DNA of 64,000 bases, taken from positions 9,476,563 through 9,540,562 of the forward strand of contig JASSKH010000014.1 of NCBI GenBank assembly GCA_031763025.1, written 5' to 3'. This document shows positions 1-64,000 of the stretch, piece after piece; position 1 is the stretch's first letter, and every line of letters begins with the position of its first letter. The notes below the pieces were generated by a model, which worked only from the letters and a program-made list of their open reading frames with translations, made no database searches and was not told the origin of the DNA. The position numbers and the translations under genes were made by a program. The stretch comes from Macrocystis pyrifera (taxonomy: Eukaryota; Sar; Phaeophyceae; Laminariales; Laminariaceae).

Positions 1-1311
1 TTCGACGACGATAGAGGAGGGAGATAGAGCGTGGACGAGCGGGGAAGGGGCGGATTGAACTCACCCTGCGCGAGACTGTGCGCTTTCCAGATCAGAACCG
101 CAAGTGCGAAGAACATTTTGTTTTTTGGGACGGAAGAGAAGGGGAACCGACTGGTAAGGAGTGTCAACGAGAGCACGTGAGGAGGAACGGGCCGACTGGG
201 CTAAAGCGACGAGGCGGACATTGAGAACGGCAGCAGGACCACACACGCAGATCCACGACCGGCGCGCACACCCTCACGGGAGCAATACTTGTCGGGGTTT
301 TTTTCTGATTTTGTTTTTTTTTTACGGGGCAGTAGTATGTACCCGTTATTTGCGTCACTGGTCTTCGCAGTGTTGGCGAGTTGCACGCCCTTCATGGGGA
401 ATGACCCTCGCAGTTATTGGGGACGTGGTATCGTAGCTGCTGTGCTGCACCTTTTGTGTCAGACAGTCCGGGAAGACATGGCAATCGGTGATATATGTAC
501 AGTGGTTCTTGGTTCGATTGCTCTTTTTTCACCGCATGTCCGCGCGTCGTCATTCTGAGAGCACCCCAGACAGCAGGCAGGCGTGTCCCTCTCCGTGTTC
601 ACGACTACCGTGCGCTTCGCACGGTGCAGGTGGCACTCCAAGCTGCAACCGCTCTGTGTATGTAGTCAGCGGCCACGAGCTGGTTGGTGGTGGAAACGGT
701 GGGAACTTTGTGCCGCAGTTGAGTGGATACTCCCGGCCATGTTCGTTCAGTTGGTACATTGATTTAAGTTTGTGTGGGCCTTCTTCGTCTCGTGTATTTT
801 CAGGTGGGAAGCGTGGTGCTTCCCAGCCGAATTTTGATTTTTTTTTTTTTTTTTAAAGTGGTTTTCCCGATGTTCCGAAGCCTCCAGCACCTATATGTCT
901 GACCACGGACTCCCTGATTTGAGAGTCGATGTGAGAACAACAGCAATGACAACGACGGGTGCTGCTGCTGTATTCCTTCTACAGTTCGTACGGTGAGTAC
1001 AACTGTCGAAGTTGCGTTGCCTTTTGGATGTTTCGTTTTTCCGACCCGCTGGTAGGAATGCTTTGTCTCGGGATTTATCTGAGACTACCGACTACCGCTG
1101 TATAGTACCTGGTAATATACACATATACAGATGAGTATTTACCGGTATACTCTTACACACTGGGCCCTTGTTCGTCGGAACACTGGCTGCTCTTACGCGC
1201 GTTACCTGGTATGATATATGATAACCTGTGTGCTTGTTTTGCCGAAGGGTTCAATCAGGGCATGACCCTTTGATATCGTGATTTCCATCCGTACATACAT
1301 GTAGTACTACG

Positions 1312-1420
1312 TGTAACGGAGGACCATAGTAAATAACACCTACGGTGCACACAAAAACCTCTATGTTTCCCTATTTTTACTAACTAAAACTAGTCCCGTT
1401 TACTATGGCCCTCCGTAATA
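1312..1420 (+). mobile_element. TTACGGGGG-type TIR element, copy 1
   Basis: About 110 bp. Both ends match the family (GGACCATAGTAAATA on the left, its complement TTTACTATGGCCC on the right, ending in CCGTAATA). The left terminus is degraded (taacggagg). The interior keeps the family's ACACAAAAACCT and TATTTTTACTAAC blocks. It has no coding capacity, so it is a non-autonomous MITE-like element. Confidence 0.88.
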
Positions 1421-1544
1421 GTGCTAGGCACTACTGGTACTACTATACTAAAACATACAGATACCAGGTGTGGGATAAGAACCACGTCGGTGCTTCCACG
1501 CCATCCAAAAGCCTCCTGCATAAGTAGAGCACACGACTACGGCC

Positions 1545-1800
1545 ATGCATGATAAGGAGTACACCCCCCCCCCCGCCCCCCCCCCCCCCGCAAGCAATGT
1601 CCGCCTGGTCGGTGAAAACCCGACGTGTTCCGTCCCGGCATTTGTCGGGATGCGAGGGTCTATGGTCATACGACTACGGCCATGCATGATAATGAGTACA
1701 CCCCCCCCCCCCCCCCCCCCCCCGCCGCTCCGTTTCGAGAGGGATGCGTGGTCAATAGTCAAATGACGAAGGCAAGCAACGAATGAGTACTCCCCCCCCC
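1545..1800 (+). repeat. Poly-C-linked dispersed repeat, tandem units
   Basis: Two successive units carry the signature CGACTACGGCCATGCATGAT followed by a short AGTACACC and a long poly-C run. The text between them (CGGTGAAAACCCGACGTG, then GATGCGAGGGTCTATGGTCA) reappears near 28.74, 33.82 and, inverted, 35.25 and 13.28 kb. A third block (GTCAATAGTCAAATGACGAAGGC, split over the tract, then AAGCAACGAATGAGTAC plus poly-C) has relatives at 4.70 and 34.1 kb. Confidence 0.75.
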
Positions 1801-1881
1801 CCCCCCCTGGCGACGCCACCGCCACCGTCACCCCGCCCATACGAACCCTACCCTTCGCCGCTCTCATCCCGCATCGAAAAG

Positions 1882-2095
1882 GTTCGGTAAATGCATTCGA
1901 GCTAAGCCGGCCGATGCCTCGTTGTACTGGGCGAGGTCTCACGCCTGGGAGAAGGCAGGAAAGAGCCGGCAGGCGGTGATCGACGCGGGGGTCGGGGTTT
2001 GTCTGCGCCCGAGGGTGGCGGCAGGTTTCATGCGGCTTTCGGCGGCGTTTGAGGCCCAGGGTCGACATGCTGATGTCGTCCGAGCCTGCTTTTTG
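1882..2095 (+). CDS. Possible exon of a TPR protein (fragment)
   Basis: The frame opened by an AG acceptor at 1880-1881 and closed by a GGTGAG donor at 2095/2096 gives 71 codons that look like two tetratricopeptide repeats. The first holds ASLYWARSHAWEKAGKSRQA with the usual small/aromatic spacing, then an Ala-Asp-Ala segment and a C-terminal L-R-P. The second starts at about VAAGFMRLSAAFEAQGRH, with the characteristic Gly-Arg turn. TPR helices bind partner peptides, as in co-chaperones, but the protein cannot be named from one exon. I could not find neighbouring exons on either side. It is either one exon of a long-intron gene whose other exons I missed or lie outside the window, or a captured relic. 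Flanking DNA is repeat. Confidence 0.45.
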
Positions 2096-2400
2096 GTGAG
2101 ACGACTACAAGGCGTTGGCTTCGTTGGGAGGAAGTATTTCTACAGTGTTTGCTTACGAGTACGTAGTACCTTTCGTTCCACTTATCAATAGCAGGCGCTG
2201 TGACCCCGCCCTGCAGTGATGTTGCCGTTGATAACGCTGTTGATATTTCCGTTGATATTGACGATGACTGCCGTTGTCGTTAACGACGATGTTACCGCCA
2301 GGGCATGAGGTGCGGGGACACCAGCAAGAACGGGATGCTCAGTCATCGCATGACGAGGGCGAGGGAGGCAGGCAACCTCCCGCCTCTGGACTGGAAACCC

Positions 2401-2595
2401 GCGGACAGACGAGAAAGGTAATGTATCAGACGAGAAAGGTACTGTAGCAGACGAGAAAGGTACGTAACAGACGCGAAATGTACTGTAACAGACCAGAAAG
2501 GTACTGATTTGCAACATACAAGAAATATACTGTTTTGCAACAGACAAGAAAGGTAGTGTAACGAGAAAGGTGCTGTAACAGACGAGAAAGGTATC
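2401..2595 (+). repeat. Short tandem motif 'cagacgagaaaggta'
   Basis: Roughly ten imperfect copies of a ~17-19 bp unit (CAGACGAGAAAGGTACTGTA) lie just upstream of the GTA array. The minus-strand translation is a repetitive FSSVT-like peptide, so the ORF there is a repeat artefact. Confidence 0.8.
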
Positions 2596-2655
2596 GTGCT
2601 GCTCACCACTTTACTATTAATGCGTATTCGCAACTTTAGTTGGGCATGTTTGGCG

Positions 2656-2805
<150 letters not shown>

Positions 2806-3015
2806 CAAGGGTCAAGCCCTAAATGCAGGCGTGAGCTACAACAGTATCGTGCTGCCTCTACGAGCAATATGGAGCCAGCGTCAGTACCGGGCTCGAGGAA
2901 GTCAGCTAGGACTCTGTTCCTCACGATGGTGTGATGGTGGCAGTGGCAGTGTCGGTGTAGTAGTATTTGTATGATTTGTATGATGCGTACCAGGTATGAT
3001 GAGTACGATTATTAG

Positions 3016-3144
3016 TATTGCGGGGGGCCATAGTGAATAGGACCAAATATTGTTGTTAATAGTAAAAAAATTGAAATATACCCTGGTATAGGTTTTTTTT
3101 TGTGTGTGTACCGTAGGTCCTATTAACTATGGTGCCCCGTAATA
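3016..3144 (-). mobile_element. TTACGGGGG-type TIR element, copy 2, carrying two small inserts
   Basis: Inverted orientation relative to copy 1. Compared with other copies it contains two extra short pieces: GTTAAT (one base from the TTAATA scar) after CCAAATATTGTT, and CCCTGGTA at a TA dinucleotide in the AAATATATAGG block. Both sit at TA positions and leave TA on each side. Confidence 0.9.
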
Positions 3145-3941
3145 GTATGATTCGTATGGTATGTTTGACGCATGCTATGGTGTGGGGTGTGATAAGACAC
3201 CTGCAATTTGCATGGGGCTCACTTGAGGAGCTCTATATAGTACCTGGTAGTGCATACCTGCTATCTGTTATCTGCTACCAGGTATCTGGTATGTATCACC
3301 CGAAAATGCCCTTTAAGAATAAGGGTAGATTTAACCTAAGCCCGATGAGCAATCCCACAGCCTACACTTGGTTTACATACAGAAATATTGTAAATAAGCG
3401 AATATGCAACAATGGAATAGTGTAAATATGTGTATATGTATGTATATTTTTAATAGGTAATATTGACAGTTGAGAAGGTCCACCAGTCAGAGCTTTTTCG
3501 GCCAAAACTTGCTAAATCAATCAACCGCCATCATTTGATGGCGCTCTACTACACTATATAGATACACTCTAAGTAGACACTCTATTGCACCTATCGTTTG
3601 CCTTCACATTGCGAAGAGCTCATTCTAAACATTTACCGTGATCTGGGGTCACGCAGAACATCCCCAGACAATCAATTAACAGAGGTAAGGCAACTCATCA
3701 CCTCAACATGTGATCACGCACGCTACGACAGGGGTACTCAAGGGGTACTGTACCTTTTTTTTGGCCAAACTGTTCGTGTCTAACTACCCGATAAGGCACC
3801 AATAAGGCATTAAGGCATGGTGCCTTGTCATTTTTGTTGCACTATGTTTTTCGTTACCACCTGTATGTAGACCATGGGAGATTCTTCATCGGGTGGAGCA
3901 AGCCGACCTGTTTTCTCAAAAGACAGCTTTGGGTGGCATAC

Positions 3942-4051
3942 TATTACGGGGGACCTATAGAGTAAATAGGACCAAATATTGTTAGTTAAAATAGATAAAT
4001 ATATAGGTTTTCGTGTGTACCGTAGGTCCCATTTGCTCTGGTCCACTGTAT
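3942..4051 (-). mobile_element. TTACGGGGG-type TIR element, copy 3
   Basis: Left end CTATTACGGGGGACC is intact. The interior is in inverted orientation (GGACCAAATATTGTTAG first). The right terminus is degraded (GGTCCACTGTATTAA in place of GGTCCCCCGTAATA). Confidence 0.87.
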
Positions 4052-4689
4052 TAAATGACTTGCTCATAGTATGGAGCTGTTGCCGAAGTTGTCCAGTTAC
4101 AGTTACAGCTTTTCAGGCGTAGGGACTCGAGGTGTTCACCTGTTCCCCCGACCTAACGCCATATCCTGTGCTGTGCCGCGGTCTCCGAGGGTCGGGTATT
4201 TCCGCTACACGTCTCTTCGGCCGGGGCAAAACCACAAAATGCCAATCGGACGCTCTACTCTATGAGAATCGACGGTCGCAGATTATACATGGAAGCATCA
4301 CACACGGCTTGCAAACATGAATTTCGAGGATTTTTTTCGATCTCACAGCTTCTTTTTTTTTTTCATTTTCAACTATAATAAGCGATGGGCGGTAAAGCGA
4401 AAGAGCGGAATGTCTACCCCGGGTGCTTCGCCGTCCGTGCTGTGTTTTGCTAACGTTGCGTTCGTTGTCGCATCAGGCCGTCTTTCGTTGTCCACTGGTT
4501 GCTTTGCCCCATCGATCCAAACGCATGTGATACGTGTTTACCCACGACGCCGATCCCGAAGACTTCCTAATAGGTGCAGTAGTTGCTGCCCTTCCCCCCC
4601 CCCCCCCACCATTTAAGTTTTCATGTAATACTTGGAAAATAAAATGAGCGTCCAATTGTTGGAGATATCTCTATTAGGAGTACTGATGC

Positions 4690-4860
4690 AACGGTGCCCC
4701 CCCTCGAAAGGGATGCGAGGTCAATGGTCAAACGACTAAGGGAAGCAACGAATGAGTACGCCTCCTCAATTATAGCGCGCCCGTATCTGATGGAAACCCG
4801 TATATCCGCCAAGCGGGCGTGTGGACTCTGCTGTCTTTTCGCGCGTTCTTTCCGTGCGAG
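4690..4860 (+). repeat. Dispersed repeat pair, copy a
   Basis: Contains the GTCAATGGTCAAACGACTAA block shared with 1.75 and 34.1 kb. It is followed by GCGCCCGTATCTGATGGAAA and GTGTGGACTCTGCTGTC, which recur at 5226-5310. Confidence 0.65.
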
Positions 4861-4904
4861 TCAAGCGTTGGACATTCACATTCACACCTCGGATGGATCA
4901 CACA

Positions 4905-5160
4905 GATGATACAGATACACAGATTTAGACATTTCAGGGCAGATAGATAGATGTGTTCCTGCTCTGTATGATCTATGATCTGTATGATCTTGCTCACGAT
5001 GCGTGGTGGGAGCCGTTTAACCTGCATGATCTAGGCCGTGCTTCCTGGGTTGGTTCTGTACTCTGCATATCCTGCACAACATCCCACAACGGTAGGTTAT
5101 TCTCTGTCTGATCAATCTGACCTATCTGTAGATGATCTATCTGTCCGACGTGTGAAAATA
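4905..5160 (+). mobile_element. GATCT-rich TIR element, copy 1
   Basis: About 260 bp. It shares CAGGGCAGATAGATAG, CCTGGGTTGG and ATCCTGCACAACATC with eight other copies, and ends in the family terminus ATCTGTCCGACGTGTGAAAA. It has no coding capacity. Confidence 0.75.
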
Positions 5161-5225
5161 CTCATCCCGACGGCTTCCTGATGCCCCCCCCCCCCCCCCC
5201 CGACCCTCCCAACCTCCCCCAATTA

Positions 5226-5310
5226 CAACGCGCCCATATCTTATGGAAAAAACAAAAAAAAATGGCAGGTGGGCGTGGACTCTGCTGTCCTTCCGCGCGC
5301 TCCTTCTGAG
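5226..5310 (+). repeat. Dispersed repeat pair, copy b
   Basis: Near copy of 4771-4860 (GCGCCCATATCTTATGGAAA, then GTGGGCGTGGACTCTGCTGT), with an A-rich insertion. Confidence 0.65.
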
Positions 5311-6082
5311 GGCGGCGGCTAGGGTCGCCGGGCGGCTTTACCTCGGCGGGGCGGGCCTCGCCCTCAAAGCTTGCAAGGGAGGGGACGGATTTGTGCGCCC
5401 CCCCTGGCCACCTGGGGCGATGCCCCCCGTGGTTTTCGCACCCAACCCGTAGGAAACCTTCTTATTTAATATTATTTTTCAACGTTTTCGTGTTCGTGGT
5501 ATCAGTATTTGTTGTCCGTCTTGTTGACGTCGGTCTGTGCCTCTGCTGCCACACCGTTGCCACGGAGCATGTTTTTTTTTTTTTTTGTTCTTCAAGGAGG
5601 AGGTGGACGGAACGTGCTTCTCTCTTGGTTTTTCGCCATGGAGATGTAAGAATATGTCGGCCTGTTGCCCAGACCTGCAGTACCCTAGCCGTACCTTCTC
5701 TGCCCTGGGATCGTTGTCTGTTGTGTCTCCTTCTCCCTTGTTCTCTCCCCTCCGTATCATAATTAGTGTGGCGCTCTAATCGCGCCAAAGTGCTTGAACC
5801 GACTGAACTGGTGCGGATTGTAAAAGTAGATGTATGTGTGGCGAGGGCGATCTATTTCATGGTTACAACATGGTTTTTATCATGGTTAAAACATGGTTAT
5901 AACATGGTGTATATCGAACAACATGAATCGCGTTCTGTAAGTGCGCCTATCTATACACGAGAGTCCGATACGCCGTACAATTGTGTCAGTATCAGCCTAA
6001 GAAGATGGGGCTATACATGCCTGGGGATGAAGGAAAAGCCGTATCCCGTATTGTACGACAAATCGAAAACTTGATTGTTCGG

Positions 6083-6715
6083 TAGATCGAAGTGTTCGAT
6101 GCGGTATCGGACACTCGTGAAAGCAGATGAATGTCGGCGTAGTGCATGTTGGCGTTGGCGATATACCTGGTGCTTGTTTTTGCGCATGTGTGCCCATGTC
6201 GACATGTTCCATTCCTCGAACAGATCATGATCTATCTATCTACATGTAGATCATCTAGTTCTTCACCTGCCGTTGTGAGATGCTGTGCAGGACCTGTACA
6301 AGTGTACAGATCTACCCCAGGAAACGTGTGCTAGATCATGCAGATTGTACGGCTCACACCCGGCAACATGAGCTGGGTGAACGTAGATCGCGAACAGATG
6401 ATCTATCTGCCTTGAAATATCTAGATCATGAAGTGGGAATGATCTTTACATGATTTGTAGATGATCTATATGTAGATGATCTGTCTGTCCGAGGTGTGAA
6501 ATGTTCGATGCGATTCCAATAGTTGTTAAATAAGTTATGTGTCAGGCCGGGATATGTTGGCGCTGGCGATAAACTAGTTTTTGCGCCGTGTGTACCTATA
6601 TCGGAATGCTCGATGCGATGTCCGACAGTAGTAAAAGCAGATATATGTGAGGGTATAATATGATGGCGCTGACGATATACTAGTTTTTGCGCGTGTGTGT
6701 GTGTGCCCGCGCGGC
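6083..6715 (+). repeat. Triplicated ~110 bp block around an inverted GATCT element
   Basis: Three related blocks at about 6083-6200, 6496-6590 and 6599-6715 share GTTCGATGCGATATCGGACA-like text, AGCAGATATATG, GTTGGCGCTGGCGATATAC and TTTTTGCGCGTGTGTG. An inverted GATCT-rich TIR element (about 6215-6505) lies between the first and second. Confidence 0.7.
6215..6505 (-). mobile_element. GATCT-rich TIR element, copy 2
   Basis: Inverted copy: CCTGCCGTTGTGAGATG, then CCCAGGAAACGTGTG, then CCGGCAACATGAGCT, closing with CTGTCCGAGGTGTGAAATG. Confidence 0.7.
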
Positions 6716-9700
6716 GTGGCAAGCAGATGTGCGTTCCCAAAGCAGGCTGTGCTGTTCGCGTTTTGTGGTTGTCGTTTACTGTACAGTAACCGAACCGTCA
6801 AGACAGGGGAGGGGGTGAGAAAAGGCTCAAACCGCTGGAAACTGTGTCTCTTGAGAGCATTAGACTAGTAAGAAGCTATTAATAGTATCAGGTAGTAGGT
6901 GAGAGGAGGGGAACACCGACTGTGGATGCGCTTCTGAATGGTACCTGTTGATGTCGAAACCTCATTGCATTGGCCGTGATGACTGGGTGCAGAGTTTGGC
7001 GTCTTTCTTTGTAGTTGGTTGGTTGGTTGGTATCATGGGATGTGCGTTGAGCTTGATGCAAGGCGGCCCATCAAGACACGCAAAAAGCAACGCACACCGG
7101 CATGATCACGACTAGTAATTGAAGCGATCGACGTCCCCCGCGTGTCGTTATTGTGTTTTTCGGGGCTGTTCACGGATGGGGTCAAACCTCGCGGGTCAGG
7201 TCGAGTCGGGGAAGGGTAGACCGACCCGACCCAACCCTTGAGAGTTGGGAAACCTCTTGACCCGACCCGGTCCGCGATGTTTTAAAAAGTTCCTGATCCG
7301 ACCCGCGGGTCAAGTCTTGACCGGTGACGAGCCTTGCTTGTTTTTGTGGTTGAATGAAACGAGTCCCATTTGTTTGTCCTTGCCCCAAGGTACATAGACC
7401 GCCTTTTTTTATTAAAGGGGCTCATGCTTAATACATCGAACTCAATACACGGGACTCCCTGTGACGGAACTATCGTAGAGACACTGTTAATATTAATAGT
7501 ACGGGAGGGGCATACAGTAGCATACACAACCAACGATGAACCCAAAAAAGCACGCATCCCCCTACTCTTGTGTTTGCTCACCATATCTGTGTATCATGGT
7601 CCTGACTGCTCAGACTAAAAATAGTATGCCATGTTTACACACCATGTTTGGGTATGATGGTTCTGACTGACTACTATGCCCCCCCCCCCCCTCAATGCCG
7701 ATGTTCTCACAGTAGCTCACTTCCCGGAAATCCTGTCTGTGGTCACAAAAACAGGCTGCAGCAAAAATGCATCTCGATGGGAGAAAACGAATAACTACGA
7801 AATAGTGCGCACGGCAATACCATAGATACCAGTCCGCAAGGGAAACGGTGCTATTCGAGTCTGGTTGCTTGCGGTGGAGTGCGGGCAAGTTCTGAAACAG
7901 CATGCGCATGTATGCGATGGATGGGGGTCGTGGATCATCCATCATTGGCATGCGACGCGATTCGCAAAGGGAAAACATTTGCGTTGGGCGGACAGAGGAT
8001 GCTATCAACAGCTGTCAGATACGACAGTGGTATGTACTACGTACACGAAAAAAAGAGAAAACGGAGCCACCATTACCCTGATGTTGAAATTGAAAACAAA
8101 CTGTAAGTAGCGGGCTGGGATTTTTGTCAGAAAAAAAAAGTTTTCTATTTTTTATTTTGTTGCAGTTTTATTTTGAATGATTTTAGAATACCCCCGCCGC
8201 CCCCCCCCTGCCTGAATGAGACCGAAAAAATGTGTGGTTTCGAATTTTTTTTTCGGGTGCCCTTGGCTACGACAAATATTTATGTCCGATAGATGCTGAC
8301 TGGGCATGTGGGGAAGTACACGCTTCGTACGCGGTAAGACACCGCTGATCAGGGCAAGCACACCTTTTCGTGCGCGATCTTCACGGCGTGTTTAATCGGC
8401 GCAAGGTTCCCATTGGCTACCCTGGAACATCAAAATTCTACAAAATCTCTACGCAACCCTTACTCCAACCGGGAAGTATCCGGGTACCGGCACTGCAACG
8501 CGTATCATTGGCGCTGCACGTTGATTGTGAGCGCAAAGCTCGCCTTGGCCACTCTCGAACAATCCCGGAGAATTATTGAGAGTAAACGTGGGCGAAAGAG
8601 TAAAGAGCACGCCGGCTCGTAGACATCCGAGCGCTGACGTCTCATTTTTTTTTTTTTTTTAATTTCTCGACAGGGTTTGAATCTATCATGTGATTAGCGA
8701 CGTAGCACCGTTGACAGTATGGGCTTGGGCATGCATGCACTCAGGCTGCGATCGATCAGCGTAAAACGAACACGAGACAGACATGGGCTACATAAAGGTG
8801 TATGGCGAGAGCTGACTCGAAGCTTCCAGTGGGGCGCGATGTCGATGTAAATAAATGGGGGGGGGGGGGGGGGGGCGAACCCGTCTGTCCGTGTAACGAA
8901 TGGCGACGTAACCCACCGTTAGACAGGTCAAGGCGTGCATGCAATGAGTGCATCCATCTTGAGATCGATGTGCGCAAAATTTGTACGCGAGATGTTGACA
9001 GTTACGGATGCTGCACGGCGAAAGCAGTGGACGCATCCATGCTGCGGTCGGGGCGCCAAAAGTGTACACGAGACCTACTCGTATAGACCGGCTGAAGGCA
9101 CGGCGAAAGCAGGGGACAGGGGAAGATAGAATGGTGTTTTTACTGTCCACCTATTTTCCCTGAGGTTGTTCACTCGAGGAGTTTTTTCTTGTAGCCCAAC
9201 AAACCCAAACCATAGCTTTTGAGGGAAACTGAAAGTGTGTACCCGACGAGCAATACCATTTCTTTATTTCGCCTATTATTGCCTTCTAGAAGGTCCGTAT
9301 CTAAACAATAGAAAATGAAACAAATGATATTTCAGCGATGTATTCGGGAATTTCTCAGTTGAGAAGCCCCGTCAGTCACGAACCAACTTTTTTGCCCAAA
9401 CTGCCTCAACCGTGTTACAAGGCATGCCCTATCGCAGCACTCGTCGAAGTGAGTGGAGTTCTTGCGGGGGAGATGCCGACGTACAGCATCGGGAGGACGC
9501 AACTCGCCTGTTCGTCTCTTGAGCGGTTGGCATAGCGACTCAGACCATCCAGGTTCAGATCGATGAAATCAAAACCGGACACGAGACCGAGATCGGCTCC
9601 GGGTGTGCAAAGCGATAGCGGGGTGGAGTTCTTATGGGGACGCGATGTACACTGACAATATATACCAATGTTACACAATATTGGAGGCCCAACGAACGCG

Positions 9701-10212
9701 TGTGTGCAGCACGAGACGTCACGGGTTGCGATCGATGTGCGCCCAGCCCTTGCCCCACCAAAAACGCCTTTTCCGCATGTATCGCATGTCGCCGGGTAAA
9801 AAACGTGCGTGAGCCAAAGGGGAAAACATTCGCCACACACACCCTCCCTCGCAAGCAGCCAACCTAGCGTGATGATCGAAAGGAGAAAATGAAAAAAATA
9901 GAGGACAAGTCCTCCGCCGACGGTGACAGTGGAAGGGTAAACACGAAGAAAATTTCACCCCCTCGGCCATCACCCAGCCAGGTAAGCACGAGCAGGCAAA
10001 GGCAATCATATCATGTTTTGCCCATCGTTGATGTGAGTTTTTTTTTTTCTTCAAGTGCCCCGAGAAGGAGTATTAGGCAGGAAACAAGCCCCCATCCCCG
10101 ACAGAAAACAAGCGTCTGTCGTCAACAACCCGACCTTCATCTCATCACCATTCTGGGGGATGGAGAGAGAGGGAGGGGGGTGGTTTCTTTCGGTGATCTG
10201 TTTGCTGTCTCT

Positions 10213-13200
10213 CTACTTCTTCGTCTTCTCGTCCTTCTGGCGGACGCGGATGCCAGCCAACTTGAACTCGTTGCGGGCCACGCGCCTCATGCTGTGGAGG
10301 TTCTCGCTGGCCATCTCCTGCAGTTGGACAACCAAAAGAGGCGTCCGTGAACGCAAGCGCGCGCAACCGGGGACGAGGGCGGTGGCGGAAAAGGAAACAC
10401 GTGAGAAACACTTTTTTGCGGCTATGAGTGATGAAAGCGAAAGAGCTACCGTAAATCGAGTCACGAGATAACTTTTCGCGGCTTTGGTAATAAAAGCGAG
10501 AGAGCTATACAACGCGCAAGCGCATCATTTTTTCATCTACATAACCTAATTATCCCGACGCATCGCGTCTGACCAAAGCGTCCATCCGAACGCCCTGGGA
10601 ACTCGCCCAACACTTGCGAAAATCATTTTTTTTTCTGAGTCCTGCCGTGGCGACTTACGAGTCGTTCGGCGTACTCCAGACAAGATAGCTAGGTAGAACA
10701 TAAAACCAAAACAAAAACAAAACCAGGATCAATTGACAGCACCATGTACCATACACACTTGTAGTTGTGGCACAGATAGCCTCTGCAGCACCATCTATTT
10801 TTGCGGTTGAGGCACAGGTGACATAATTGGTACCACGCATGACAACACACGCCCTCGTACGTATTTCGAAGCTGCTTTTCTCCCCGGCGGGTGAACGGTG
10901 CAAACGCCCCGGCACAGCCAGGCCTCCAGTTCCTTCGAATGCCTCCGTCGGTTTAGATATACTCGGCTCCGAAAATCGTCCCAGATACACTACACTACAC
11001 GGGAGTGCTCGCATGTGCTTTTTTTTTTTTCTCTCGACAGGTTGAGAACGGCTCAAGAAGACATCCTTGCGTTTAAGGGGGACACACTGGCGAGCGGAAA
11101 ACAAAACAAGCAGCAACGCTGCATTCCGTTCCTCTCCGAGGACATGAAATTGCCCAATGAGCATGCGTTAAGCGACGAATATGACGAAGCGCGACATAAC
11201 GCACAGTGAGTATGTTGGCAGCTTCAAGTGGGGTCAAAAAGTACGGAATGCAGCGTGCTGTCTGTCCTTTTCCGCTCGCCACGCAGGCGTTGACCCCGGC
11301 AACGAAAGGAGGGGAAACCATACCGCATACAGTATACACTCTGAAAACCGTGCGAGCCATGAAAGCATGCGTTTCCGTTTCTGGCACGTACGTGAGAGGA
11401 AATGCACAAACACGAAGAAAAGCAAACGACGAACAGGTTGGCGTTGGGCTTTGCTAAACATACCCCAGTTTCTATCGACAGAAAGAATACCAGTACTGCA
11501 CATACATCGTGGGCGAAGTGTGTGCGCGACGAGGGTCAGGTAGCAGGTATCTAGTTGAACGAAAATCGACGTATACACCATGAATAGGTATATGATGGAA
11601 TCCAAAGCGTCATCCGAAGCGATGTTGATTGCTTACCGGGGTGATCGCCATGAACTCGACGGGCTTGGCGACCTTGACGAGGGGCATCGTTACGCCCGTC
11701 ACCTAAATCGACAAGAAAGGCAAGAAGGAGACAAGGGGAGCGTGTGAAGGAAACGAAGAAATGTTGCACGTGAAAACAGAAAGGGTCAAGAGGATCAAAA
11801 AAGTTACTACATGAGTTTCGCAATGCTGGAAGCGCATGCCGACACGAAAAACAATAACCTCGGTTGAATCCCACAAAATAGCGAGTGCCGGAAATGCGGA
11901 CAAGGGAACAGCACTCGAATAAATCGCACATTGGACAAACCACGACCTAGACTGTGCAGGCGTCCCTCTTTTGTGCCGGTTGCCTGCCATAGTGCCTGCG
12001 GAATCGCTTGACGCAGACGGGAATCACCAGGTAGTCACCAAAAAAATAATGCCGGTTGTCGGTGCGGTTTATTGCCGGTATTGTTGGCCGGCGCATTGCG
12101 GCATTACCAGTATAGAGGAACCACTATTACGGGGGTCCATAGTTAATAGGACCTATGGTATAGATACAAACATATATAGATATACTTATAGATATCTCAA
12201 CCTCTGAGCGTGCTCGGTTGGTACATCCCTGGCCTCTCAGAGCTCCCACTTGGGAATCGCCTCCGTTTATTACTTGCCGGACCGTTCCAGCGGGTCTTTG
12301 TTTTCTCCATTTCTCGTCGTACTTTCAGTCCTTCTTTCCTTTTTTCTTCTTTCGTTTCGTGTGCGTGCGTGTACTCCGAGCACGGTTGCGTGGGCGAATA
12401 TTTACCTATTTTACTGACAAATTTTGGTCATGTTTACTACGGTCCCCCGAACTAGTGGAATCTGAATCCTAACCTCCCGTTATGAGATGAAGCGCAAGAT
12501 CTGGGTAGTACAGATCCAACCCCAGAAACAAGTGCTAGATAATTCCTATCGCGCAGACTACAGTGAGGCTTCCAGGCGGCAACATGGGCAATTCATAGAC
12601 CATACAGATGAGGAATCCAATCGACCCTGGAAGATCTGAACCCTTGCACCATACTGCTGCTGTGCACAAACAAAAATCTCATTCTATTTTGAAGCAAGTT
12701 GTCCTCGAGACTGAAAAGCAAGCGGCCATCACGTAAAGGGGCAATTACCTCAGTCTTGAATACTGGAGTGCAGTCCTAGAGGGGAGAGGCAATTGTCTCA
12801 CTCGAAAATCACCTAAGCAGTGCCCTAAACTGAAGTGCAGCCCATAACTGAGTATCTGTGACTTCGTGTGGAGATTTAATTACCTGGGTGGCCGCCGCCT
12901 GCTCCTCAACGGAAGAGTCGCCGGCCTTGGGCTGATGTTTGCTGCCGCGGGGGAAGACGATGAGGTTGGCACGGTACTCTTTCAGGCGCGCCACGTTCGT
13001 CACGAACGACTCCTCCTGAGAAGCCAAGATAAAGAGACCATATCGGGGGAGCGGGCGGGGAGTGAGGTTGGCAAGGAACTCTTCCGGACGGGTCATGTTC
13101 CGTCACTGCGCACAGTCGACTTCTCCAGAGAAAAAATATAAAAAAGCAATGAAGGGATGAGGGGAGGGAGGGGCGGGGGGTTAATGACGCTTTTGCGAAA

Positions 13201-16200
13201 AACATTCATCACAAACGGCTCCTCCTGAAAACGAAAAAAATAGACAAAATGGAAGGATGGGGGAGGGGGTATAATGATGTCATGCCCGGCCGTAGTCGTA
13301 TATGACCATAGAGACTCTAGCACCCCTACAATCCCGGGACGGAGCACATCGGGGAAGAGAACAAGAGCGTCAGGATTCCGAAGCAGTTACCAGAATAGAA
13401 TTAGTTTGCGCACAAAAAAGATTCCAAGATTCAAAGTAAACGTGAGGCTGGATTCCTGTTGAGAAGCGAAAAAGGACAATCCGATCCGAATATATATGTT
13501 TCCTTGTATGAACTTGACTAACCGATCCATCCGAACCACGCTTTCTGAAACACAAGGCTCCAACCGACCGGAACAAACTCAACGAAATGGTGCAACCACG
13601 AAAACGTAACACTATTTTTACCAAGCACCACAACATGGCAGGCAGAGGGCCGTCAGGGGAACACTGCACTACTGGCAGAAACAATCCCACACCAATTCCA
13701 ACGACTTTGTCCACGAAAAAAAGTTACTGAAGTTATGAACGAGTTGAGCGGCATTCCCTCGGCGGGTGGGCGGGATGAGTCTCACCGACTTGTTGGTGCG
13801 GCGGTGGTCGACGGCGATGCCGATGGTAAGCGCCACCTTCTTGGAGATGCCCGCCTCCTGTGAAGTCGAAACCCCGACAAAAAAAACAGCAGCAGCAAAC
13901 AAAGAGAATGCCACCATGAGTAAAACAAACAAAAAACGACTTCACAGGCACCGTTCAACACATGAACAGCCGTAACCTAGACAAGATAACAGAATAGGGA
14001 GCCAACCACAAATGACCGGACTAACACTCAGACAACTCCAGCTACCGTGCACTTGGCATGCTTCGACATCAAGCGAAAGCGTGGGAGGGGGGTTGTGCCT
14101 CAGACAAAACATCAGTCAAGTACACGCCATCCGTATGGAAAACCACGCACAGCCACTGACTGACTGACTCACCTTGAGCTCTTCAACGTTAAAGCCGCGT
14201 CCCAGGCGAACCTTGGAGTTGTACTGTAAGAAGGCAATAGGCGATGGCAAGGCGACACGCGAAATCAAGCAAAGGGAAGGCAGACAGGCGGGGGGGGGGG
14301 GGGGGGGTGAGCTTGACATCAGCTCGACATGTCGAAAAGAGCAGTCATCACGGCCTCTGCGCCTCTTATGATATATCCACCGACCCAGCTAAAAAAACTC
14401 ACTGCAGACGTCTCATATTTGTATCAGGTGCGATACGTGGCAACCACCGACTACAAAATTTCACTGTCCCACGCTGCAGTAAAAGTAGTACGGTAGGTGC
14501 ATGCGTCAGGGAATCAACGCCTGAGCTCGAGCATAAACCTCTCCGCTTCGAATGGGTATGGTGCCCGGTTGCAGGTCATGCAAGAAGGGCCCCTATCTCG
14601 GCAGGGGGGCTGCAAACAACTATGACTTCTTACGAAGATACTAAATACCAGTACCAAACTTGCAGTTGCGAAACTTGAACGCCAAAAAAAAGAACAGAAG
14701 CATGTCCTTCAAAATTCCTTGCGAAGGAAGTATACGTTTTAGGCCAAACCCTCATCCAAATCCAATCGAACGTTTCTTCCCACAACGGCCGGTATACAAC
14801 GGCGAATTCGTTTTCCTTTGCACACACGCCGAGAACAACCGGCTATGAACGCACGACAAAGGTCGGTCGATCCTAACGGAATCTATTTTAGAACGCGTGA
14901 CTTCTTTCTAACGGTAACGCTGAGGTGCATTTCGATCATTTAGGTGTGTTGAGATTCAACGCTGGTTCGCTGCCCGTTTTCTGTCCGAGGATGAAAGTTT
15001 AAAACACAAGACACCCGCAGCTACCGGCGTCACAAGGTCCCTGTTGCTAGTCCCGTCATGGGATGGCGAACACACAGCCATCCAGCCTCAAGAACCGAGA
15101 ATGTTCTCGTCGGACAACCGAAATAATCATTGTGTTTATGTGTTTCAGGCTGTGCACACGCACGCATGCACCACCTCGACACGAGGGCGTATGTACACAC
15201 TGCTGGGGCAGACAGGCTACACTGCTAACCCCCTCGGGAAAAAAACAACTGAGGACTTTTGTTCCAGACGCGCAGGAACTGTATGCGTGGCTCTTGCGTT
15301 ACCCGTTACACAAGGTGCAGCTTGGTCCAACTCTTACCGACTCGACCACAACGTCTCTTGAAACTGTTCTGCGCACACTCAAAGGCGGGTAGGCGTCCGT
15401 CCCACTGGCGACGACAGAGAACAAGCTTAAGGTTTGCCTTGCGGCATGGATGGCGTAACCCGCAATATCGGCGAGAAAAAGGAGGGCGTCGCGACAAGAC
15501 AAGATCGACAACCCACCCACCCTCCCCGTCTTCTCTGCGTGTACAAACAGATCCTCGGCGGGGGAAAGGAGCGGGGTAACCCCTTCGTTCCGACAAGAAA
15601 AAACGAATCAAAAGCACAACAAGACTGCACAAGGGATGAAAACTGCTCCTTCTGTACCGGCCGCCACGGTACAGAACCGACCACCAGGCCAGGGTTTACA
15701 TATATATACTCAACCTCAACCCTCAACAAGTCAAAAACAAGGGGCGCAAGCCTAACGTTTCACAGGTCACCACGACACGGCAGCAAACAGCAGCCTATGG
15801 GGTACGTGTAGCAAATCAGGGTTTAGATTCTAAAAAAATACGAAAAAAAAAGGTTGCTATGGACACCGGAGCTTATTCCGAACAATCACACCTCTCACAC
15901 CTTTTGAACATTTATTAATATTAATAGAAAGGGTACACGAATAATCGAATGTCAAGTATTCCACAATGTAAAAAAAAATGGACCTGGAGCGTACCTTGAT
16001 CGTAGGGCAATGCACGGCCGGCCGCAGGAGCTGGGTAGGGCGCGGTGCCATCTTAGCCGCCTTCTCCTGGCGAACTTGGCGGCGCGCCTTCTTCTTGGCC
16101 GGCTGTTGGGATAAATTTCCAAGAAAATTCGACGAGTTGCGGCGCGAGTGAGGCAAGGAAGGGGGAAGGCACAGGGCAAACCAAGAAATTCGGCTCATAG

Positions 16201-19200
16201 ATTGATAGTTGTCGGGTACATACTGGTGTATGGTTGGTTTACGGTGGGTAAAGTTAGGTCGTTGTCGAGTAGCGGATAGAGTCATCGCGTTGTCGAGCAA
16301 TGGGTAGGGCGGAGTTCCATATCGCAAAGGTACGCATACGGTACGAAGTCCCCGCTAAGTTACCAACACAATTTGTATCAACATCAACATCATGGAACAT
16401 TTTCGTCCTCTAGTGCCCACCTTGTCTGCACACCGAGGGGCTCACACGCAGCAAAATCACGGGCATCCTCAAACGGATACATCCCCTCATCTCGTCTTCA
16501 AGGTCTCGCACGACGGGTTTCTCCCGTTGCAAAATAGGGTGCTGGGCCATTGCCGACAGCTCCTAGAGTCGACTCGAAAACGTTTCTACACGGCCCACAC
16601 GGCATAATTACGGGCTTTTCGAAAATGGATGCATTCCGTCATCCCGTACTCGAGGTTCCGCATGACGTGCTTCTCCCGTTGCGACATCGCATGCTGGGCC
16701 ATTTCGATAACGACTCGAGGAGCTATCGTAAATGGCCCAGAGCACCCGATGTTGCAGCGGGGGAGAAGCCCGTCGTGCGGGACCTCGAGCACGGGATGAC
16801 GGAATGCATCCGTATGAAGAAGCCCCTGATGACATGGGTGTTAAAAGTAGATACGTGTGGAAAGTCGATGTCGAGAGCATGGGCGAAGGAAGGGTGCGTG
16901 TGACAAACGGTGCGTTGACTGCTACGGTGACGCCATTAACGCTATTATTACGGGGGACCATAGTAAACAGGACCTACGGTACACACAAAAAACCTACATA
17001 TTTACCTATTTTTACTAACAATATTTGGTCCTGTTTACTATGCCCCCCCGTAAATAGTACTACGGGAGGCTTCGTATAGCAATCAGAACCCACCATAGAC
17101 CCAAAAGTCCTAGCATCTCTTGTGCTCACTACCCATGCGTGGTTCTGCTTGATGCTGTATGTTCCGCCGTGATACTGACGGCGGCCAAGTGCCATCAGGT
17201 ACCAGATCAATTAAAAACGAAATTGCCTACTCGTGTACCTGGTACCCGGTAAGGGTTCAAGCATAGCGTGGTCACTACCCCTGGGCATTGTGCCGTACGT
17301 GCCCAACCTCCCGCTTAGAGAGCGTGGCATCAGGCTATGTACGTTGTGCGCACTGCGGCAGAAGGTGATACGAGTAGGCAAGCCGTACGCACATACGCAG
17401 TCGAGTTGCTAGCGATTGCCCTTTCCTTCAGTTACACGTTGAATACCGGCACACAGATTTCGACGTCAATTTTACTTTCCAGCTTAATTCGTAGGATGTT
17501 TTACCCTCAGTCATCTTCCGGACAAGCCGTGGTCACAGGTGTCGTCCCTTCTCGCCCCCGGTACGTGCCTTTTTTTATTTCCTTTGTCGCGCATAGGGTT
17601 CAGCATTCCCACCGCTCGTCGATTTTCATCGAATGTTGCTAAATCACGCTCTCGCGCTGTCCGCACATCACATTACATGCAAGAAAAAGTCCTTACTAGT
17701 GTGCACTCGGTGAGACTCGAACCCACGAAAGTCATCTTAGTAGCACGCGGACCATCTTTCCAAGCCACCGGGGACGCCGTCGACAAAACGCAACAGGTTG
17801 CGCTTCTTGCCTCTACGAGCAACGCAATACAACAACTGGAAACTCCAGTGATGTCTAGGATCGCTATACTTGGCTTCGATTGCACTCTACTGCCGCAGCA
17901 CTTCTGGTATTTCGAACGTAGTATAAATACAACAGCAGTCTACCATTACATTAGAGCGGCACGGTCATGGTCCGCTCCGGAGACCTCGCCTGGAGTGTAC
18001 AGCGTCAGCGTCGTTCTGGGCGCGGTTAGTAGGTCCTCGACGTATCGAATGGGTCTCTGAATGGTGCCACTCTACCGCTGTAGCTGTATCTGTATCGAAA
18101 CCCAACAAGCTTTGCCGTGACACCATTACGCGGGGAAGGGTCGATCGACAGCCGTGCGTGCAAGCAGTGCATATTCGACTGTTTCGCTCGACGAATGGTT
18201 CGCTTCCAGGAGGAGCCTGAGTCGCATTGCTCACTGCTCACTGCTGCATTGATAGTACTCCAGATGTCCAACAGCAAGTGTGTGTGTAAGGTGACGCGTG
18301 TAACGATAGACGTACTACTGCTGTACCTTTTTTGACCGAAATATTATGACCGACGTGGCTACTATTGATGGACTGACGAACTATTATTAATAGTAACTGT
18401 CGACACCCAACATCGTCGGAACACCGTTACCAGGTACCTGGTACTATTCAACCTTCATTTCGTGATATAACTACTCAATCCGCAGTTTTCATCCGGTCAA
18501 GGTCATCTCCAAAAAAAAGGTTTGGTGTGAGGTACATTTCTCAAGTCTTGTAGGACTGCAGTCCCGTTTCGGTGACAAACTGCTTAGAATTTGACTGGTT
18601 AGTCTCCAAAACTGATCTATAAAGAGACTGCAGTCCTGAAAGGGTTGGTTGAGGGGTTTCACATAAAAAAAAGATAGGTGAAACCCTGCCACAGCATGCC
18701 TCAGGTGAATAGCACGCGCGATCCACGTACCTTCAGCAGTATTACGCGCAGCTTGCAAATGTCAGTTAGTTTCGACTCACAATTCCGTAAATCTTCGATA
18801 TTACAGCTGGTGTGTCTTGATGAAAAAAATCATATTCGGGGCTGCAAGGGCTTTCCAAAAGCAGTACAAACTCCAACCGCTAGGAGTCTCAATGCTTGGA
18901 GCATTCGAATCGCACCCTCTCGACGGACACGGCAGGCATGCCAGGCAAAGAGGGGTTACGAAACAAATCATCCAACTCTATGTTATATCAGTCACATATA
19001 AACTCGTAATATGATACCTGGTATTAAATATCTGATACTACAGTAGTAGGAATAAGCGTTTTGAGGCTCTTCGGAAACGACTCTTTTTCGGAAACGAGGT
19101 CAAAGGTTCATTCATTGAGACTATATATAGGCACACGGGGTACAGTAGAACCTATAGTACCTGGTAACGGTTAATGACCTTCAATCTGCCCTTGATGTTA

Positions 19201-20890
19201 CGGACCCCCTGCAACCGTAAATACGGGGATTGGTTCTATTATCCCCGGGGTTTCCATTATACCATGCAATGTATACTCTAAATGTTTCAAGAATACGAGC
19301 ACAGGAACCAGACCCATACCATCAAATTTACCCCTGGACAAGCGCACAAGCAATAAAAAAAGATAATAGCCCAGACTCTGTTGATTTCACCCACTCGGCG
19401 GCTCGTAACCGGTTATTACCGGCATCGAGACTGCCATGCCTGGTACACCTTGTACGTCAGATACGTACGATATGTACCTGCTACAAGAGAACGTGAGAGT
19501 GGAGGCGCTGCTATTACTACTGTAGCACACACGTGCCTTCTAACGGTAATCTAATTTAGTAGCAGCATGAGGAGCAGAGGTGCATCGTGTTCGAGTATAA
19601 TAGGAGGGGCGTCGTGCAAAATACTGCTGCTATCATACTGCTGCTCTAGGTCTCGGTGCAGAAATACGGCAGAAACAAAGGAAGTACGGACTGAACGTCT
19701 ACACTATTAATACTGCTGTATTGTAACCTGCAGTCTCACATTCACAAGCGTTTATACATTTGGTTGTTCATATAGCTCAGCTACTCGTAGTCTGCTACTA
19801 TGTACTGCGTTCTTACCATGCGATATCGACAGTTTGTGCAGGAAGGTGCAATCTGGCTGCTGGGCTATCGAGGATATGTGTACTTCTGCTGTACTGCTGT
19901 ACATCTACCCCAGGGGCAAGTCGAAACGACTGTCTACTACCAGTATACGAGTACTCGCTCAGTCCCACTGCAGTTGTGGGGACCAAACACTTGGAATTAG
20001 AGTCGAGGTTGAGGGTTATGTGCAGTGCGGCAGTAAGAGAGTTCGACACGCCTCAATCAACCTATGCCGTTAATGAGTGTTATTACGCTATTACACTGCT
20101 GCACCTTCAGACGGAAACCGATGACCTTGGCAGCAGGCAAGTGATGTGTCTTCTACTCCAAATTCACGACACTACGAGTTACCGCGCAGCTGCTGTACGA
20201 ATGTGAAAAGGTACGAGGCCTCTCGCATTATTGCAGCAGCGATTGTACACTTGTTACACATCCCAGCATGACCTACCGGCAGAAATTGTTTTTAGCTGTT
20301 CACCTAAGAAGGCACGACATCATTAGGGCGGTGCGTGGGTGCATATAAAGTCTCCTCGAACTCGTCGACCTAGAGGGGCCGCCTCACGACGTGCAGTAAC
20401 AACATGGTAACAAAAAAACCAACTGCTGTTGTTGGACCACAGCCAATCCGCTCAGCGTAGTTTGGTCTTGCTTCACCACCCAATACTAATTGTGAGGCGA
20501 GAGGCGACGTCTCGATAATTCATGGTCACATCATGGACATTCCCCAATCTAATGCTGACTTGTCGCACGATAATCCATCACAACACTACCAAAGAAGCTG
20601 CGTGGAAGCTGGAACTCTCCCGGCTTTGGCCCATCTCGTCAACGCAAACCTCACTCCTCTGTCAACATCAGCGGTGTTGCTCCAAGAGCCATTCCCCTCT
20701 ACTGCTGTACGGTTGTCTAGGTCAAACAAGTCGTCTCTGTTTGCTTTGATTTGGTCCAGACAAGAAGTTCCTGTCCTTGCTTGCAACAGTTTGCGGGGCT
20801 GTTGCTCACCTGGTCGAACCATGTCCGGACCCTCCTCTGCCACTTCTTGTGGAAATGGCCGTTAGGCACTACGTTGTTGTGCTTAACCAT
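10213..20890 (-). CDS. RPL13: Large-subunit ribosomal protein eL13 (RPL13), 7 exons
   Basis: Structural protein of the cytosolic 60S subunit. Exons in coding order: 20810-20890, 15995-16102, 14173-14223, 13786-13857, 12884-13015, 11637-11702, 10213-10317; 204 codons plus TAG. Every intron is phase 0 with GT-AG borders. Family landmarks: the N-terminal [16 protein letters not shown] (residues 12-27), [18 protein letters not shown] (45-62), [13 protein letters not shown] (68-80), [14 protein letters not shown] (91-104), the [15 protein letters not shown] segment (114-128), and a basic C-terminus KDEKTKK. The length matches the usual 200-211 residues. The start is the ATG in GTTAGCCAAGATGG, 227 bp from the divergent FIS1 start. 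Intron 1 is 4.7 kb, extreme for a ribosomal protein gene, and is filled with TIR elements, a long hairpin and other repeats. Decayed copies of the exon 5 start lie in intron 4. Confidence 0.96.
11985..12122 (+). repeat. Dispersed TIR repeat 'atagtgcc', copy 1
   Basis: Shares CCATAGTGCCTGCGGAATCG, then GCCGGTATTGTTGGCCGGC, with copies at 35.61 and 40.67 kb. It ends at CCAGTATAGAGGAACCAC, matching the GGGGACCAC terminus of the 40.8 kb copy. It lies in RPL13 intron 5, directly beside a TTACGGGGG element. Confidence 0.65.
12125..12454 (+). mobile_element. TTACGGGGG-type TIR element, copy 4, split by ~200 bp insert
   Basis: Left half (TATTACGGGGGTCCATAG, then AATAGGACCTATGG) is at 12125-12180. 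The right half (TTACCTATTTTACTGACAAA, then TTTACTACGGTCCCCC) resumes at about 12402. The intervening ~200 bp is unrelated to the family and is not recognised. In RPL13 intron 5. Confidence 0.75.
12480..12625 (-). mobile_element. GATCT-rich TIR element, partial copy 3
   Basis: Partial inverted copy: CAGATCCAACCCCAGAAACA, GTGCTAGATAATTCC, then AGGCGGCAACATGGG. The TIR ends are not clear. In RPL13 intron 5. Confidence 0.55.
13016..13230 (-). pseudogene. Decayed tandem copies of the RPL13 exon 5 acceptor region
   Basis: Upstream of exon 5 (minus strand) the start of that exon recurs twice. Near 13180-13227 the minus strand reads TTTTCAG then codons for EEPFVMNVF, matching the true exon's EESFVTNVA. 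Near 13045-13130 the text aligns with the exon again and includes [11 protein letters not shown] against [11 protein letters not shown]. Both copies have lost the downstream frame. They look like relics of local tandem duplication within intron 4. Confidence 0.65.
13272..13350 (-). repeat. Poly-C-linked dispersed repeat, inverted partial copy
   Basis: CATGCCCGGCCGTAGTCGTA, then TATGACCATAGAGACTC and CCCGGGACGGAGCACATC, match the inverse of the 1.6 kb and 28.8 kb units. In RPL13 intron 4. Confidence 0.6.
14290..14308 (+). repeat. Poly-G tract
   Basis: An ~18 bp G run in RPL13 intron 2. It is one of several G/C homopolymers of 12-20 bp across the window (also near 5183, 7679, 8858, 33786 and 35225). 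Confidence 0.8.
16465..16575 (+). repeat. Direct copy of the 16.6 kb hairpin arm
   Basis: Resembles the arm at 16612-16710: GATACATCCCCTCATC, GGTCTCGCACGACGG, TTTCTCCCGTTGC, then GTGCTGGGCCATT. It makes three related ~100 bp units in a row, the last inverted. Confidence 0.7.
16612..16825. repeat. Long inverted repeat (hairpin), ~100 bp arms
   Basis: The left arm starts GGGCTTTTCGAAAATGGATG and the right arm ends CATCCGTATGAAGAAGCCC. Arms share ATGCATTCCGTCATCCCGT, CTCGAGGT.CCGCA.GACG, GCTTCTCCC and TGGGCCATTT, roughly 85% identical by eye, with a loop of about a dozen bases. It would be transcribed inside RPL13 intron 1 and could fold into a ~100 bp stem. Confidence 0.8.
16946..17056 (+). 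mobile_element. TTACGGGGG-type TIR element, copy 5
   Basis: Nearly consensus: TATTACGGGGGACCATAG, ACACACAAAAAACCTACA, TATTTTTACTAACAATATTT, then TTTACTATGCCCCCCCG and TAAATA. In RPL13 intron 1. Confidence 0.93.
18551..18637. mobile_element. CTGCAGTCCCG TIR element, copy 1
   Basis: Left end TAGGACTGCAGTCCCGTTTC and right end GAGACTGCAGTCCTGA form an imperfect TIR of about 17 bp around a short interior. Relatives lie at 24.5 and 39.5 kb. In RPL13 intron 1. Confidence 0.72.
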
Positions 20891-21117
20891 CTTGGCTAAC
20901 GCGGCTCTCCTTACAGTCCCAGGGCACTGAGTCCCCACCCACACAAAACACCGCCACACAAAATTTACGTGGAGGCCTTGCCAGAGAGGGGAAAGGGCAC
21001 CTGTGCGGTTTCGTACACTATGTTGGCGTGCTACATTCGGGGGTCTCACACCTTTCTCCCCTACCACCCAACGTTTTTGTACCAGGTTTACTCGTCGTAC
21101 CTGGAAGCGATATCAAC
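20891..21117. promoter_or_regulatory. Divergent intergenic region RPL13 / FIS1
   Basis: Only 227 bp separate the start codons of RPL13 (minus) and FIS1 (plus), so both core promoters and both 5' UTRs must lie here unless upstream non-coding exons exist. No TATA box stands out. The block contains CACCGCCACACAAAATTT, pyrimidine tracts near the FIS1 side, and TACCAGG/TACCTGG motifs close to the FIS1 ATG. Shared regulation is inference from geometry. Confidence 0.7.
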
Positions 21118-24100
21118 ATGTCGAAGATCAACTCGGAGCTACTAGACCAGCAGCTGAAGGCGGAGGCGCCAGTCGCCGAGGCAAACTGCGCTGTGAGTGT
21201 ATGCTGCGTAGACTACTCTGGTTGTGGTTGCTTTTTTTTGTTTCGAGTGTTTTTACGGCGCTTTACTATTGACTCGAATACATACCACAGAACTCTGTAA
21301 TGCCACTGTCATACCCTGGTAGTTCGTGCCGCGAAGGCTGCCTCACTGAGCCCTCTGCAAACCAGCAGACGCCCAAGCTGTATCATACCAGGTACCTGGT
21401 ACGTACGTCATCTATCTCAATTATATGGATCCCACGAAGTCTTCTTGCTGGGTGATTTTGGCCGCGAAATTACCGTCACGGAGGACAGGAGGACCGAGAA
21501 TGAGAACCTTCTCTGCATCTCTCCGCCTCGCCGCTGTGTCCGCACATCACGAGCATCAACATCCAGAAAGTCAACATATCAACACAATGAACATGGGTCA
21601 TGTACAGCAGTCAGTACAGCATTACAGCAGTCAATCTAGAACAAGTTGCAATCGGGGCTGCTGCTGCTGTGGTTTGGCGAATACTTCTGCTTTCGTCGTA
21701 GGTATAGTCCATTATCTACAGCGGTCTACAAGCACGGGTTGTGATGCCGAGAACGCCCGCTCCGACGAAATTGAAGCTATTACGGGGGACCATAATAGTA
21801 AATAGAACCTACTGTACGGACAAAAACCTATATAATTCGCTATTTTTACGTACAAAATATGGTCCTATTTACTATGGCCCCCCGTAATATTATAGTTTTC
21901 TCACGATAAATAAGAAATTTAACCGAAGAAACGGTGCCCATCACGCTGTTTCCGATGCGGTTCAGATCTTGAGCCTCACATTTGGCCAGATGGCGTTTTC
22001 AGCTGTGAACTTCGCAAAGTGAAACAGCAGTAGTCAGTTTTCCTTGTATGCGAAACAATCGGATTTTATTGTGCGTGAAGAGCACACGCCGAGACCAACT
22101 GCTGTTGTGATCTGGCGCCGCGAAGAGCGCTGCACTGGGCGTAAGACCCAAGCGTCCGACCCCAAACTGACTGATCTGGTCTGGCGGCGAAGAGACCGTG
22201 CCGAGTGCGCTCGAGGCAACATGTTTTGGTATTTTGTATATTTGACGCAATGAAGCATCCAAGCCCAGCGCACGCTGACTTGCTAACTGCTGCTGCTGTA
22301 GTCTACGAGTACTTACCCACGGAGAGTTGCGCGCCAAGCGTGCTTCTCTTGGTCTCTAGACCCCCGAGCCCGAGCCAGCCGACTGTAATCTGGCCACGGA
22401 AACACGCGCCGACCGCCGACTGCGTGTCAGGCGCGAAGCAACTTCGCTGTGTCGCCATCCAACTCATCGATCGCCCTGCTGCTGCTTGCGTGGATAACAT
22501 CTTGAATTTAGAGACCACGAAATTTTTCGAGTTGAAAACCTTATGGCCCAAGCTGTCGGATTTTCGGCCAGAATCTGACGACTTGGGCCATCGGATTCTC
22601 AAATCGTGGCGAGTGCGCTGGAGTCAACATGTCTTAGTAATTTGTGTTTCATTTTGTGACTGGCTGCTGCTGCTGTTACACAACACAGTGTAGTTAGTCT
22701 ACGAGTACGTATCCACGTAGAGGTGCGTGCCGAATGCGCTTGTCTTGGTCTCTAGGCCCGAGCCCGCGCCAGCCGACTGTAGTCTGGCCACGGAGGGACG
22801 CGCTGCCCGCGCGGCGGGTGCGAAGCAACGTCGCTATACAGCTGTGTCACCATCCAACTCGTCGATCGTTCTGCTGCTATTTGCTGTCGTGGATAACATC
22901 TTGAAATTAGAGAGCATGCCATTTTTCGATCCGAAAATGTGACAACCCAAGTCGTCGGTTGCCAAAATCCGACGACTTGGGTCATCGAATTCTCAAATCG
23001 AAAAAAATCCGGTCGGATTTTGCATATTTGGACTGCATAAGCAGGGTCATTCATTTTTGGGATCGAAAAATACGAATCTAAGCTCGAAATCGAACCGCAT
23101 AGGAAACAGCCTTACTATTTATCGCGGGCTTTAGCAGAATGTATAGCAGCCGCATGCAGGTCGTAGTCGATCGTTCTTTCGTTATTTGATTGTGTTCGAG
23201 GCCCTCTTGCGTCAACGCGTTTCCGGTATGCAAGTTGTTTGAGTACTGCTGTATGTAGTGACGTCTCCAGCTCCAGTTGCTGTCGCCGCTAACTCTTGTT
23301 TTTGCTTTTGGCGGTTCTCTGATTTCCCCCTCACTTGGTGGCCTCGCTCGGCGGTTGGTTCGTCGAATAGACAAGATCACAGCCGTACTGTAGTAGATTA
23401 TCCGTTTTGCCACGTATGGGGTAAAAGTCTTCTTCGAAAGTTAGCGCGAGTATAAGATCGTGCACAGTATCGGGCCCGCTCACAAAAAAATAATTACCAA
23501 GAAAGCCAGCCTAAAACTTTAAACATAATAAGAAAGCTCTCAGCTAAGTCAGTGCCTCAGCATTAAGAAAGTTGACCCCTTCCTGTGGCTATCCTAAGCC
23601 CAAGGCACCGTTCATTTTCAATCACTATTATTAAACTAGGCTAAACGTCTTCTCGGGGACCAAAATAAGAAAAGCAACGTAAGAAAAGTGTGCTTCCGCG
23701 CGCGCCCAGAATAAGAAAGTCAGCCTGAGCCCGATCTCAGATTTTTTGTGAGAGGAACTCGCACAGCAGGATATTTACAACTGTGGTCAGCTCGTGTGCG
23801 TTGGTGGAAAGTGTGAACATGCAGAAACCAACTCAACGTAAACCAACCCAACCTGAAGCCGGCGTGTGTTGATGGTGTGCGTCACAAGAATATAGACAGG
23901 TATACAGCAGAACAGCGTTCCGGTGCATCATGTCATACACCGGGTGTATCGGGTAACTGGTATATTCCTGTTGCCGCGCTTCATTGGGTCAGGGTGTCAG
24001 CGTGTCGTCACACCTGGTATGGCTTATACAAACAATATCATAATGTCCAGCTGCAACCCAACGGCGGTGACGAGAGGACACAATATTGAATATTGATGAT

Positions 24101-27100
24101 ACAGCAGCAGCGCCGACGGCAATCTTCGTTCGCTTGGATAACAAGCAAAAGCTGACAGCATGTACGATGGTGTTATCTCATCACATTATACCGTATATCA
24201 CTACTATTACGGGGGACCATAGTAAATAGGACCTAAGGCACAAACCAAAACCTATATTTGTCCCTATTTTTTCCAACAATATTTAGTCCTATTTGCTGTG
24301 GGCCCCCGTAATAGTACAGAAGGACACTACCACACGGGTGATAGGATATACGCACACCCTCATACGAATTTCCAAGGTGGTTTTCTCGACAACGGGGAGA
24401 GTGTAAACGCCTACATACATATGCCTATGGAAATATCTCGGCGCGATGTTTCCGAAAGCCATAATTTTCGTTGTTTGTGGCCGCTCTATCCCTGTTAGAG
24501 CTGCAGTCCCGTTCTGGGGACAAAGCGGTCAAAAAAAGACATGTGGTTTGTCCCCCTAACGGGACTGCAGTCCTAAACAGTCCTGAAGGGGTTAAGGCAT
24601 GTTTTGGAGAAAATCCGCTCTGAAATTCGTCCCAGGGGGTGTGTTATCCTATCACCCTAGTGTGATACACGATATATGGTACCAGGTATATGATATGTAC
24701 GAGTACCTGATACCTATAGCGTGTATTATCCAGCAGTGCGTATATAGGAGCAGGCACCGTCCGCACTGGAGTTATCAATTTATTAATAGTGAGCATAGCT
24801 ACCGGCACACATGAGTCTAAGACAGCTTGCAACGTCGACAGCAAACTGGAGTAGTACAGTAGTATATGTACATCGTTCGCTGTGTACTGCTGACTTTCTG
24901 TGTAGGAGCACACCAGGCACGACACGGCGTTTGCAGAAAGCTTTCGTTTCGATGAATGCCTGCCATTGCGCTCATTGTTTCGTATTTTCCCCCAAACACA
25001 AGGGAGTGCCTACGAGTACGATAGACCGGACGGAAGGACTTGAAATGTAAAACCTGCGAGTTCGAGCACGACAACAGGTCTTGGGCTGTGCCTGGTACAT
25101 ACAAATTGGCTGTTGTTACCAGCTGCGTTTTCGCAGGATGCAGTATACGACAGCTATTAGGACAACGAGCAATAAGAAAGGCAGGCTGAGATTTACCGGA
25201 GACTGAAAAAAACTCTGGGGGGTCATTTTAGTTGCCAAGTTAGCCTAGAGCGCACCCTTCTCAGATGAGGAATTCAGCCTGAACGCATTTCCTGTTCCTT
25301 CGGTGTCCGGTACAGTACAAACTCTGGGAATGCCCGGGTACGTACCCGAGTACTACCAAATCAATCAGGTTTGGTACCCGTGTATGACCAGAACTTATCA
25401 GGTTTAGAACGCGGGTACTCCTGAGTATTTACCCTGTGTACCAAAATAATCCTTCACAGCTCGGACAGATAATCGATTTCTGCTGTACTTGATGATCTAG
25501 GTGCAGATATTTCAGGACATTTATGTACCTCATCTGTGTGATCTGTATGATCAGTATGATGCAGCTCATGTTGCCCGGTGGGACCCGTATAATCTGCGTC
25601 GTAGTAATAGTAGCAAATATTTGCTGGGTTGAATTCTTCCCTATAAGGCAGGTCCTGGACAGCCTCTCGCAACGGCAGGCGAGGAAGTAGAGCACCTTGC
25701 TGTGTTCGGTGGTCGGGACACTTATTGCGGGGGTACATAGTTAATAGGACCTATGTTTACATAAAAACCTATACATTTACCTATTTTTACTAACAAAATT
25801 TGGTCCCGTTAACTATGGACCCCCGTAATAGTATCCCTGGACAGGTTTGCCTATTAAGCCGGTACTCGCTGGTACTCACGTGTGTTGCGTGCTTAGAGAT
25901 AGAAGAAGAGCAGTTTTATTTATTCCGTGCACGCGGAGACTAAGAGCCAAGCTTGTGCCTCGCTGGGAAACCCCCTGGTTTCCTATGAGAGATACGCCTC
26001 CCGAGTACTACAAATTCGATCCCAGTGCCTGAACCCAGGTAATTACCGGGCTTTCAGCCTCATTCGAAGCAGTAGCTTAACAGTCTACTCTGTAGATATA
26101 GATAGATCATGATCGGTCCGAGCTGTGAAATCCTTGGATTCTAGAGATGAAGAGACACCGGCAGTGTTTATGACCAGGAGGTATCTCCCGTTGCCATCTT
26201 GACGGGGGGGGGTCGCTTTGCTGCTTGCAGAAACTGCGGAGCATGTGGGCTAGCGAGATGGCGAAGGACGAGCCTAACCTGGACGTCAAGTTCCAGTACG
26301 CCCTGACGCTGATCAAGACTCGATCCAACGACAAGAACAGAGAGGGTCTGTCTCTCTTGCAAGGTGTGTCTACCGGTACATGTGTACGATTACGCGTACG
26401 ACCCTCGCTGCCTCTCCTGCAGGGTGTGTGCGTTTTTGGTGCGTACGTGCGTCCGCCGCGCTGCGTTAACATACATACTGTGGTCCGGTACTGTACTTCC
26501 CTCGTCAGCTCCAAAAAGTGATACAAGCACCTGTGCGTGTGATCAGTATTTGTTTTTTTGTGCCGCTCTGCGTGGAAATTTAGGGACTGTTGTTGGTGTA
26601 AAAAAAATGTTGACGCCCCAGAGTGATCTGGTATATGTCATGGTTGTGTTCCAACCTTTGCGTGTCGCGTTGCCACCCCCACCACGCCGACAATCCATGC
26701 GTGGGTAGAACGAGTTCGTAGGAAAAATTCCCTGTTTTCGTTGTCTCGGCTTCACCAGTGTACCCGAAAATACGTCAGGCTGGACGTTGACGGCTCGAGA
26801 TCTGTGCGCAGAGTATATACGGGAGAAAAAATATGTGTCGCCGATCGCCGGCGGCATACTGAGCGATTTTTAGCGGCGTTTACCGGGTAGAGTTAGCCGC
26901 AATGGCTGTGGCTTCCCGTCGCTGGTGTTCGAGATTATTGCTGGTATATAGCAGGCAAAGTGCCCCAAAGCTGTGTGGCGTGGTTCAGGTCGTGCAGCAT
27001 TACCCACTCCTACCATTGCCGTGGCGTACCACCCCGTCACTTCGTGCTGTGTGTATGTATGTATGTATGTTTTAGGGGGCCGCCAACAAAATACAGCTGC

Positions 27101-30100
27101 TGTCAATACTGGTATTTGTACTGCTAATAATCTGGGCGAGACTGAAAATGTACTGTGACGCCAACCTTGATTTGGGCATAAAACGTTCTTGATAATGTGC
27201 TTTAGAACTTTCTTTATAATTTTGTTTACCTGGTAAGATTTCAGCGTAGCACTCGCCCCTTTGAGATCGGGTTATTGATCGAAGTTTATTGTATTCATAG
27301 CTTCCTAAAAGAAAAGGAGCCTCCGCTTTCTGCGGGGTTATTTCTTGCTCGTGGACCCATACCGTACCATGCCGTACCATGCCGTACCACACCATACCAT
27401 ACCATGCCATACTTGCTTCAGAATGTTTACCTGGTAAGATTTCAGCGTAGCACTCGCCCCTGAGATCGGGTTATTGATCGAAGTTTATTGTATTCATAGC
27501 TTCCTAAAAGAAAAGGAACCTCCGCTTTCTGCGGGGTTATTTCTTGCTCGTGGACCCATACCTTACCATTCAGTACCATACCATGCCATACCATACCATA
27601 CCATACCGTACCGTACAACACCATGGCATACCGTACCACACCATACCGTACCATATCATACATAAAAATCCATACCATACCATACCATGCCATACCATAC
27701 CATACCATATCATACCATACCATACCATACCATACCGTACAACACCATGACATACCGTACCACACCATACCGTACCATACCATACATGAAAAACCTCTAT
27801 TTCTCTCATAGGTTGTTTCTTGCTCGCTGGACCATACCATACCATACCATGTAATGCCACACCATTCACATACCGTACGATACTATACCATACTTGAAAA
27901 GTGATCCTCTGTTTCTTGCTGGGTTATTTATTGCTCGTCCATGCTGCTGTAGGTCTTGCGGACTGCAGCTACCACGTAGAGGAGTGCTACTACAGCATGG
28001 CTCTCGCCATGTACCGGTGAGTTTGCGATTGCATCACGCCCTGCACTGGGGCCCTGCCGCGTTTCCTCGTAAGATAATTTCTATCGTGCATATGTGGTAT
28101 ATATATCAGTATGCACCGATTTCCTTTCGCTGGTCGTTATGCCTTTCATTTCTCGGGCTGTATAGACTTCAAAATGTGGGCGGTGGGTCGGCCTTTCGTT
28201 TTTTTTCAGTTTGCACCATAACGTCATCGGCCTTTCGAGGTATAACCCTTGTCCCGCTGCGAAAATTATCCTACACTATTTATAAGTGGTTTGCCCCAAA
28301 AACACTCCGGTGCAGTTGTAGAGGCGTTATTACTCAATCTAGCTACCGGGAGAGGGTTGCTCGCTCGAAGCTTGGGCGTTAATACAGCGTTCCGCCCCCG
28401 GGAGGGCATCTGTTTTTGGGTGACTCACTTGTTGCCGTCATATTTGGCCGAGGAAACACGCGGCCAGTATAGGCCGCCTGCCGTGACTACACGGCATGAA
28501 GCAAGGTGGCTTGTCGAGGAGGTTCGAGCCGGGATCGGTGGCGCTGTGTCACCGCAAATAATTGCGTCTCCCTTACCCCCGTCCGTTGCCCCCTCGGCCC
28601 ACCAGAAAAAAAAAACATTGTATTCGACGTTGTCATTCAATGCAAGAAAACCCGCTTCACAGGCTGTTCTTGATATACAGTAGGATGCAGCTCACCCTTC
28701 ATGCGACTCGCCAAACACCTCACGCCGCTACGCGCTTGGTGCCAGCAATGTCTTGCCTAGTCGGTGAAAACCTGACGTGCTCCGGCCCGGCATTGTAGAG
28801 ATGCGAGGGTCTACGGTCATATTACTACGGCCATGCATGGCATGAGTGCACCTTCCCCCCCGCGCGCGCAACGTGTGGTTTCCAGCAGAGGTGTTGTTTT
28901 GAGGCTACAGCAGCTGTACTGCCGTAGATAGCTCGAATGTTAGATTAACATTCCCAGTATGAAGTATTGGTAGCTGGGCGAAAATTCCAAGTTCCATCAC
29001 TCGATGTCGCGATGCGTGCCGTGAGACGTTCTTGGCACCTGGGCTGGGCGCTCATGTTATCCACGAAAAAGTGAGGCACGTGAAGTATGTACGGAACAGG
29101 TTGATAGCAAGCAACATATATACTTGAAGTACAGTGTTTGGATTCTTACATACGCCGGATAGATCGGACATATCATCATGTACAGATCATGTACAGATCA
29201 TTCATTCCCACTGTATGATCTAGATTTTTCAGGGCAGATAGGTTCCTGATCTGTATGATCTAGCTCATGTTAGGGACCATATAATCAGCATGATCTGTGA
29301 CATGTTTCCTGGGTTGGATATGTGCTACTGGTAGACATATCCTGCACAGCATCTCGCAACGGGAAGTTGGGATCTAGATGATCTATGATTTGTAGATAGA
29401 TCGTGATATATCTGTCCGGCTTGTGGAAGATTGCCAATACTAGTACCAACGCGCGTCTATCTTATACTTGACTCGCTGCTTTTGGCGCCGACACGCGTCA
29501 CTTACCCTCGACGTGTCAAACCGTACATAATGCAGGTGTGATTCAGTGTGATGTTTCGAATCATCGTGGACCACTTTTGTTTTATATGCACCACCGCCAC
29601 TGCGCTAGCAATCAGCAAGCGGTGTGATGTCTTCAACAAGTGTTGCGTCCCCCACCACTTTGTTTTTGATGTGCACCATAACCTCTGACGCATGATGCGG
29701 CGAGGGGACACCTGCAATTTTGTTTAGGCTCCTCTCGTTTGAGAGCTACCACCCCCAAAACTACGGTACCTCGTAGCTCTTCAATAGAAACACCTAACCC
29801 GATAAGCAAGATGAGCAATGCCGTGTCCTAGTGGTAGGTTGGTAACGAAAACGATTGTGATGTCAATGCTGGGTAGTTGAGAAGCCTTTTCATAATCAGT
29901 CAGGAGTATTTGCCCTGCAAGGCGAAAAAAGTGCTACCCCCCTATCCCTATCGTGGAAGGCGTCCACTGACCCACCTACCAGTCAGCAGGCGAAGCTATG
30001 ACTGAGTGACGCCTCGGACAAGTGCTGTGTCATCGACCACTTTGTTAGATGTGCACCATATGTGAGTGAACCCTGACCGCTGGCCGCTGGCTCGGTGGTT

Positions 30101-33100
30101 GTGGTGCGTGCCTAACATGTTTTTTATTTACTGGAGCAGAACCTATATCTAACACGTCCCTATATATGGCGAGCATTACATTCAATGAAGTGCAGCCATC
30201 GTATGTCGTAGGTCGAGAACGCACGAACCGGGGTGGTGGTGTCTGTCTCGCTGATTGGTCAGTATGATGGTAAGATAGTATAGTTGGCGCTAGAAACTCG
30301 CGCAGCAGGGTATTTCTAACTGTCGTCAACTTGTGTAAGTCGGTGGATGGTGGACGGTGGGAATACATTAATTCATTGGTGCCCCATCGCCGTCGTAGTT
30401 TGTCGTGCTGTTGGTGTGCGGTCACAAGACATAACGCATCCGGATCAGGCTCATGCCCTCATAACTGCGTTCTTAGGCAAACCACCACGCGATCCACAAG
30501 CCCCCCACACACCACACGCTACCACCCAGAAATATCGCACACCTTCTAGAAATAAACACACATGATGATAACACTTTTATTCTCGAGTGGAAAAACCCCT
30601 ATTCTTGTCTCCGAACGAGATGGTGCTATTTCGCGTAGCCACCGAACAAGACAGCCGACGGACTTGTTCAGCATGCAACGCGCAAGGCGTCCGCACAGCC
30701 ACCCACTGGTTCCGAGCCGGTCACAACCAATACCTTAGCGTCCCTGCGAAATCTGCTTGCTGAAATGCTCTCTAACGCGTGCAATCGAGAGCGTTGCTGG
30801 CGGCATCGAAGGTGGAGTTGGTTGTCAAGTTTGTTTTCCGCAGCATCGTCGATCGAGAGTCGCCAGGCTCTCCGCGGCGTCCCCTACAGACGCGAAGGGA
30901 GGGGGCATGCTGAGACAGAGAGACGTCATCGCTTGGGCTCGGTCGAGTCGGAAGCGCGGCGGCTGCGGGAGAGTTGTGACGACTACAACAACCACAGCAA
31001 CAGCAACAGCAGCAGCAGCACACACCCAGAAATGAAAAAAGTCAAACGTGTAGTTGCGCCTCATTAAAAAACAATTGTCCAATCAAGTAAAAGCGTCTCC
31101 ACGGAGTACGTATGGACGGATGGAAATCCAATGAAAAATGTTTGTTACAGCGATCTCAAAACGCCTCCCTGCCTAAAAAAAACGAGGCGGGAGAATTAGA
31201 AATCCTCGCGTTCGCTCGTAGTCAAAAGCTCGTATTATAATCGAAACACGTCTCATCTGTAAGATCGAAAAAATCGTCGAAACTCCTACCAGGCATTTTG
31301 CAAGCTGTGTGTCGTACATGGATCGCTTGTGCTGTATGGGTGTATCATCCCGCTTTTTATAGTTCGGCTGTGACTCGGCCTACGACACTGCACGGCTACT
31401 TAGTATCAGTATTATCAGAGAACATTCTGGTGTTTGTTGTAGTCAGAAGCAATATTGGCTGGTAAAAAGTAAAGGCATACAGTATACGCTTTTGGGGTCC
31501 TTCGGGGGTTGTGACTCTCATGGCTCCCCGTGGCGACTGACTCGCAGAAGTTGGGTCGCGAAGTAAACTATCTAGCTTACAGTAGTTTTATATTTTCTCG
31601 GCAAATCAAACACACGTCGAGCCACAAACACTCCGCCAGACAGATACAAATCCGAAAAATGGACCCACACAGCCAACTGTATTACCTACAGCCAACGAGT
31701 AAACCAGTCGGCGACTTTTGAGTCAAGGCAACTCATACTGGTAGCTCACAGCCCTATCGTCTGTGCGACTGCTGCCCTGCTCGGTTCACGGTCGACTGCT
31801 GTTAGGATGGGGAGGTTTCAGGACTGTCGAGACATGGTGGAGGTGGTTCTGAGGATGGACCCTGACATGCCCTCGGCCCAGACCCTTCACAAGGCAGTCA
31901 AGGAAGCCGCCGTCCGCCGAAGTGAGTGTTCATAATATCAGTACTCGTGTAAGTCACGTCAGTTGCTGTTAGCGCTCTTGCGTATCCTTTCGTGTTTCCC
32001 CCCGGAGTGTATTTGCGTCGGGTTTGGCCCGGCTTGCCCGCAGAGCCCTCTCGATTTTCCTTGCTAGACCCTTTGTCCTCGCCCTTGCGAGGGCTTTGGT
32101 TTTTGTTTTTTTTTGTGCGCGCGTGGTATGCAGTATTTGTTTTTATCGGCGTCCTGACGCCACGTGTTTGTTTCGCTACCCTTTGGATGAATAGTCAGCG
32201 CGAGAGCCAGGCAGCGACCCACGGTGTGTGCCAGTAATTTTACCGTTGTTCTCAAAACGACTTAAATTGTTGAATTATCGTTCCACGTGCTTTGCCCCCG
32301 AAACGTGGTGCAGTTGTATGACGATTCACACCGCCGACAGATAATCGATTCCCACAGTTCATGAACTAGATCTTTCAGGGCAGATAGATACCTGATCTAT
32401 ATGATCTGTAGGATCTAGCTCATGTTGCCGGGTGGGAAACGTATAACTTACATTATCTATTAAAAGCACATGTTTCCTGGGTTGGATCTGTACTATTAAG
32501 GCAGATCCTGCACAACCTCTCACAACAGCAGGTGAGGAACTGAATGATCTATCTGCAGACAGAACAGATAGATCACCGTCTGTCTGTCCGAGCTGTGAAA
32601 GGGTTCAAGCAGTGCTGTACTAGACACTATTAAGCGGGTAGATGGCGTTTTTACGGTTATATACCGATATAGTTTGCTGTTTGTTTTTCGTACTCGCGCG
32701 CGCACCTTGTATTTGTCTGTAGCCCGACCCTTCGATATAGCGCGACCGAGCCGCCGCATTTTGTTGCCACCCTTGTGTTGTGTTTCTTTTGGCGGTGTCG
32801 CCTGTCGAGCAGCGTCGCAGGACGTCTTGGTGGTGGTGGCCGGAGGCGTTTTGATGAGCGGGCTTGGCCTCGCGGCTGCCCTGCTCCTCAACAGCAGGCG
32901 AAGATGACCACAGCGTGCGCATGCCCCCGAGAAAGGCCAGGGATGTGCATAGCGCAGGCAGCCCGACACCCTCTCCGTCCCCTGAGCACTCTGCACAGGG
33001 CCTGAAGAGCGCTTGTTTTGGCGTCGGACCCTCAAGATTACTGTAGTCTGACAATCTCTTGCAATGTCTGGACCTTGCCAACGGAACTTTCCCAGGGTGT

Positions 33101-33401
33101 GTTTGAAGGGTATGATCTACTCTTGGGTACCCGGTTACCCAGCTTGGTCGTTTTGGTCATACATGGGGAGGTAAAGAGTATGCACCCAGAGAGTGTATAC
33201 CCTACTTTCAGTACTAAACACACCCTTGGAGCCTTCTCTTTGAAAAAAAGGGGAGCAACTGATTGCGGACGCCACATTCCCAACGTATCCCCCCTTTTGT
33301 TTTCGTGATCGCCAGATGAAAACGTGATGGCCGTGGCGGCAGGGGGGGCAGCGATCGCCGGTCTTGGCCTCTTGCTAGGCGCCGTGCTGTCCCGCCGATG
33401 A
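21118..33401 (+). CDS. FIS1: Mitochondrial/peroxisomal fission protein FIS1, 5 exons with two alternative last exons
   Basis: Tail-anchored outer-membrane adaptor of organelle fission. Exons: 21118-21192, 26231-26363, 27953-28016, 31806-31921, then 32813-32907 or 33316-33401. Phases are 0, 1, 2, 1, all GT-AG. The cytosolic part matches the Fis1 two-TPR fold: residues about 45-70 carry FQYALTLIKTRSNDKNREGL (family: F-[EQ]-Y-A-x-x-L-[IV]-[KR]-[ST]), followed by LLQGLADCSYHVEECYYSMA and the second TPR MGRFQDCRDMVEVVLRMDPD. The C-terminus is one hydrophobic Gly/Ala/Leu segment followed by basic residues, the expected tail anchor. Predicted lengths are 160 or 157 aa against about 150 for animals. 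Intron 1 is 5.0 kb and intron 3 is 3.8 kb, both repeat-rich. The start is the first ATG of the frame. Confidence 0.93.
21386..21401. repeat. Nested TA-CCAGG-TA-CCTGG-TA motif
   Basis: Two overlapping TACCWGGTA units share one TA, identical to the arrangement at 18428-18443. Interpreted as successive small insertions at TA. Confidence 0.6.
21778..21889 (+). mobile_element. TTACGGGGG-type TIR element, copy 6
   Basis: TATTACGGGGGACCATAATA at left, ending GGCCCCCCGTAATA. A TAG triplet is duplicated near the left end. In FIS1 intron 1. Confidence 0.92.
22075..22990 (+). repeat. Tandem ~400 bp repeat with palindromic end
   Basis: Two long units at about 22195-22610 and 22612-22990 share GCCGA.TGCGCT, TACGAGTACNTANCCACG, CTTGGTCTCTAG, GCCAGCCGACTGTA.TCTGG, GCGAAGCAAC.TCGCT, CCATCCAACTC.TCGATCG and GTGGATAACATCTTGAA. 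Both close on an inverted repeat (CCCAAGTCGTCGG...CCGACGACTTGGG in the second). A degenerate third start lies at 22080-22195. In FIS1 intron 1; no gene recognised. Confidence 0.78.
23480..23730 (+). repeat. Dispersed motif 'AATAAGAAAG..CAGCCTGA'
   Basis: Four or five scattered copies of AATAAGAAAG followed by cagcctga-like text lie here, with another at 25170. No coding potential. In FIS1 intron 1. Confidence 0.5.
23750..23905 (+). repeat. Dispersed repeat shared with 30.29-30.43 kb
   Basis: AACTCGCACAGCAGGATATT, then CAGCTCGTGTGCGTTGGTGG and GGTGTGCGTCACAAGA, match 30293-30430 (AACTCGCGCAGCAGGGTATT and so on). One copy lies in FIS1 intron 1 and one in intron 3. Confidence 0.6.
24205..24313 (+). 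mobile_element. TTACGGGGG-type TIR element, copy 7
   Basis: TATTACGGGGGACCATAG at left and GGGCCCCCGTAATA at right; interior diverged (GGCACAAACCAAAACC). In FIS1 intron 1. Confidence 0.92.
24496..24575. mobile_element. CTGCAGTCCCG TIR element, copy 2
   Basis: TAGAGCTGCAGTCCCGTTCT and GGGGACAAA on the left; TTTGTCCCCCTAACGGGACT, then GCAGTCCTA, on the right. TIR of about 28 bp, flanked by TA. In FIS1 intron 1. Confidence 0.82.
25448..25695 (+). mobile_element. GATCT-rich TIR element, copy 4
   Basis: Starts TTCACAGCTCGGACAGATAA, the inverse of the family's right terminus. The interior has TGATCTAGGTGCAGATATTT, GTTGCCCGGTGGGACCCG and GGCAGGTCCTGGACAGCCTC. The right end is truncated, just before the next TTACGGGGG element. 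In FIS1 intron 1. Confidence 0.75.
25723..25830 (+). mobile_element. TTACGGGGG-type TIR element, copy 8
   Basis: TATTGCGGGGGTACATAG at left, TATTTTTACTAACAAAATTT in the interior, GGACCCCCGTAATA at right. In FIS1 intron 1. Confidence 0.93.
25848..26045 (+). repeat. ~200 bp dispersed repeat, copy 1
   Basis: GTTGCGTGCTTAGAGATAGA, then GCAGTTTTATT, GATACGCCTCCCGAGTACTA and CGATCCCAGTGCCTGAACCC, recur at 46455-46680 and, inverted, at 63890-64000. Confidence 0.65.
27228..27560 (+). repeat. Direct ~120 bp duplication in FIS1 intron 2
   Basis: TTTACCTGGTAAGATTTCAG through TTTCTTGCTCGTGGACCCATACC occurs at 27226-27362 and again at 27426-27562, nearly identical, each followed by the CCATA array. Its 3' end (TTTCTTGCTCG) recurs at 27818 and 27935. 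Confidence 0.88.
27355..27900 (+). repeat. (CCATA)n pentanucleotide array
   Basis: CCATA with CCGTA variants forms arrays at about 27358-27415, 27556-27785 and 27830-27890. Reading frames through it give poly-YHTIP or VWYGM peptides, which are not real proteins. In FIS1 intron 2. Confidence 0.95.
28685..28860 (+). repeat. Poly-C-linked dispersed repeat
   Basis: Long copy: GCAGCTCACCCTTCATGCGA, CAATGTCTTGCCTAGTCGGT, GATGCGAGGGTCTACGGTCA, CTACGGCCATGCATGGCATG, then C-rich. In FIS1 intron 3. Confidence 0.72.
29155..29435 (+). mobile_element. GATCT-rich TIR element, copy 5
   Basis: TTTTTCAGGGCAGATAGGTT, CTGATCTGTATGATCTAGCT, TTTCCTGGGTTGG and ATATCTGTCCGGCTTGTGGA mark the family. In FIS1 intron 3. 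Confidence 0.72.
30970..31023 (+). repeat. (CAA/CAG)n-like microsatellite
   Basis: An ACAACCACAGCAACAGC-type triplet run in FIS1 intron 3. Open frames across it are a composition effect; I recognise no protein. Confidence 0.7.
32322..32605 (+). mobile_element. GATCT-rich TIR element, copy 6
   Basis: The most complete copy. The left terminus TTCACACCGCCGACAGATAA and right terminus CTGTCTGTCCGAGCTGTGAA are imperfect inverted repeats (~17 bp). The interior has CTTTCAGGGCAGATAGATAC, GTTGCCGGGTGGG and CCTGGGTTGGATCTG. In FIS1 intron 4. Confidence 0.82.
32813..32907 (+). CDS. FIS1: FIS1 alternative terminal exon A (tail anchor)
   Basis: The acceptor is CTGTCGAGCAG at 32802-32812. The leading CG completes the A left by exon 4 as ACG (Thr). 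The exon then encodes SQDVLVVVAGGVLMSGLGLA and a further AALLLNSRRR before TGA. This is one 20-22 residue hydrophobic helix with paired glycines and a terminal Arg cluster, as in Fis1 anchors. Confidence 0.85.
33316..33401 (+). CDS. FIS1: FIS1 alternative terminal exon B (tail anchor)
   Basis: A pyrimidine-rich acceptor (CCCCCTTTTGTTTTC, then GATCGCCAG) at 33291-33315 joins in the same phase as exon A. It encodes NENVMAVAAGGAAIAGLGLL, then LGAVLSRR and TGA. Same design as exon A (AGG core, GLGL, basic end), but less hydrophobic, Ala-richer and with two rather than three terminal arginines. Both exons are intact, so it is either an alternative last exon or a duplicated exon in early decay. Confidence 0.85.
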
Positions 33402-33785
33402 TGTCAATTATTTACCCTGCGGCATGTGGTCATCATTCTCCGACCCGGACCTGCGTGTGAAGCGTGATGTGCCCGAAGATAGGGCTGCTTGCGCGTGAAG
33501 TTATCCTGCGTCCGCATGCGATGTTTTTTTCGGCGGATGAACCACAGGGAAGAGCTGCGTAAGAACAGCTGTGATGAGAGCAATTTGCAGCGCGTGTCCA
33601 TTTTCTCTACTGATTGACGTGGTGCGTGTGTTTGTGCTCTACTATTCATATTAGCGCAATGCGTTTGCATATCCTTTACTATAAGCGCAATGCGTGTGCA
33701 TGCCCTATACCATACTCGTAAGCGTACTGCTTGTGCATGGGCTGTGCTTTTAGAGCTGTTTTATTGCCGCGAGGGCACGTTTTTG

Positions 33786-33895
33786 CCCCCCCCCCCCCCC
33801 CCCCCTCGGTGCAAACAATGTTTGCCTGGTCGGTGAAAACCCGAGTTGCTCCGTCCTGGCATTGTAGAGATGCGAGGGTCTATGGTCGAACAACA
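33786..33895 (+). repeat. Poly-C-linked dispersed repeat
   Basis: A run of ~18 C, then GTGCAAACAATGTTTGCCTG, CGGTGAAAACCCGAGTTG and GATGCGAGGGTCTATGGTC. Confidence 0.7.
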
Positions 33896-34094
33896 AAAAA
33901 ATAGACGAATTTGACATGCAGTAATTTGGTACAGATAGTAGCGAGAGAACGATCGCAATCTTCGGAGATAGACGGTGGGCACAGGCGGCGAAACAGGAAG
34001 GGGATAAGATTACCGAAACGTTTCTACGCCATGCATGGAAACAACCTACTGAGCGCCCATCTGTTATAGGGTGTTTCTATTCGGAATAGGAAAT

Positions 34095-34175
34095 GTGCTC
34101 CGTCTTGCAAGGGATTCGAGGTCAATGGTCAAATGATTAAGGCAAGCAACAAATGAATACGCCCCCCCCACCCCT
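34095..34175 (+). repeat. Dispersed 'AAGCAACAAATGAATACGCC' repeat
   Basis: GGGATTCGAGGTCAATGGTC, then AAATGATTAAGGCAAGCAAC and a C-rich tail. It matches 1.73 and 4.70 kb. Confidence 0.7.
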
Positions 34176-35224
34176 GAGCAGATTGACCCGCCAACATTGC
34201 TAACATTGCGAGGGAGGAGCAAAAGAGGGGTGCTAACAGGTCTCCTGTGATTTGGTTGAAAGTCTTGATCATGGTCATGCCGTATGCGCTATATTATTTG
34301 AGCTGTTTTGTTGCGGCAAGCACACGCCCTCTCCCCCGAGCGGAGTGTCCTGCTGTCGTTGCGGGGGTGGGGTTCAAGGAGGGTTGCAAACACTTTTATT
34401 TTTGCTTTGGTCGACAGGTTTTGTCTTTTTTGTGCCGTGATTGGTTGTGTTGCCGACCTGCTGCTGCTGCTGCTGCTGCTGCTATTGCCGGCGCCGATAG
34501 GGCGTAACCCCTTACCACTAATTGTCTGATAACGGGTGTTATGCGTTGTCCTCGCCTGATTTCACGTGTTTGGTGCTGTGTCCGGGCAACGTTGATGTCC
34601 CTTGCGTCGTTGACCCCCTCGAGCCGAAAACAAGGCAAGGTCTCTCGCTCATTGCCCCGGACGTTTTTTTGCCGAATTTCGCTGAATGGTATCATAGATA
34701 TACAGTGTGTGTGATGCCTGTATGAGATGGATGCCTTTGCAGCATTCATGTTGTCTTACCTGGATGTTTTTTTTTTTTTTTTTCCGTTGATTCTTTCGTT
34801 GCCGCGGGATGAGGTGAGCACATCACGCATCGTTCTTTCGGTCGTGGTCCCGTGTAAGTTCGACACGACTGTTTTGTCAGATCAGTGTTGTTTTTCTCAA
34901 GGATGGGCGTTTTTGGTTGAATTTCGGGGTACTCTTTGCTGAAAGACGTTTTTTGTCCCTTGCGCTTTGGCCGGGTTTTTTTTTAACGACAGGAGAGCCC
35001 ATGTGGCGCCATTAAATAAGCGACCCCCCCCCTATTTTTTCGTCGTGGACTATCAGTAGGAGCAATCCCTTGAATGTACGTGTGTATCGTGTTTGTAGCG
35101 CCGCTACCGTTACTCTCGTGCCCCCAAGGGACTGCTTGATGCAATGGAGTTTATTAACACGCTTGAAATCAGCCTCGCATCTTGAAGCTGTTGGACAAAT
35201 AAGCCTGAAGGCTGAGGCCGAGAG

Positions 35225-35350
35225 GGGGGGGGGGGGGGTGCACTCGTGTCATGCCTGGCCGTAGTCGTATGTATGACCATGGACCCTCGCATCCCTACAA
35301 CGCCGAGACAGAGCACGTCAGGTTTTCACCGATCAGGCAGACATCGTCGC
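35225..35350 (-). repeat. Poly-C-linked dispersed repeat, inverted
   Basis: A run of ~14 G, then CACTCGTGTCATGCCTGGCC, GTATGACCATGGACCCTCGC and GTCAGGTTTTCACCGATCAG, the reverse complement of the 1.6 kb and 28.7 kb units. Confidence 0.72.
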
Positions 35351-35604
35351 TTGTACCAAGCGCGAAGCGCCGTAAGGTGTTGGGCGAGTCGTATGAAGGG
35401 TGGGCTGCATCCTACGAAGAACCGCCTGTGAGGCGGACTTGAATATGGAAGAGCGTCGAATGAATTGATTGAAATGGTGATGAGGCTGCGAGGGGTTTCT
35501 CCTCAAACGTGCCATCGACGGCTGGGCTCGATCGGTTTATCTTCCCCTATGCTTGATGTTCGTGGTACGGTTATGATCCCTCTGTAGTACTGGATGAGTA
35601 GTGA

Positions 35605-35757
35605 TGGCTGCCCGCTATAGTGCCTATGGTATCGCTTGGCACAAATGGGATTTATTGACTGTATGGTACGTAGTGTGCGGAGTAATTAGAGCCGTTATAG
35701 TGCCGGTATTGTTGACTGGCGCATACCGCACTCTAGATAGACCACTACTGCCGTATA
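35605..35757 (+). repeat. Dispersed TIR repeat 'atagtgcc', copy 2
   Basis: GGCTGCCCGCTATAGTGCCT, ATCGCTTGGCACAAATGGGA, GTGTGCGGAGTAATTAGAGC and GTGCCGGTATTGTTGACTGG are shared with 40.67 kb. Confidence 0.75.
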
Positions 35758-38491
35758 CGCATCACCTCTTTTTCTACCCACACCCTCAGATAAGGCATGC
35801 CACAAGAAAGAGCCCCTCAACAAAGGCAGCCATAAGACATGTCATATCACTTCCTCCGGGAAACTAAGAACTTCGGGAGCGGATATACTTCGTATTTGAA
35901 CTACTGCGAAACACGCCCTTCTCACAAGATAGCTGTCTATGGAGCCTTGGCCAGTTTCACTGTTTCTTATCACAGGACCGGTTCTAATATGTACCTGGCA
36001 TCACTAGCGTCTGCGAGGAGACTGATGACGATTAATGAAACGCACGAGGAGAGTTGTTTTGTGGTTTCCAGTGAGAAGGGCGGCGATTCTTGGATGATCG
36101 GCATCGATTGTCCTAGGAGGGTTGCCGTACCCTTTTTTGCGCTGCTGTGAAATTCCACATAGTTATACACTGCTCCTCGTCAACTGCTGGTACTTTGGCA
36201 TCATATCGGTCGGCTTGCCTCCTGCCAGAATTTTTGGTGAATGAGATTGTCGCTCATCGTAAATATACATTCACGTACATGAGTCATGGCGGTGATGCTG
36301 GTGGTATGTTGGCGGTGTGATGGCGGTGGCTGTTATTTGTAGGATAAACAAGTAAAGGACGTCCCTGGCCAACATCGAACGCGTTACCAGGCAGCAGTAT
36401 CATCTGCGGTGAGTAAAAGTGTCCATCGTTTTACAGGGAGCCAGTCGCAGCACTGGCGCGGGAAACGACCGTGAGGTGAAAGGGTGCAGTTACCTTCGCG
36501 TATGTGTGGGCCCACTTTTTACTCGTGAGACCCTCTCGTGCTACAGGTACACGGCCGTAAACACACGAAAAAAAACGAGAGAGTGGCGAACCAAAATCGA
36601 TTTCGACCATCGATCTTCAGATATCGTGCGTTTGGTTGTCCTACAGCTATATTAATCGCAGTATGTTGCAGGACGTAACACATGCATGAAAAGAGCAGAT
36701 AGATACTCGTATATGCGAGTATTCACAGCAGGGTGTTGAGTTCGCCTTCTACCGTATGGGCTCGAAGGCATGCATGCCCCGGGTGCCGCGTATACCGTGG
36801 TGACGGTGATGGTGATACTCACCCCCCCTTCGAATGAAGCGAGCGGTGGCCACCTCCGATAGTTTCCTGATCTTCTTGCCTCTCTGGATACTTCGCTCTG
36901 AAATTAGATCGCAGAGTCACCGGTGATTGCTGTGTTTTGGCTGTGCACCTGGTAACGTGTAACAGAGGAGAGTTACGCGAAAAAGAGTAAAGCCAACGGT
37001 GTCGTGGAGCTACGATCGGTACCGAGGGGACGGTTACAGCGCCTCTCTTTATTTTCAAGATATTTTCTGGGCTTTCTGTTTCAAGTTTCAGTTGTTTTTT
37101 CGGCGATCTCAGACTCAACTCGTCATATCTGCAAGTAGTTTAGAGAGTCGCTTGTTATGTACAGTTCCTAATGAAGAACCGGTGCGAGGTGCAAGGTATG
37201 GTGTGCGTGGCCAGTAGCCAGACTCGACGCACTACGTAAACATCGATGTCAGCATTGGTTACCACGACGCTCGATCACCACCCCCCTATTGCGTCTTCAT
37301 GCGCTTTTCACTTTTTTTTATATACCTATGGAACGAACTGGCTACGTACAAACGAAAGTCTGAATGCAGGCCTTCCATTCACTGCTTAAAGTAAGGAGCA
37401 GTTGTGTTAACAACCCCAGCGGAAGAAAAGACCGAGAACTGCAACTCTTATGCTGCCGTCTCGCACAGCCACTCCACTGGACTGCTGTGAGACCGTTTCT
37501 AGGATATTGTGATCCCCAATCCCCTTGAACAAGAACGCCATTAAACAACATTGAACTTCTTTGGACCATCGTGGCCACAGGTGTTCTCTCCTCTCTCTCT
37601 CAACTTCAGGTGAGGCTTGCTCAAGTGGTCCAGCACCAATGTAGAGCACTGAGTGCAAAGACCTTTGTTGGTGCCAGTTTGGGTGGACGATGCTGGGCGC
37701 TCCCGCTCGAATTTGCTATAGAAATACAGGGCGGAAGGTCGACCAGTCTGTAGAGAGTTGGAGCAGGTAGGCTGCATGGCTGCATTGCCTCGCAAGAGCA
37801 GAGTGCCATCGTAGAACGAACTGTTCCTCGTTGAGTCAGGGATGCAAACGTAGGATGTGCCCTTCCCACAGATCCCAGATGCTTTGAAAAGGGTGTGCTC
37901 CCATTCACTGCTGTCGGGTACATGGTCTGCGTCCATTTATAGCGGTCATTTGTGTTTGTTGGGGTCTCCCTATGAACCACGAAGCCTTACTGAGACCATT
38001 GGAAATTGGAATGACACATGGCATGTTTCAAGCCGGTTGCGTCGCTTCGCCAAGGAACGTCGCCGCCGTACGCCGTAGTATCATAGCCACACAGCCACCC
38101 TTGACTCTACCGGCTACCGGGTGTATATGTGTCCACTAGACATCTCCTGAAGGTTTTTCGGGGGAAATAGCAACGTTTTGCCTCGTTTTTTCCTCTCGAC
38201 AAAGAAGTTGTGTTGTACAGCAGGGCATGGCCGGGGTACTTACAGGTACTGGTAGACCTCCAGCAGCCAACCACCGGGAGAAATCAAAGCAGCCCCGGCC
38301 TCGAGTTTTTGCCTATCCATGCTGTTTGTTGTGCGTGGACTATTTATCGCCTCACTCTCTGCCTCTCTGCAGACTGCTCGTTTTTCACGCTTGTGTTTGT
38401 TATCGGCGTCTGCTCAATGCATAGCTGGTACTGACTGCTGCTGTTCATTTTGTGTGTGTTTCCGCTCTTCCCCCCCATCGACAAAGCCATC

Positions 38492-39893
38492 ATGTCTCTC
38501 GCCGAGCTCCCAGCTAACCAGAAGATTGATATGGTCGTGAGCCTTGCGGCCCTTCTCCTCGAGGATGGAGGTGAGATGCCTCTTACGCCGGTATGAGTTA
38601 CCCGTGGTACCAGTACTGCTGTACCTGGCAGTTGGTATGATACACGTATACACCAGGAATATGATGCCGGTGCAGGCAGAGCTGTGCTGCATTTGTTTCG
38701 TGTTGAGCAACACCTACTGCTGTCGTGACGGACCACGTTGTATTCAATGCTGTGTGCCAGAGTTTTGTGTTCCTCGTTTACTTGAAGGTATCACCTGTCA
38801 GTAGTTGCTGTACGTTTTGTACCCCTGGTGTGTCTGTTTGGTTGGAGCTACGTATCACTCCCAGTTTAGGCTGCTCGCGTTCTTCCCAGCAGGTCTTCCT
38901 ACAGGTCTCGTACATACTGCAGTCCTTGTCTATGCGTGTAGAACGTTTCCTGCTACTTGAGCAGCAATAGCCCCGCCCTGCGCCAGTCGGGGAGACGCTT
39001 CGTATCGTCCTACGAGTAGTATTACACTTCAATACGGGCACTAAACTGTATCAACACGGCATGAACCACCGTACCCGTAGGGAGTAGAGATGTCCCCGCG
39101 CGTGTTTGACAGGCAGGGTCTTACGTATAGTCTGCCCAAGCGTTGTTATCCGGCACAACCCACCAATAATTCGCATCCGCTCAGCAGCATCACTGCTGTG
39201 GTCTACTTCGTACGTATCTACCCCCAGCCGAGCGAAACGCCCACATTCTGCCTTCAGTATAGCCGCGTCGCTGCTGCTGGCGATGGCAGCATGGTCGTCG
39301 GGCAATAGGAACTCTTGAGCCATTCGAGCGCGTTTCCACTACGATGTCCATGCTTAAGGTTGAACCAATCCCTGCCAGTATCACCTGCCGCTGTAGTGCC
39401 ACCATGATCGTTTCGTCGTGTTTTCTGTGAAAAGCCTATTTGTAGCGCTAGTCGGTGACGTAAGGTCGCTTCAAGTATTACAGTACTGCAGTATTTATCT
39501 TGACCCCTTCAGTACCGCAGTCCCGATTTGGGGACAAACCACTCTAATTCCAAGTGATTTGTCCCCAGAACGGGACTGCGGTACCAAAAGGGTTATAATG
39601 GTACGCTTCATTGAGCGGGCGTCGTCGGAGACGCAGACTCTTTGTATAAGCACATTTAGTAGTGCAGTGTAGAGAAAGCTAGTCTGGGTCTAATTCGAAG
39701 TGTTTTGTACCCACAGCCCGAGTGAAGTCCTTTCGGCCTTAATTCGGCCTTAATGGGTGATGTGATATACGCCTTTTACCTTAGGACCGCCCTCCTTTTG
39801 TGGACACAACACACATGTAATTAGAGTGAGCTTTAGGTGCATGTAGAGTAGTGCAGTGCAGTGGTACAAGGGTTCAACCCTCTTGAAATTTCA

Positions 39894-39962
<69 letters not shown>

Positions 39963-42900
39963 GGTATGACGAGCACAGCAACGGCCTCTGCGTGATTGGA
40001 GAATTATAAGTATACTGTGAATATTAATACTACGACTTGGTGTCCGAGCTACTATGGTTGAATGCGAGGAGTCGTACGGCACGGGCCCAACATGAATCTT
40101 CCTGCCCTACTGTACGTACCAATACTGCTCGGCACTCAGGCTGCCGCCTGGTTGGCAACACCAAAGTTATGGCTTTCTAGGGGTCCAAAGAAGTTAATAC
40201 TTATAGCAGTACATGCAATATGTGGTGCTTTTTCGGTGGAGTGCCCGCAATAAATACCCCACCAGACAGATCTTCCTCCGGTGGGGATACAAAAACCAAA
40301 ATCCAATTATTAATAGTAGCCCTGTGTGTCGGCAAGACTTCGCGACCAATAACTACCTGGTAGTCGGCAACTCGGCTGGCAGAGCTATCATAGTTGATGG
40401 CCAGCCAGACTGGGGTCATGCGAGCGAAGCGAGACAAATCAGCCATCCCCGGCCGAGGGGACCCCGCTCAAAACGACAAAATATGTATCCCGCTTGGAAC
40501 GGTATTTTGCACTACGTGAATAATATGGAAACGCAAGAAGTCGGATAGTCGGTATCCCCGGGAACCGACTAACTCTTGGACCGAAATAATAACAAAACTA
40601 ATGACGTAAGTCGAGCCGACTCACAGCTCTACCAAATACAGTTGTGGTCCCTCTATAGCGCCGGTTGAATAGTGCCGGCTGCCCACTATAATATATTGCC
40701 TGTGGAATCGCTTGGCACAAATGGGATTAATTGACCAGTATGGTAGTGTGCGGAGTAATTAGTGCCGACTGGCGTTATAGTGTCGGTATTGTTGGCTGGC
40801 CCACACCGACACTATACGGGGACCACTACAGCTGTACCTGGTATCCTTCCTGGTATCAATCTTGAATGTATTCAATTGTTTTGTCGACGTTTTTTTCCTC
40901 TCAGGTTCCGTTTTGACCGCCGAGAACATCTCCGCCGTGGTCAAGGCCACCGGCAACGAGGTGCCCGCGTACTACCCCACCCTGTTCGCGTCCATGCTGG
41001 AGAAGTCCGGCGGCTGTGCGCAGTTCTGCAAGATGAGCGCAGGCGGTAAGTACTGTCGAGTACCGGCATGACCATCAGAAATGAACAGAGTCCTCTTCAA
41101 TGAGGCATGCTGTAGCACCTCGGGGGAGATGATCTAATCGGGAGCGGTTATACTAAAGTTAGTGTGGAACACCACACGCCCTTTTCACACGTCGGACAGA
41201 TGATGTACTGGTAGATCAGATAGTTCCTGAGCTATAAAATACAGTGAAGGGTCTGTACCGTGCAGATCCAACCCAGGAAACAAACGTATCCATGCAAGTT
41301 GTACGGCTCCCACGCGGCAGCATGAGCTAGATCTTACAATCATGAAGCTCTTTATTTAACTGCCCCGAAAGTTGGAGGTTTTTGAGCGGGAATTGATTGT
41401 TTTTCCGAGGTGTGGTTTTATGCGTGTGTTTTCTACGTCTCTTTATTGTCTTTGCGCGGGGCTGTGGGCGTTTTTTTTTCAATATGTTTTCCATTTATTA
41501 ATAGCGTTTTTACCCCGGGCCGTGTTCACGGATGTTTTTTTTTTGTTGTTTGGCGCCCCGGAGAGTGATTTGTTTTCATGCGGGGTGGCTATGGGCGTTA
41601 TTTGTTATTTCAATATGTTTTCCATTCAGCGTTTTTAACCCCCGGCCGTGTGGACGAATGTTTTGGTTTTCAGGTGCCCCTTTTCTTTTCACGTCCTGAC
41701 AGCCATCGCAATAAAAAAACGGAAGAAAAACGCAGCAGTACCTGTGTATACCTATGCTTCGTGTGCTTTAGCAGACATTGGTGCGGTGCTTTCGAGTGAG
41801 AGCTGCGTGGGTGGTTGCATGGGTGAGGTCGACATGTTTTTGCGCTAGCGATGACGGTGCTGCAAGTACTGTACCACTGGTGTGTTGGATGTTGAGTTTA
41901 ATACGATACTTGAATCGAGTACGATGTGACACTGATGAACAATATAACTACTAAACTATTTCGATATTCGATACCCTGATGAACAATGTAACTACTAAAC
42001 GATTGCGATATTCGATACCCTGATGAACAATATAACTACTAAACGATTGCGATATTCGATACCCTGATGAACAATATAACTACTAAACGATTGCGATATT
42101 CGATACCCTGATGAACAATATAACTACTAAACGATTTCGATATTCGATACCCTGAACAATATAACTACTAAACGATTGCGATATTCGATACCCTGATGAA
42201 CAATATAACTACTAAACGATTGCGATACTCGATACCCTGATGAGCAATATAACTACTATTAATAAACGATTGCGATATTCGATACCTGGTACATGAAAAG
42301 GTTCATTTCAGTGCCACCATAAAGAGCACGGGGTTGCCGGGGGATGGGGGGACGGAGGGCAAAACGTTTTTCGATACGATACATCGATGTTTCGATATAC
42401 AGTACCGAAACTTCCGATACGATATCCCAACACTACTGTACACGTTAACACGTTTTTTTTTGCTCCGAGCAAGGTGCCTGCGAGGGTCCCATTATGACGA
42501 CTGCTGTGGGTTTATGGGTATATAGAGGCCTGCCTTATTCGGGATCACGATTTATGCTGCTATATACTATACCGGTACGTTATTAGTACACGGACGCTGT
42601 TATTTTTGTGTAAATTGTTTCCACAGCAACTTCTAGTGTTGCAGCCGTTACGAGCAACTCGCACAAGTAGATGACGGTTACCTCTGGTGCTGTTGACCCG
42701 CCTTCGTTTTCTCGGGAGTTGCAGGTGGCGGCGGCGGTGGGGGCGGCGGCGGAGGGGGCGCGGCGGCACCGAAGGCAGAGGAGAAGGTGGAGGAGGAAGA
42801 AGAGGAGGAAGTGGACATGGGCGGGGGGATGGACATGTTCGGCGGCGGTAAGAGCTTTTTTTCTGGTTTGAGTATCTCCTTTCGGTCCCGTGGCCCCTCG

Positions 42901-44237
42901 GGTTTTTAGCTTTCGTGTAGACGTTTCACCCCACCCCTCTCCTCCCCCCCGGCTTGAAATTGGAAAAGGTTTTGTTTTGCTGGTTTTTCGTTTTGATCCA
43001 GGCGCCCAGGCGCCCCCCCCCCCCCCCCGGTTATCATTGGAAGAGGTTGTGTATTGCATTGGTTTTCATTTTTTTTCAGGCGTTTCCCTCTGCTTCCCCC
43101 GCCTCGCGAGGATTGTTGCTAGACGAGATTTTGTGTTGCTGGTGTCGGGGGGTGGAGGATGAACAGTTCTTGCACATATCTGATGTAGATACGGTGGAGT
43201 TGCTTTTGTGGGTAGCGTTCTGGTGCGTGCGGGAGTGCCGTCATGGGCCCCACGCCCTGAGGGTTGGTTTCTGCAGCGTCGAGGCGGCCCGTATTATTTT
43301 CGATGCTTGATGTGTTACAGATGAGGCGTGGTGGGTTGAGCCACAGGGATTTTCCCGAAATTCAAATGTCGGTAGCAATCTGGTGATTTGACATCGTGGC
43401 CTGTCGGCCCGATTAAAAAAATGGCCTTTCAGCTTTGTGGAACAACACATGCGTGTTCCCCCCCAAAAAACGTAAAGCTGGATAGTTCGCTCATAAGACC
43501 AGTAGTACCCCAGTATCGACGCTTAAACGCGTTCAAAGTGCACGCATATTCTTCGGGCAATTATCATGAACACATCGAAAAACTGTATGTTACGTGGAAG
43601 TCGGATATTGCTTGCACTAGTAAAAGAGCTATTTTAGGAGTACTTTATGTTGCACGTGGTCGACTGACTGGCATCCGTGATCATGCTACACCGGTATGCT
43701 GTAGCGTGCTTTCTGTAGTGTTTTCGGTGGCATTGTGTGCGACCAACGGTGTGTGGCATAGCAGCTATGATATACCAAGTACCTGGCATACAATGGCGGG
43801 CAAGACGAGAGGTGTCAGCTTTTGGCATGTGCAAACGCGCTTGCCCATCTCCCCGCCGAAACGCCCTCCATCCCGCAGTGTCCGGGCCTTGTACACGCAG
43901 CAGTAGCACAGCAGTACTATAGGGTACTTACTGTACGGTACATACTCGTGACAATACCCCGGTACCTACCCGAGTATGCCCCAAACAATCCCGTGTGCTA
44001 CCTGGGCACCCCAGAGTATGTATATACTCAGTATACCGTACTAAACATGACCTTGCTAATACTCACCAGGTCCGTTGTTGTCTTTTGCAGTGTCGAGCCG
44101 ACGCTTCAAGGAGTAGTTTCTCACTTGAAGCACCCTTTCTTTCACTCCTTTTCTCCGTGTCTCGTCGTGTTTCTGTTTTCGTTTGCTGCGTTCTTTCGAT
44201 GCTTGCCGCAGGGGACGAGGGTGGCGGGGACTACTAA
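38492..44237 (+). CDS. RPLP1: Acidic ribosomal stalk protein P1, 4 exons
   Basis: P1 pairs with P2 on uL10 to form the 60S stalk that recruits translational GTPases. Exons: 38492-38570, 40905-41045, 42725-42847, 44212-44237; all introns phase 1, GT-AG; 122 codons plus TAA. The N-terminal dimerisation domain shows AELPANQKIDMVVSLAALLL (4-23), then VLTAENISAVVKATG (29-43) and AYYPTLFASMLE (48-59), the P1 pattern of helix, T-A-E-x-I and Y-x-P-x-L-F-A. A poly-Gly/Ala hinge (about 74-88) is followed by an acidic KAEEKVEEEEEEEVDMGGGM segment. Oddity: the chain ends MDMFGGGDEGGGDY rather than the near-universal eukaryotic GFGLFD. The last exon has only 26 nt. Introns are 2.3, 1.7 and 1.4 kb, with repeats. 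Confidence 0.94.
39513..39583. mobile_element. CTGCAGTCCCG TIR element, copy 3
   Basis: Left TACCGCAGTCCCGATTTGGG and GACAAA; right TTTGTCCCCAGAACGGGACT and GCGGTA. Near-perfect ~28 bp TIR with TA at both borders, ~71 bp in total. In RPLP1 intron 1. Confidence 0.85.
39894..39961 (+). repeat. Uninterrupted poly-G, 68 bp
   Basis: Sixty-eight consecutive G (poly-C on the other strand) in RPLP1 intron 1. Could form G-quadruplexes, or its length may be uncertain from sequencing. Confidence 0.97.
40022..40110 (+). repeat. Dispersed repeat shared with 45.34-45.43 kb
   Basis: TTGGTGTCCGAGCTACTATG, then GCGAGGAGTCGTACGGCACG and GGCCCAACATGA, match 45351-45410 (TTGGTGTCCGAGTAACAGCA, GCACGGGCCCATCATGA). 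A TATTAATA motif lies just upstream of each copy. Confidence 0.6.
40646..40826 (+). repeat. Dispersed TIR repeat 'atagtgcc', copy 3
   Basis: Left TGTGGTCCCTCTATAGCGCC and right CCGACACTATACGGGGACCA are inverted repeats. The interior matches copy 2. In RPLP1 intron 1. Confidence 0.78.
41190..41350 (-). mobile_element. GATCT-rich TIR element, copy 7
   Basis: Starts with the family terminus TTCACACGTCGGACAGATGA, then GCAGATCCAACCCAGGAAAC and CGCGGCAGCATGAGCTAGAT. In RPLP1 intron 2. Confidence 0.7.
41462..41660 (+). repeat. Local ~75 bp duplication
   Basis: GGGCGTT...TTTCAATATGTTTTCCATT...AGCGTTTTT..CCCCGGCCGTGT..ACG occurs at 41467-41530 and 41594-41655. Only the first copy has the extra TTAATA at CCATTTATTAATAGCG (second: CCATTCAGCG). 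In RPLP1 intron 2. Confidence 0.8.
41936..42292 (+). repeat. 44-bp tandem repeat, ~8 units
   Basis: Unit: ACAATATAACTACTAAACGA, TTGCGATATTCGATACCC, TGATGA. Units are almost identical; one lacks TGATGA. The last unit carries TTAATA inserted at ACTACTA|AACGA and ends in TACCTGGTA. In RPLP1 intron 2. Confidence 0.95.
42257..42264. repeat. TATTAATA scar inside a tandem unit
   Basis: Seven sister units read ACTACTAAACGA and this one reads ACTACTATTAATAAACGA, a clean gain of TTAATA at a TA. Confidence 0.8.
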
Positions 44238-44994
44238 ACCAGCTGAGAGCGGTGCCTACACCATCACCGATCGGCAGCCTACCCACTGCTCGTTCTTGTT
44301 ACTCTAAGGAAGAGCGGGTCACGTTCGGGTCCCGACGTTGCGACGAAGCTACTGCAGCGCAATACGCTATTAGTAGGGTGTTGCCACTACCAGTAGCGTA
44401 GCAACGTGTTGACGCTGTCAGTAGCGTGTTGTGGGGCTTGTCTGACGATAATCCGATAGCGCTGTTGATACGTTACGCGTTGGTTATAGTTGAACGGATA
44501 TCCGATGACCATTTTCGGATGAAAAACAAGGATTGCAGAATCTGAGTTGCTGGATCATGAATCGGGCTTGCGGGCTGATGCGAGGCTGCTGCAGGAGGAG
44601 ACAATAAAACGAGTGAACACTGAGCACTTGACACCGCGTGCGAGCACTACTTCGGCTGTAGTCGGCTTGTACATATATATGTACTGTGATGTTTTTCGTG
44701 TGTATCACGACATCAGATTGTGTGTGCGTCACATGCATGGCCCTTGGTGCAAGCCGGGAGAGAGGTGCTACGTCGATGAGGCTTGGTTCTCTCCTTGCTG
44801 TTCATGGAGATTGGCTGCCTGCTCGCTCTCTTGTGAGGTTTGGCTGTCTGCTCGTTTGCTTGTGCCCAACCTCGGGTCCGCACGTTCACATGGAATATAC
44901 GCGGGCAGAAAACGGTTGTTTTGACCCTTGGCCGTATATGCCTGGTATGCACTTACGTATTCGACACCTCGAAAATATCATCTACAGATGCTTC

Positions 44995-45225
44995 CTACTG
45001 TTACTGTATGATCTAGATCCTTCGGGGCAGATAGATTCATGATCTGCACGATCTAGCTCGCGTTGCCGAGTGGGAGCCGTATAAAATCTGCATGATCTAG
45101 GACATGCACCCGGGTTGGATGTGTGCTGTGCAGATCCTGCATGATAAATCATAACGGCAGGTTAGGATCTAGATCTACCGTATTAATAGTGTACAGTAGT
45201 AGATCATGATCTGTCCGATGTGTAC
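44995..45225 (+). mobile_element. GATCT-rich TIR element, copy 8
   Basis: ATCCTTCGGGGCAGATAGAT, GCGTTGCCGAGTGGGAGCCG and CATGATCTAGGACATG; ends ATGATCTGTCCGATGTGTA. It carries TATTAATA at 45181, close to its right end. Confidence 0.75.
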
Positions 45226-46228
45226 GTTATTCCCCGGTGTCTTCTCCCCAACAAAAACAGCCACACTCGTATTGTTACTATTAATAAACCCTCTTGAGAC
45301 TTGAGAGGGGAAAAATGACGAAAACAAATGACGATCGGGAGGTGACTGACGTTGTTGGTGTCCGAGTAACAGCAGTGCGAGGAAGTCGCACGGCACGGGC
45401 CCATCATGATGCTGCTTCCACTGCTGGGAGCCCCTGCTGCTCGTGGACTGTTTGTGACACAAAGCTGACATTTTGGTGGCTGTGTCGGGGTCCCAAAGGC
45501 GTCGAGAGGGGGGAGGTTTTTCACTGTGAATTTTGAGCTCCAATCGCGGCTTGCGTTTTTTTGCACAGCTGGACACCCTGCGTTACGCTTACTTGAGTAC
45601 GCCCGACACCCTCTACGGCACACCGTAAAACAATAACAAAAGATACGTGTAGATACTGCTGGGGTTCCTCGCAAACCAACCAATCATACCGTCACCAGAC
45701 CCGACACAAGGTCGGCTTTTTTGCGCTTTTAAAATTTGCTGAGCACGCAGAACCGTTCGTTGCTTCGAAGGACGGACTATGTGAAAAGGGGGAGTTGAGT
45801 GGTTAACAATGCACCCTGAAGCGATGTAGACTGCTGCTGTAGATGGATGGTAGGTCTATTTTAAGGGTCTTTACGAAAAAAACGGTGCATCTGCCTATTT
45901 GGATCCTAAACAGGTACGTCTGGTTGGTCAACTGGAAATCGAAAACAGAACCAGGTGATACAAGGTACAATGGATCTTGAGTGTATTTCAACAGCAAAAA
46001 TGCTGGCACACCGCAAAGTGTTTACTTGATCAAGCCAAGCTTCACCAGCATAATTAACGACGTCTTCCACAATCCGCAAATACATGGTATACCTTTTATG
46101 ATGCATGTCGGCATTGTATGCATTGACGCGCACAATAAAGGGGCAGCTTGCCTCGCAGCTGTGTCTTACAAAGACATGTTGAAATAAAGGAAGTCGCTCG
46201 CACGACCGTCCAATTTTATGAAGAAAAA

Positions 46229-46250
46229 AACACACACACACACACACACA
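46229..46250 (+). repeat. (AC)n microsatellite
   Basis: About 11 AC units after a short A run. Confidence 0.9.
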
Positions 46251-46454
46251 GGGGATCAGCACACCAACACCATCCAATGACGCTGCACTACAGTATATTG
46301 CACAGATGGCCGGGACGCCCTCCCTGCACAATTTGGCCGCGAAAACATCCTTCCTTGTGGAGACATTGAACAGTGTAGCAAAGCAAGGTGTCGACAACCT
46401 CGCAATTCGGTATGTTCAATGGTGTTGTGATAAGACCAGGACGGGACACAGATC

Positions 46455-46680
46455 ATCCCTTGCCGGGTTTGTCTATTGATACTCGTTGTTGCTCACGTGC
46501 GTTGATTGCTTAGAGATAGGTAGAAGAAAGGCAGCTTTTATTCCTTTAGGGCATAATGAGACTGGCTGGAGGCTGGTTTGCCTTGCCATGGAAATCGTGG
46601 TTTTCATTTCAGATACTCGTACGCCTCCCAAGCACCACAGTAAATGCGATCCCAACCTGTACCCCGTAAATACCGGCCTC
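46455..46680 (+). repeat. ~200 bp dispersed repeat, copy 2
   Basis: TTGCTCACGTGCGTTGATTG, CTTAGAGATAGGTAGAAG, GCAGCTTTTATTCC and GATACTCGTACGCCTCCCAA; counterpart of 25848-26045. Confidence 0.65.
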
Positions 46681-47782
46681 TCCAAAGAGTCCTTCAAAGC
46701 ATTACCGTAACACTAGCCCACTCAGATGAGCCGTATATGCAGAAATATGGGAAACTCGTGGAAACCCCGACTCCACGAACAGGAACACGAGTCGAAGCTG
46801 CGGCTACCCACAACCCCCTCCCAAGCCTCTGAACGGCAAGGCTACGAAGCCGACAAAAAACGCCAAGAAAAAGAAAGAAAGAAGGCCTAACCGTACGGGA
46901 CAGGAAACAACACGTCAACGAAAGCCATCGCCGTACCAACCGCAATCGGGGGGTGGGGCGAGAATGTGTAGACGGAAACGCGAAAAAATGCTGGAACCAA
47001 AAACTCAGTCCTGTGCCACGGTATGAGTATTAGTCAAATTTGCTCAGATCGCCCCCGGCTCCTGAGCGGGGGGGGCGGCAGAACGAAGAAGCTAAACGAA
47101 ATACGCCTAAAAGTCCCTAAACCCGGCCCAAAAACCCCGAAAATGTGTCCTGTGCCACAATTGAGCGGCCCGATTACCCAAACCAGCCCGGGCACTGAGC
47201 GGTAGGGGTAGGCAGGGCGAAGAAAGCAATAACCATCCCAAGCCCAGTCAAAAAAAAAATCAGAAAACGCCAAAGGAATACCGAGAAGAAAAGCCTCGAC
47301 CCGAAAGCTCGGAAAACTTCAATGGAAAACTTTCGAGTCAGCGGCGATGCGAAAATCGAAAGTCAGCTATTCACAGCTGCGCCTCGAGGTTCATCTACGT
47401 TACGTTGGACCCCCCTAGCAAACGCGCTAGCTAAGGGTATTTGTAGACACTAAGAACCTCGTGCAGCTCCCGTTGAAGTCGTGTGACGCACCGGAGCAAG
47501 AGGAAGCTTAACTAGTCCTGGATCATCCCAAAATCGAATCAAATATACCCCACCCGTTCATGTACTCGCGCTGATTTTCCCAAGCCACCACAAACCGTCG
47601 TATATACCAAAAGTGAGCCCCGTTGAGAATCACCGTGGCGCTGTATCGGCGAAGCCAATCGGCGCGCGATACGCAGCGATAGCGGGGTGTCAGGAAACGA
47701 TCGCCGTTACTCCGAGAAAGCTCCTGTCGTGCCGCACCAATTCGTATCCGGCGTTACAAGCGGTTGTTTGGCGGTGCTGGTT

Positions 47783-47959
47783 CGGGGTGCCGGCCCAGTA
47801 GCGCAAAACATTGTGGCGAGAGAGCTAAGGGTCCATTTCCCGTTCCCAGGACGGGTGAGAGAGTCCCGCCCAGTGCGTCTCGTACATCACCGCGATGACT
47901 CCACCTCGACCACGAACCCATTGGTGTCCGGTGATCTTCTCAACTTCGAGCCATTCAAG
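47783..47959 (-). pseudogene. Chromodomain-like C-terminal segment of pol
   Basis: The minus-strand frame from 47959 gives LEWLEVEKITGHQWVRGRGG, then VIAVMYETHWAGLSHPSWE and, after an in-frame TAG, LSRHNVLRYWAGTP. The E-V-E-x-I start, the aromatic Y-x-x-H-W-x-G-L-x-x-x-S-W-E core and the helix ending R-Y-W follow the chromodomain plan (V-E-x-I ... Y-x-V-K-W-x-G ... T-W-E). In chromoviruses such tails guide integration to marked chromatin. The stop and an upstream frameshift make it non-functional here. Confidence 0.7.
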
Positions 47960-49290
47960 AAGAGTCTAACGTCGTCTTGGGTGACGTGGTACGGGGGAGA
48001 TTTCTCGGAGAAGTTGTTGAACATACATTGCGTTAAACCCGTCGGCAAAAACTTGAGCATACCGTCACGGTCGTTCGGATTGGCGCAGGGCTTGCAGCGT
48101 TGTACCGGCACGCGCCGGCGAGCACCGGCGCCAAGCATGCCGGAGGCATATCCTAATACAGGAGTTCAGCGTCGAGCGGGGATCAGTCCAGGCTGTCCGT
48201 GTAGGAGCAGGGCCAACTGCGAGGACGTTGTAGGGGCCCATCTTGGGGAGCGAGAGTTTGGCCTTGAGACCCTTAACGCCCGTGTCAGTCTTCGTGCCCT
48301 AACGGATGGTGACAGCCGTATTTTACATCTACGCCCAGCGGCCAACGACGAAATTGGTGACCGGACGCAGTACGTCGGAGAGGGTGGAGTATCGGCGTTT
48401 CACTCGAGCAACGGTGAGAGCGTGGTGTTTGCGGAAGATATCGCACGCGCGCTGCTGACGGTCCGTCGCCAAGTCGCAGTAGGCAAGGTGGTCGCGGACC
48501 AAACTCTGGTGGTCGGCGACTCTAGCGCGCTCGAAAATCGCGAGAGGGAAGCGCGGGAGCCGGCCCATGTCCACCTCGTTGGGAGCCAAACCCGTGGCGG
48601 TGCTGATCAAATTGTTCTACGCAAATTCAACTTGAGGGAGCTGTTCATCCTAGTTGTTTTGGAGCTCGTTGATGATGATTTCCAGCATCTTGACCATCGC
48701 GTGACTCACCGGTTCCACCCCACCGTTGCCGTCCGGGTAGTAGGAGCTAACAGCAATTATTCTAACCCCGAGAAGCTGATAGATGGCGTGCGAAAGCTTC
48801 GAGCAAAACTGGAGGCCGTTGTCCCAGAGCACGCTGCGCGGGCATCCCCAGAGGGTAATATACCGGTTATTGAGAACGTTAGCCGTGCCCTCAGCGGCGA
48901 ACTCGGTTGCTATGACTGCGAATATGTCGGCTCGGCGGCTGACAGGATCAGTAAAGAGCATGATGTACGTGTTATCTCGAGGCGTGACTGAAAGAGGGCC
49001 GAAGTAATCGACGCTGACGGCGATGCCGGGTCCTTCTGGCGGGGGCATCGAGATGATGGGCAACCGGACCGTCAGCCGCGGGGAATTTCCGCGATTGACG
49101 CCTCAACCAGTTGCGTATGCACCACCGGTTGTAGATGCTCGTACCAATCCATCAGTAGAAATATTCGAGCATACGCAGGGTGCACGCGGTTCCCAGGTGA
49201 CAAGAAATCGTGGAAATGCAAGCCTGCATGACCCAGGGGTGCATGAGCAGTGGCGCGTTAAAGCGAAGATATTCTTCGTTCAATAAAACA
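47960..49290 (-). pseudogene. Retroelement integrase (zinc finger, core, C-terminal domain)
   Basis: Zinc-binding region at 49290-49080: LNEEYLRFNAPLLMHPWVMQ, then CHLG and a following R-M-L-E-Y-F-Y-W-W. Core at 49063-48650: VSVDYFGPLSVTP with the first Asp, a W-D-N-G-L-Q-F motif in place of the usual S-D-N-G-x-x-F, and NGGVEP with the catalytic Glu (E-R in active relatives, here E-P). The catalytic triad is visible, but flanking motif residues are altered. Downstream TATGLAPNEVDMGRLPRFPL and VKRRYST belong to the integrase C-terminal part, with frame breaks between blocks. Confidence 0.85.
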
Positions 49291-50311
49291 AGCCGTGCGT
49301 CGCACCGGGCCCTTCGAGTCAGGCATAGGGGATGGAGATGGCTGTCGGACGAACAGGGTGATGCTGTCGTCGATGGCGTGTAGTTGTCCTTTGCCAGCAA
49401 GCTCCTGGACCTCCAAGAAGGAAGGGCGCTGGCATGAAAGAAAACGCGACAAAAACTCGGTTGGCAAGGCCGTTTGGCCGGCCAAGAACTATGCAGCACA
49501 CGGCGGCGTGGCACGCGGGCTCGGCCTGTTGCTCTCGTGCCCAGTCGGCGTGCGAATTAAGCGCTGCGGAATCACCGAACTGCAGGCCGGCAGCTGCGCC
49601 AAGGACATCTAAGGCGGTTTTTGTGACGGACGGTTCGCCAGATGGGGGTAGAAGTCTTGGAAGAGGTGTTCCCACAGGCTCGGTACGGTCGCGGTCGACA
49701 CCATAGGAACAGGCGAGGCGGCAGGAGCGGGGGCCATAACGATGGCCGGGGGCGGTCGCGGCCGTGGGACTCGCGGCGGGCTGATAACACGCCGGGTGGA
49801 TGGTCGAGGGGCCCCGCCGGGTCCGAACCCATAATCAACAGCAGGCGACGCAGTGCCAGTGGAAGCAGCTGCTCGTCGGCGCGTCCAGGTGGACATGCGA
49901 CCCCAAGGCGGCAAAACAGTCAGAGGTGCCGAATTTCCACGCGGCGAAGCAGAAGACGCGGCCGGATCAGTGATTCCGGAGGAATTTGCCCCCTGTAAAG
50001 AGCTCATCCAGAGGAAATCATGCTGGGCGACAGCTGCTGCGGAACCGAGGGCTTCTGCAGAGCCCTTGCCGCCCTCAGCCGGTGCGGGAAAAATCGAAGC
50101 GAAAACGGCGTTGGCGGTATTCAAAAATGTCCGAGGGCCAGGACAGCGATCAACGGTGGTGACGGAAGCAGTTGCACGAGCGATGAATCTCCCCGAAGGG
50201 GCAGAAAGGCCGTCAATCCTCATACGTAGCCCGTGTGTGCCAAAATCATGAAAATCCGAAGAAGCGAAATGTAGCCTACCCAAAACAGCATGATCGGAGC
50301 GTGGCATCAGC

Positions 50312-51026
50312 TCACCCAAGCTGGCACCAGGCGTCGGTGAAGAACGAGCGCGAAGTCCGCAGCTCGGATGAGCATGATACCGCCGTCATCGACGAGTGTG
50401 AGGCTGCCAGACCCACTGCGGTCTTGTTCGATGGCAGGCTCTGGCAAAGGAACAGAAAGCGAGCATTTTCGTTAGCACTTTCCTTTCGGTACTCGAGCGT
50501 GTAGTCGAACGCGGCGAGAAACTCGATCCACCGCTGGGTGCGCGCGCTGTTATCCCCTACTTTGCCGATGCTCTCGAGTGCTTTGTAATTCGAAAATATG
50601 CGAAATTTCGTGCCCAAAAGGTAGCTTCGGAGTCGCTTGATGGTCCAGAAAATACTGCCAGCTTCCAAGTCGAGCGGAGTCCAGTAACTCTCTTGATCGA
50701 GGGGGGCCCGACTGATGTCGTCGATGGGTCGCACTGAGCCGGCCGGTTGCTCCTGTTCGAACTCAACACCAAACCCGTCGATGCAGGCGTCGCAGTACAC
50801 GTGGATTGGGCGGGAGACGTCGGCTACGGCATACCTGTCGGGGAAGACCAAAATGGGTGGAGTGGCGAGTTCGGTGAGAATCTCGCGTACGGTGACCTCC
50901 ATACCCGGCGGAAAATCGAACTCGACCCCTTTCCGGAAAAAGGCGGTGATAGGACACACCCACTTGGACAAGTCGCGCAGACACTTGCGATAATACCCTA
51001 CACCGCCCGTCAGGGCGCGGACCTAC
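50312..51026 (-). pseudogene. Retroelement RNase H domain
   Basis: After an in-frame TAG at about 51026 the frame reads RALTGGVGYYRKCLRDLSKW, a typical RT connection, and continues into PIHVYCDACIDGFGVEFEQE (first catalytic Asp in Y-C-D-A), LDLEAGSIFWTIKRLRSYLL with the conserved Glu, and FRIFSNYKALESIG, where the catalytic Asp of the usual T-D-H motif is replaced by Asn. TQRWIEFLAAFDYTLEYRKE gives the end of the domain. The S-N-Y substitution should inactivate it even without the stops. Confidence 0.85.
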
Positions 51027-51660
51027 GTGAGATTCCGGGGCATGGACGTTTTCACCAAAGATGACACTTTTTCCGTGCTCGGACGCACACCCGCGGACGA
51101 AATGGAGTGGGTCGGAAAATTCGCATCTGTGGCGCCCGGACGAGCCTTCGAGGGGGATAGATTGTGGTAATGTTCGCGCACCCGCTCGAACAAGGCACGT
51201 ATCGTCTTGACGCGAGCCATCGGATCAGAGTCCAACATGACTACATCGTCGAGGCAGGCTGCCACCTGTTCGAAGCCCTTGATGACCTCGTTAATGGCCT
51301 TCACGAACCAACCTGCCCTGGGACATGACGATCCGCTCATAAAAGTATGTGGGAGTACAAAACGCCGTGCGAGCAACGATGTCCTTGTGGGCGAGAATCT
51401 GAAGGAACGAATAAACTAAGTGAAGAAGGGAAAACACCCGTCCTTTCCCAAGGGCTCGAGGACCTGATGCACGTGGAGGGTAGGCAGCTGGCTGAGGCTG
51501 CTGATCTGGTTGAGTTATTATAGTTCACGGTAACCCGACCGCCTCCAGACTTATTCGGAATGACCACTAGCGGGCTTGGATACAGAGAGGTAGAGTGCTG
51601 GATCAAACCTGCTGGAAAGTACTGATGCAGAGTGGCGCCAGCTTCCTTGGCCATGATGGG
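51027..51660 (-). pseudogene. Retroelement reverse transcriptase
   Basis: Two frames joined by at least one shift. First: SPLVVIPNKSGGGRVTVNYN (51.6-51.5 kb), the family's S-P-x-V-x-V-x-K-K-x-G-x-x-R motif. Then GWFVKAINEVIKGFEQVAAC, then LDDVVM, the Y/C-L-D-D active site, and LSPSKARPGATDANF, matching the C-G-F conserved block. The catalytic Asp pair is intact, but the finger/palm segment is frameshifted. Confidence 0.87.
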
Positions 51661-52599
51661 GTTGATCTGGTGCGGCCGAGACGTGACAGGTGCGCCACCT
51701 TCCGGGACCGGGATCTCGAAAGGTATTCAAGGAGCAGGAACGAAAATCCGTCTAGACCTGAAACAAAACGGCTGGAAATTCACGGAGAACATATCCCAGC
51801 TGTTCGATGGCTTCAGGGGCCCAGTTTCGGCCGTGAAGGTCAAACGCCACCGCTCGGAGCTGTGACGACAGACGTGCTCAGACGCGCAGGAACGAAGCTC
51901 GCTGTTTGAAGTTAAACGCTCAGGCAGGGCAGGCGGGGGCGATAAGGGTGAAGCCGTAAGGGCGGAGATCGGGAACACCCCAGATAAGTCAGGGGAAGGG
52001 TCGGAGGCTCGGTGGTCGTGTTGCGAAGCATCCGCCGGGACGCTCATAAGCGGACACCTGAGATAAGCCAGGGGAAGGGTCGGAGGCTCGGTGGTGGTAT
52101 TGCAAAGCGTCCAACGGGACGCTCACAAGCGTGGCGTCGGCGACTCCGAGGTTGTCGCCAGGCTCGAGATCTGCGACGCCAACGAGAGGAAGGACCTGTT
52201 GCCCGGAGGCGACGAAGTGCTCCTCAACGCAGGGTGAGTCGCACTAAAACCACTATGGGGCAGCAAGTCGAGGAGGTGAGCGCCGGGAAGCCATTGCTGT
52301 ATACGAATTCGCAAGCAGCTGTTGCTCGTCGGACACGGTGACGCTCATGGCGCCCTCGTAGCGTAGGTGAAATCCTCCATCCCAAGCGACGGGGTTGATA
52401 GTGTAAGTCGACACGTCTGCCGGGGCGTGGTGATATAATTCCAGCCCGCCACAAAACACGATGGTCCGACGGTCGAGGTGGTAAAGGGCGGTATGAGAGG
52501 CTTTCAAAGCACACATCCAGCTGTCGCGGTCCAGCAGCATTTCTTGATACATCACCAAGCGGGGGAACACATAGGCCCATACTGCGAGGGAGCACGCAG

Positions 52600-52865
52600 G
52601 CTCATCTGTTTGAAATAATTGGACGCCCAAGCGCACGCACGTCGGAGCTTAGGCAAGATTCGTCGACCCCGCCCCCCAAGACCGAGAGGCGCATTTCTTC
52701 GCGCACGCGATGAATTCCACACCGTCCGAGAGCATCCAATCCAACACATCTCGTGAAAGTCTGCGGGGAGCCAGTGTCAAGGAGCGCGACGCGACCAAAA
52801 CGTGCGTGAGCGTGAGCGTCTTCGAGGGTAACGGTGCCCCCAACGAGGCAGGGGCCGTGTTTTGA
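52600..52865 (-). pseudogene. Retropepsin-like aspartic protease fragment
   Basis: The minus-strand frame GTVTLEDAHAHARFGRVALL, then DTGSPQTFT, places the catalytic D-T-G at 52771-52779, preceded by hydrophobics as in retropepsins. A frameshift after it leads to DVLDWMLSDGVEFIACAKKC in another frame. Nothing recognisable as gag precedes it. Confidence 0.75.
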
Positions 52866-53234
52866 TAGCGCAAGGGAGTGGTCGACACCGAGTGCGACAG
52901 CTCAAACCTCGGGGCTGTGGCCAGCCGGCGCGTCAGAACAATAGGTCAAAAACTCCGAAGGTGGACCTGGGCAAGCGTGGGCCGTTGCCAAAGGCGCGGG
53001 GCGCAGGGGAGATCTCTTTATTTCTGGCGGACGATGTCCGAGTGCAGAATAGATGAGAGGAGGCGGGGTATGTCAATCCGGCCTCACCTGCGCGAATGGC
53101 GTCGCGAGTAGAGGAAATATTTTTGCCGATATTTGTTTTCCCTTGCCACCGGCAGGAGTCACGGGCCTCGGGGTCGTCCGCTCGGAGATCGATGCCTCAC
53201 AGGGGGTCAAAAGGACTGACTTAAGCCTAACTAT

Positions 53235-53600
53235 CTATTCCAGTTTTTTAAAAAAGTGCTGCTTCATGGCTGGATTCTGCGTGAGCTTGGCAAAAATTGC
53301 ACCAAGGATGGCGTCTTCCCGAACGCGGTCCCAGATAGCGTATGGTCGAAGTTACACTAGCCTCGACCTATGTGTTTGTGCTCGCGTGGGTCTGGCGAGG
53401 AAATAACTTGCTCCGCAGCGCCGTGGTTCTGGAAAAGGCGAAAGGCGAGTCTCTTCAGCCGTTATGTACTGCTCCGCGCAGGAGTACGACACGCCGTCAA
53501 CGACAAACGACGAGGGAGGCCACTGCAAAACATAGGCGGGGGGCTGCCAGAACATCACCACCTGCTCCGTTGAATACTCGAGAGTAGGTTCAAAGACCGA
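53235..53600 (-). pseudogene. NADAR (YbiA-like) domain protein, frameshifted
   Basis: NADAR domains act on NAD/ADP-ribose-linked or riboflavin-pathway glycosidic bonds. On the minus strand from 53600: EYSTEQVVMFWQPPAYVLQW, PPSSFVVDGVSYSCAEQYIT, AEETRL; after a shift, LFQNHGAAEQVISSPDPREH, KHIGRG, then TAG and CNFDHT; after a second shift, IWDRVREDAILGAIFAKLTQ and NPAMKQHFFKKLE, then TAG. The F-x-V-D-G-x-x-Y-x-x-x-E-Q core and W-x-x-R-x-x-x-x-x-x-x-x-x-K-F/L-x-Q-N-P end fit the family well. Two frameshifts and one internal stop indicate a pseudogene. It lies just 5' of the retroelement protease in the same orientation, so it may be cargo or a chance neighbour. The family's extreme C-terminus is not found. 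Confidence 0.8.
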
Positions 53601-53679
53601 CGGTGCTGACCCTTCGGTGGCCGCACTTGCGGTGTGGAGGAGCTGTAGTCTACGTGTACACTGGCTCGGTGATACCATC

Positions 53680-55195
53680 GCTCGTAGGCGAAAAATGGCC
53701 TGAAGATTATCGTTTCGCGCCCGATGATCTCTGTCTTATGCCAAGGGGGGAAGGGGGCTCCGCGCCCGCTCTACTCGACAAGAACTGCGATACCTCCTAA
53801 TTTAACGGGTATGCTGTCCGGTTGATCTGACAGGAAACCGCGGAGTCGCCACTGGCTCGTGTCAGGTTTTCCTGCTCCACTAGAAGAGCCGAAGGAGCAC
53901 TGTGGGTTAGAGTGCGTGAATACGAAAGAGGGCCTGCAGACCTAGTAGATAACTTCAAAAACAGGCCTCGGGTGGGTGATAACAAAATGCCCACCGGAGG
54001 GAAGGGGGACGAGGTCGCTAGAAATGTTGACTCCTTCATAGGAAAAAAAGTGGAGCGGCCACCGCGATTATGAGGAAACGACGAGTCTTCAACCGAGATT
54101 TTCGGGGTTTCAGTGTCGGCCTTCCCGCACCTCAGACTGATCTCCACCGCATGGGCGGGAAGTGGAGGGGGGGGACACCCTCGCTGAAAAGTGCGATGCG
54201 CAGGCACAGCAATCTTGGTGCTGCGCGGCGCGTGGTTTGGGAGAGCGGCGCTTGACGTGCAGGCTCTCGTGCCAAGGCTGAGAGGAGCAGCGGCCGAGGC
54301 GCAGGCTTCCGCCGCCGGTGGAGGAGCCCGTGGGCTCACCGCACAAGCAAGTGCGGCTGTGTCGCTGCGCCGACCGGATGTACGGGATGGAGCAGTACCA
54401 TGACAGTGTGCTACATTGTTCAATGCGTCCACAAGCAATTGTTTACGCCCGCATTTTGCAAAGGGGGAGGTCCCGGCCACCTGTGTGCGCGTTGCCGTAT
54501 CATACAATTCAACGTGCCGGGCGACAAAAGATATCCTTGAGACGCGCAACTGTAGGAGAAACAGTGACGAATCATCGAATCATGTCCCGTGCCCCTCCCT
54601 GTATTGGCTACCATGGCACGGTGCCGACTGTGGTGCCGATGGTGCAGGACAAGGGCAGTGCTAGGCCTTGCTTGCTGCACGCGTGAAGATCCGCCCGGCT
54701 CACTCGTAGAGGCGCGCATGGGCCGCGCTCTCACAACGGACATTTGGAAAATATCCATTTACCTGGCGTATATACTATTTATAATTGATAATACATAATA
54801 CAGCCCCATGCGATGGTTTTGCCTTCACTTTGTGGTCAGCACCACGGGGTTTCTGGCAGTCTGCAAAGAGCTCTTAACACCGCACGCGATTTATGTACCA
54901 GGTATACACTTGCTGCACAACAGTCGACACGAAGGTACCGATCGCGATGTGGAATCCTGTCGGTATCCGTTTCCTGCTTGGTCGAACTCACAACTTAAAA
55001 ATAGACTTAAATTACTTGATACACTTGAAAATTTTAAACCCGCGGTCAAGGTGAACAAAAGTACCGACAGAAAGACAGACAGACAGACAGACGCAGTCCT
55101 ACGCTTTCTTGCCAGCACCACAGGGATAAGGTCAAGGGGTTTCAGACAGGTCGCAGAGTTGGTTGCACCGCAGCCGCCGGAGTTGTTGATGTCTA
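53680..55195. other. Intergenic, retroelement to agmatinase gene
   Basis: A 250-codon open frame on the minus strand (53797-54549) is Ser/Ala/Pro-rich, has no recognisable domain, and overlaps equally long frames, so I do not call it. From 54.8 to 55.2 kb there is a short (CAGA)n run at 55071-55093 and otherwise nothing identified. A TACCAGGTA motif lies at 54896. Confidence 0.55.
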
Positions 55196-58100
55196 CTAGG
55201 CGTCCTTCTTCTGATTTCTTGCGACGGCCATGAGGGACAGCATCTCGAACACGATGTTCGCCCCCAGCTGAGCAGTAATATCTGCCGCAACATACGGTCG
55301 ATGACGCGAAACGGAGTCGAACAACACAGATGCTGGTGAACAGGGAGCACGGCGGCTGATAACAATGTCGACCACGACGGTGCCATGATCGGGACTGAGA
55401 GTCAACGCACACAGAAACTTCTGCTGGGCGTACACCGCGGTCCGACGATATATTGGGGACGGTGTGTACTATGAACGCAAGCTGCTACCAGTAGCGTCAA
55501 CGCTAATGGTGGTTCAGCCCTACACATAGTACAGATCATACGGCTAAAGTTGAGCGTCAGCATAACGGTGAAAGCAACGAAAGATCACGCACACCAACAA
55601 TAATAGCTCGGTTTCGTTTCGGTCTGGTTTCGTTTCGATTTTTCTTTCGGTTTCATTTCGGTTTCGTTTGGTTGTGGTTTTGGTTTCGGTGCGATTCCGT
55701 TTATTTTCGGTCTCGTTTGTCCTTTGTTCCGTGGTGGTTGTGATTCTGTTTCATGTTGGGTTCGTTCGAGTGTGGTTTCGGTTTCGTTTGTTTTCGGTTT
55801 GTTTTCGGTGTTGCTTTGGCTTCGGTTTGTTTTCGGTTTCGGTTCGGTTTGGTTTCGATTCCGACTCGTACCGCAGTGACGCAATAGTTCAGTAGGTAAA
55901 ATAATCGATATTCGTACTGCTGTACGGCAACTATTAATAGTGCGTCTCACCAGCGTGGTCGTAGGCGGGTGCCACCTCGACAACGTCCCCGGAAACTATG
56001 TTGAGCCCCTTCATCGACCTCAGAATTCGGATTAGTTCCCGCGACGAGAAGCCGCCCACCTGCGCAACACAAAATCCAGTCGCAGAGCGGGAGAGCGTGG
56101 TCAGATCGCCACACACAGCAGTCAAGAAAAAAAACTACGTAGCCAACAGCAGTACGTAGAGCCAGGGCGTCGGGTGCTGATCGAATCGATTTCAAGCGGA
56201 TGTAGCGGGGAGGGGACGGGAGAGAGGGGGCTGCCGACGCAAGAAATGCCGCTCGGACAAGAAGCGAAGATTACATGGGCTCAAAAATTTCACCCCTACC
56301 AGGTTCCGCTTCCGCGGCATTCAGATAGACAGACGTGGGGCGACGCGAGTTGAAATTCGATGAGTTTTTGTGAATAGCTGCCGTTGAAAAAATGAAGACT
56401 ACCCAGCACACAAGACAAAAGGCATAACGACCAGCGACGTGAAACCGGTACATATTCCTACTTTGCCATCGTGCGGCGCTTCCTACCTCCGGAGTTCCCG
56501 TTCCCGGAGCAAAGGCGGGGTCGGCCACGTCGATGTCCAAGCTCAGGTACACGGGGCCCGTCCCCACGCGTCCCCTGATCTTTTCCGCCACCCAGTCGAA
56601 ACCGTTGTCGTCCAGCTCCGAGCAGAAAATCGTTTTCAGGCCCTGAGCGAAAGAAAATAGGACGAGCAGCAGTTAGTGGATTTCTTCTGTTTGGCCTACG
56701 CGACTTCTCCACGCCGACTTGCCTATTCTCTTCGTTGTATCGTGTTTTCGGAAGAGAAGGGATATGCGCACACTCCTGTTATTACACGCAGTCCAAAGCA
56801 TATAGTAATCCAACGGACGTCACTGAACGTGATCCTTGTTTATTTAGAAAAAAACGCAATTCGAGCGACAGACGCACAAGTCAGACTAAAAAGCTCCGCG
56901 AAATTACCGCGAAATTGCCACACGCAACCGGCTGTAAATGACTACTTGGTACTTGGTAGCCAACGGATAACGAGTCGGCGACATATAGCCCAACGAGGAA
57001 CTCATAACCCCAGAGATACGTATCCCACTCACCAGTTCGGCGTCAGCAGTGATGTCTTCGTGGTCGTTCACCGACCCGCGGATGCCGACGTGCATTGACC
57101 TTGATGTGTCGATCAATCCATCCTCTATCGCCTGTCCAGAAGCACGAAAAAATGGTGAATATTAGGAGGGAACATAACTATACATATCTACTGTAGATAC
57201 TATTTCCCCCCGTAATGGAGAGCAGGAAGGCGGCAGTAGCAGTAGTCATTTGATACTCAACCAAGCGATGTCGATACTTCACAAGCGAGGTCGAGACTTG
57301 CCGTACCATGTGATGTCTATTCTTACCATGCGATGTCGAAGCTTACCTTACCAAGCGGTGTCGAATGTTTCCAAGCGACGTCTATACTCAACAATGCGGT
57401 GTCGATAACTACCAAAAGCGATGTCGACTTCAACCAAAAGCGATGCCGACTCTCAAACCATCTACGTAGAACTCGTGGATTGTGACGACAAGCCATGAAA
57501 GGTAGCAAACGCTGCTGTATCGCAGTTTTCATTTCTCCGAAATAAAAAAGTGTATGCCCACCCAGCACGTTTTTCGTTTACCACCACCGATGGACACTAC
57601 ACCAACGTAGTACACACCACTGTGCTCTGTGCTGCATCTCAACTCCATGGTGGGAAGCGAATACCTCACAACCATTAGTAGGCCGTACATAACCTGCACG
57701 AGGCGAACCCCCCTCCCCGGCACCTACCCCGCCTTCCCTCCACCCTCAACTCATCTCCAAACAACTGGGTCGTACAAAACCTAGGCGAAGCCCCATCCCC
57801 GCCACCCGCCCCCCTCCCCTCCACCCCCGCCAACTTACCCGCTTGAAAGGAGTCCCGTGTGTGCATTTCTCCCCGAAGTACTCGTCCCACGTATCAAAGT
57901 GGCTGTCGAAGTGAACAAGAGACACTGGGCCGAACTTATCGCTGATAGCCTATTGATGGGGCCCCGACAGTTAAAAACAAAATCCGAACAAGGAGGTTAG
58001 TACATGAGTTAGGAGGCATGTTTTGGTAGGGGGGGTATATGAGCTACGAGGCATGTTTTTTAGTTGGGCGGGGGGGGCTGGCTATGTTTTTTATGCTCTC

Positions 58101-61100
58101 CGCACGAGGAGCTCTCCACCTCTCATCTAAACAGACAACTTTCTTCGAGAACAATTGTCCATCACACATCTCATTAAAACACTTTTCCTCGAGAAAAGTC
58201 GTTCACACATCCCATAAACAACATACCTGGAATATAACACAATTCGGACTGCAAACATATTGGTTACATATATAGCTCCTTACATGAGAACGGGGCTCCG
58301 TCAGGACTAAGGAATAACTACTGTAGCCCGCATTGTCATAATGTGTACGTTTCGTCCTAGGGCCGTGCTTGTCGAAGCAAGTTTTGTCGAATCTTTCCGC
58401 TTTTTTCGTTTTCTTGTTTTCCAACACAACAACAAAAAAAAAAACGTGGGAGTAAACTCTGGAAAGATCAACAGGGTGTAAAAACGTTTAAAAAAAAACA
58501 CTGGAAAAAAACTCGAGTTTCCACGTCACGCTTGAATCAGGGTTTGGGATAACGAAAGGCGCTCGCCACGGGGAAGGGGTAGGATATGTGTTTAAGCAAC
58601 ACGTTTCGGTTAAAAAAAATATCATTCGAACAGTTGTAGAGGCGTTCACCTTGAGGCAGGGGTAGGAAATGGTGTGGTCCCCGCCGATGATGACGACGCC
58701 TTCACACCGCGACAGAACCGACCCCAACCCACTCGAGATCTCGTTGATGGCCTGTGCCCAAGGCGAAGGTGGAGGAAACGAAAAGCAAAGTACAAACCAG
58801 ATACCATTTAAAAAAAAAAAAAAAACTCCCCAAGGTATTCTCTTCCACTCGAGCGCTTTGGGAGACTGTCCTGTGATCATGGACCGGAATCTTCAGCGTT
58901 AAAGGAGGGCGCTCTGGGCGCCTGAGGAGTGTAGTTGCGGTCGTCCTGTATTTTTCAGACCACTCTGAACCGAAATATTGGGACCGTCAGTATATAATTA
59001 TTGAATCCAAACGGTCCTTATATTTTGGGTCAGAGTGGTATGCTTCTGCCTTGTTTAAACTTGTCTTTGACCTATCTATGTGTTATGTGTAGGTTGATGA
59101 GTGCCGTTCGGAGAAGAGCGAGCTAATTGACGTGTAGCTGGTGCTGTAGTTCCGCTGGGATCGTACATCGCGCAAGGAGAACGTATAGTAGTTTATCTGC
59201 TGTCGGCGACCGATCCTCGACATAGTCACGCTTGGAAAATTACGAGGGAGGACCACAGCAGTACGCGTGACCGCGTGACACATCAATCATGACCAAAATC
59301 GTCATGGTATCATCGTCTGGAACGCGTGCGCATTGCCCCTTTTGACTTGTTTATAGTATATCGACCATAATAACGACTAAATAATGCGGTATCATCAATC
59401 CTATACTAAGGATGTAAGCGCGAGGGAGTACGAGTGCTATTACGGGGGTCTATAGTTAACAGGACCTATGACATACATAAAAACCTATATATTAAGGTAT
59501 TTTTACTAACAACATTTGGTCCTGTTAACTATGGACCCCCGTAATACGTTCCCACTATAATATTACATAGTAATGAAAACCCAATATGCACCCAAGAACC
59601 AGGTATCCCCTTACGTTACACACACCAAATTTAGTCCTGATTACTACAGTATGTTCCCCATTACGCTGTGCTCTGTTTTATGGACAAGTCCCTGTATCGT
59701 AGCTCGAGCCTGAAGCCTTCGTAACTGATGCAACTGCTGCAACTGCTGTAACTGCTTACATTGCATAAAGACTTTGGGGACTCTGTATTTGTAATATTGT
59801 CAAAGTATACAGCAGTGTTGGACACCGGATAGGGGATGTCGATATCGGAATCGAGTTCGATACGATACCGCAAGAAAACTGTCGTAATCAATACGATTTC
59901 GACATTTGATAGATGACGCTTTCGTTCAATCTCTGCGTAGAACACACGGGAAAATGCCAAGGGATGGAGGGCAAAGCACGCTCGATACGGCATATTATCA
60001 ATAATTCGATATTTCGATATTTCGATGTATCGATATCGATATCCAACAACTATCAAAAGTAGTATTAATACAGCAGCAGTGAAGGAGAGTGAATATCTGA
60101 TCGCTGCAACAGCACGGTCGCACCTTCGGGATGTTGAAGGGGTTGCAAGGGATGTCGCCGTAGTCCACGACCTGCATGCCGTTGAACGGGTACACCTCCG
60201 TGCCCATGTTGTACCTTTTCTCGCGCATAGAAAAAAAGCGAGATCGATCCCAGGAAAAGTGGTCGGGGAAGTCAAGAGTAGTATTTTTCGCTTTTGTTGG
60301 ACAATCAATGCCTATGCTTCTGGTATGGGTACGATACGAGTTCGAGGAGAGGTACCCATGGTGCACCTTTTCTTGTGTAGGTAGGAATAGGAGATCGAGG
60401 AAGAGACGCTTGGAATGTTCTCCGTGCTTTCGTTCTGTTCTGGTTCCCAAATGGAGTATATATTAGTACGTATGTACTCGTGTGCCACTGGCTGGTCTTC
60501 TGAAAGGCGCGAAATTAAAAACGAACAGAAGATAGCTTTTGAACGGCAGAGGCACGTGAGAGGCGCGGGGACTTACCAGTCAGATGCTTTGGCAATAGCA
60601 GAGGGCATGTAAAAAGCGCGGGATCAAAACTCAAAACCAACGGCAATCGGATGCTTCTTGCAGCAGCAGAGGCATGTAAAAAGGCGTGCGACTAAAAACC
60701 AGCCCGATTTGATTTTGAAAAGAAACATGCAGACGGCGCGGGGTCAAAAACCGGTAAGATGTTTTGGAACAGCAGAGGCATGCATGAAGAAAAGCGCGGG
60801 ATTTATCACCATTCAGGGGTTTCTTGAAATGTCAGCGGCATGGAAAAAGCGCAAGATCGGAACCCAGCCAGACATTTTTGCAACATCAGACATCAGAGGC
60901 ATATGTAAGCAGGCGCGGGATCAGAACCGGTCAGATTTATTTGCAACGGCAGAGGCTGCGCTGCACGTAGAGCGCGCGCGGTGGCTACTGCGAACAACGA
61001 GCCGCATGCGTCTGTTTCGCTGCCTCCATGCAATAAAGTCAAGCCAGGAACATGTACACGAGGGCGTTAGAAAGGCGATATAATTCCGTTTTTGGTGTCC

Positions 61101-63781
61101 CTTTAATTCTTTCTTATTTTGGGGAATGTTTTTGAGTGGTCGACGTTGATTTCCAATATGCTAACAACTCATTGTCGGATGGCAAACACCATAATTGGGG
61201 GGGTGGTATTGACTGTGAGTGTTAGTAGATATTACGGGGGACCATAGTTAATAGGACCTACGGTACACACAAAAACCTATATATTTACTTATTTTTACTA
61301 TTAATAACAATATTTGGTCCTATTTACTATGGCCCCCCCGTAATAGTAGGTATAGTAGATGGTAGGTATATACCGCGGGGTAAACGAGGTACCAAAGGAG
61401 AGAGGTGTAAGCAGGAACCTTCAAGAAGAGTAACGGGGCGGAAGAGAAACTGCTGTTGTAGTACTGTATCAGAGAAAATTCGATGCCAGTCGGAATGGAC
61501 CATGTACGAAACATTGTCGAAGGGCAAACAAAAAAATCACTATTAACCGCACACCGAAATCTGCGGATGGACATTGTCGTCAGGAGAAGAAGTCTACGGG
61601 ACGCTACTAACAGGGAGTATAGGCAGAAGTCCATCCTGCTGGACGTCACCCATGTTGACCGTCAAGCGCAGATACACCTGTAAGAAGGCAGTGCTGTTCA
61701 CGATGGATCAGCAGCCTCTACCTCTGAGGCGCGCAATCGCCAACACTACGCTCGTCCGGGACATGTGTGCCCTTTGACGAACGGAGTCACAAACTTGTTA
61801 CTTTAGCAGTGGAAAGCTTTGGGCATCTCGAGGTAGAGGGCAGTAAGTTCATCGATCAGCTGGCAGCTAGTGTCGTGGGGGGGGGGGACGGTGGGTCGAT
61901 AGGAAGGAAAGGAGTGGTGAAGGAACGCCTACTCCAAATCGTCTTGGTGACTACACAGTTCGCCATCTCGAGGAGGGTATCGCGATTCAAACTCCAGCTT
62001 AGGGGTCGACGGGAATCGAGAAGGAGCAGGGGGGGGGGGGGAGGATGACAGATCCACACCGATGGCGTGGGGATGGAGCTTGGATGCGGCTCATGATTCA
62101 AGAATAAAACGTCAAGAGTACATATTGAGATAGAGGAAGGAGCAAAGACAACAAATAGAGTATCGTAGATGAAGCATAGGAGGAAGTAGACATAGAAGGC
62201 AGATATACCTCGTGCATTGGTTTCCTTTGTTTCCGGGGATTTCTTCTTTCAAGGAATGTTTTGAGTGATCAACGTTGAAGCTCATGCAGCACATTGTCGG
62301 ACGGCAAGCATAATAATAATGATCACAATGACAATATTAATAATACGTCTTCTCCGTGGTAACATGTTTCGACCAACAACGCCGCTAGACAGGAACACCC
62401 TAGTAGAAGCTGCTGTTGCAAAAAAAAGTGACCTCACAATACTACCAAGTAGTGTCCTCCCACACAAAACGTGGGCGCCAGCAAGCACGGAAAGGGCGCG
62501 GCCAGGTGGCTAGATTTACAAGGGCAAATAAAAAGCCAGCAAGCACAAAAATGGTGCGACCAGGGGGGCAAGGAATCTTTTAGTTAACGCTCACCTTCGA
62601 ATCAGGCGAGAAGCGCAACGGATGGCCTCGGGGCCGAACCGCGCCCCCGGCCTGTACGTGCACCCGGAGTCGAAAGGGATGCCCACCACGGCCACATCAA
62701 AGTTGGAAACCTGAACGGGATTGGATGTGTGTGTTGTAGATATACACACCGGGGGAGGGGCATATGGGAACAGAAATAAGGTGAAAAGACCGCGGGGGTT
62801 GAGCGAGGATGGCGACTACCAACAGCAGGCCGGGATACGCGATCGTTGGCCAGATTCCACGTGTAAACTACCCCGTGCTGATAATCGATACCCACTTTTG
62901 ATGATCGAGATCTTTCAGGGCAGATATATAGCTAGATAGATCCCTGATCTGTATGATCTGTAGGATTTGGCTCATGTTGCCGGGTGGGACCCGCAAATCC
63001 TGTTCGATTTAGCACATGTTTGCTGGGTTGGATATGTACTACGCAGATCCTGTACAACTCTCACAACGGCAGGTGAGGATCTACGGTAGACGATCTATCT
63101 GTTGACAGATCAGATAGATCGATCATGATCTACCCGATTCGTCTGAGATGTGAAACAATCGGCAGCGCCAGCGCCGACGGCACGTGTATTGACAGTCTAC
63201 ATACGCATGCCCGCGCAAATGGTGCATGTCTAGGGGGGGGTCCCACCGAAATATCCCTGCAGTGCTTGCCAGGGATATCGAAAAAACAATAGATTTTGTC
63301 AACACCCAGAACGCATATGTTTGACCCACCCCCAGCGATCGGACCGGTAGCCCCAAGTGATCGGATCAAGGGGTTGAAATTTGTTTCCTGTCGACGACCG
63401 GCATATTTCAGAGTAACTTCTTAGGAATGGAGCTGAAAGTATTACGGTACAGTAGCCTAGGACACACACTGCCCTATTTAAAAACAAGAATAAGAATGAG
63501 AACTTGAGGCCGGCCCAAAACAAGAGTTTCACTGATGCTAAAACTTCCTTTGACTTGTTCCAATGAGCTTTTCTCTTAAAACGTGGGTGTAGGTCTGCTT
63601 ATAAATGGGATAGAGGGAACATGCCAACTCGGAAGTGTTGTCGTGTACGTCTTTATCATACCTCGTGAATGCTCGGGAGACGTGCGTACGTAGAAAAGCC
63701 ACAGTAGCGGGGGTAGACGCTCGGATCCGGCTGCCCGATCATTCCGGTATCTGAGACCATGCCTGCATCGGCGCGGTGCAT
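55196..63781 (-). CDS. AGMAT: Agmatinase-family ureohydrolase, 9 exons
   Basis: Predicted Mn-dependent hydrolase releasing urea from agmatine (to putrescine) or a related guanidino compound. Exons in coding order: 63662-63781 (5' limit uncertain), 62595-62710, 60124-60214, 58650-58751, 57839-57949, 57033-57131, 56487-56642, 55951-56059, 55196-55281; 329 codons plus TAG from the ATG at 63781. Introns are GT-AG. Motifs: [14 protein letters not shown] (about 23-36), [20 protein letters not shown] (50-69), [12 protein letters not shown] (metal His), [16 protein letters not shown] (metal D-x-H-x-D, with Ser for the usual Ala), [27 protein letters not shown] (metal D-x-D and substrate loop), [20 protein letters not shown] at the end. 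All metal ligands are present. Agmatinase is favoured over arginase by the [11 protein letters not shown] and APGTGTPE signatures; other guanidino-hydrolases remain possible. Confidence 0.94.
55608..55862 (+). repeat. GGTTTCGTTT-type minisatellite
   Basis: A degenerate ~10-12 bp unit (TCGGTTTCGTTT) repeated over 250 bp in the last agmatinase intron. On the minus strand it reads as a Lys/Thr/Glu-Pro-Asn repeat peptide, which is an artefact. Confidence 0.92.
57244..57465 (+). repeat. ~25-bp minisatellite 'accaagcgatgtcgatact'
   Basis: About nine imperfect copies of CAACCAAGCGATGTCGATAC with CGAGGTC, CGGTGTC and CGACGTC variants, in agmatinase intron 5 (between exons 5 and 6). Confidence 0.88.
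58959..59039. mobile_element. ACCACTCTGA TIR element
   Basis: Left CCACTCTGAACCGAAATATT, GGGACCGT; right ACGGTCC, TTATATTTTGGGTCAGAGTG, G. ~27 bp TIRs enclosing about 25 bp. Single copy in this window, with no obvious target duplication. In agmatinase intron 3. Confidence 0.8.
59438..59546 (+). mobile_element. TTACGGGGG-type TIR element, copy 9
   Basis: TATTACGGGGGTCTATAG, ATAAAAACCTATATATTAAG, TTTTTACTAACAACATTTGG and GGACCCCCGTAATA. In agmatinase intron 3. Confidence 0.93.
60500..60965 (+). repeat. ~65-bp degenerate minisatellite
   Basis: Seven or eight imperfect units of GCGCGGGATCAAAAACCAG, TCAGATGTTTTGCAACAG, CAGAGGCATGTAAAAA in agmatinase intron 2. The plus-strand open frame across it (60658-61083) is repeat-derived. 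Confidence 0.85.
61230..61345 (+). mobile_element. TTACGGGGG-type TIR element, copy 10, with internal TTAATA
   Basis: Best-preserved copy: TATTACGGGGGACCATAG at left, GGCCCCCCCGTAATA at right. Its interior reads TTTTTACTATTAATAACAAT where other copies have TTTTTACTAACAAT, a gain of exactly TTAATA at TA. In agmatinase intron 2. Confidence 0.95.
61309..61316. repeat. TATTAATA scar inside a TIR element
   Basis: The extra TTAATA interrupts the ACTAACAATATTTGG block that is intact in copies 5 and 9, so the ancestral TA target is known. Confidence 0.82.
62450..62575 (+). repeat. Short tandem duplication 'gccagcaagcac'
   Basis: GCCAGCAAGCACGGAAAGGG, CGCGGCCAGGTGGC and AAGCCAGCAAGCACAAAAAT, GGTGCGACCAGGGGGGC are two related ~60 bp units next to agmatinase exon 2. 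Confidence 0.65.
62870..63155 (+). mobile_element. GATCT-rich TIR element, copy 9
   Basis: GCTGATAATCGATACCCACT, GATCTTTCAGGGCAGATATA, GTTGCCGGGTGGGACCCG, TTGCTGGGTTGGATATG and ATCCTGTACAACTCTCACAA, ending ATTCGTCTGAGATGTGAAAC. In agmatinase intron 1. Confidence 0.78.
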
Positions 63782-63889
63782 GTGACGGCGAGGACAAGCG
63801 CGGAAAGAACGGGCGGGATTATTGTTACTACAGTGGGTTCACCGCGATGGTCTGCGCAATGTCGAATGTTACGATACTGCTTTGATCTT

Positions 63890-64000
63890 AGGTGGAAAAC
63901 CAGGGGTTTTCCAGAGACGCACGAGCTTGGTCTCAGTCTTCGCGTGCACGAAAGGAATAAAACTGCTCTTCTTGTATCTCTATGCAAGCATGACACGTGA
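63890..64000 (-). repeat. ~200 bp dispersed repeat, copy 3 (cut by window edge)
   Basis: Reverse complement matches 25848-25990 closely: TAGAGATACAAGAAGAGCAG, TTTTATTCCTTTCGTGCACG, CGAAGACTGAGACCAAGCTC. Confidence 0.75.

Follow-up and report, generated by a model that had tools for sequence, protein, structure and literature searches.

This stretch of 64,000 nucleotides of Macrocystis pyrifera DNA (the window, to which all coordinates refer unless a locus is named) raises the question of why the palindromic octamer TATTAATA recurs in it so often, and whether it is, as the initial annotation proposed, the footprint left by resident transposable elements. Seventeen exact copies are present in the window, which is 50.5% GC. 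One hundred dinucleotide shuffles gave a mean of 0.55 copies and a maximum of 2, none reaching 17, so the strong excess claimed at the outset is upheld; among the 16 AT-only palindromic octamers TATTAATA ranks first, the runner-up having 5 copies. The original count was also right, and 15 of the 17 starts had been placed exactly, the other two each being off by 10. The enrichment is present genome-wide. In 537,376,219 bases (223 contigs), the octamer occurs 94,130 times, about 12-fold more often than its reversal, a word of equal composition with 7,522 occurrences. An order-6 Markov model of both strands of a 288-kb sample did not single out the word (94 observed, 68 expected), because its sub-words are also enriched. 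The sites in the window, to which no strand is assigned, are as follows.

6877..6884: TATTAATA, exact match, probable scar
7491..7498: TATTAATA, exact match, probable scar
15913..15926: TATTAATATTAATA, two overlapping octamers (starts 15913 and 15919), probable double scar
18385..18392: TATTAATA, exact match, probable scar
19705..19712: TATTAATA, exact match, probable scar
24781..24788: TATTAATA, exact match, probable scar
40022..40029: TATTAATA, exact match, probable scar
40308..40315: TATTAATA, exact match, probable scar
41496..41503: TATTAATA, read as a scar, with a paralogue at 41613-41642
42257..42264: TATTAATA, read as a scar, within a single unit of a tandem array (approximately 41.93-42.29 kb)
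45181..45188: TATTAATA, exact match, probable scar
45279..45286: TATTAATA, probable scar (initially placed at 45289)
55932..55939: TATTAATA, exact match, probable scar
60063..60070: TATTAATA, exact match, probable scar
61299..61306: TATTAATA, read as a scar, within a MITE copy (initially placed at 61309; plain TA in other copies)
62335..62342: TATTAATA, exact match, probable scar

The candidate source is a family of near-palindromic MITEs of about 105 bp with the layout TA-TTACGGGGG...CCCCCGTAA-TA, which had been described correctly for the copies in the window. The TA target site duplication expected of the Tc1/mariner superfamily is present at the copies. Exact TATTACGGGGG ends number 33,213 and 33,392 on the two strands of the genome (66,605 together), compared to 107 and 105 (212) for the reversed sequence. 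The commonest TA-bounded terminal inverted repeat in the sample is TTACGG, with 20 pairs; the second, TTTGCG, has 12 pairs and is confined to one locus, L027. That locus has a local repeat at 171-1300, seen there alone in the sample, in which TA-bounded TTTGCGACACGC is oriented both ways (12 pairs). A scan of viral contigs for the MITE end gave no match, and a search of the genome for the DDE_3 transposase domain (PF13358) also gave none. The copies and ends in the window are listed below.

3018..3142, minus strand: MITE copy whose ends are slightly degenerate; the equivalent internal TA has TGTTAATA, perhaps a scar that has mutated
3944..3952, plus strand: exact TTACGGGGG end, opposite end degenerate
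12127..12135, plus strand: exact TTACGGGGG end, opposite end not found
16948..17053, plus strand: TTACGGGGG-family MITE copy
21780..21887, plus strand: TTACGGGGG-family MITE copy
24207..24311, plus strand: TTACGGGGG-family MITE copy
25725..25828, plus strand: TTACGGGGG-family MITE copy
59440..59544, plus strand: TTACGGGGG-family MITE copy
61232..61343, plus strand: MITE copy hosting the octamer at 61299

The footprint predicted by the initial annotation, TA-TT-AA-TA, matches the ends of this family, being the duplicated TA placed around the terminal bases. The element would insert at a TA, preferably in an ACTAGT-like context, and duplicate that dinucleotide. A transposase supplied in trans would later cut the MITE out, leaving on the chromosome two terminal bases from each end (TT, and on the opposite strand TT, which reads as AA). 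Two TT overhangs are unable to pair, so end joining would retain both and generate TA-TT-AA-TA. We infer from the sequence a 2-nt 3' stagger (cleavage two bases inside each 5' end), end-joining repair and a transposase of the Tc1/mariner type, a superfamily described as leaving 3' overhangs of 2 or 3 bp (PMC3878927). TATTAATA is very probably, in the main, the excision scar of the resident TTACGGGGG MITE family. An identical octamer would result from excision of another TA family with TT...AA ends, and such a family may be present elsewhere in the genome.

The predicted footprint does replace a TA in homologous repeat copies. For six of the 46 octamer sites in the sample (three of the six in the window) there is a paralogue that carries two bases where the octamer would be, overlapping self-matches having been removed, which lowered the number of empty sites from 11 to 6. 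The two bases are TA in five of the six and CA in the other, the paralogue of the site at 41496. Two of the 46 sites have a paralogue with the same octamer, one of these also being among the six. In the tandem array, one unit reads ACTAC-TATTAATA-AACG and seven other places have plain TA; only the empty and scarred states are found there. When copies of repeats were compared without reference to any word, TTAATA was the largest class of 6-bp insertion, at 6 of 41 loci (the next class having 5), although only four of the six are exact octamers, and insertions of 4-5 bp include four larger classes (9, 9, 8 and 7 loci). It might be proposed that the octamer is the ancestral target sequence, or the result of TTAATA slippage, and independent of excision. 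Double copies, TATTAATATTAATA, do occur, at 15913 in the window and in at least one insert at the MITE TA described below. The homologous empty sites, however, have no TTAATA unit from which to slip, and the flanks of the octamer show the target preference of the MITE, so we attach next to no probability to that proposal.

The same paralogue test was applied to 13 control octamers. Empty paralogues were found for five of them, TATATATA (4/46), TACTGGTA (3/18), TACTATTA (3/28), TATTTTTA (2/32) and TACGAGTA (1/25), and for none of the remaining eight. Three of the 13, TACTGGTA, TACTATTA and TATATATA, come near the rate of TATTAATA, and the paralogue rate alone therefore does not separate TATTAATA from other words. 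TACTGGTA may itself be a scar, and TATATATA may be a microsatellite. TATTAATA is distinguished by the exact change from TA to TATTAATA together with its context. At one pair of paralogous sites (L012:3075 and L021:~2067), different words, TACCAGGTA and TACTGGTA, occupy the same place.

At one TA within the MITE itself, TTTTTAC-TA-ACAATATTTGG, the alternation of TA, octamer and inserted element that excision would produce was found among paralogous copies. This site is empty in 10,041 places in the genome. TTTTTAC-TA is followed by a MITE end in 1,041 places, the host being identified by its left 7 bases alone; three such nested elements are in the sample (L021, L028 and L020), and for those in L028 and L020 one base of the flanking TA is altered. 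Between 1 and 16 extra bases are present at the TA in 692 places. The first 100 of these, taken in contig order and not at random, include 26 that hold the MITE's own upstream T-tract, which were set apart by a rule devised after the list had been viewed. Among the remaining 74, exactly TATTAATA was the insert in 15, and no other insert occurred more than three times. Allowing one mismatch raises the number to 21, and in five more the octamer lies within a longer insert, one of them a double scar. The four scarred hosts inspected (61299 in the window, L029, L030 and L031) differ from each other elsewhere, which argues against the amplification of one scarred copy. The uniformity of the insert also bears on whether the MITE, a near-palindrome, could have been lost as a hairpin through replication slippage or nuclease action, with no transposase involved. 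Palindrome instability has been raised as a cause of loss of Stowaway elements (PMC1925063), but remnants formed in that manner should vary in length, whereas the one octamer recurs here at least five times as often as any other of the 74 inserts; such loss is very unlikely as the source of TATTAATA.

Scars would be expected to carry the target preference of the element that made them, and they do. The three bases upstream of the octamer are T45 A54 C47 (94 flanks), and those upstream of the MITE end are T52 A60 C68 (62 flanks). The deviations of the two sets from ordinary TA flanks have a correlation of 0.85, computed with one duplicate locus taken out, and none of 5000 resamplings of TA flanks reached the octamer's mean flank score. 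By this score TATTAATA ranks fourth among the 52 TA-NNNN-TA words that occur 12 times or more; above it are TACTACTA, TAACAATA and TAGTAGTA, which we interpret as trinucleotide repeats and as a word within the MITE. These flanks also bear on the proposal that TATTAATA is a protein-binding site maintained by selection. It is palindromic and abundant, and a comparable palindrome of Phytophthora, TACATGTA, has been interpreted in that way (PMC3520976). A binding site would have no need of MITE target flanks, however, and TATTAATA replaces TA both in MITE copies at dispersed locations and in a single tandem-array unit; we consider selection for binding extremely improbable as the explanation.

If the octamer is a scar, the numbers of scars and surviving elements can be compared. 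The initial annotation had proposed that, on this reading, the window would record many more excisions than surviving copies, of which it counted 10. This holds in the window, with 17 octamers to 8 paired short elements, but not in 20 other 10-kb stretches (200 kb in all) of the same contig, C194, where 27 octamers were found and 35 elements. For the whole genome the estimates are approximately 57,000 MITE copies (exact ends, scaled) and 87,000 scars (94,130 minus 7,522). Taken from the 20 stretches and from the genome, respectively, the number of scars per copy thus ranges from about 0.8:1 to 1.5:1, which places the window towards the upper end. Within the MITE, at TTTTTAC-TA, the occupied state exceeds the scarred, unlike in the genome as a whole, with 1,041 left junctions to perhaps 100-140 scars, the latter extrapolated from the contig-ordered list and the two patterns not being equally strict; young hosts are a possible cause. 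Our confidence in the excision reading was lowered slightly on re-checking, owing to the control octamers and the ratio of scars to elements, and remains high.

Twenty stop-to-stop open reading frames of at least 70 amino acids in the window contain an octamer, 11 of them being at least 100 amino acids long. A Pfam scan of 10 of these 11 gave one match above the curated cut-off, an exon of ribosomal protein L13e at approximately 15986-16150 on the minus strand (PF01294, E 7.5e-13). The octamers at 15913 and 15919 are on the far side of an apparent GT splice donor and are therefore probably within an intron of this gene. As far as these 10 frames show, the earlier statement that no octamer lies in an exon may hold. 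A retroelement RNase H domain (PF17917) is encoded at 50312-51022 on the minus strand.

TATTAATA is outnumbered by another TA-bounded word, TACCWGGTA, which has 121,279 occurrences in the genome compared to 2,421 when reversed. There are 19 in the window, at the following positions.

TACCWGGTA: 1106, 1203, 2988, 3241, 3276, 17236, 18428, 18435, 19015, 19158
TACCWGGTA, continued: 21386, 21393, 24680, 27227, 27428, 40354, 40835, 42283, 54896

This word is found at another TA of the same MITE, AAAAACC-TA-TATATTTACC, which has extra bases in 719 places. The first 100 of these include TACCWGGTA 38 times, TACCAGTA or TACTGGTA 8 times, TACCAGGGTA 3 times and TATTAATA not at all. The first 100 at TTTTTAC-TA, by comparison, gave TATTAATA 20 times, and no listed row there had TACCWGGTA (Fisher's exact test, 20/0 against 0/38, rows in contig order, 5e-16). 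The flanks of TACCWGGTA are unlike those of the MITE, with A47/G34 upstream, and neither a dominant terminal inverted repeat nor an abundant parent element was found for it in the sample. TACCWGGTA is likely to be a second class of scar, one that would derive from 5-base overhangs. A three-base class, TA-NNN-TA, is led by TACWGTA (100) and TACSGTA (85), the class mean being 31. A hairpin element of 71 bp, bounded by TA and ending in CCGCAGTCCCG, is present at 39513-39583 in the window and at L021:2814; with a 3-base stagger it would predict TACSGTA, which is among the commonest TA-NNN-TA words. Separately, L015:1473-4947 is a large inverted repeat (about 3.4 kb) whose two arms share identical 18-mers.

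Two putative scars at different TAs of one MITE suggest a broader reading, in which its thousands of copies keep a natural record of the excisions that different transposases have carried out. The genome would then hold a scar vocabulary written by several families. TATTAATA would come from the resident MITE; TACCWGGTA would be due to another family that is rare or extinct today and has overhangs (CCAGG/CCAGG) that would pair except at the centre. Other abundant TA-bounded palindromes of stramenopiles, such as Phytophthora TACATGTA, may likewise be scars and not regulatory motifs. We offer this reading tentatively, as possible but a little short of an even chance.

Excision footprints of related elements provide a comparison. 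The footprint of Tc1 in C. elegans is TA-CA-TG-TA (Eide and Anderson 1988, quoted in PMC3520976), and the two systems are alike in the TA target duplication and in the retention of both two-base overhangs in an eight-base palindromic scar. They differ in that Tc1 footprints are called rare in C. elegans (PMC3520976), whereas the kelp octamer is present 94,130 times, and in the ends of the element, those of the MITE being TTACGGGGG. Stowaway MITEs of the Triticeae, and Osmar5, are also TA-bounded and have empty sites with remnants of 1-4 bp of the terminal inverted repeat (PMC1925063), but a single intron there was reported to have five distinct putative footprints (PMC1925063), whereas in kelp one octamer is the commonest of the inserts listed at the site examined. 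Excisions of DNA transposons in rice were, as here, recognised through sequence comparison (PMC4423477). Eight of 94 were 'perfect', ie exactly two copies of the target were left, and the others had deletions or filler (PMC4423477). TATTAATA would not be 'perfect' by that definition, and the rice data pool several superfamilies, so the contrast is only indicative. The Sleeping Beauty footprint, C(A/T)GTA (PMC3878927), resembles TACWGTA, the most frequent kelp TA-NNN-TA word; Sleeping Beauty belongs to the three-base class, and TACWGTA has no established parent in kelp.

Among the open-licence papers matched and listed, in titles and the first part of abstracts, no account of these scars was found, whether the subject was TATTAATA, the terminal inverted repeat, MITEs or excision in brown algae, MITE and mariner footprints, TACCWGGTA, or TACATGTA with Tc1, and a search of open-licence papers for genome-wide excision scars found nothing. 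Three listed papers that contain the octamer deal, by their titles, with other matters. The word 'mite' is absent from the main text of the giant kelp assembly paper (PMC10498591). Footprints of the Tc1 type, Stowaway remnants and rice excisions are known; the scale, and the recording of two scar types by one repeat, were not found described among the matches listed. The Phytophthora palindrome TACATGTA lies upstream of 12,070 genes, and a footprint reading of it was set aside on account of its conservation and abundance (PMC3520976). The kelp case suggests that abundance alone is no argument against that reading. An abundant palindrome near genes is not necessarily a regulatory site, and TACATGTA can be tested by the paralogue method. 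The footprint studies cited here proceeded locus by locus and often met varied outcomes. In this kelp a single family seems to have left an identical eight-base scar tens of thousands of times over, which would make excision history, target choice and repair outcome readable from one assembly.
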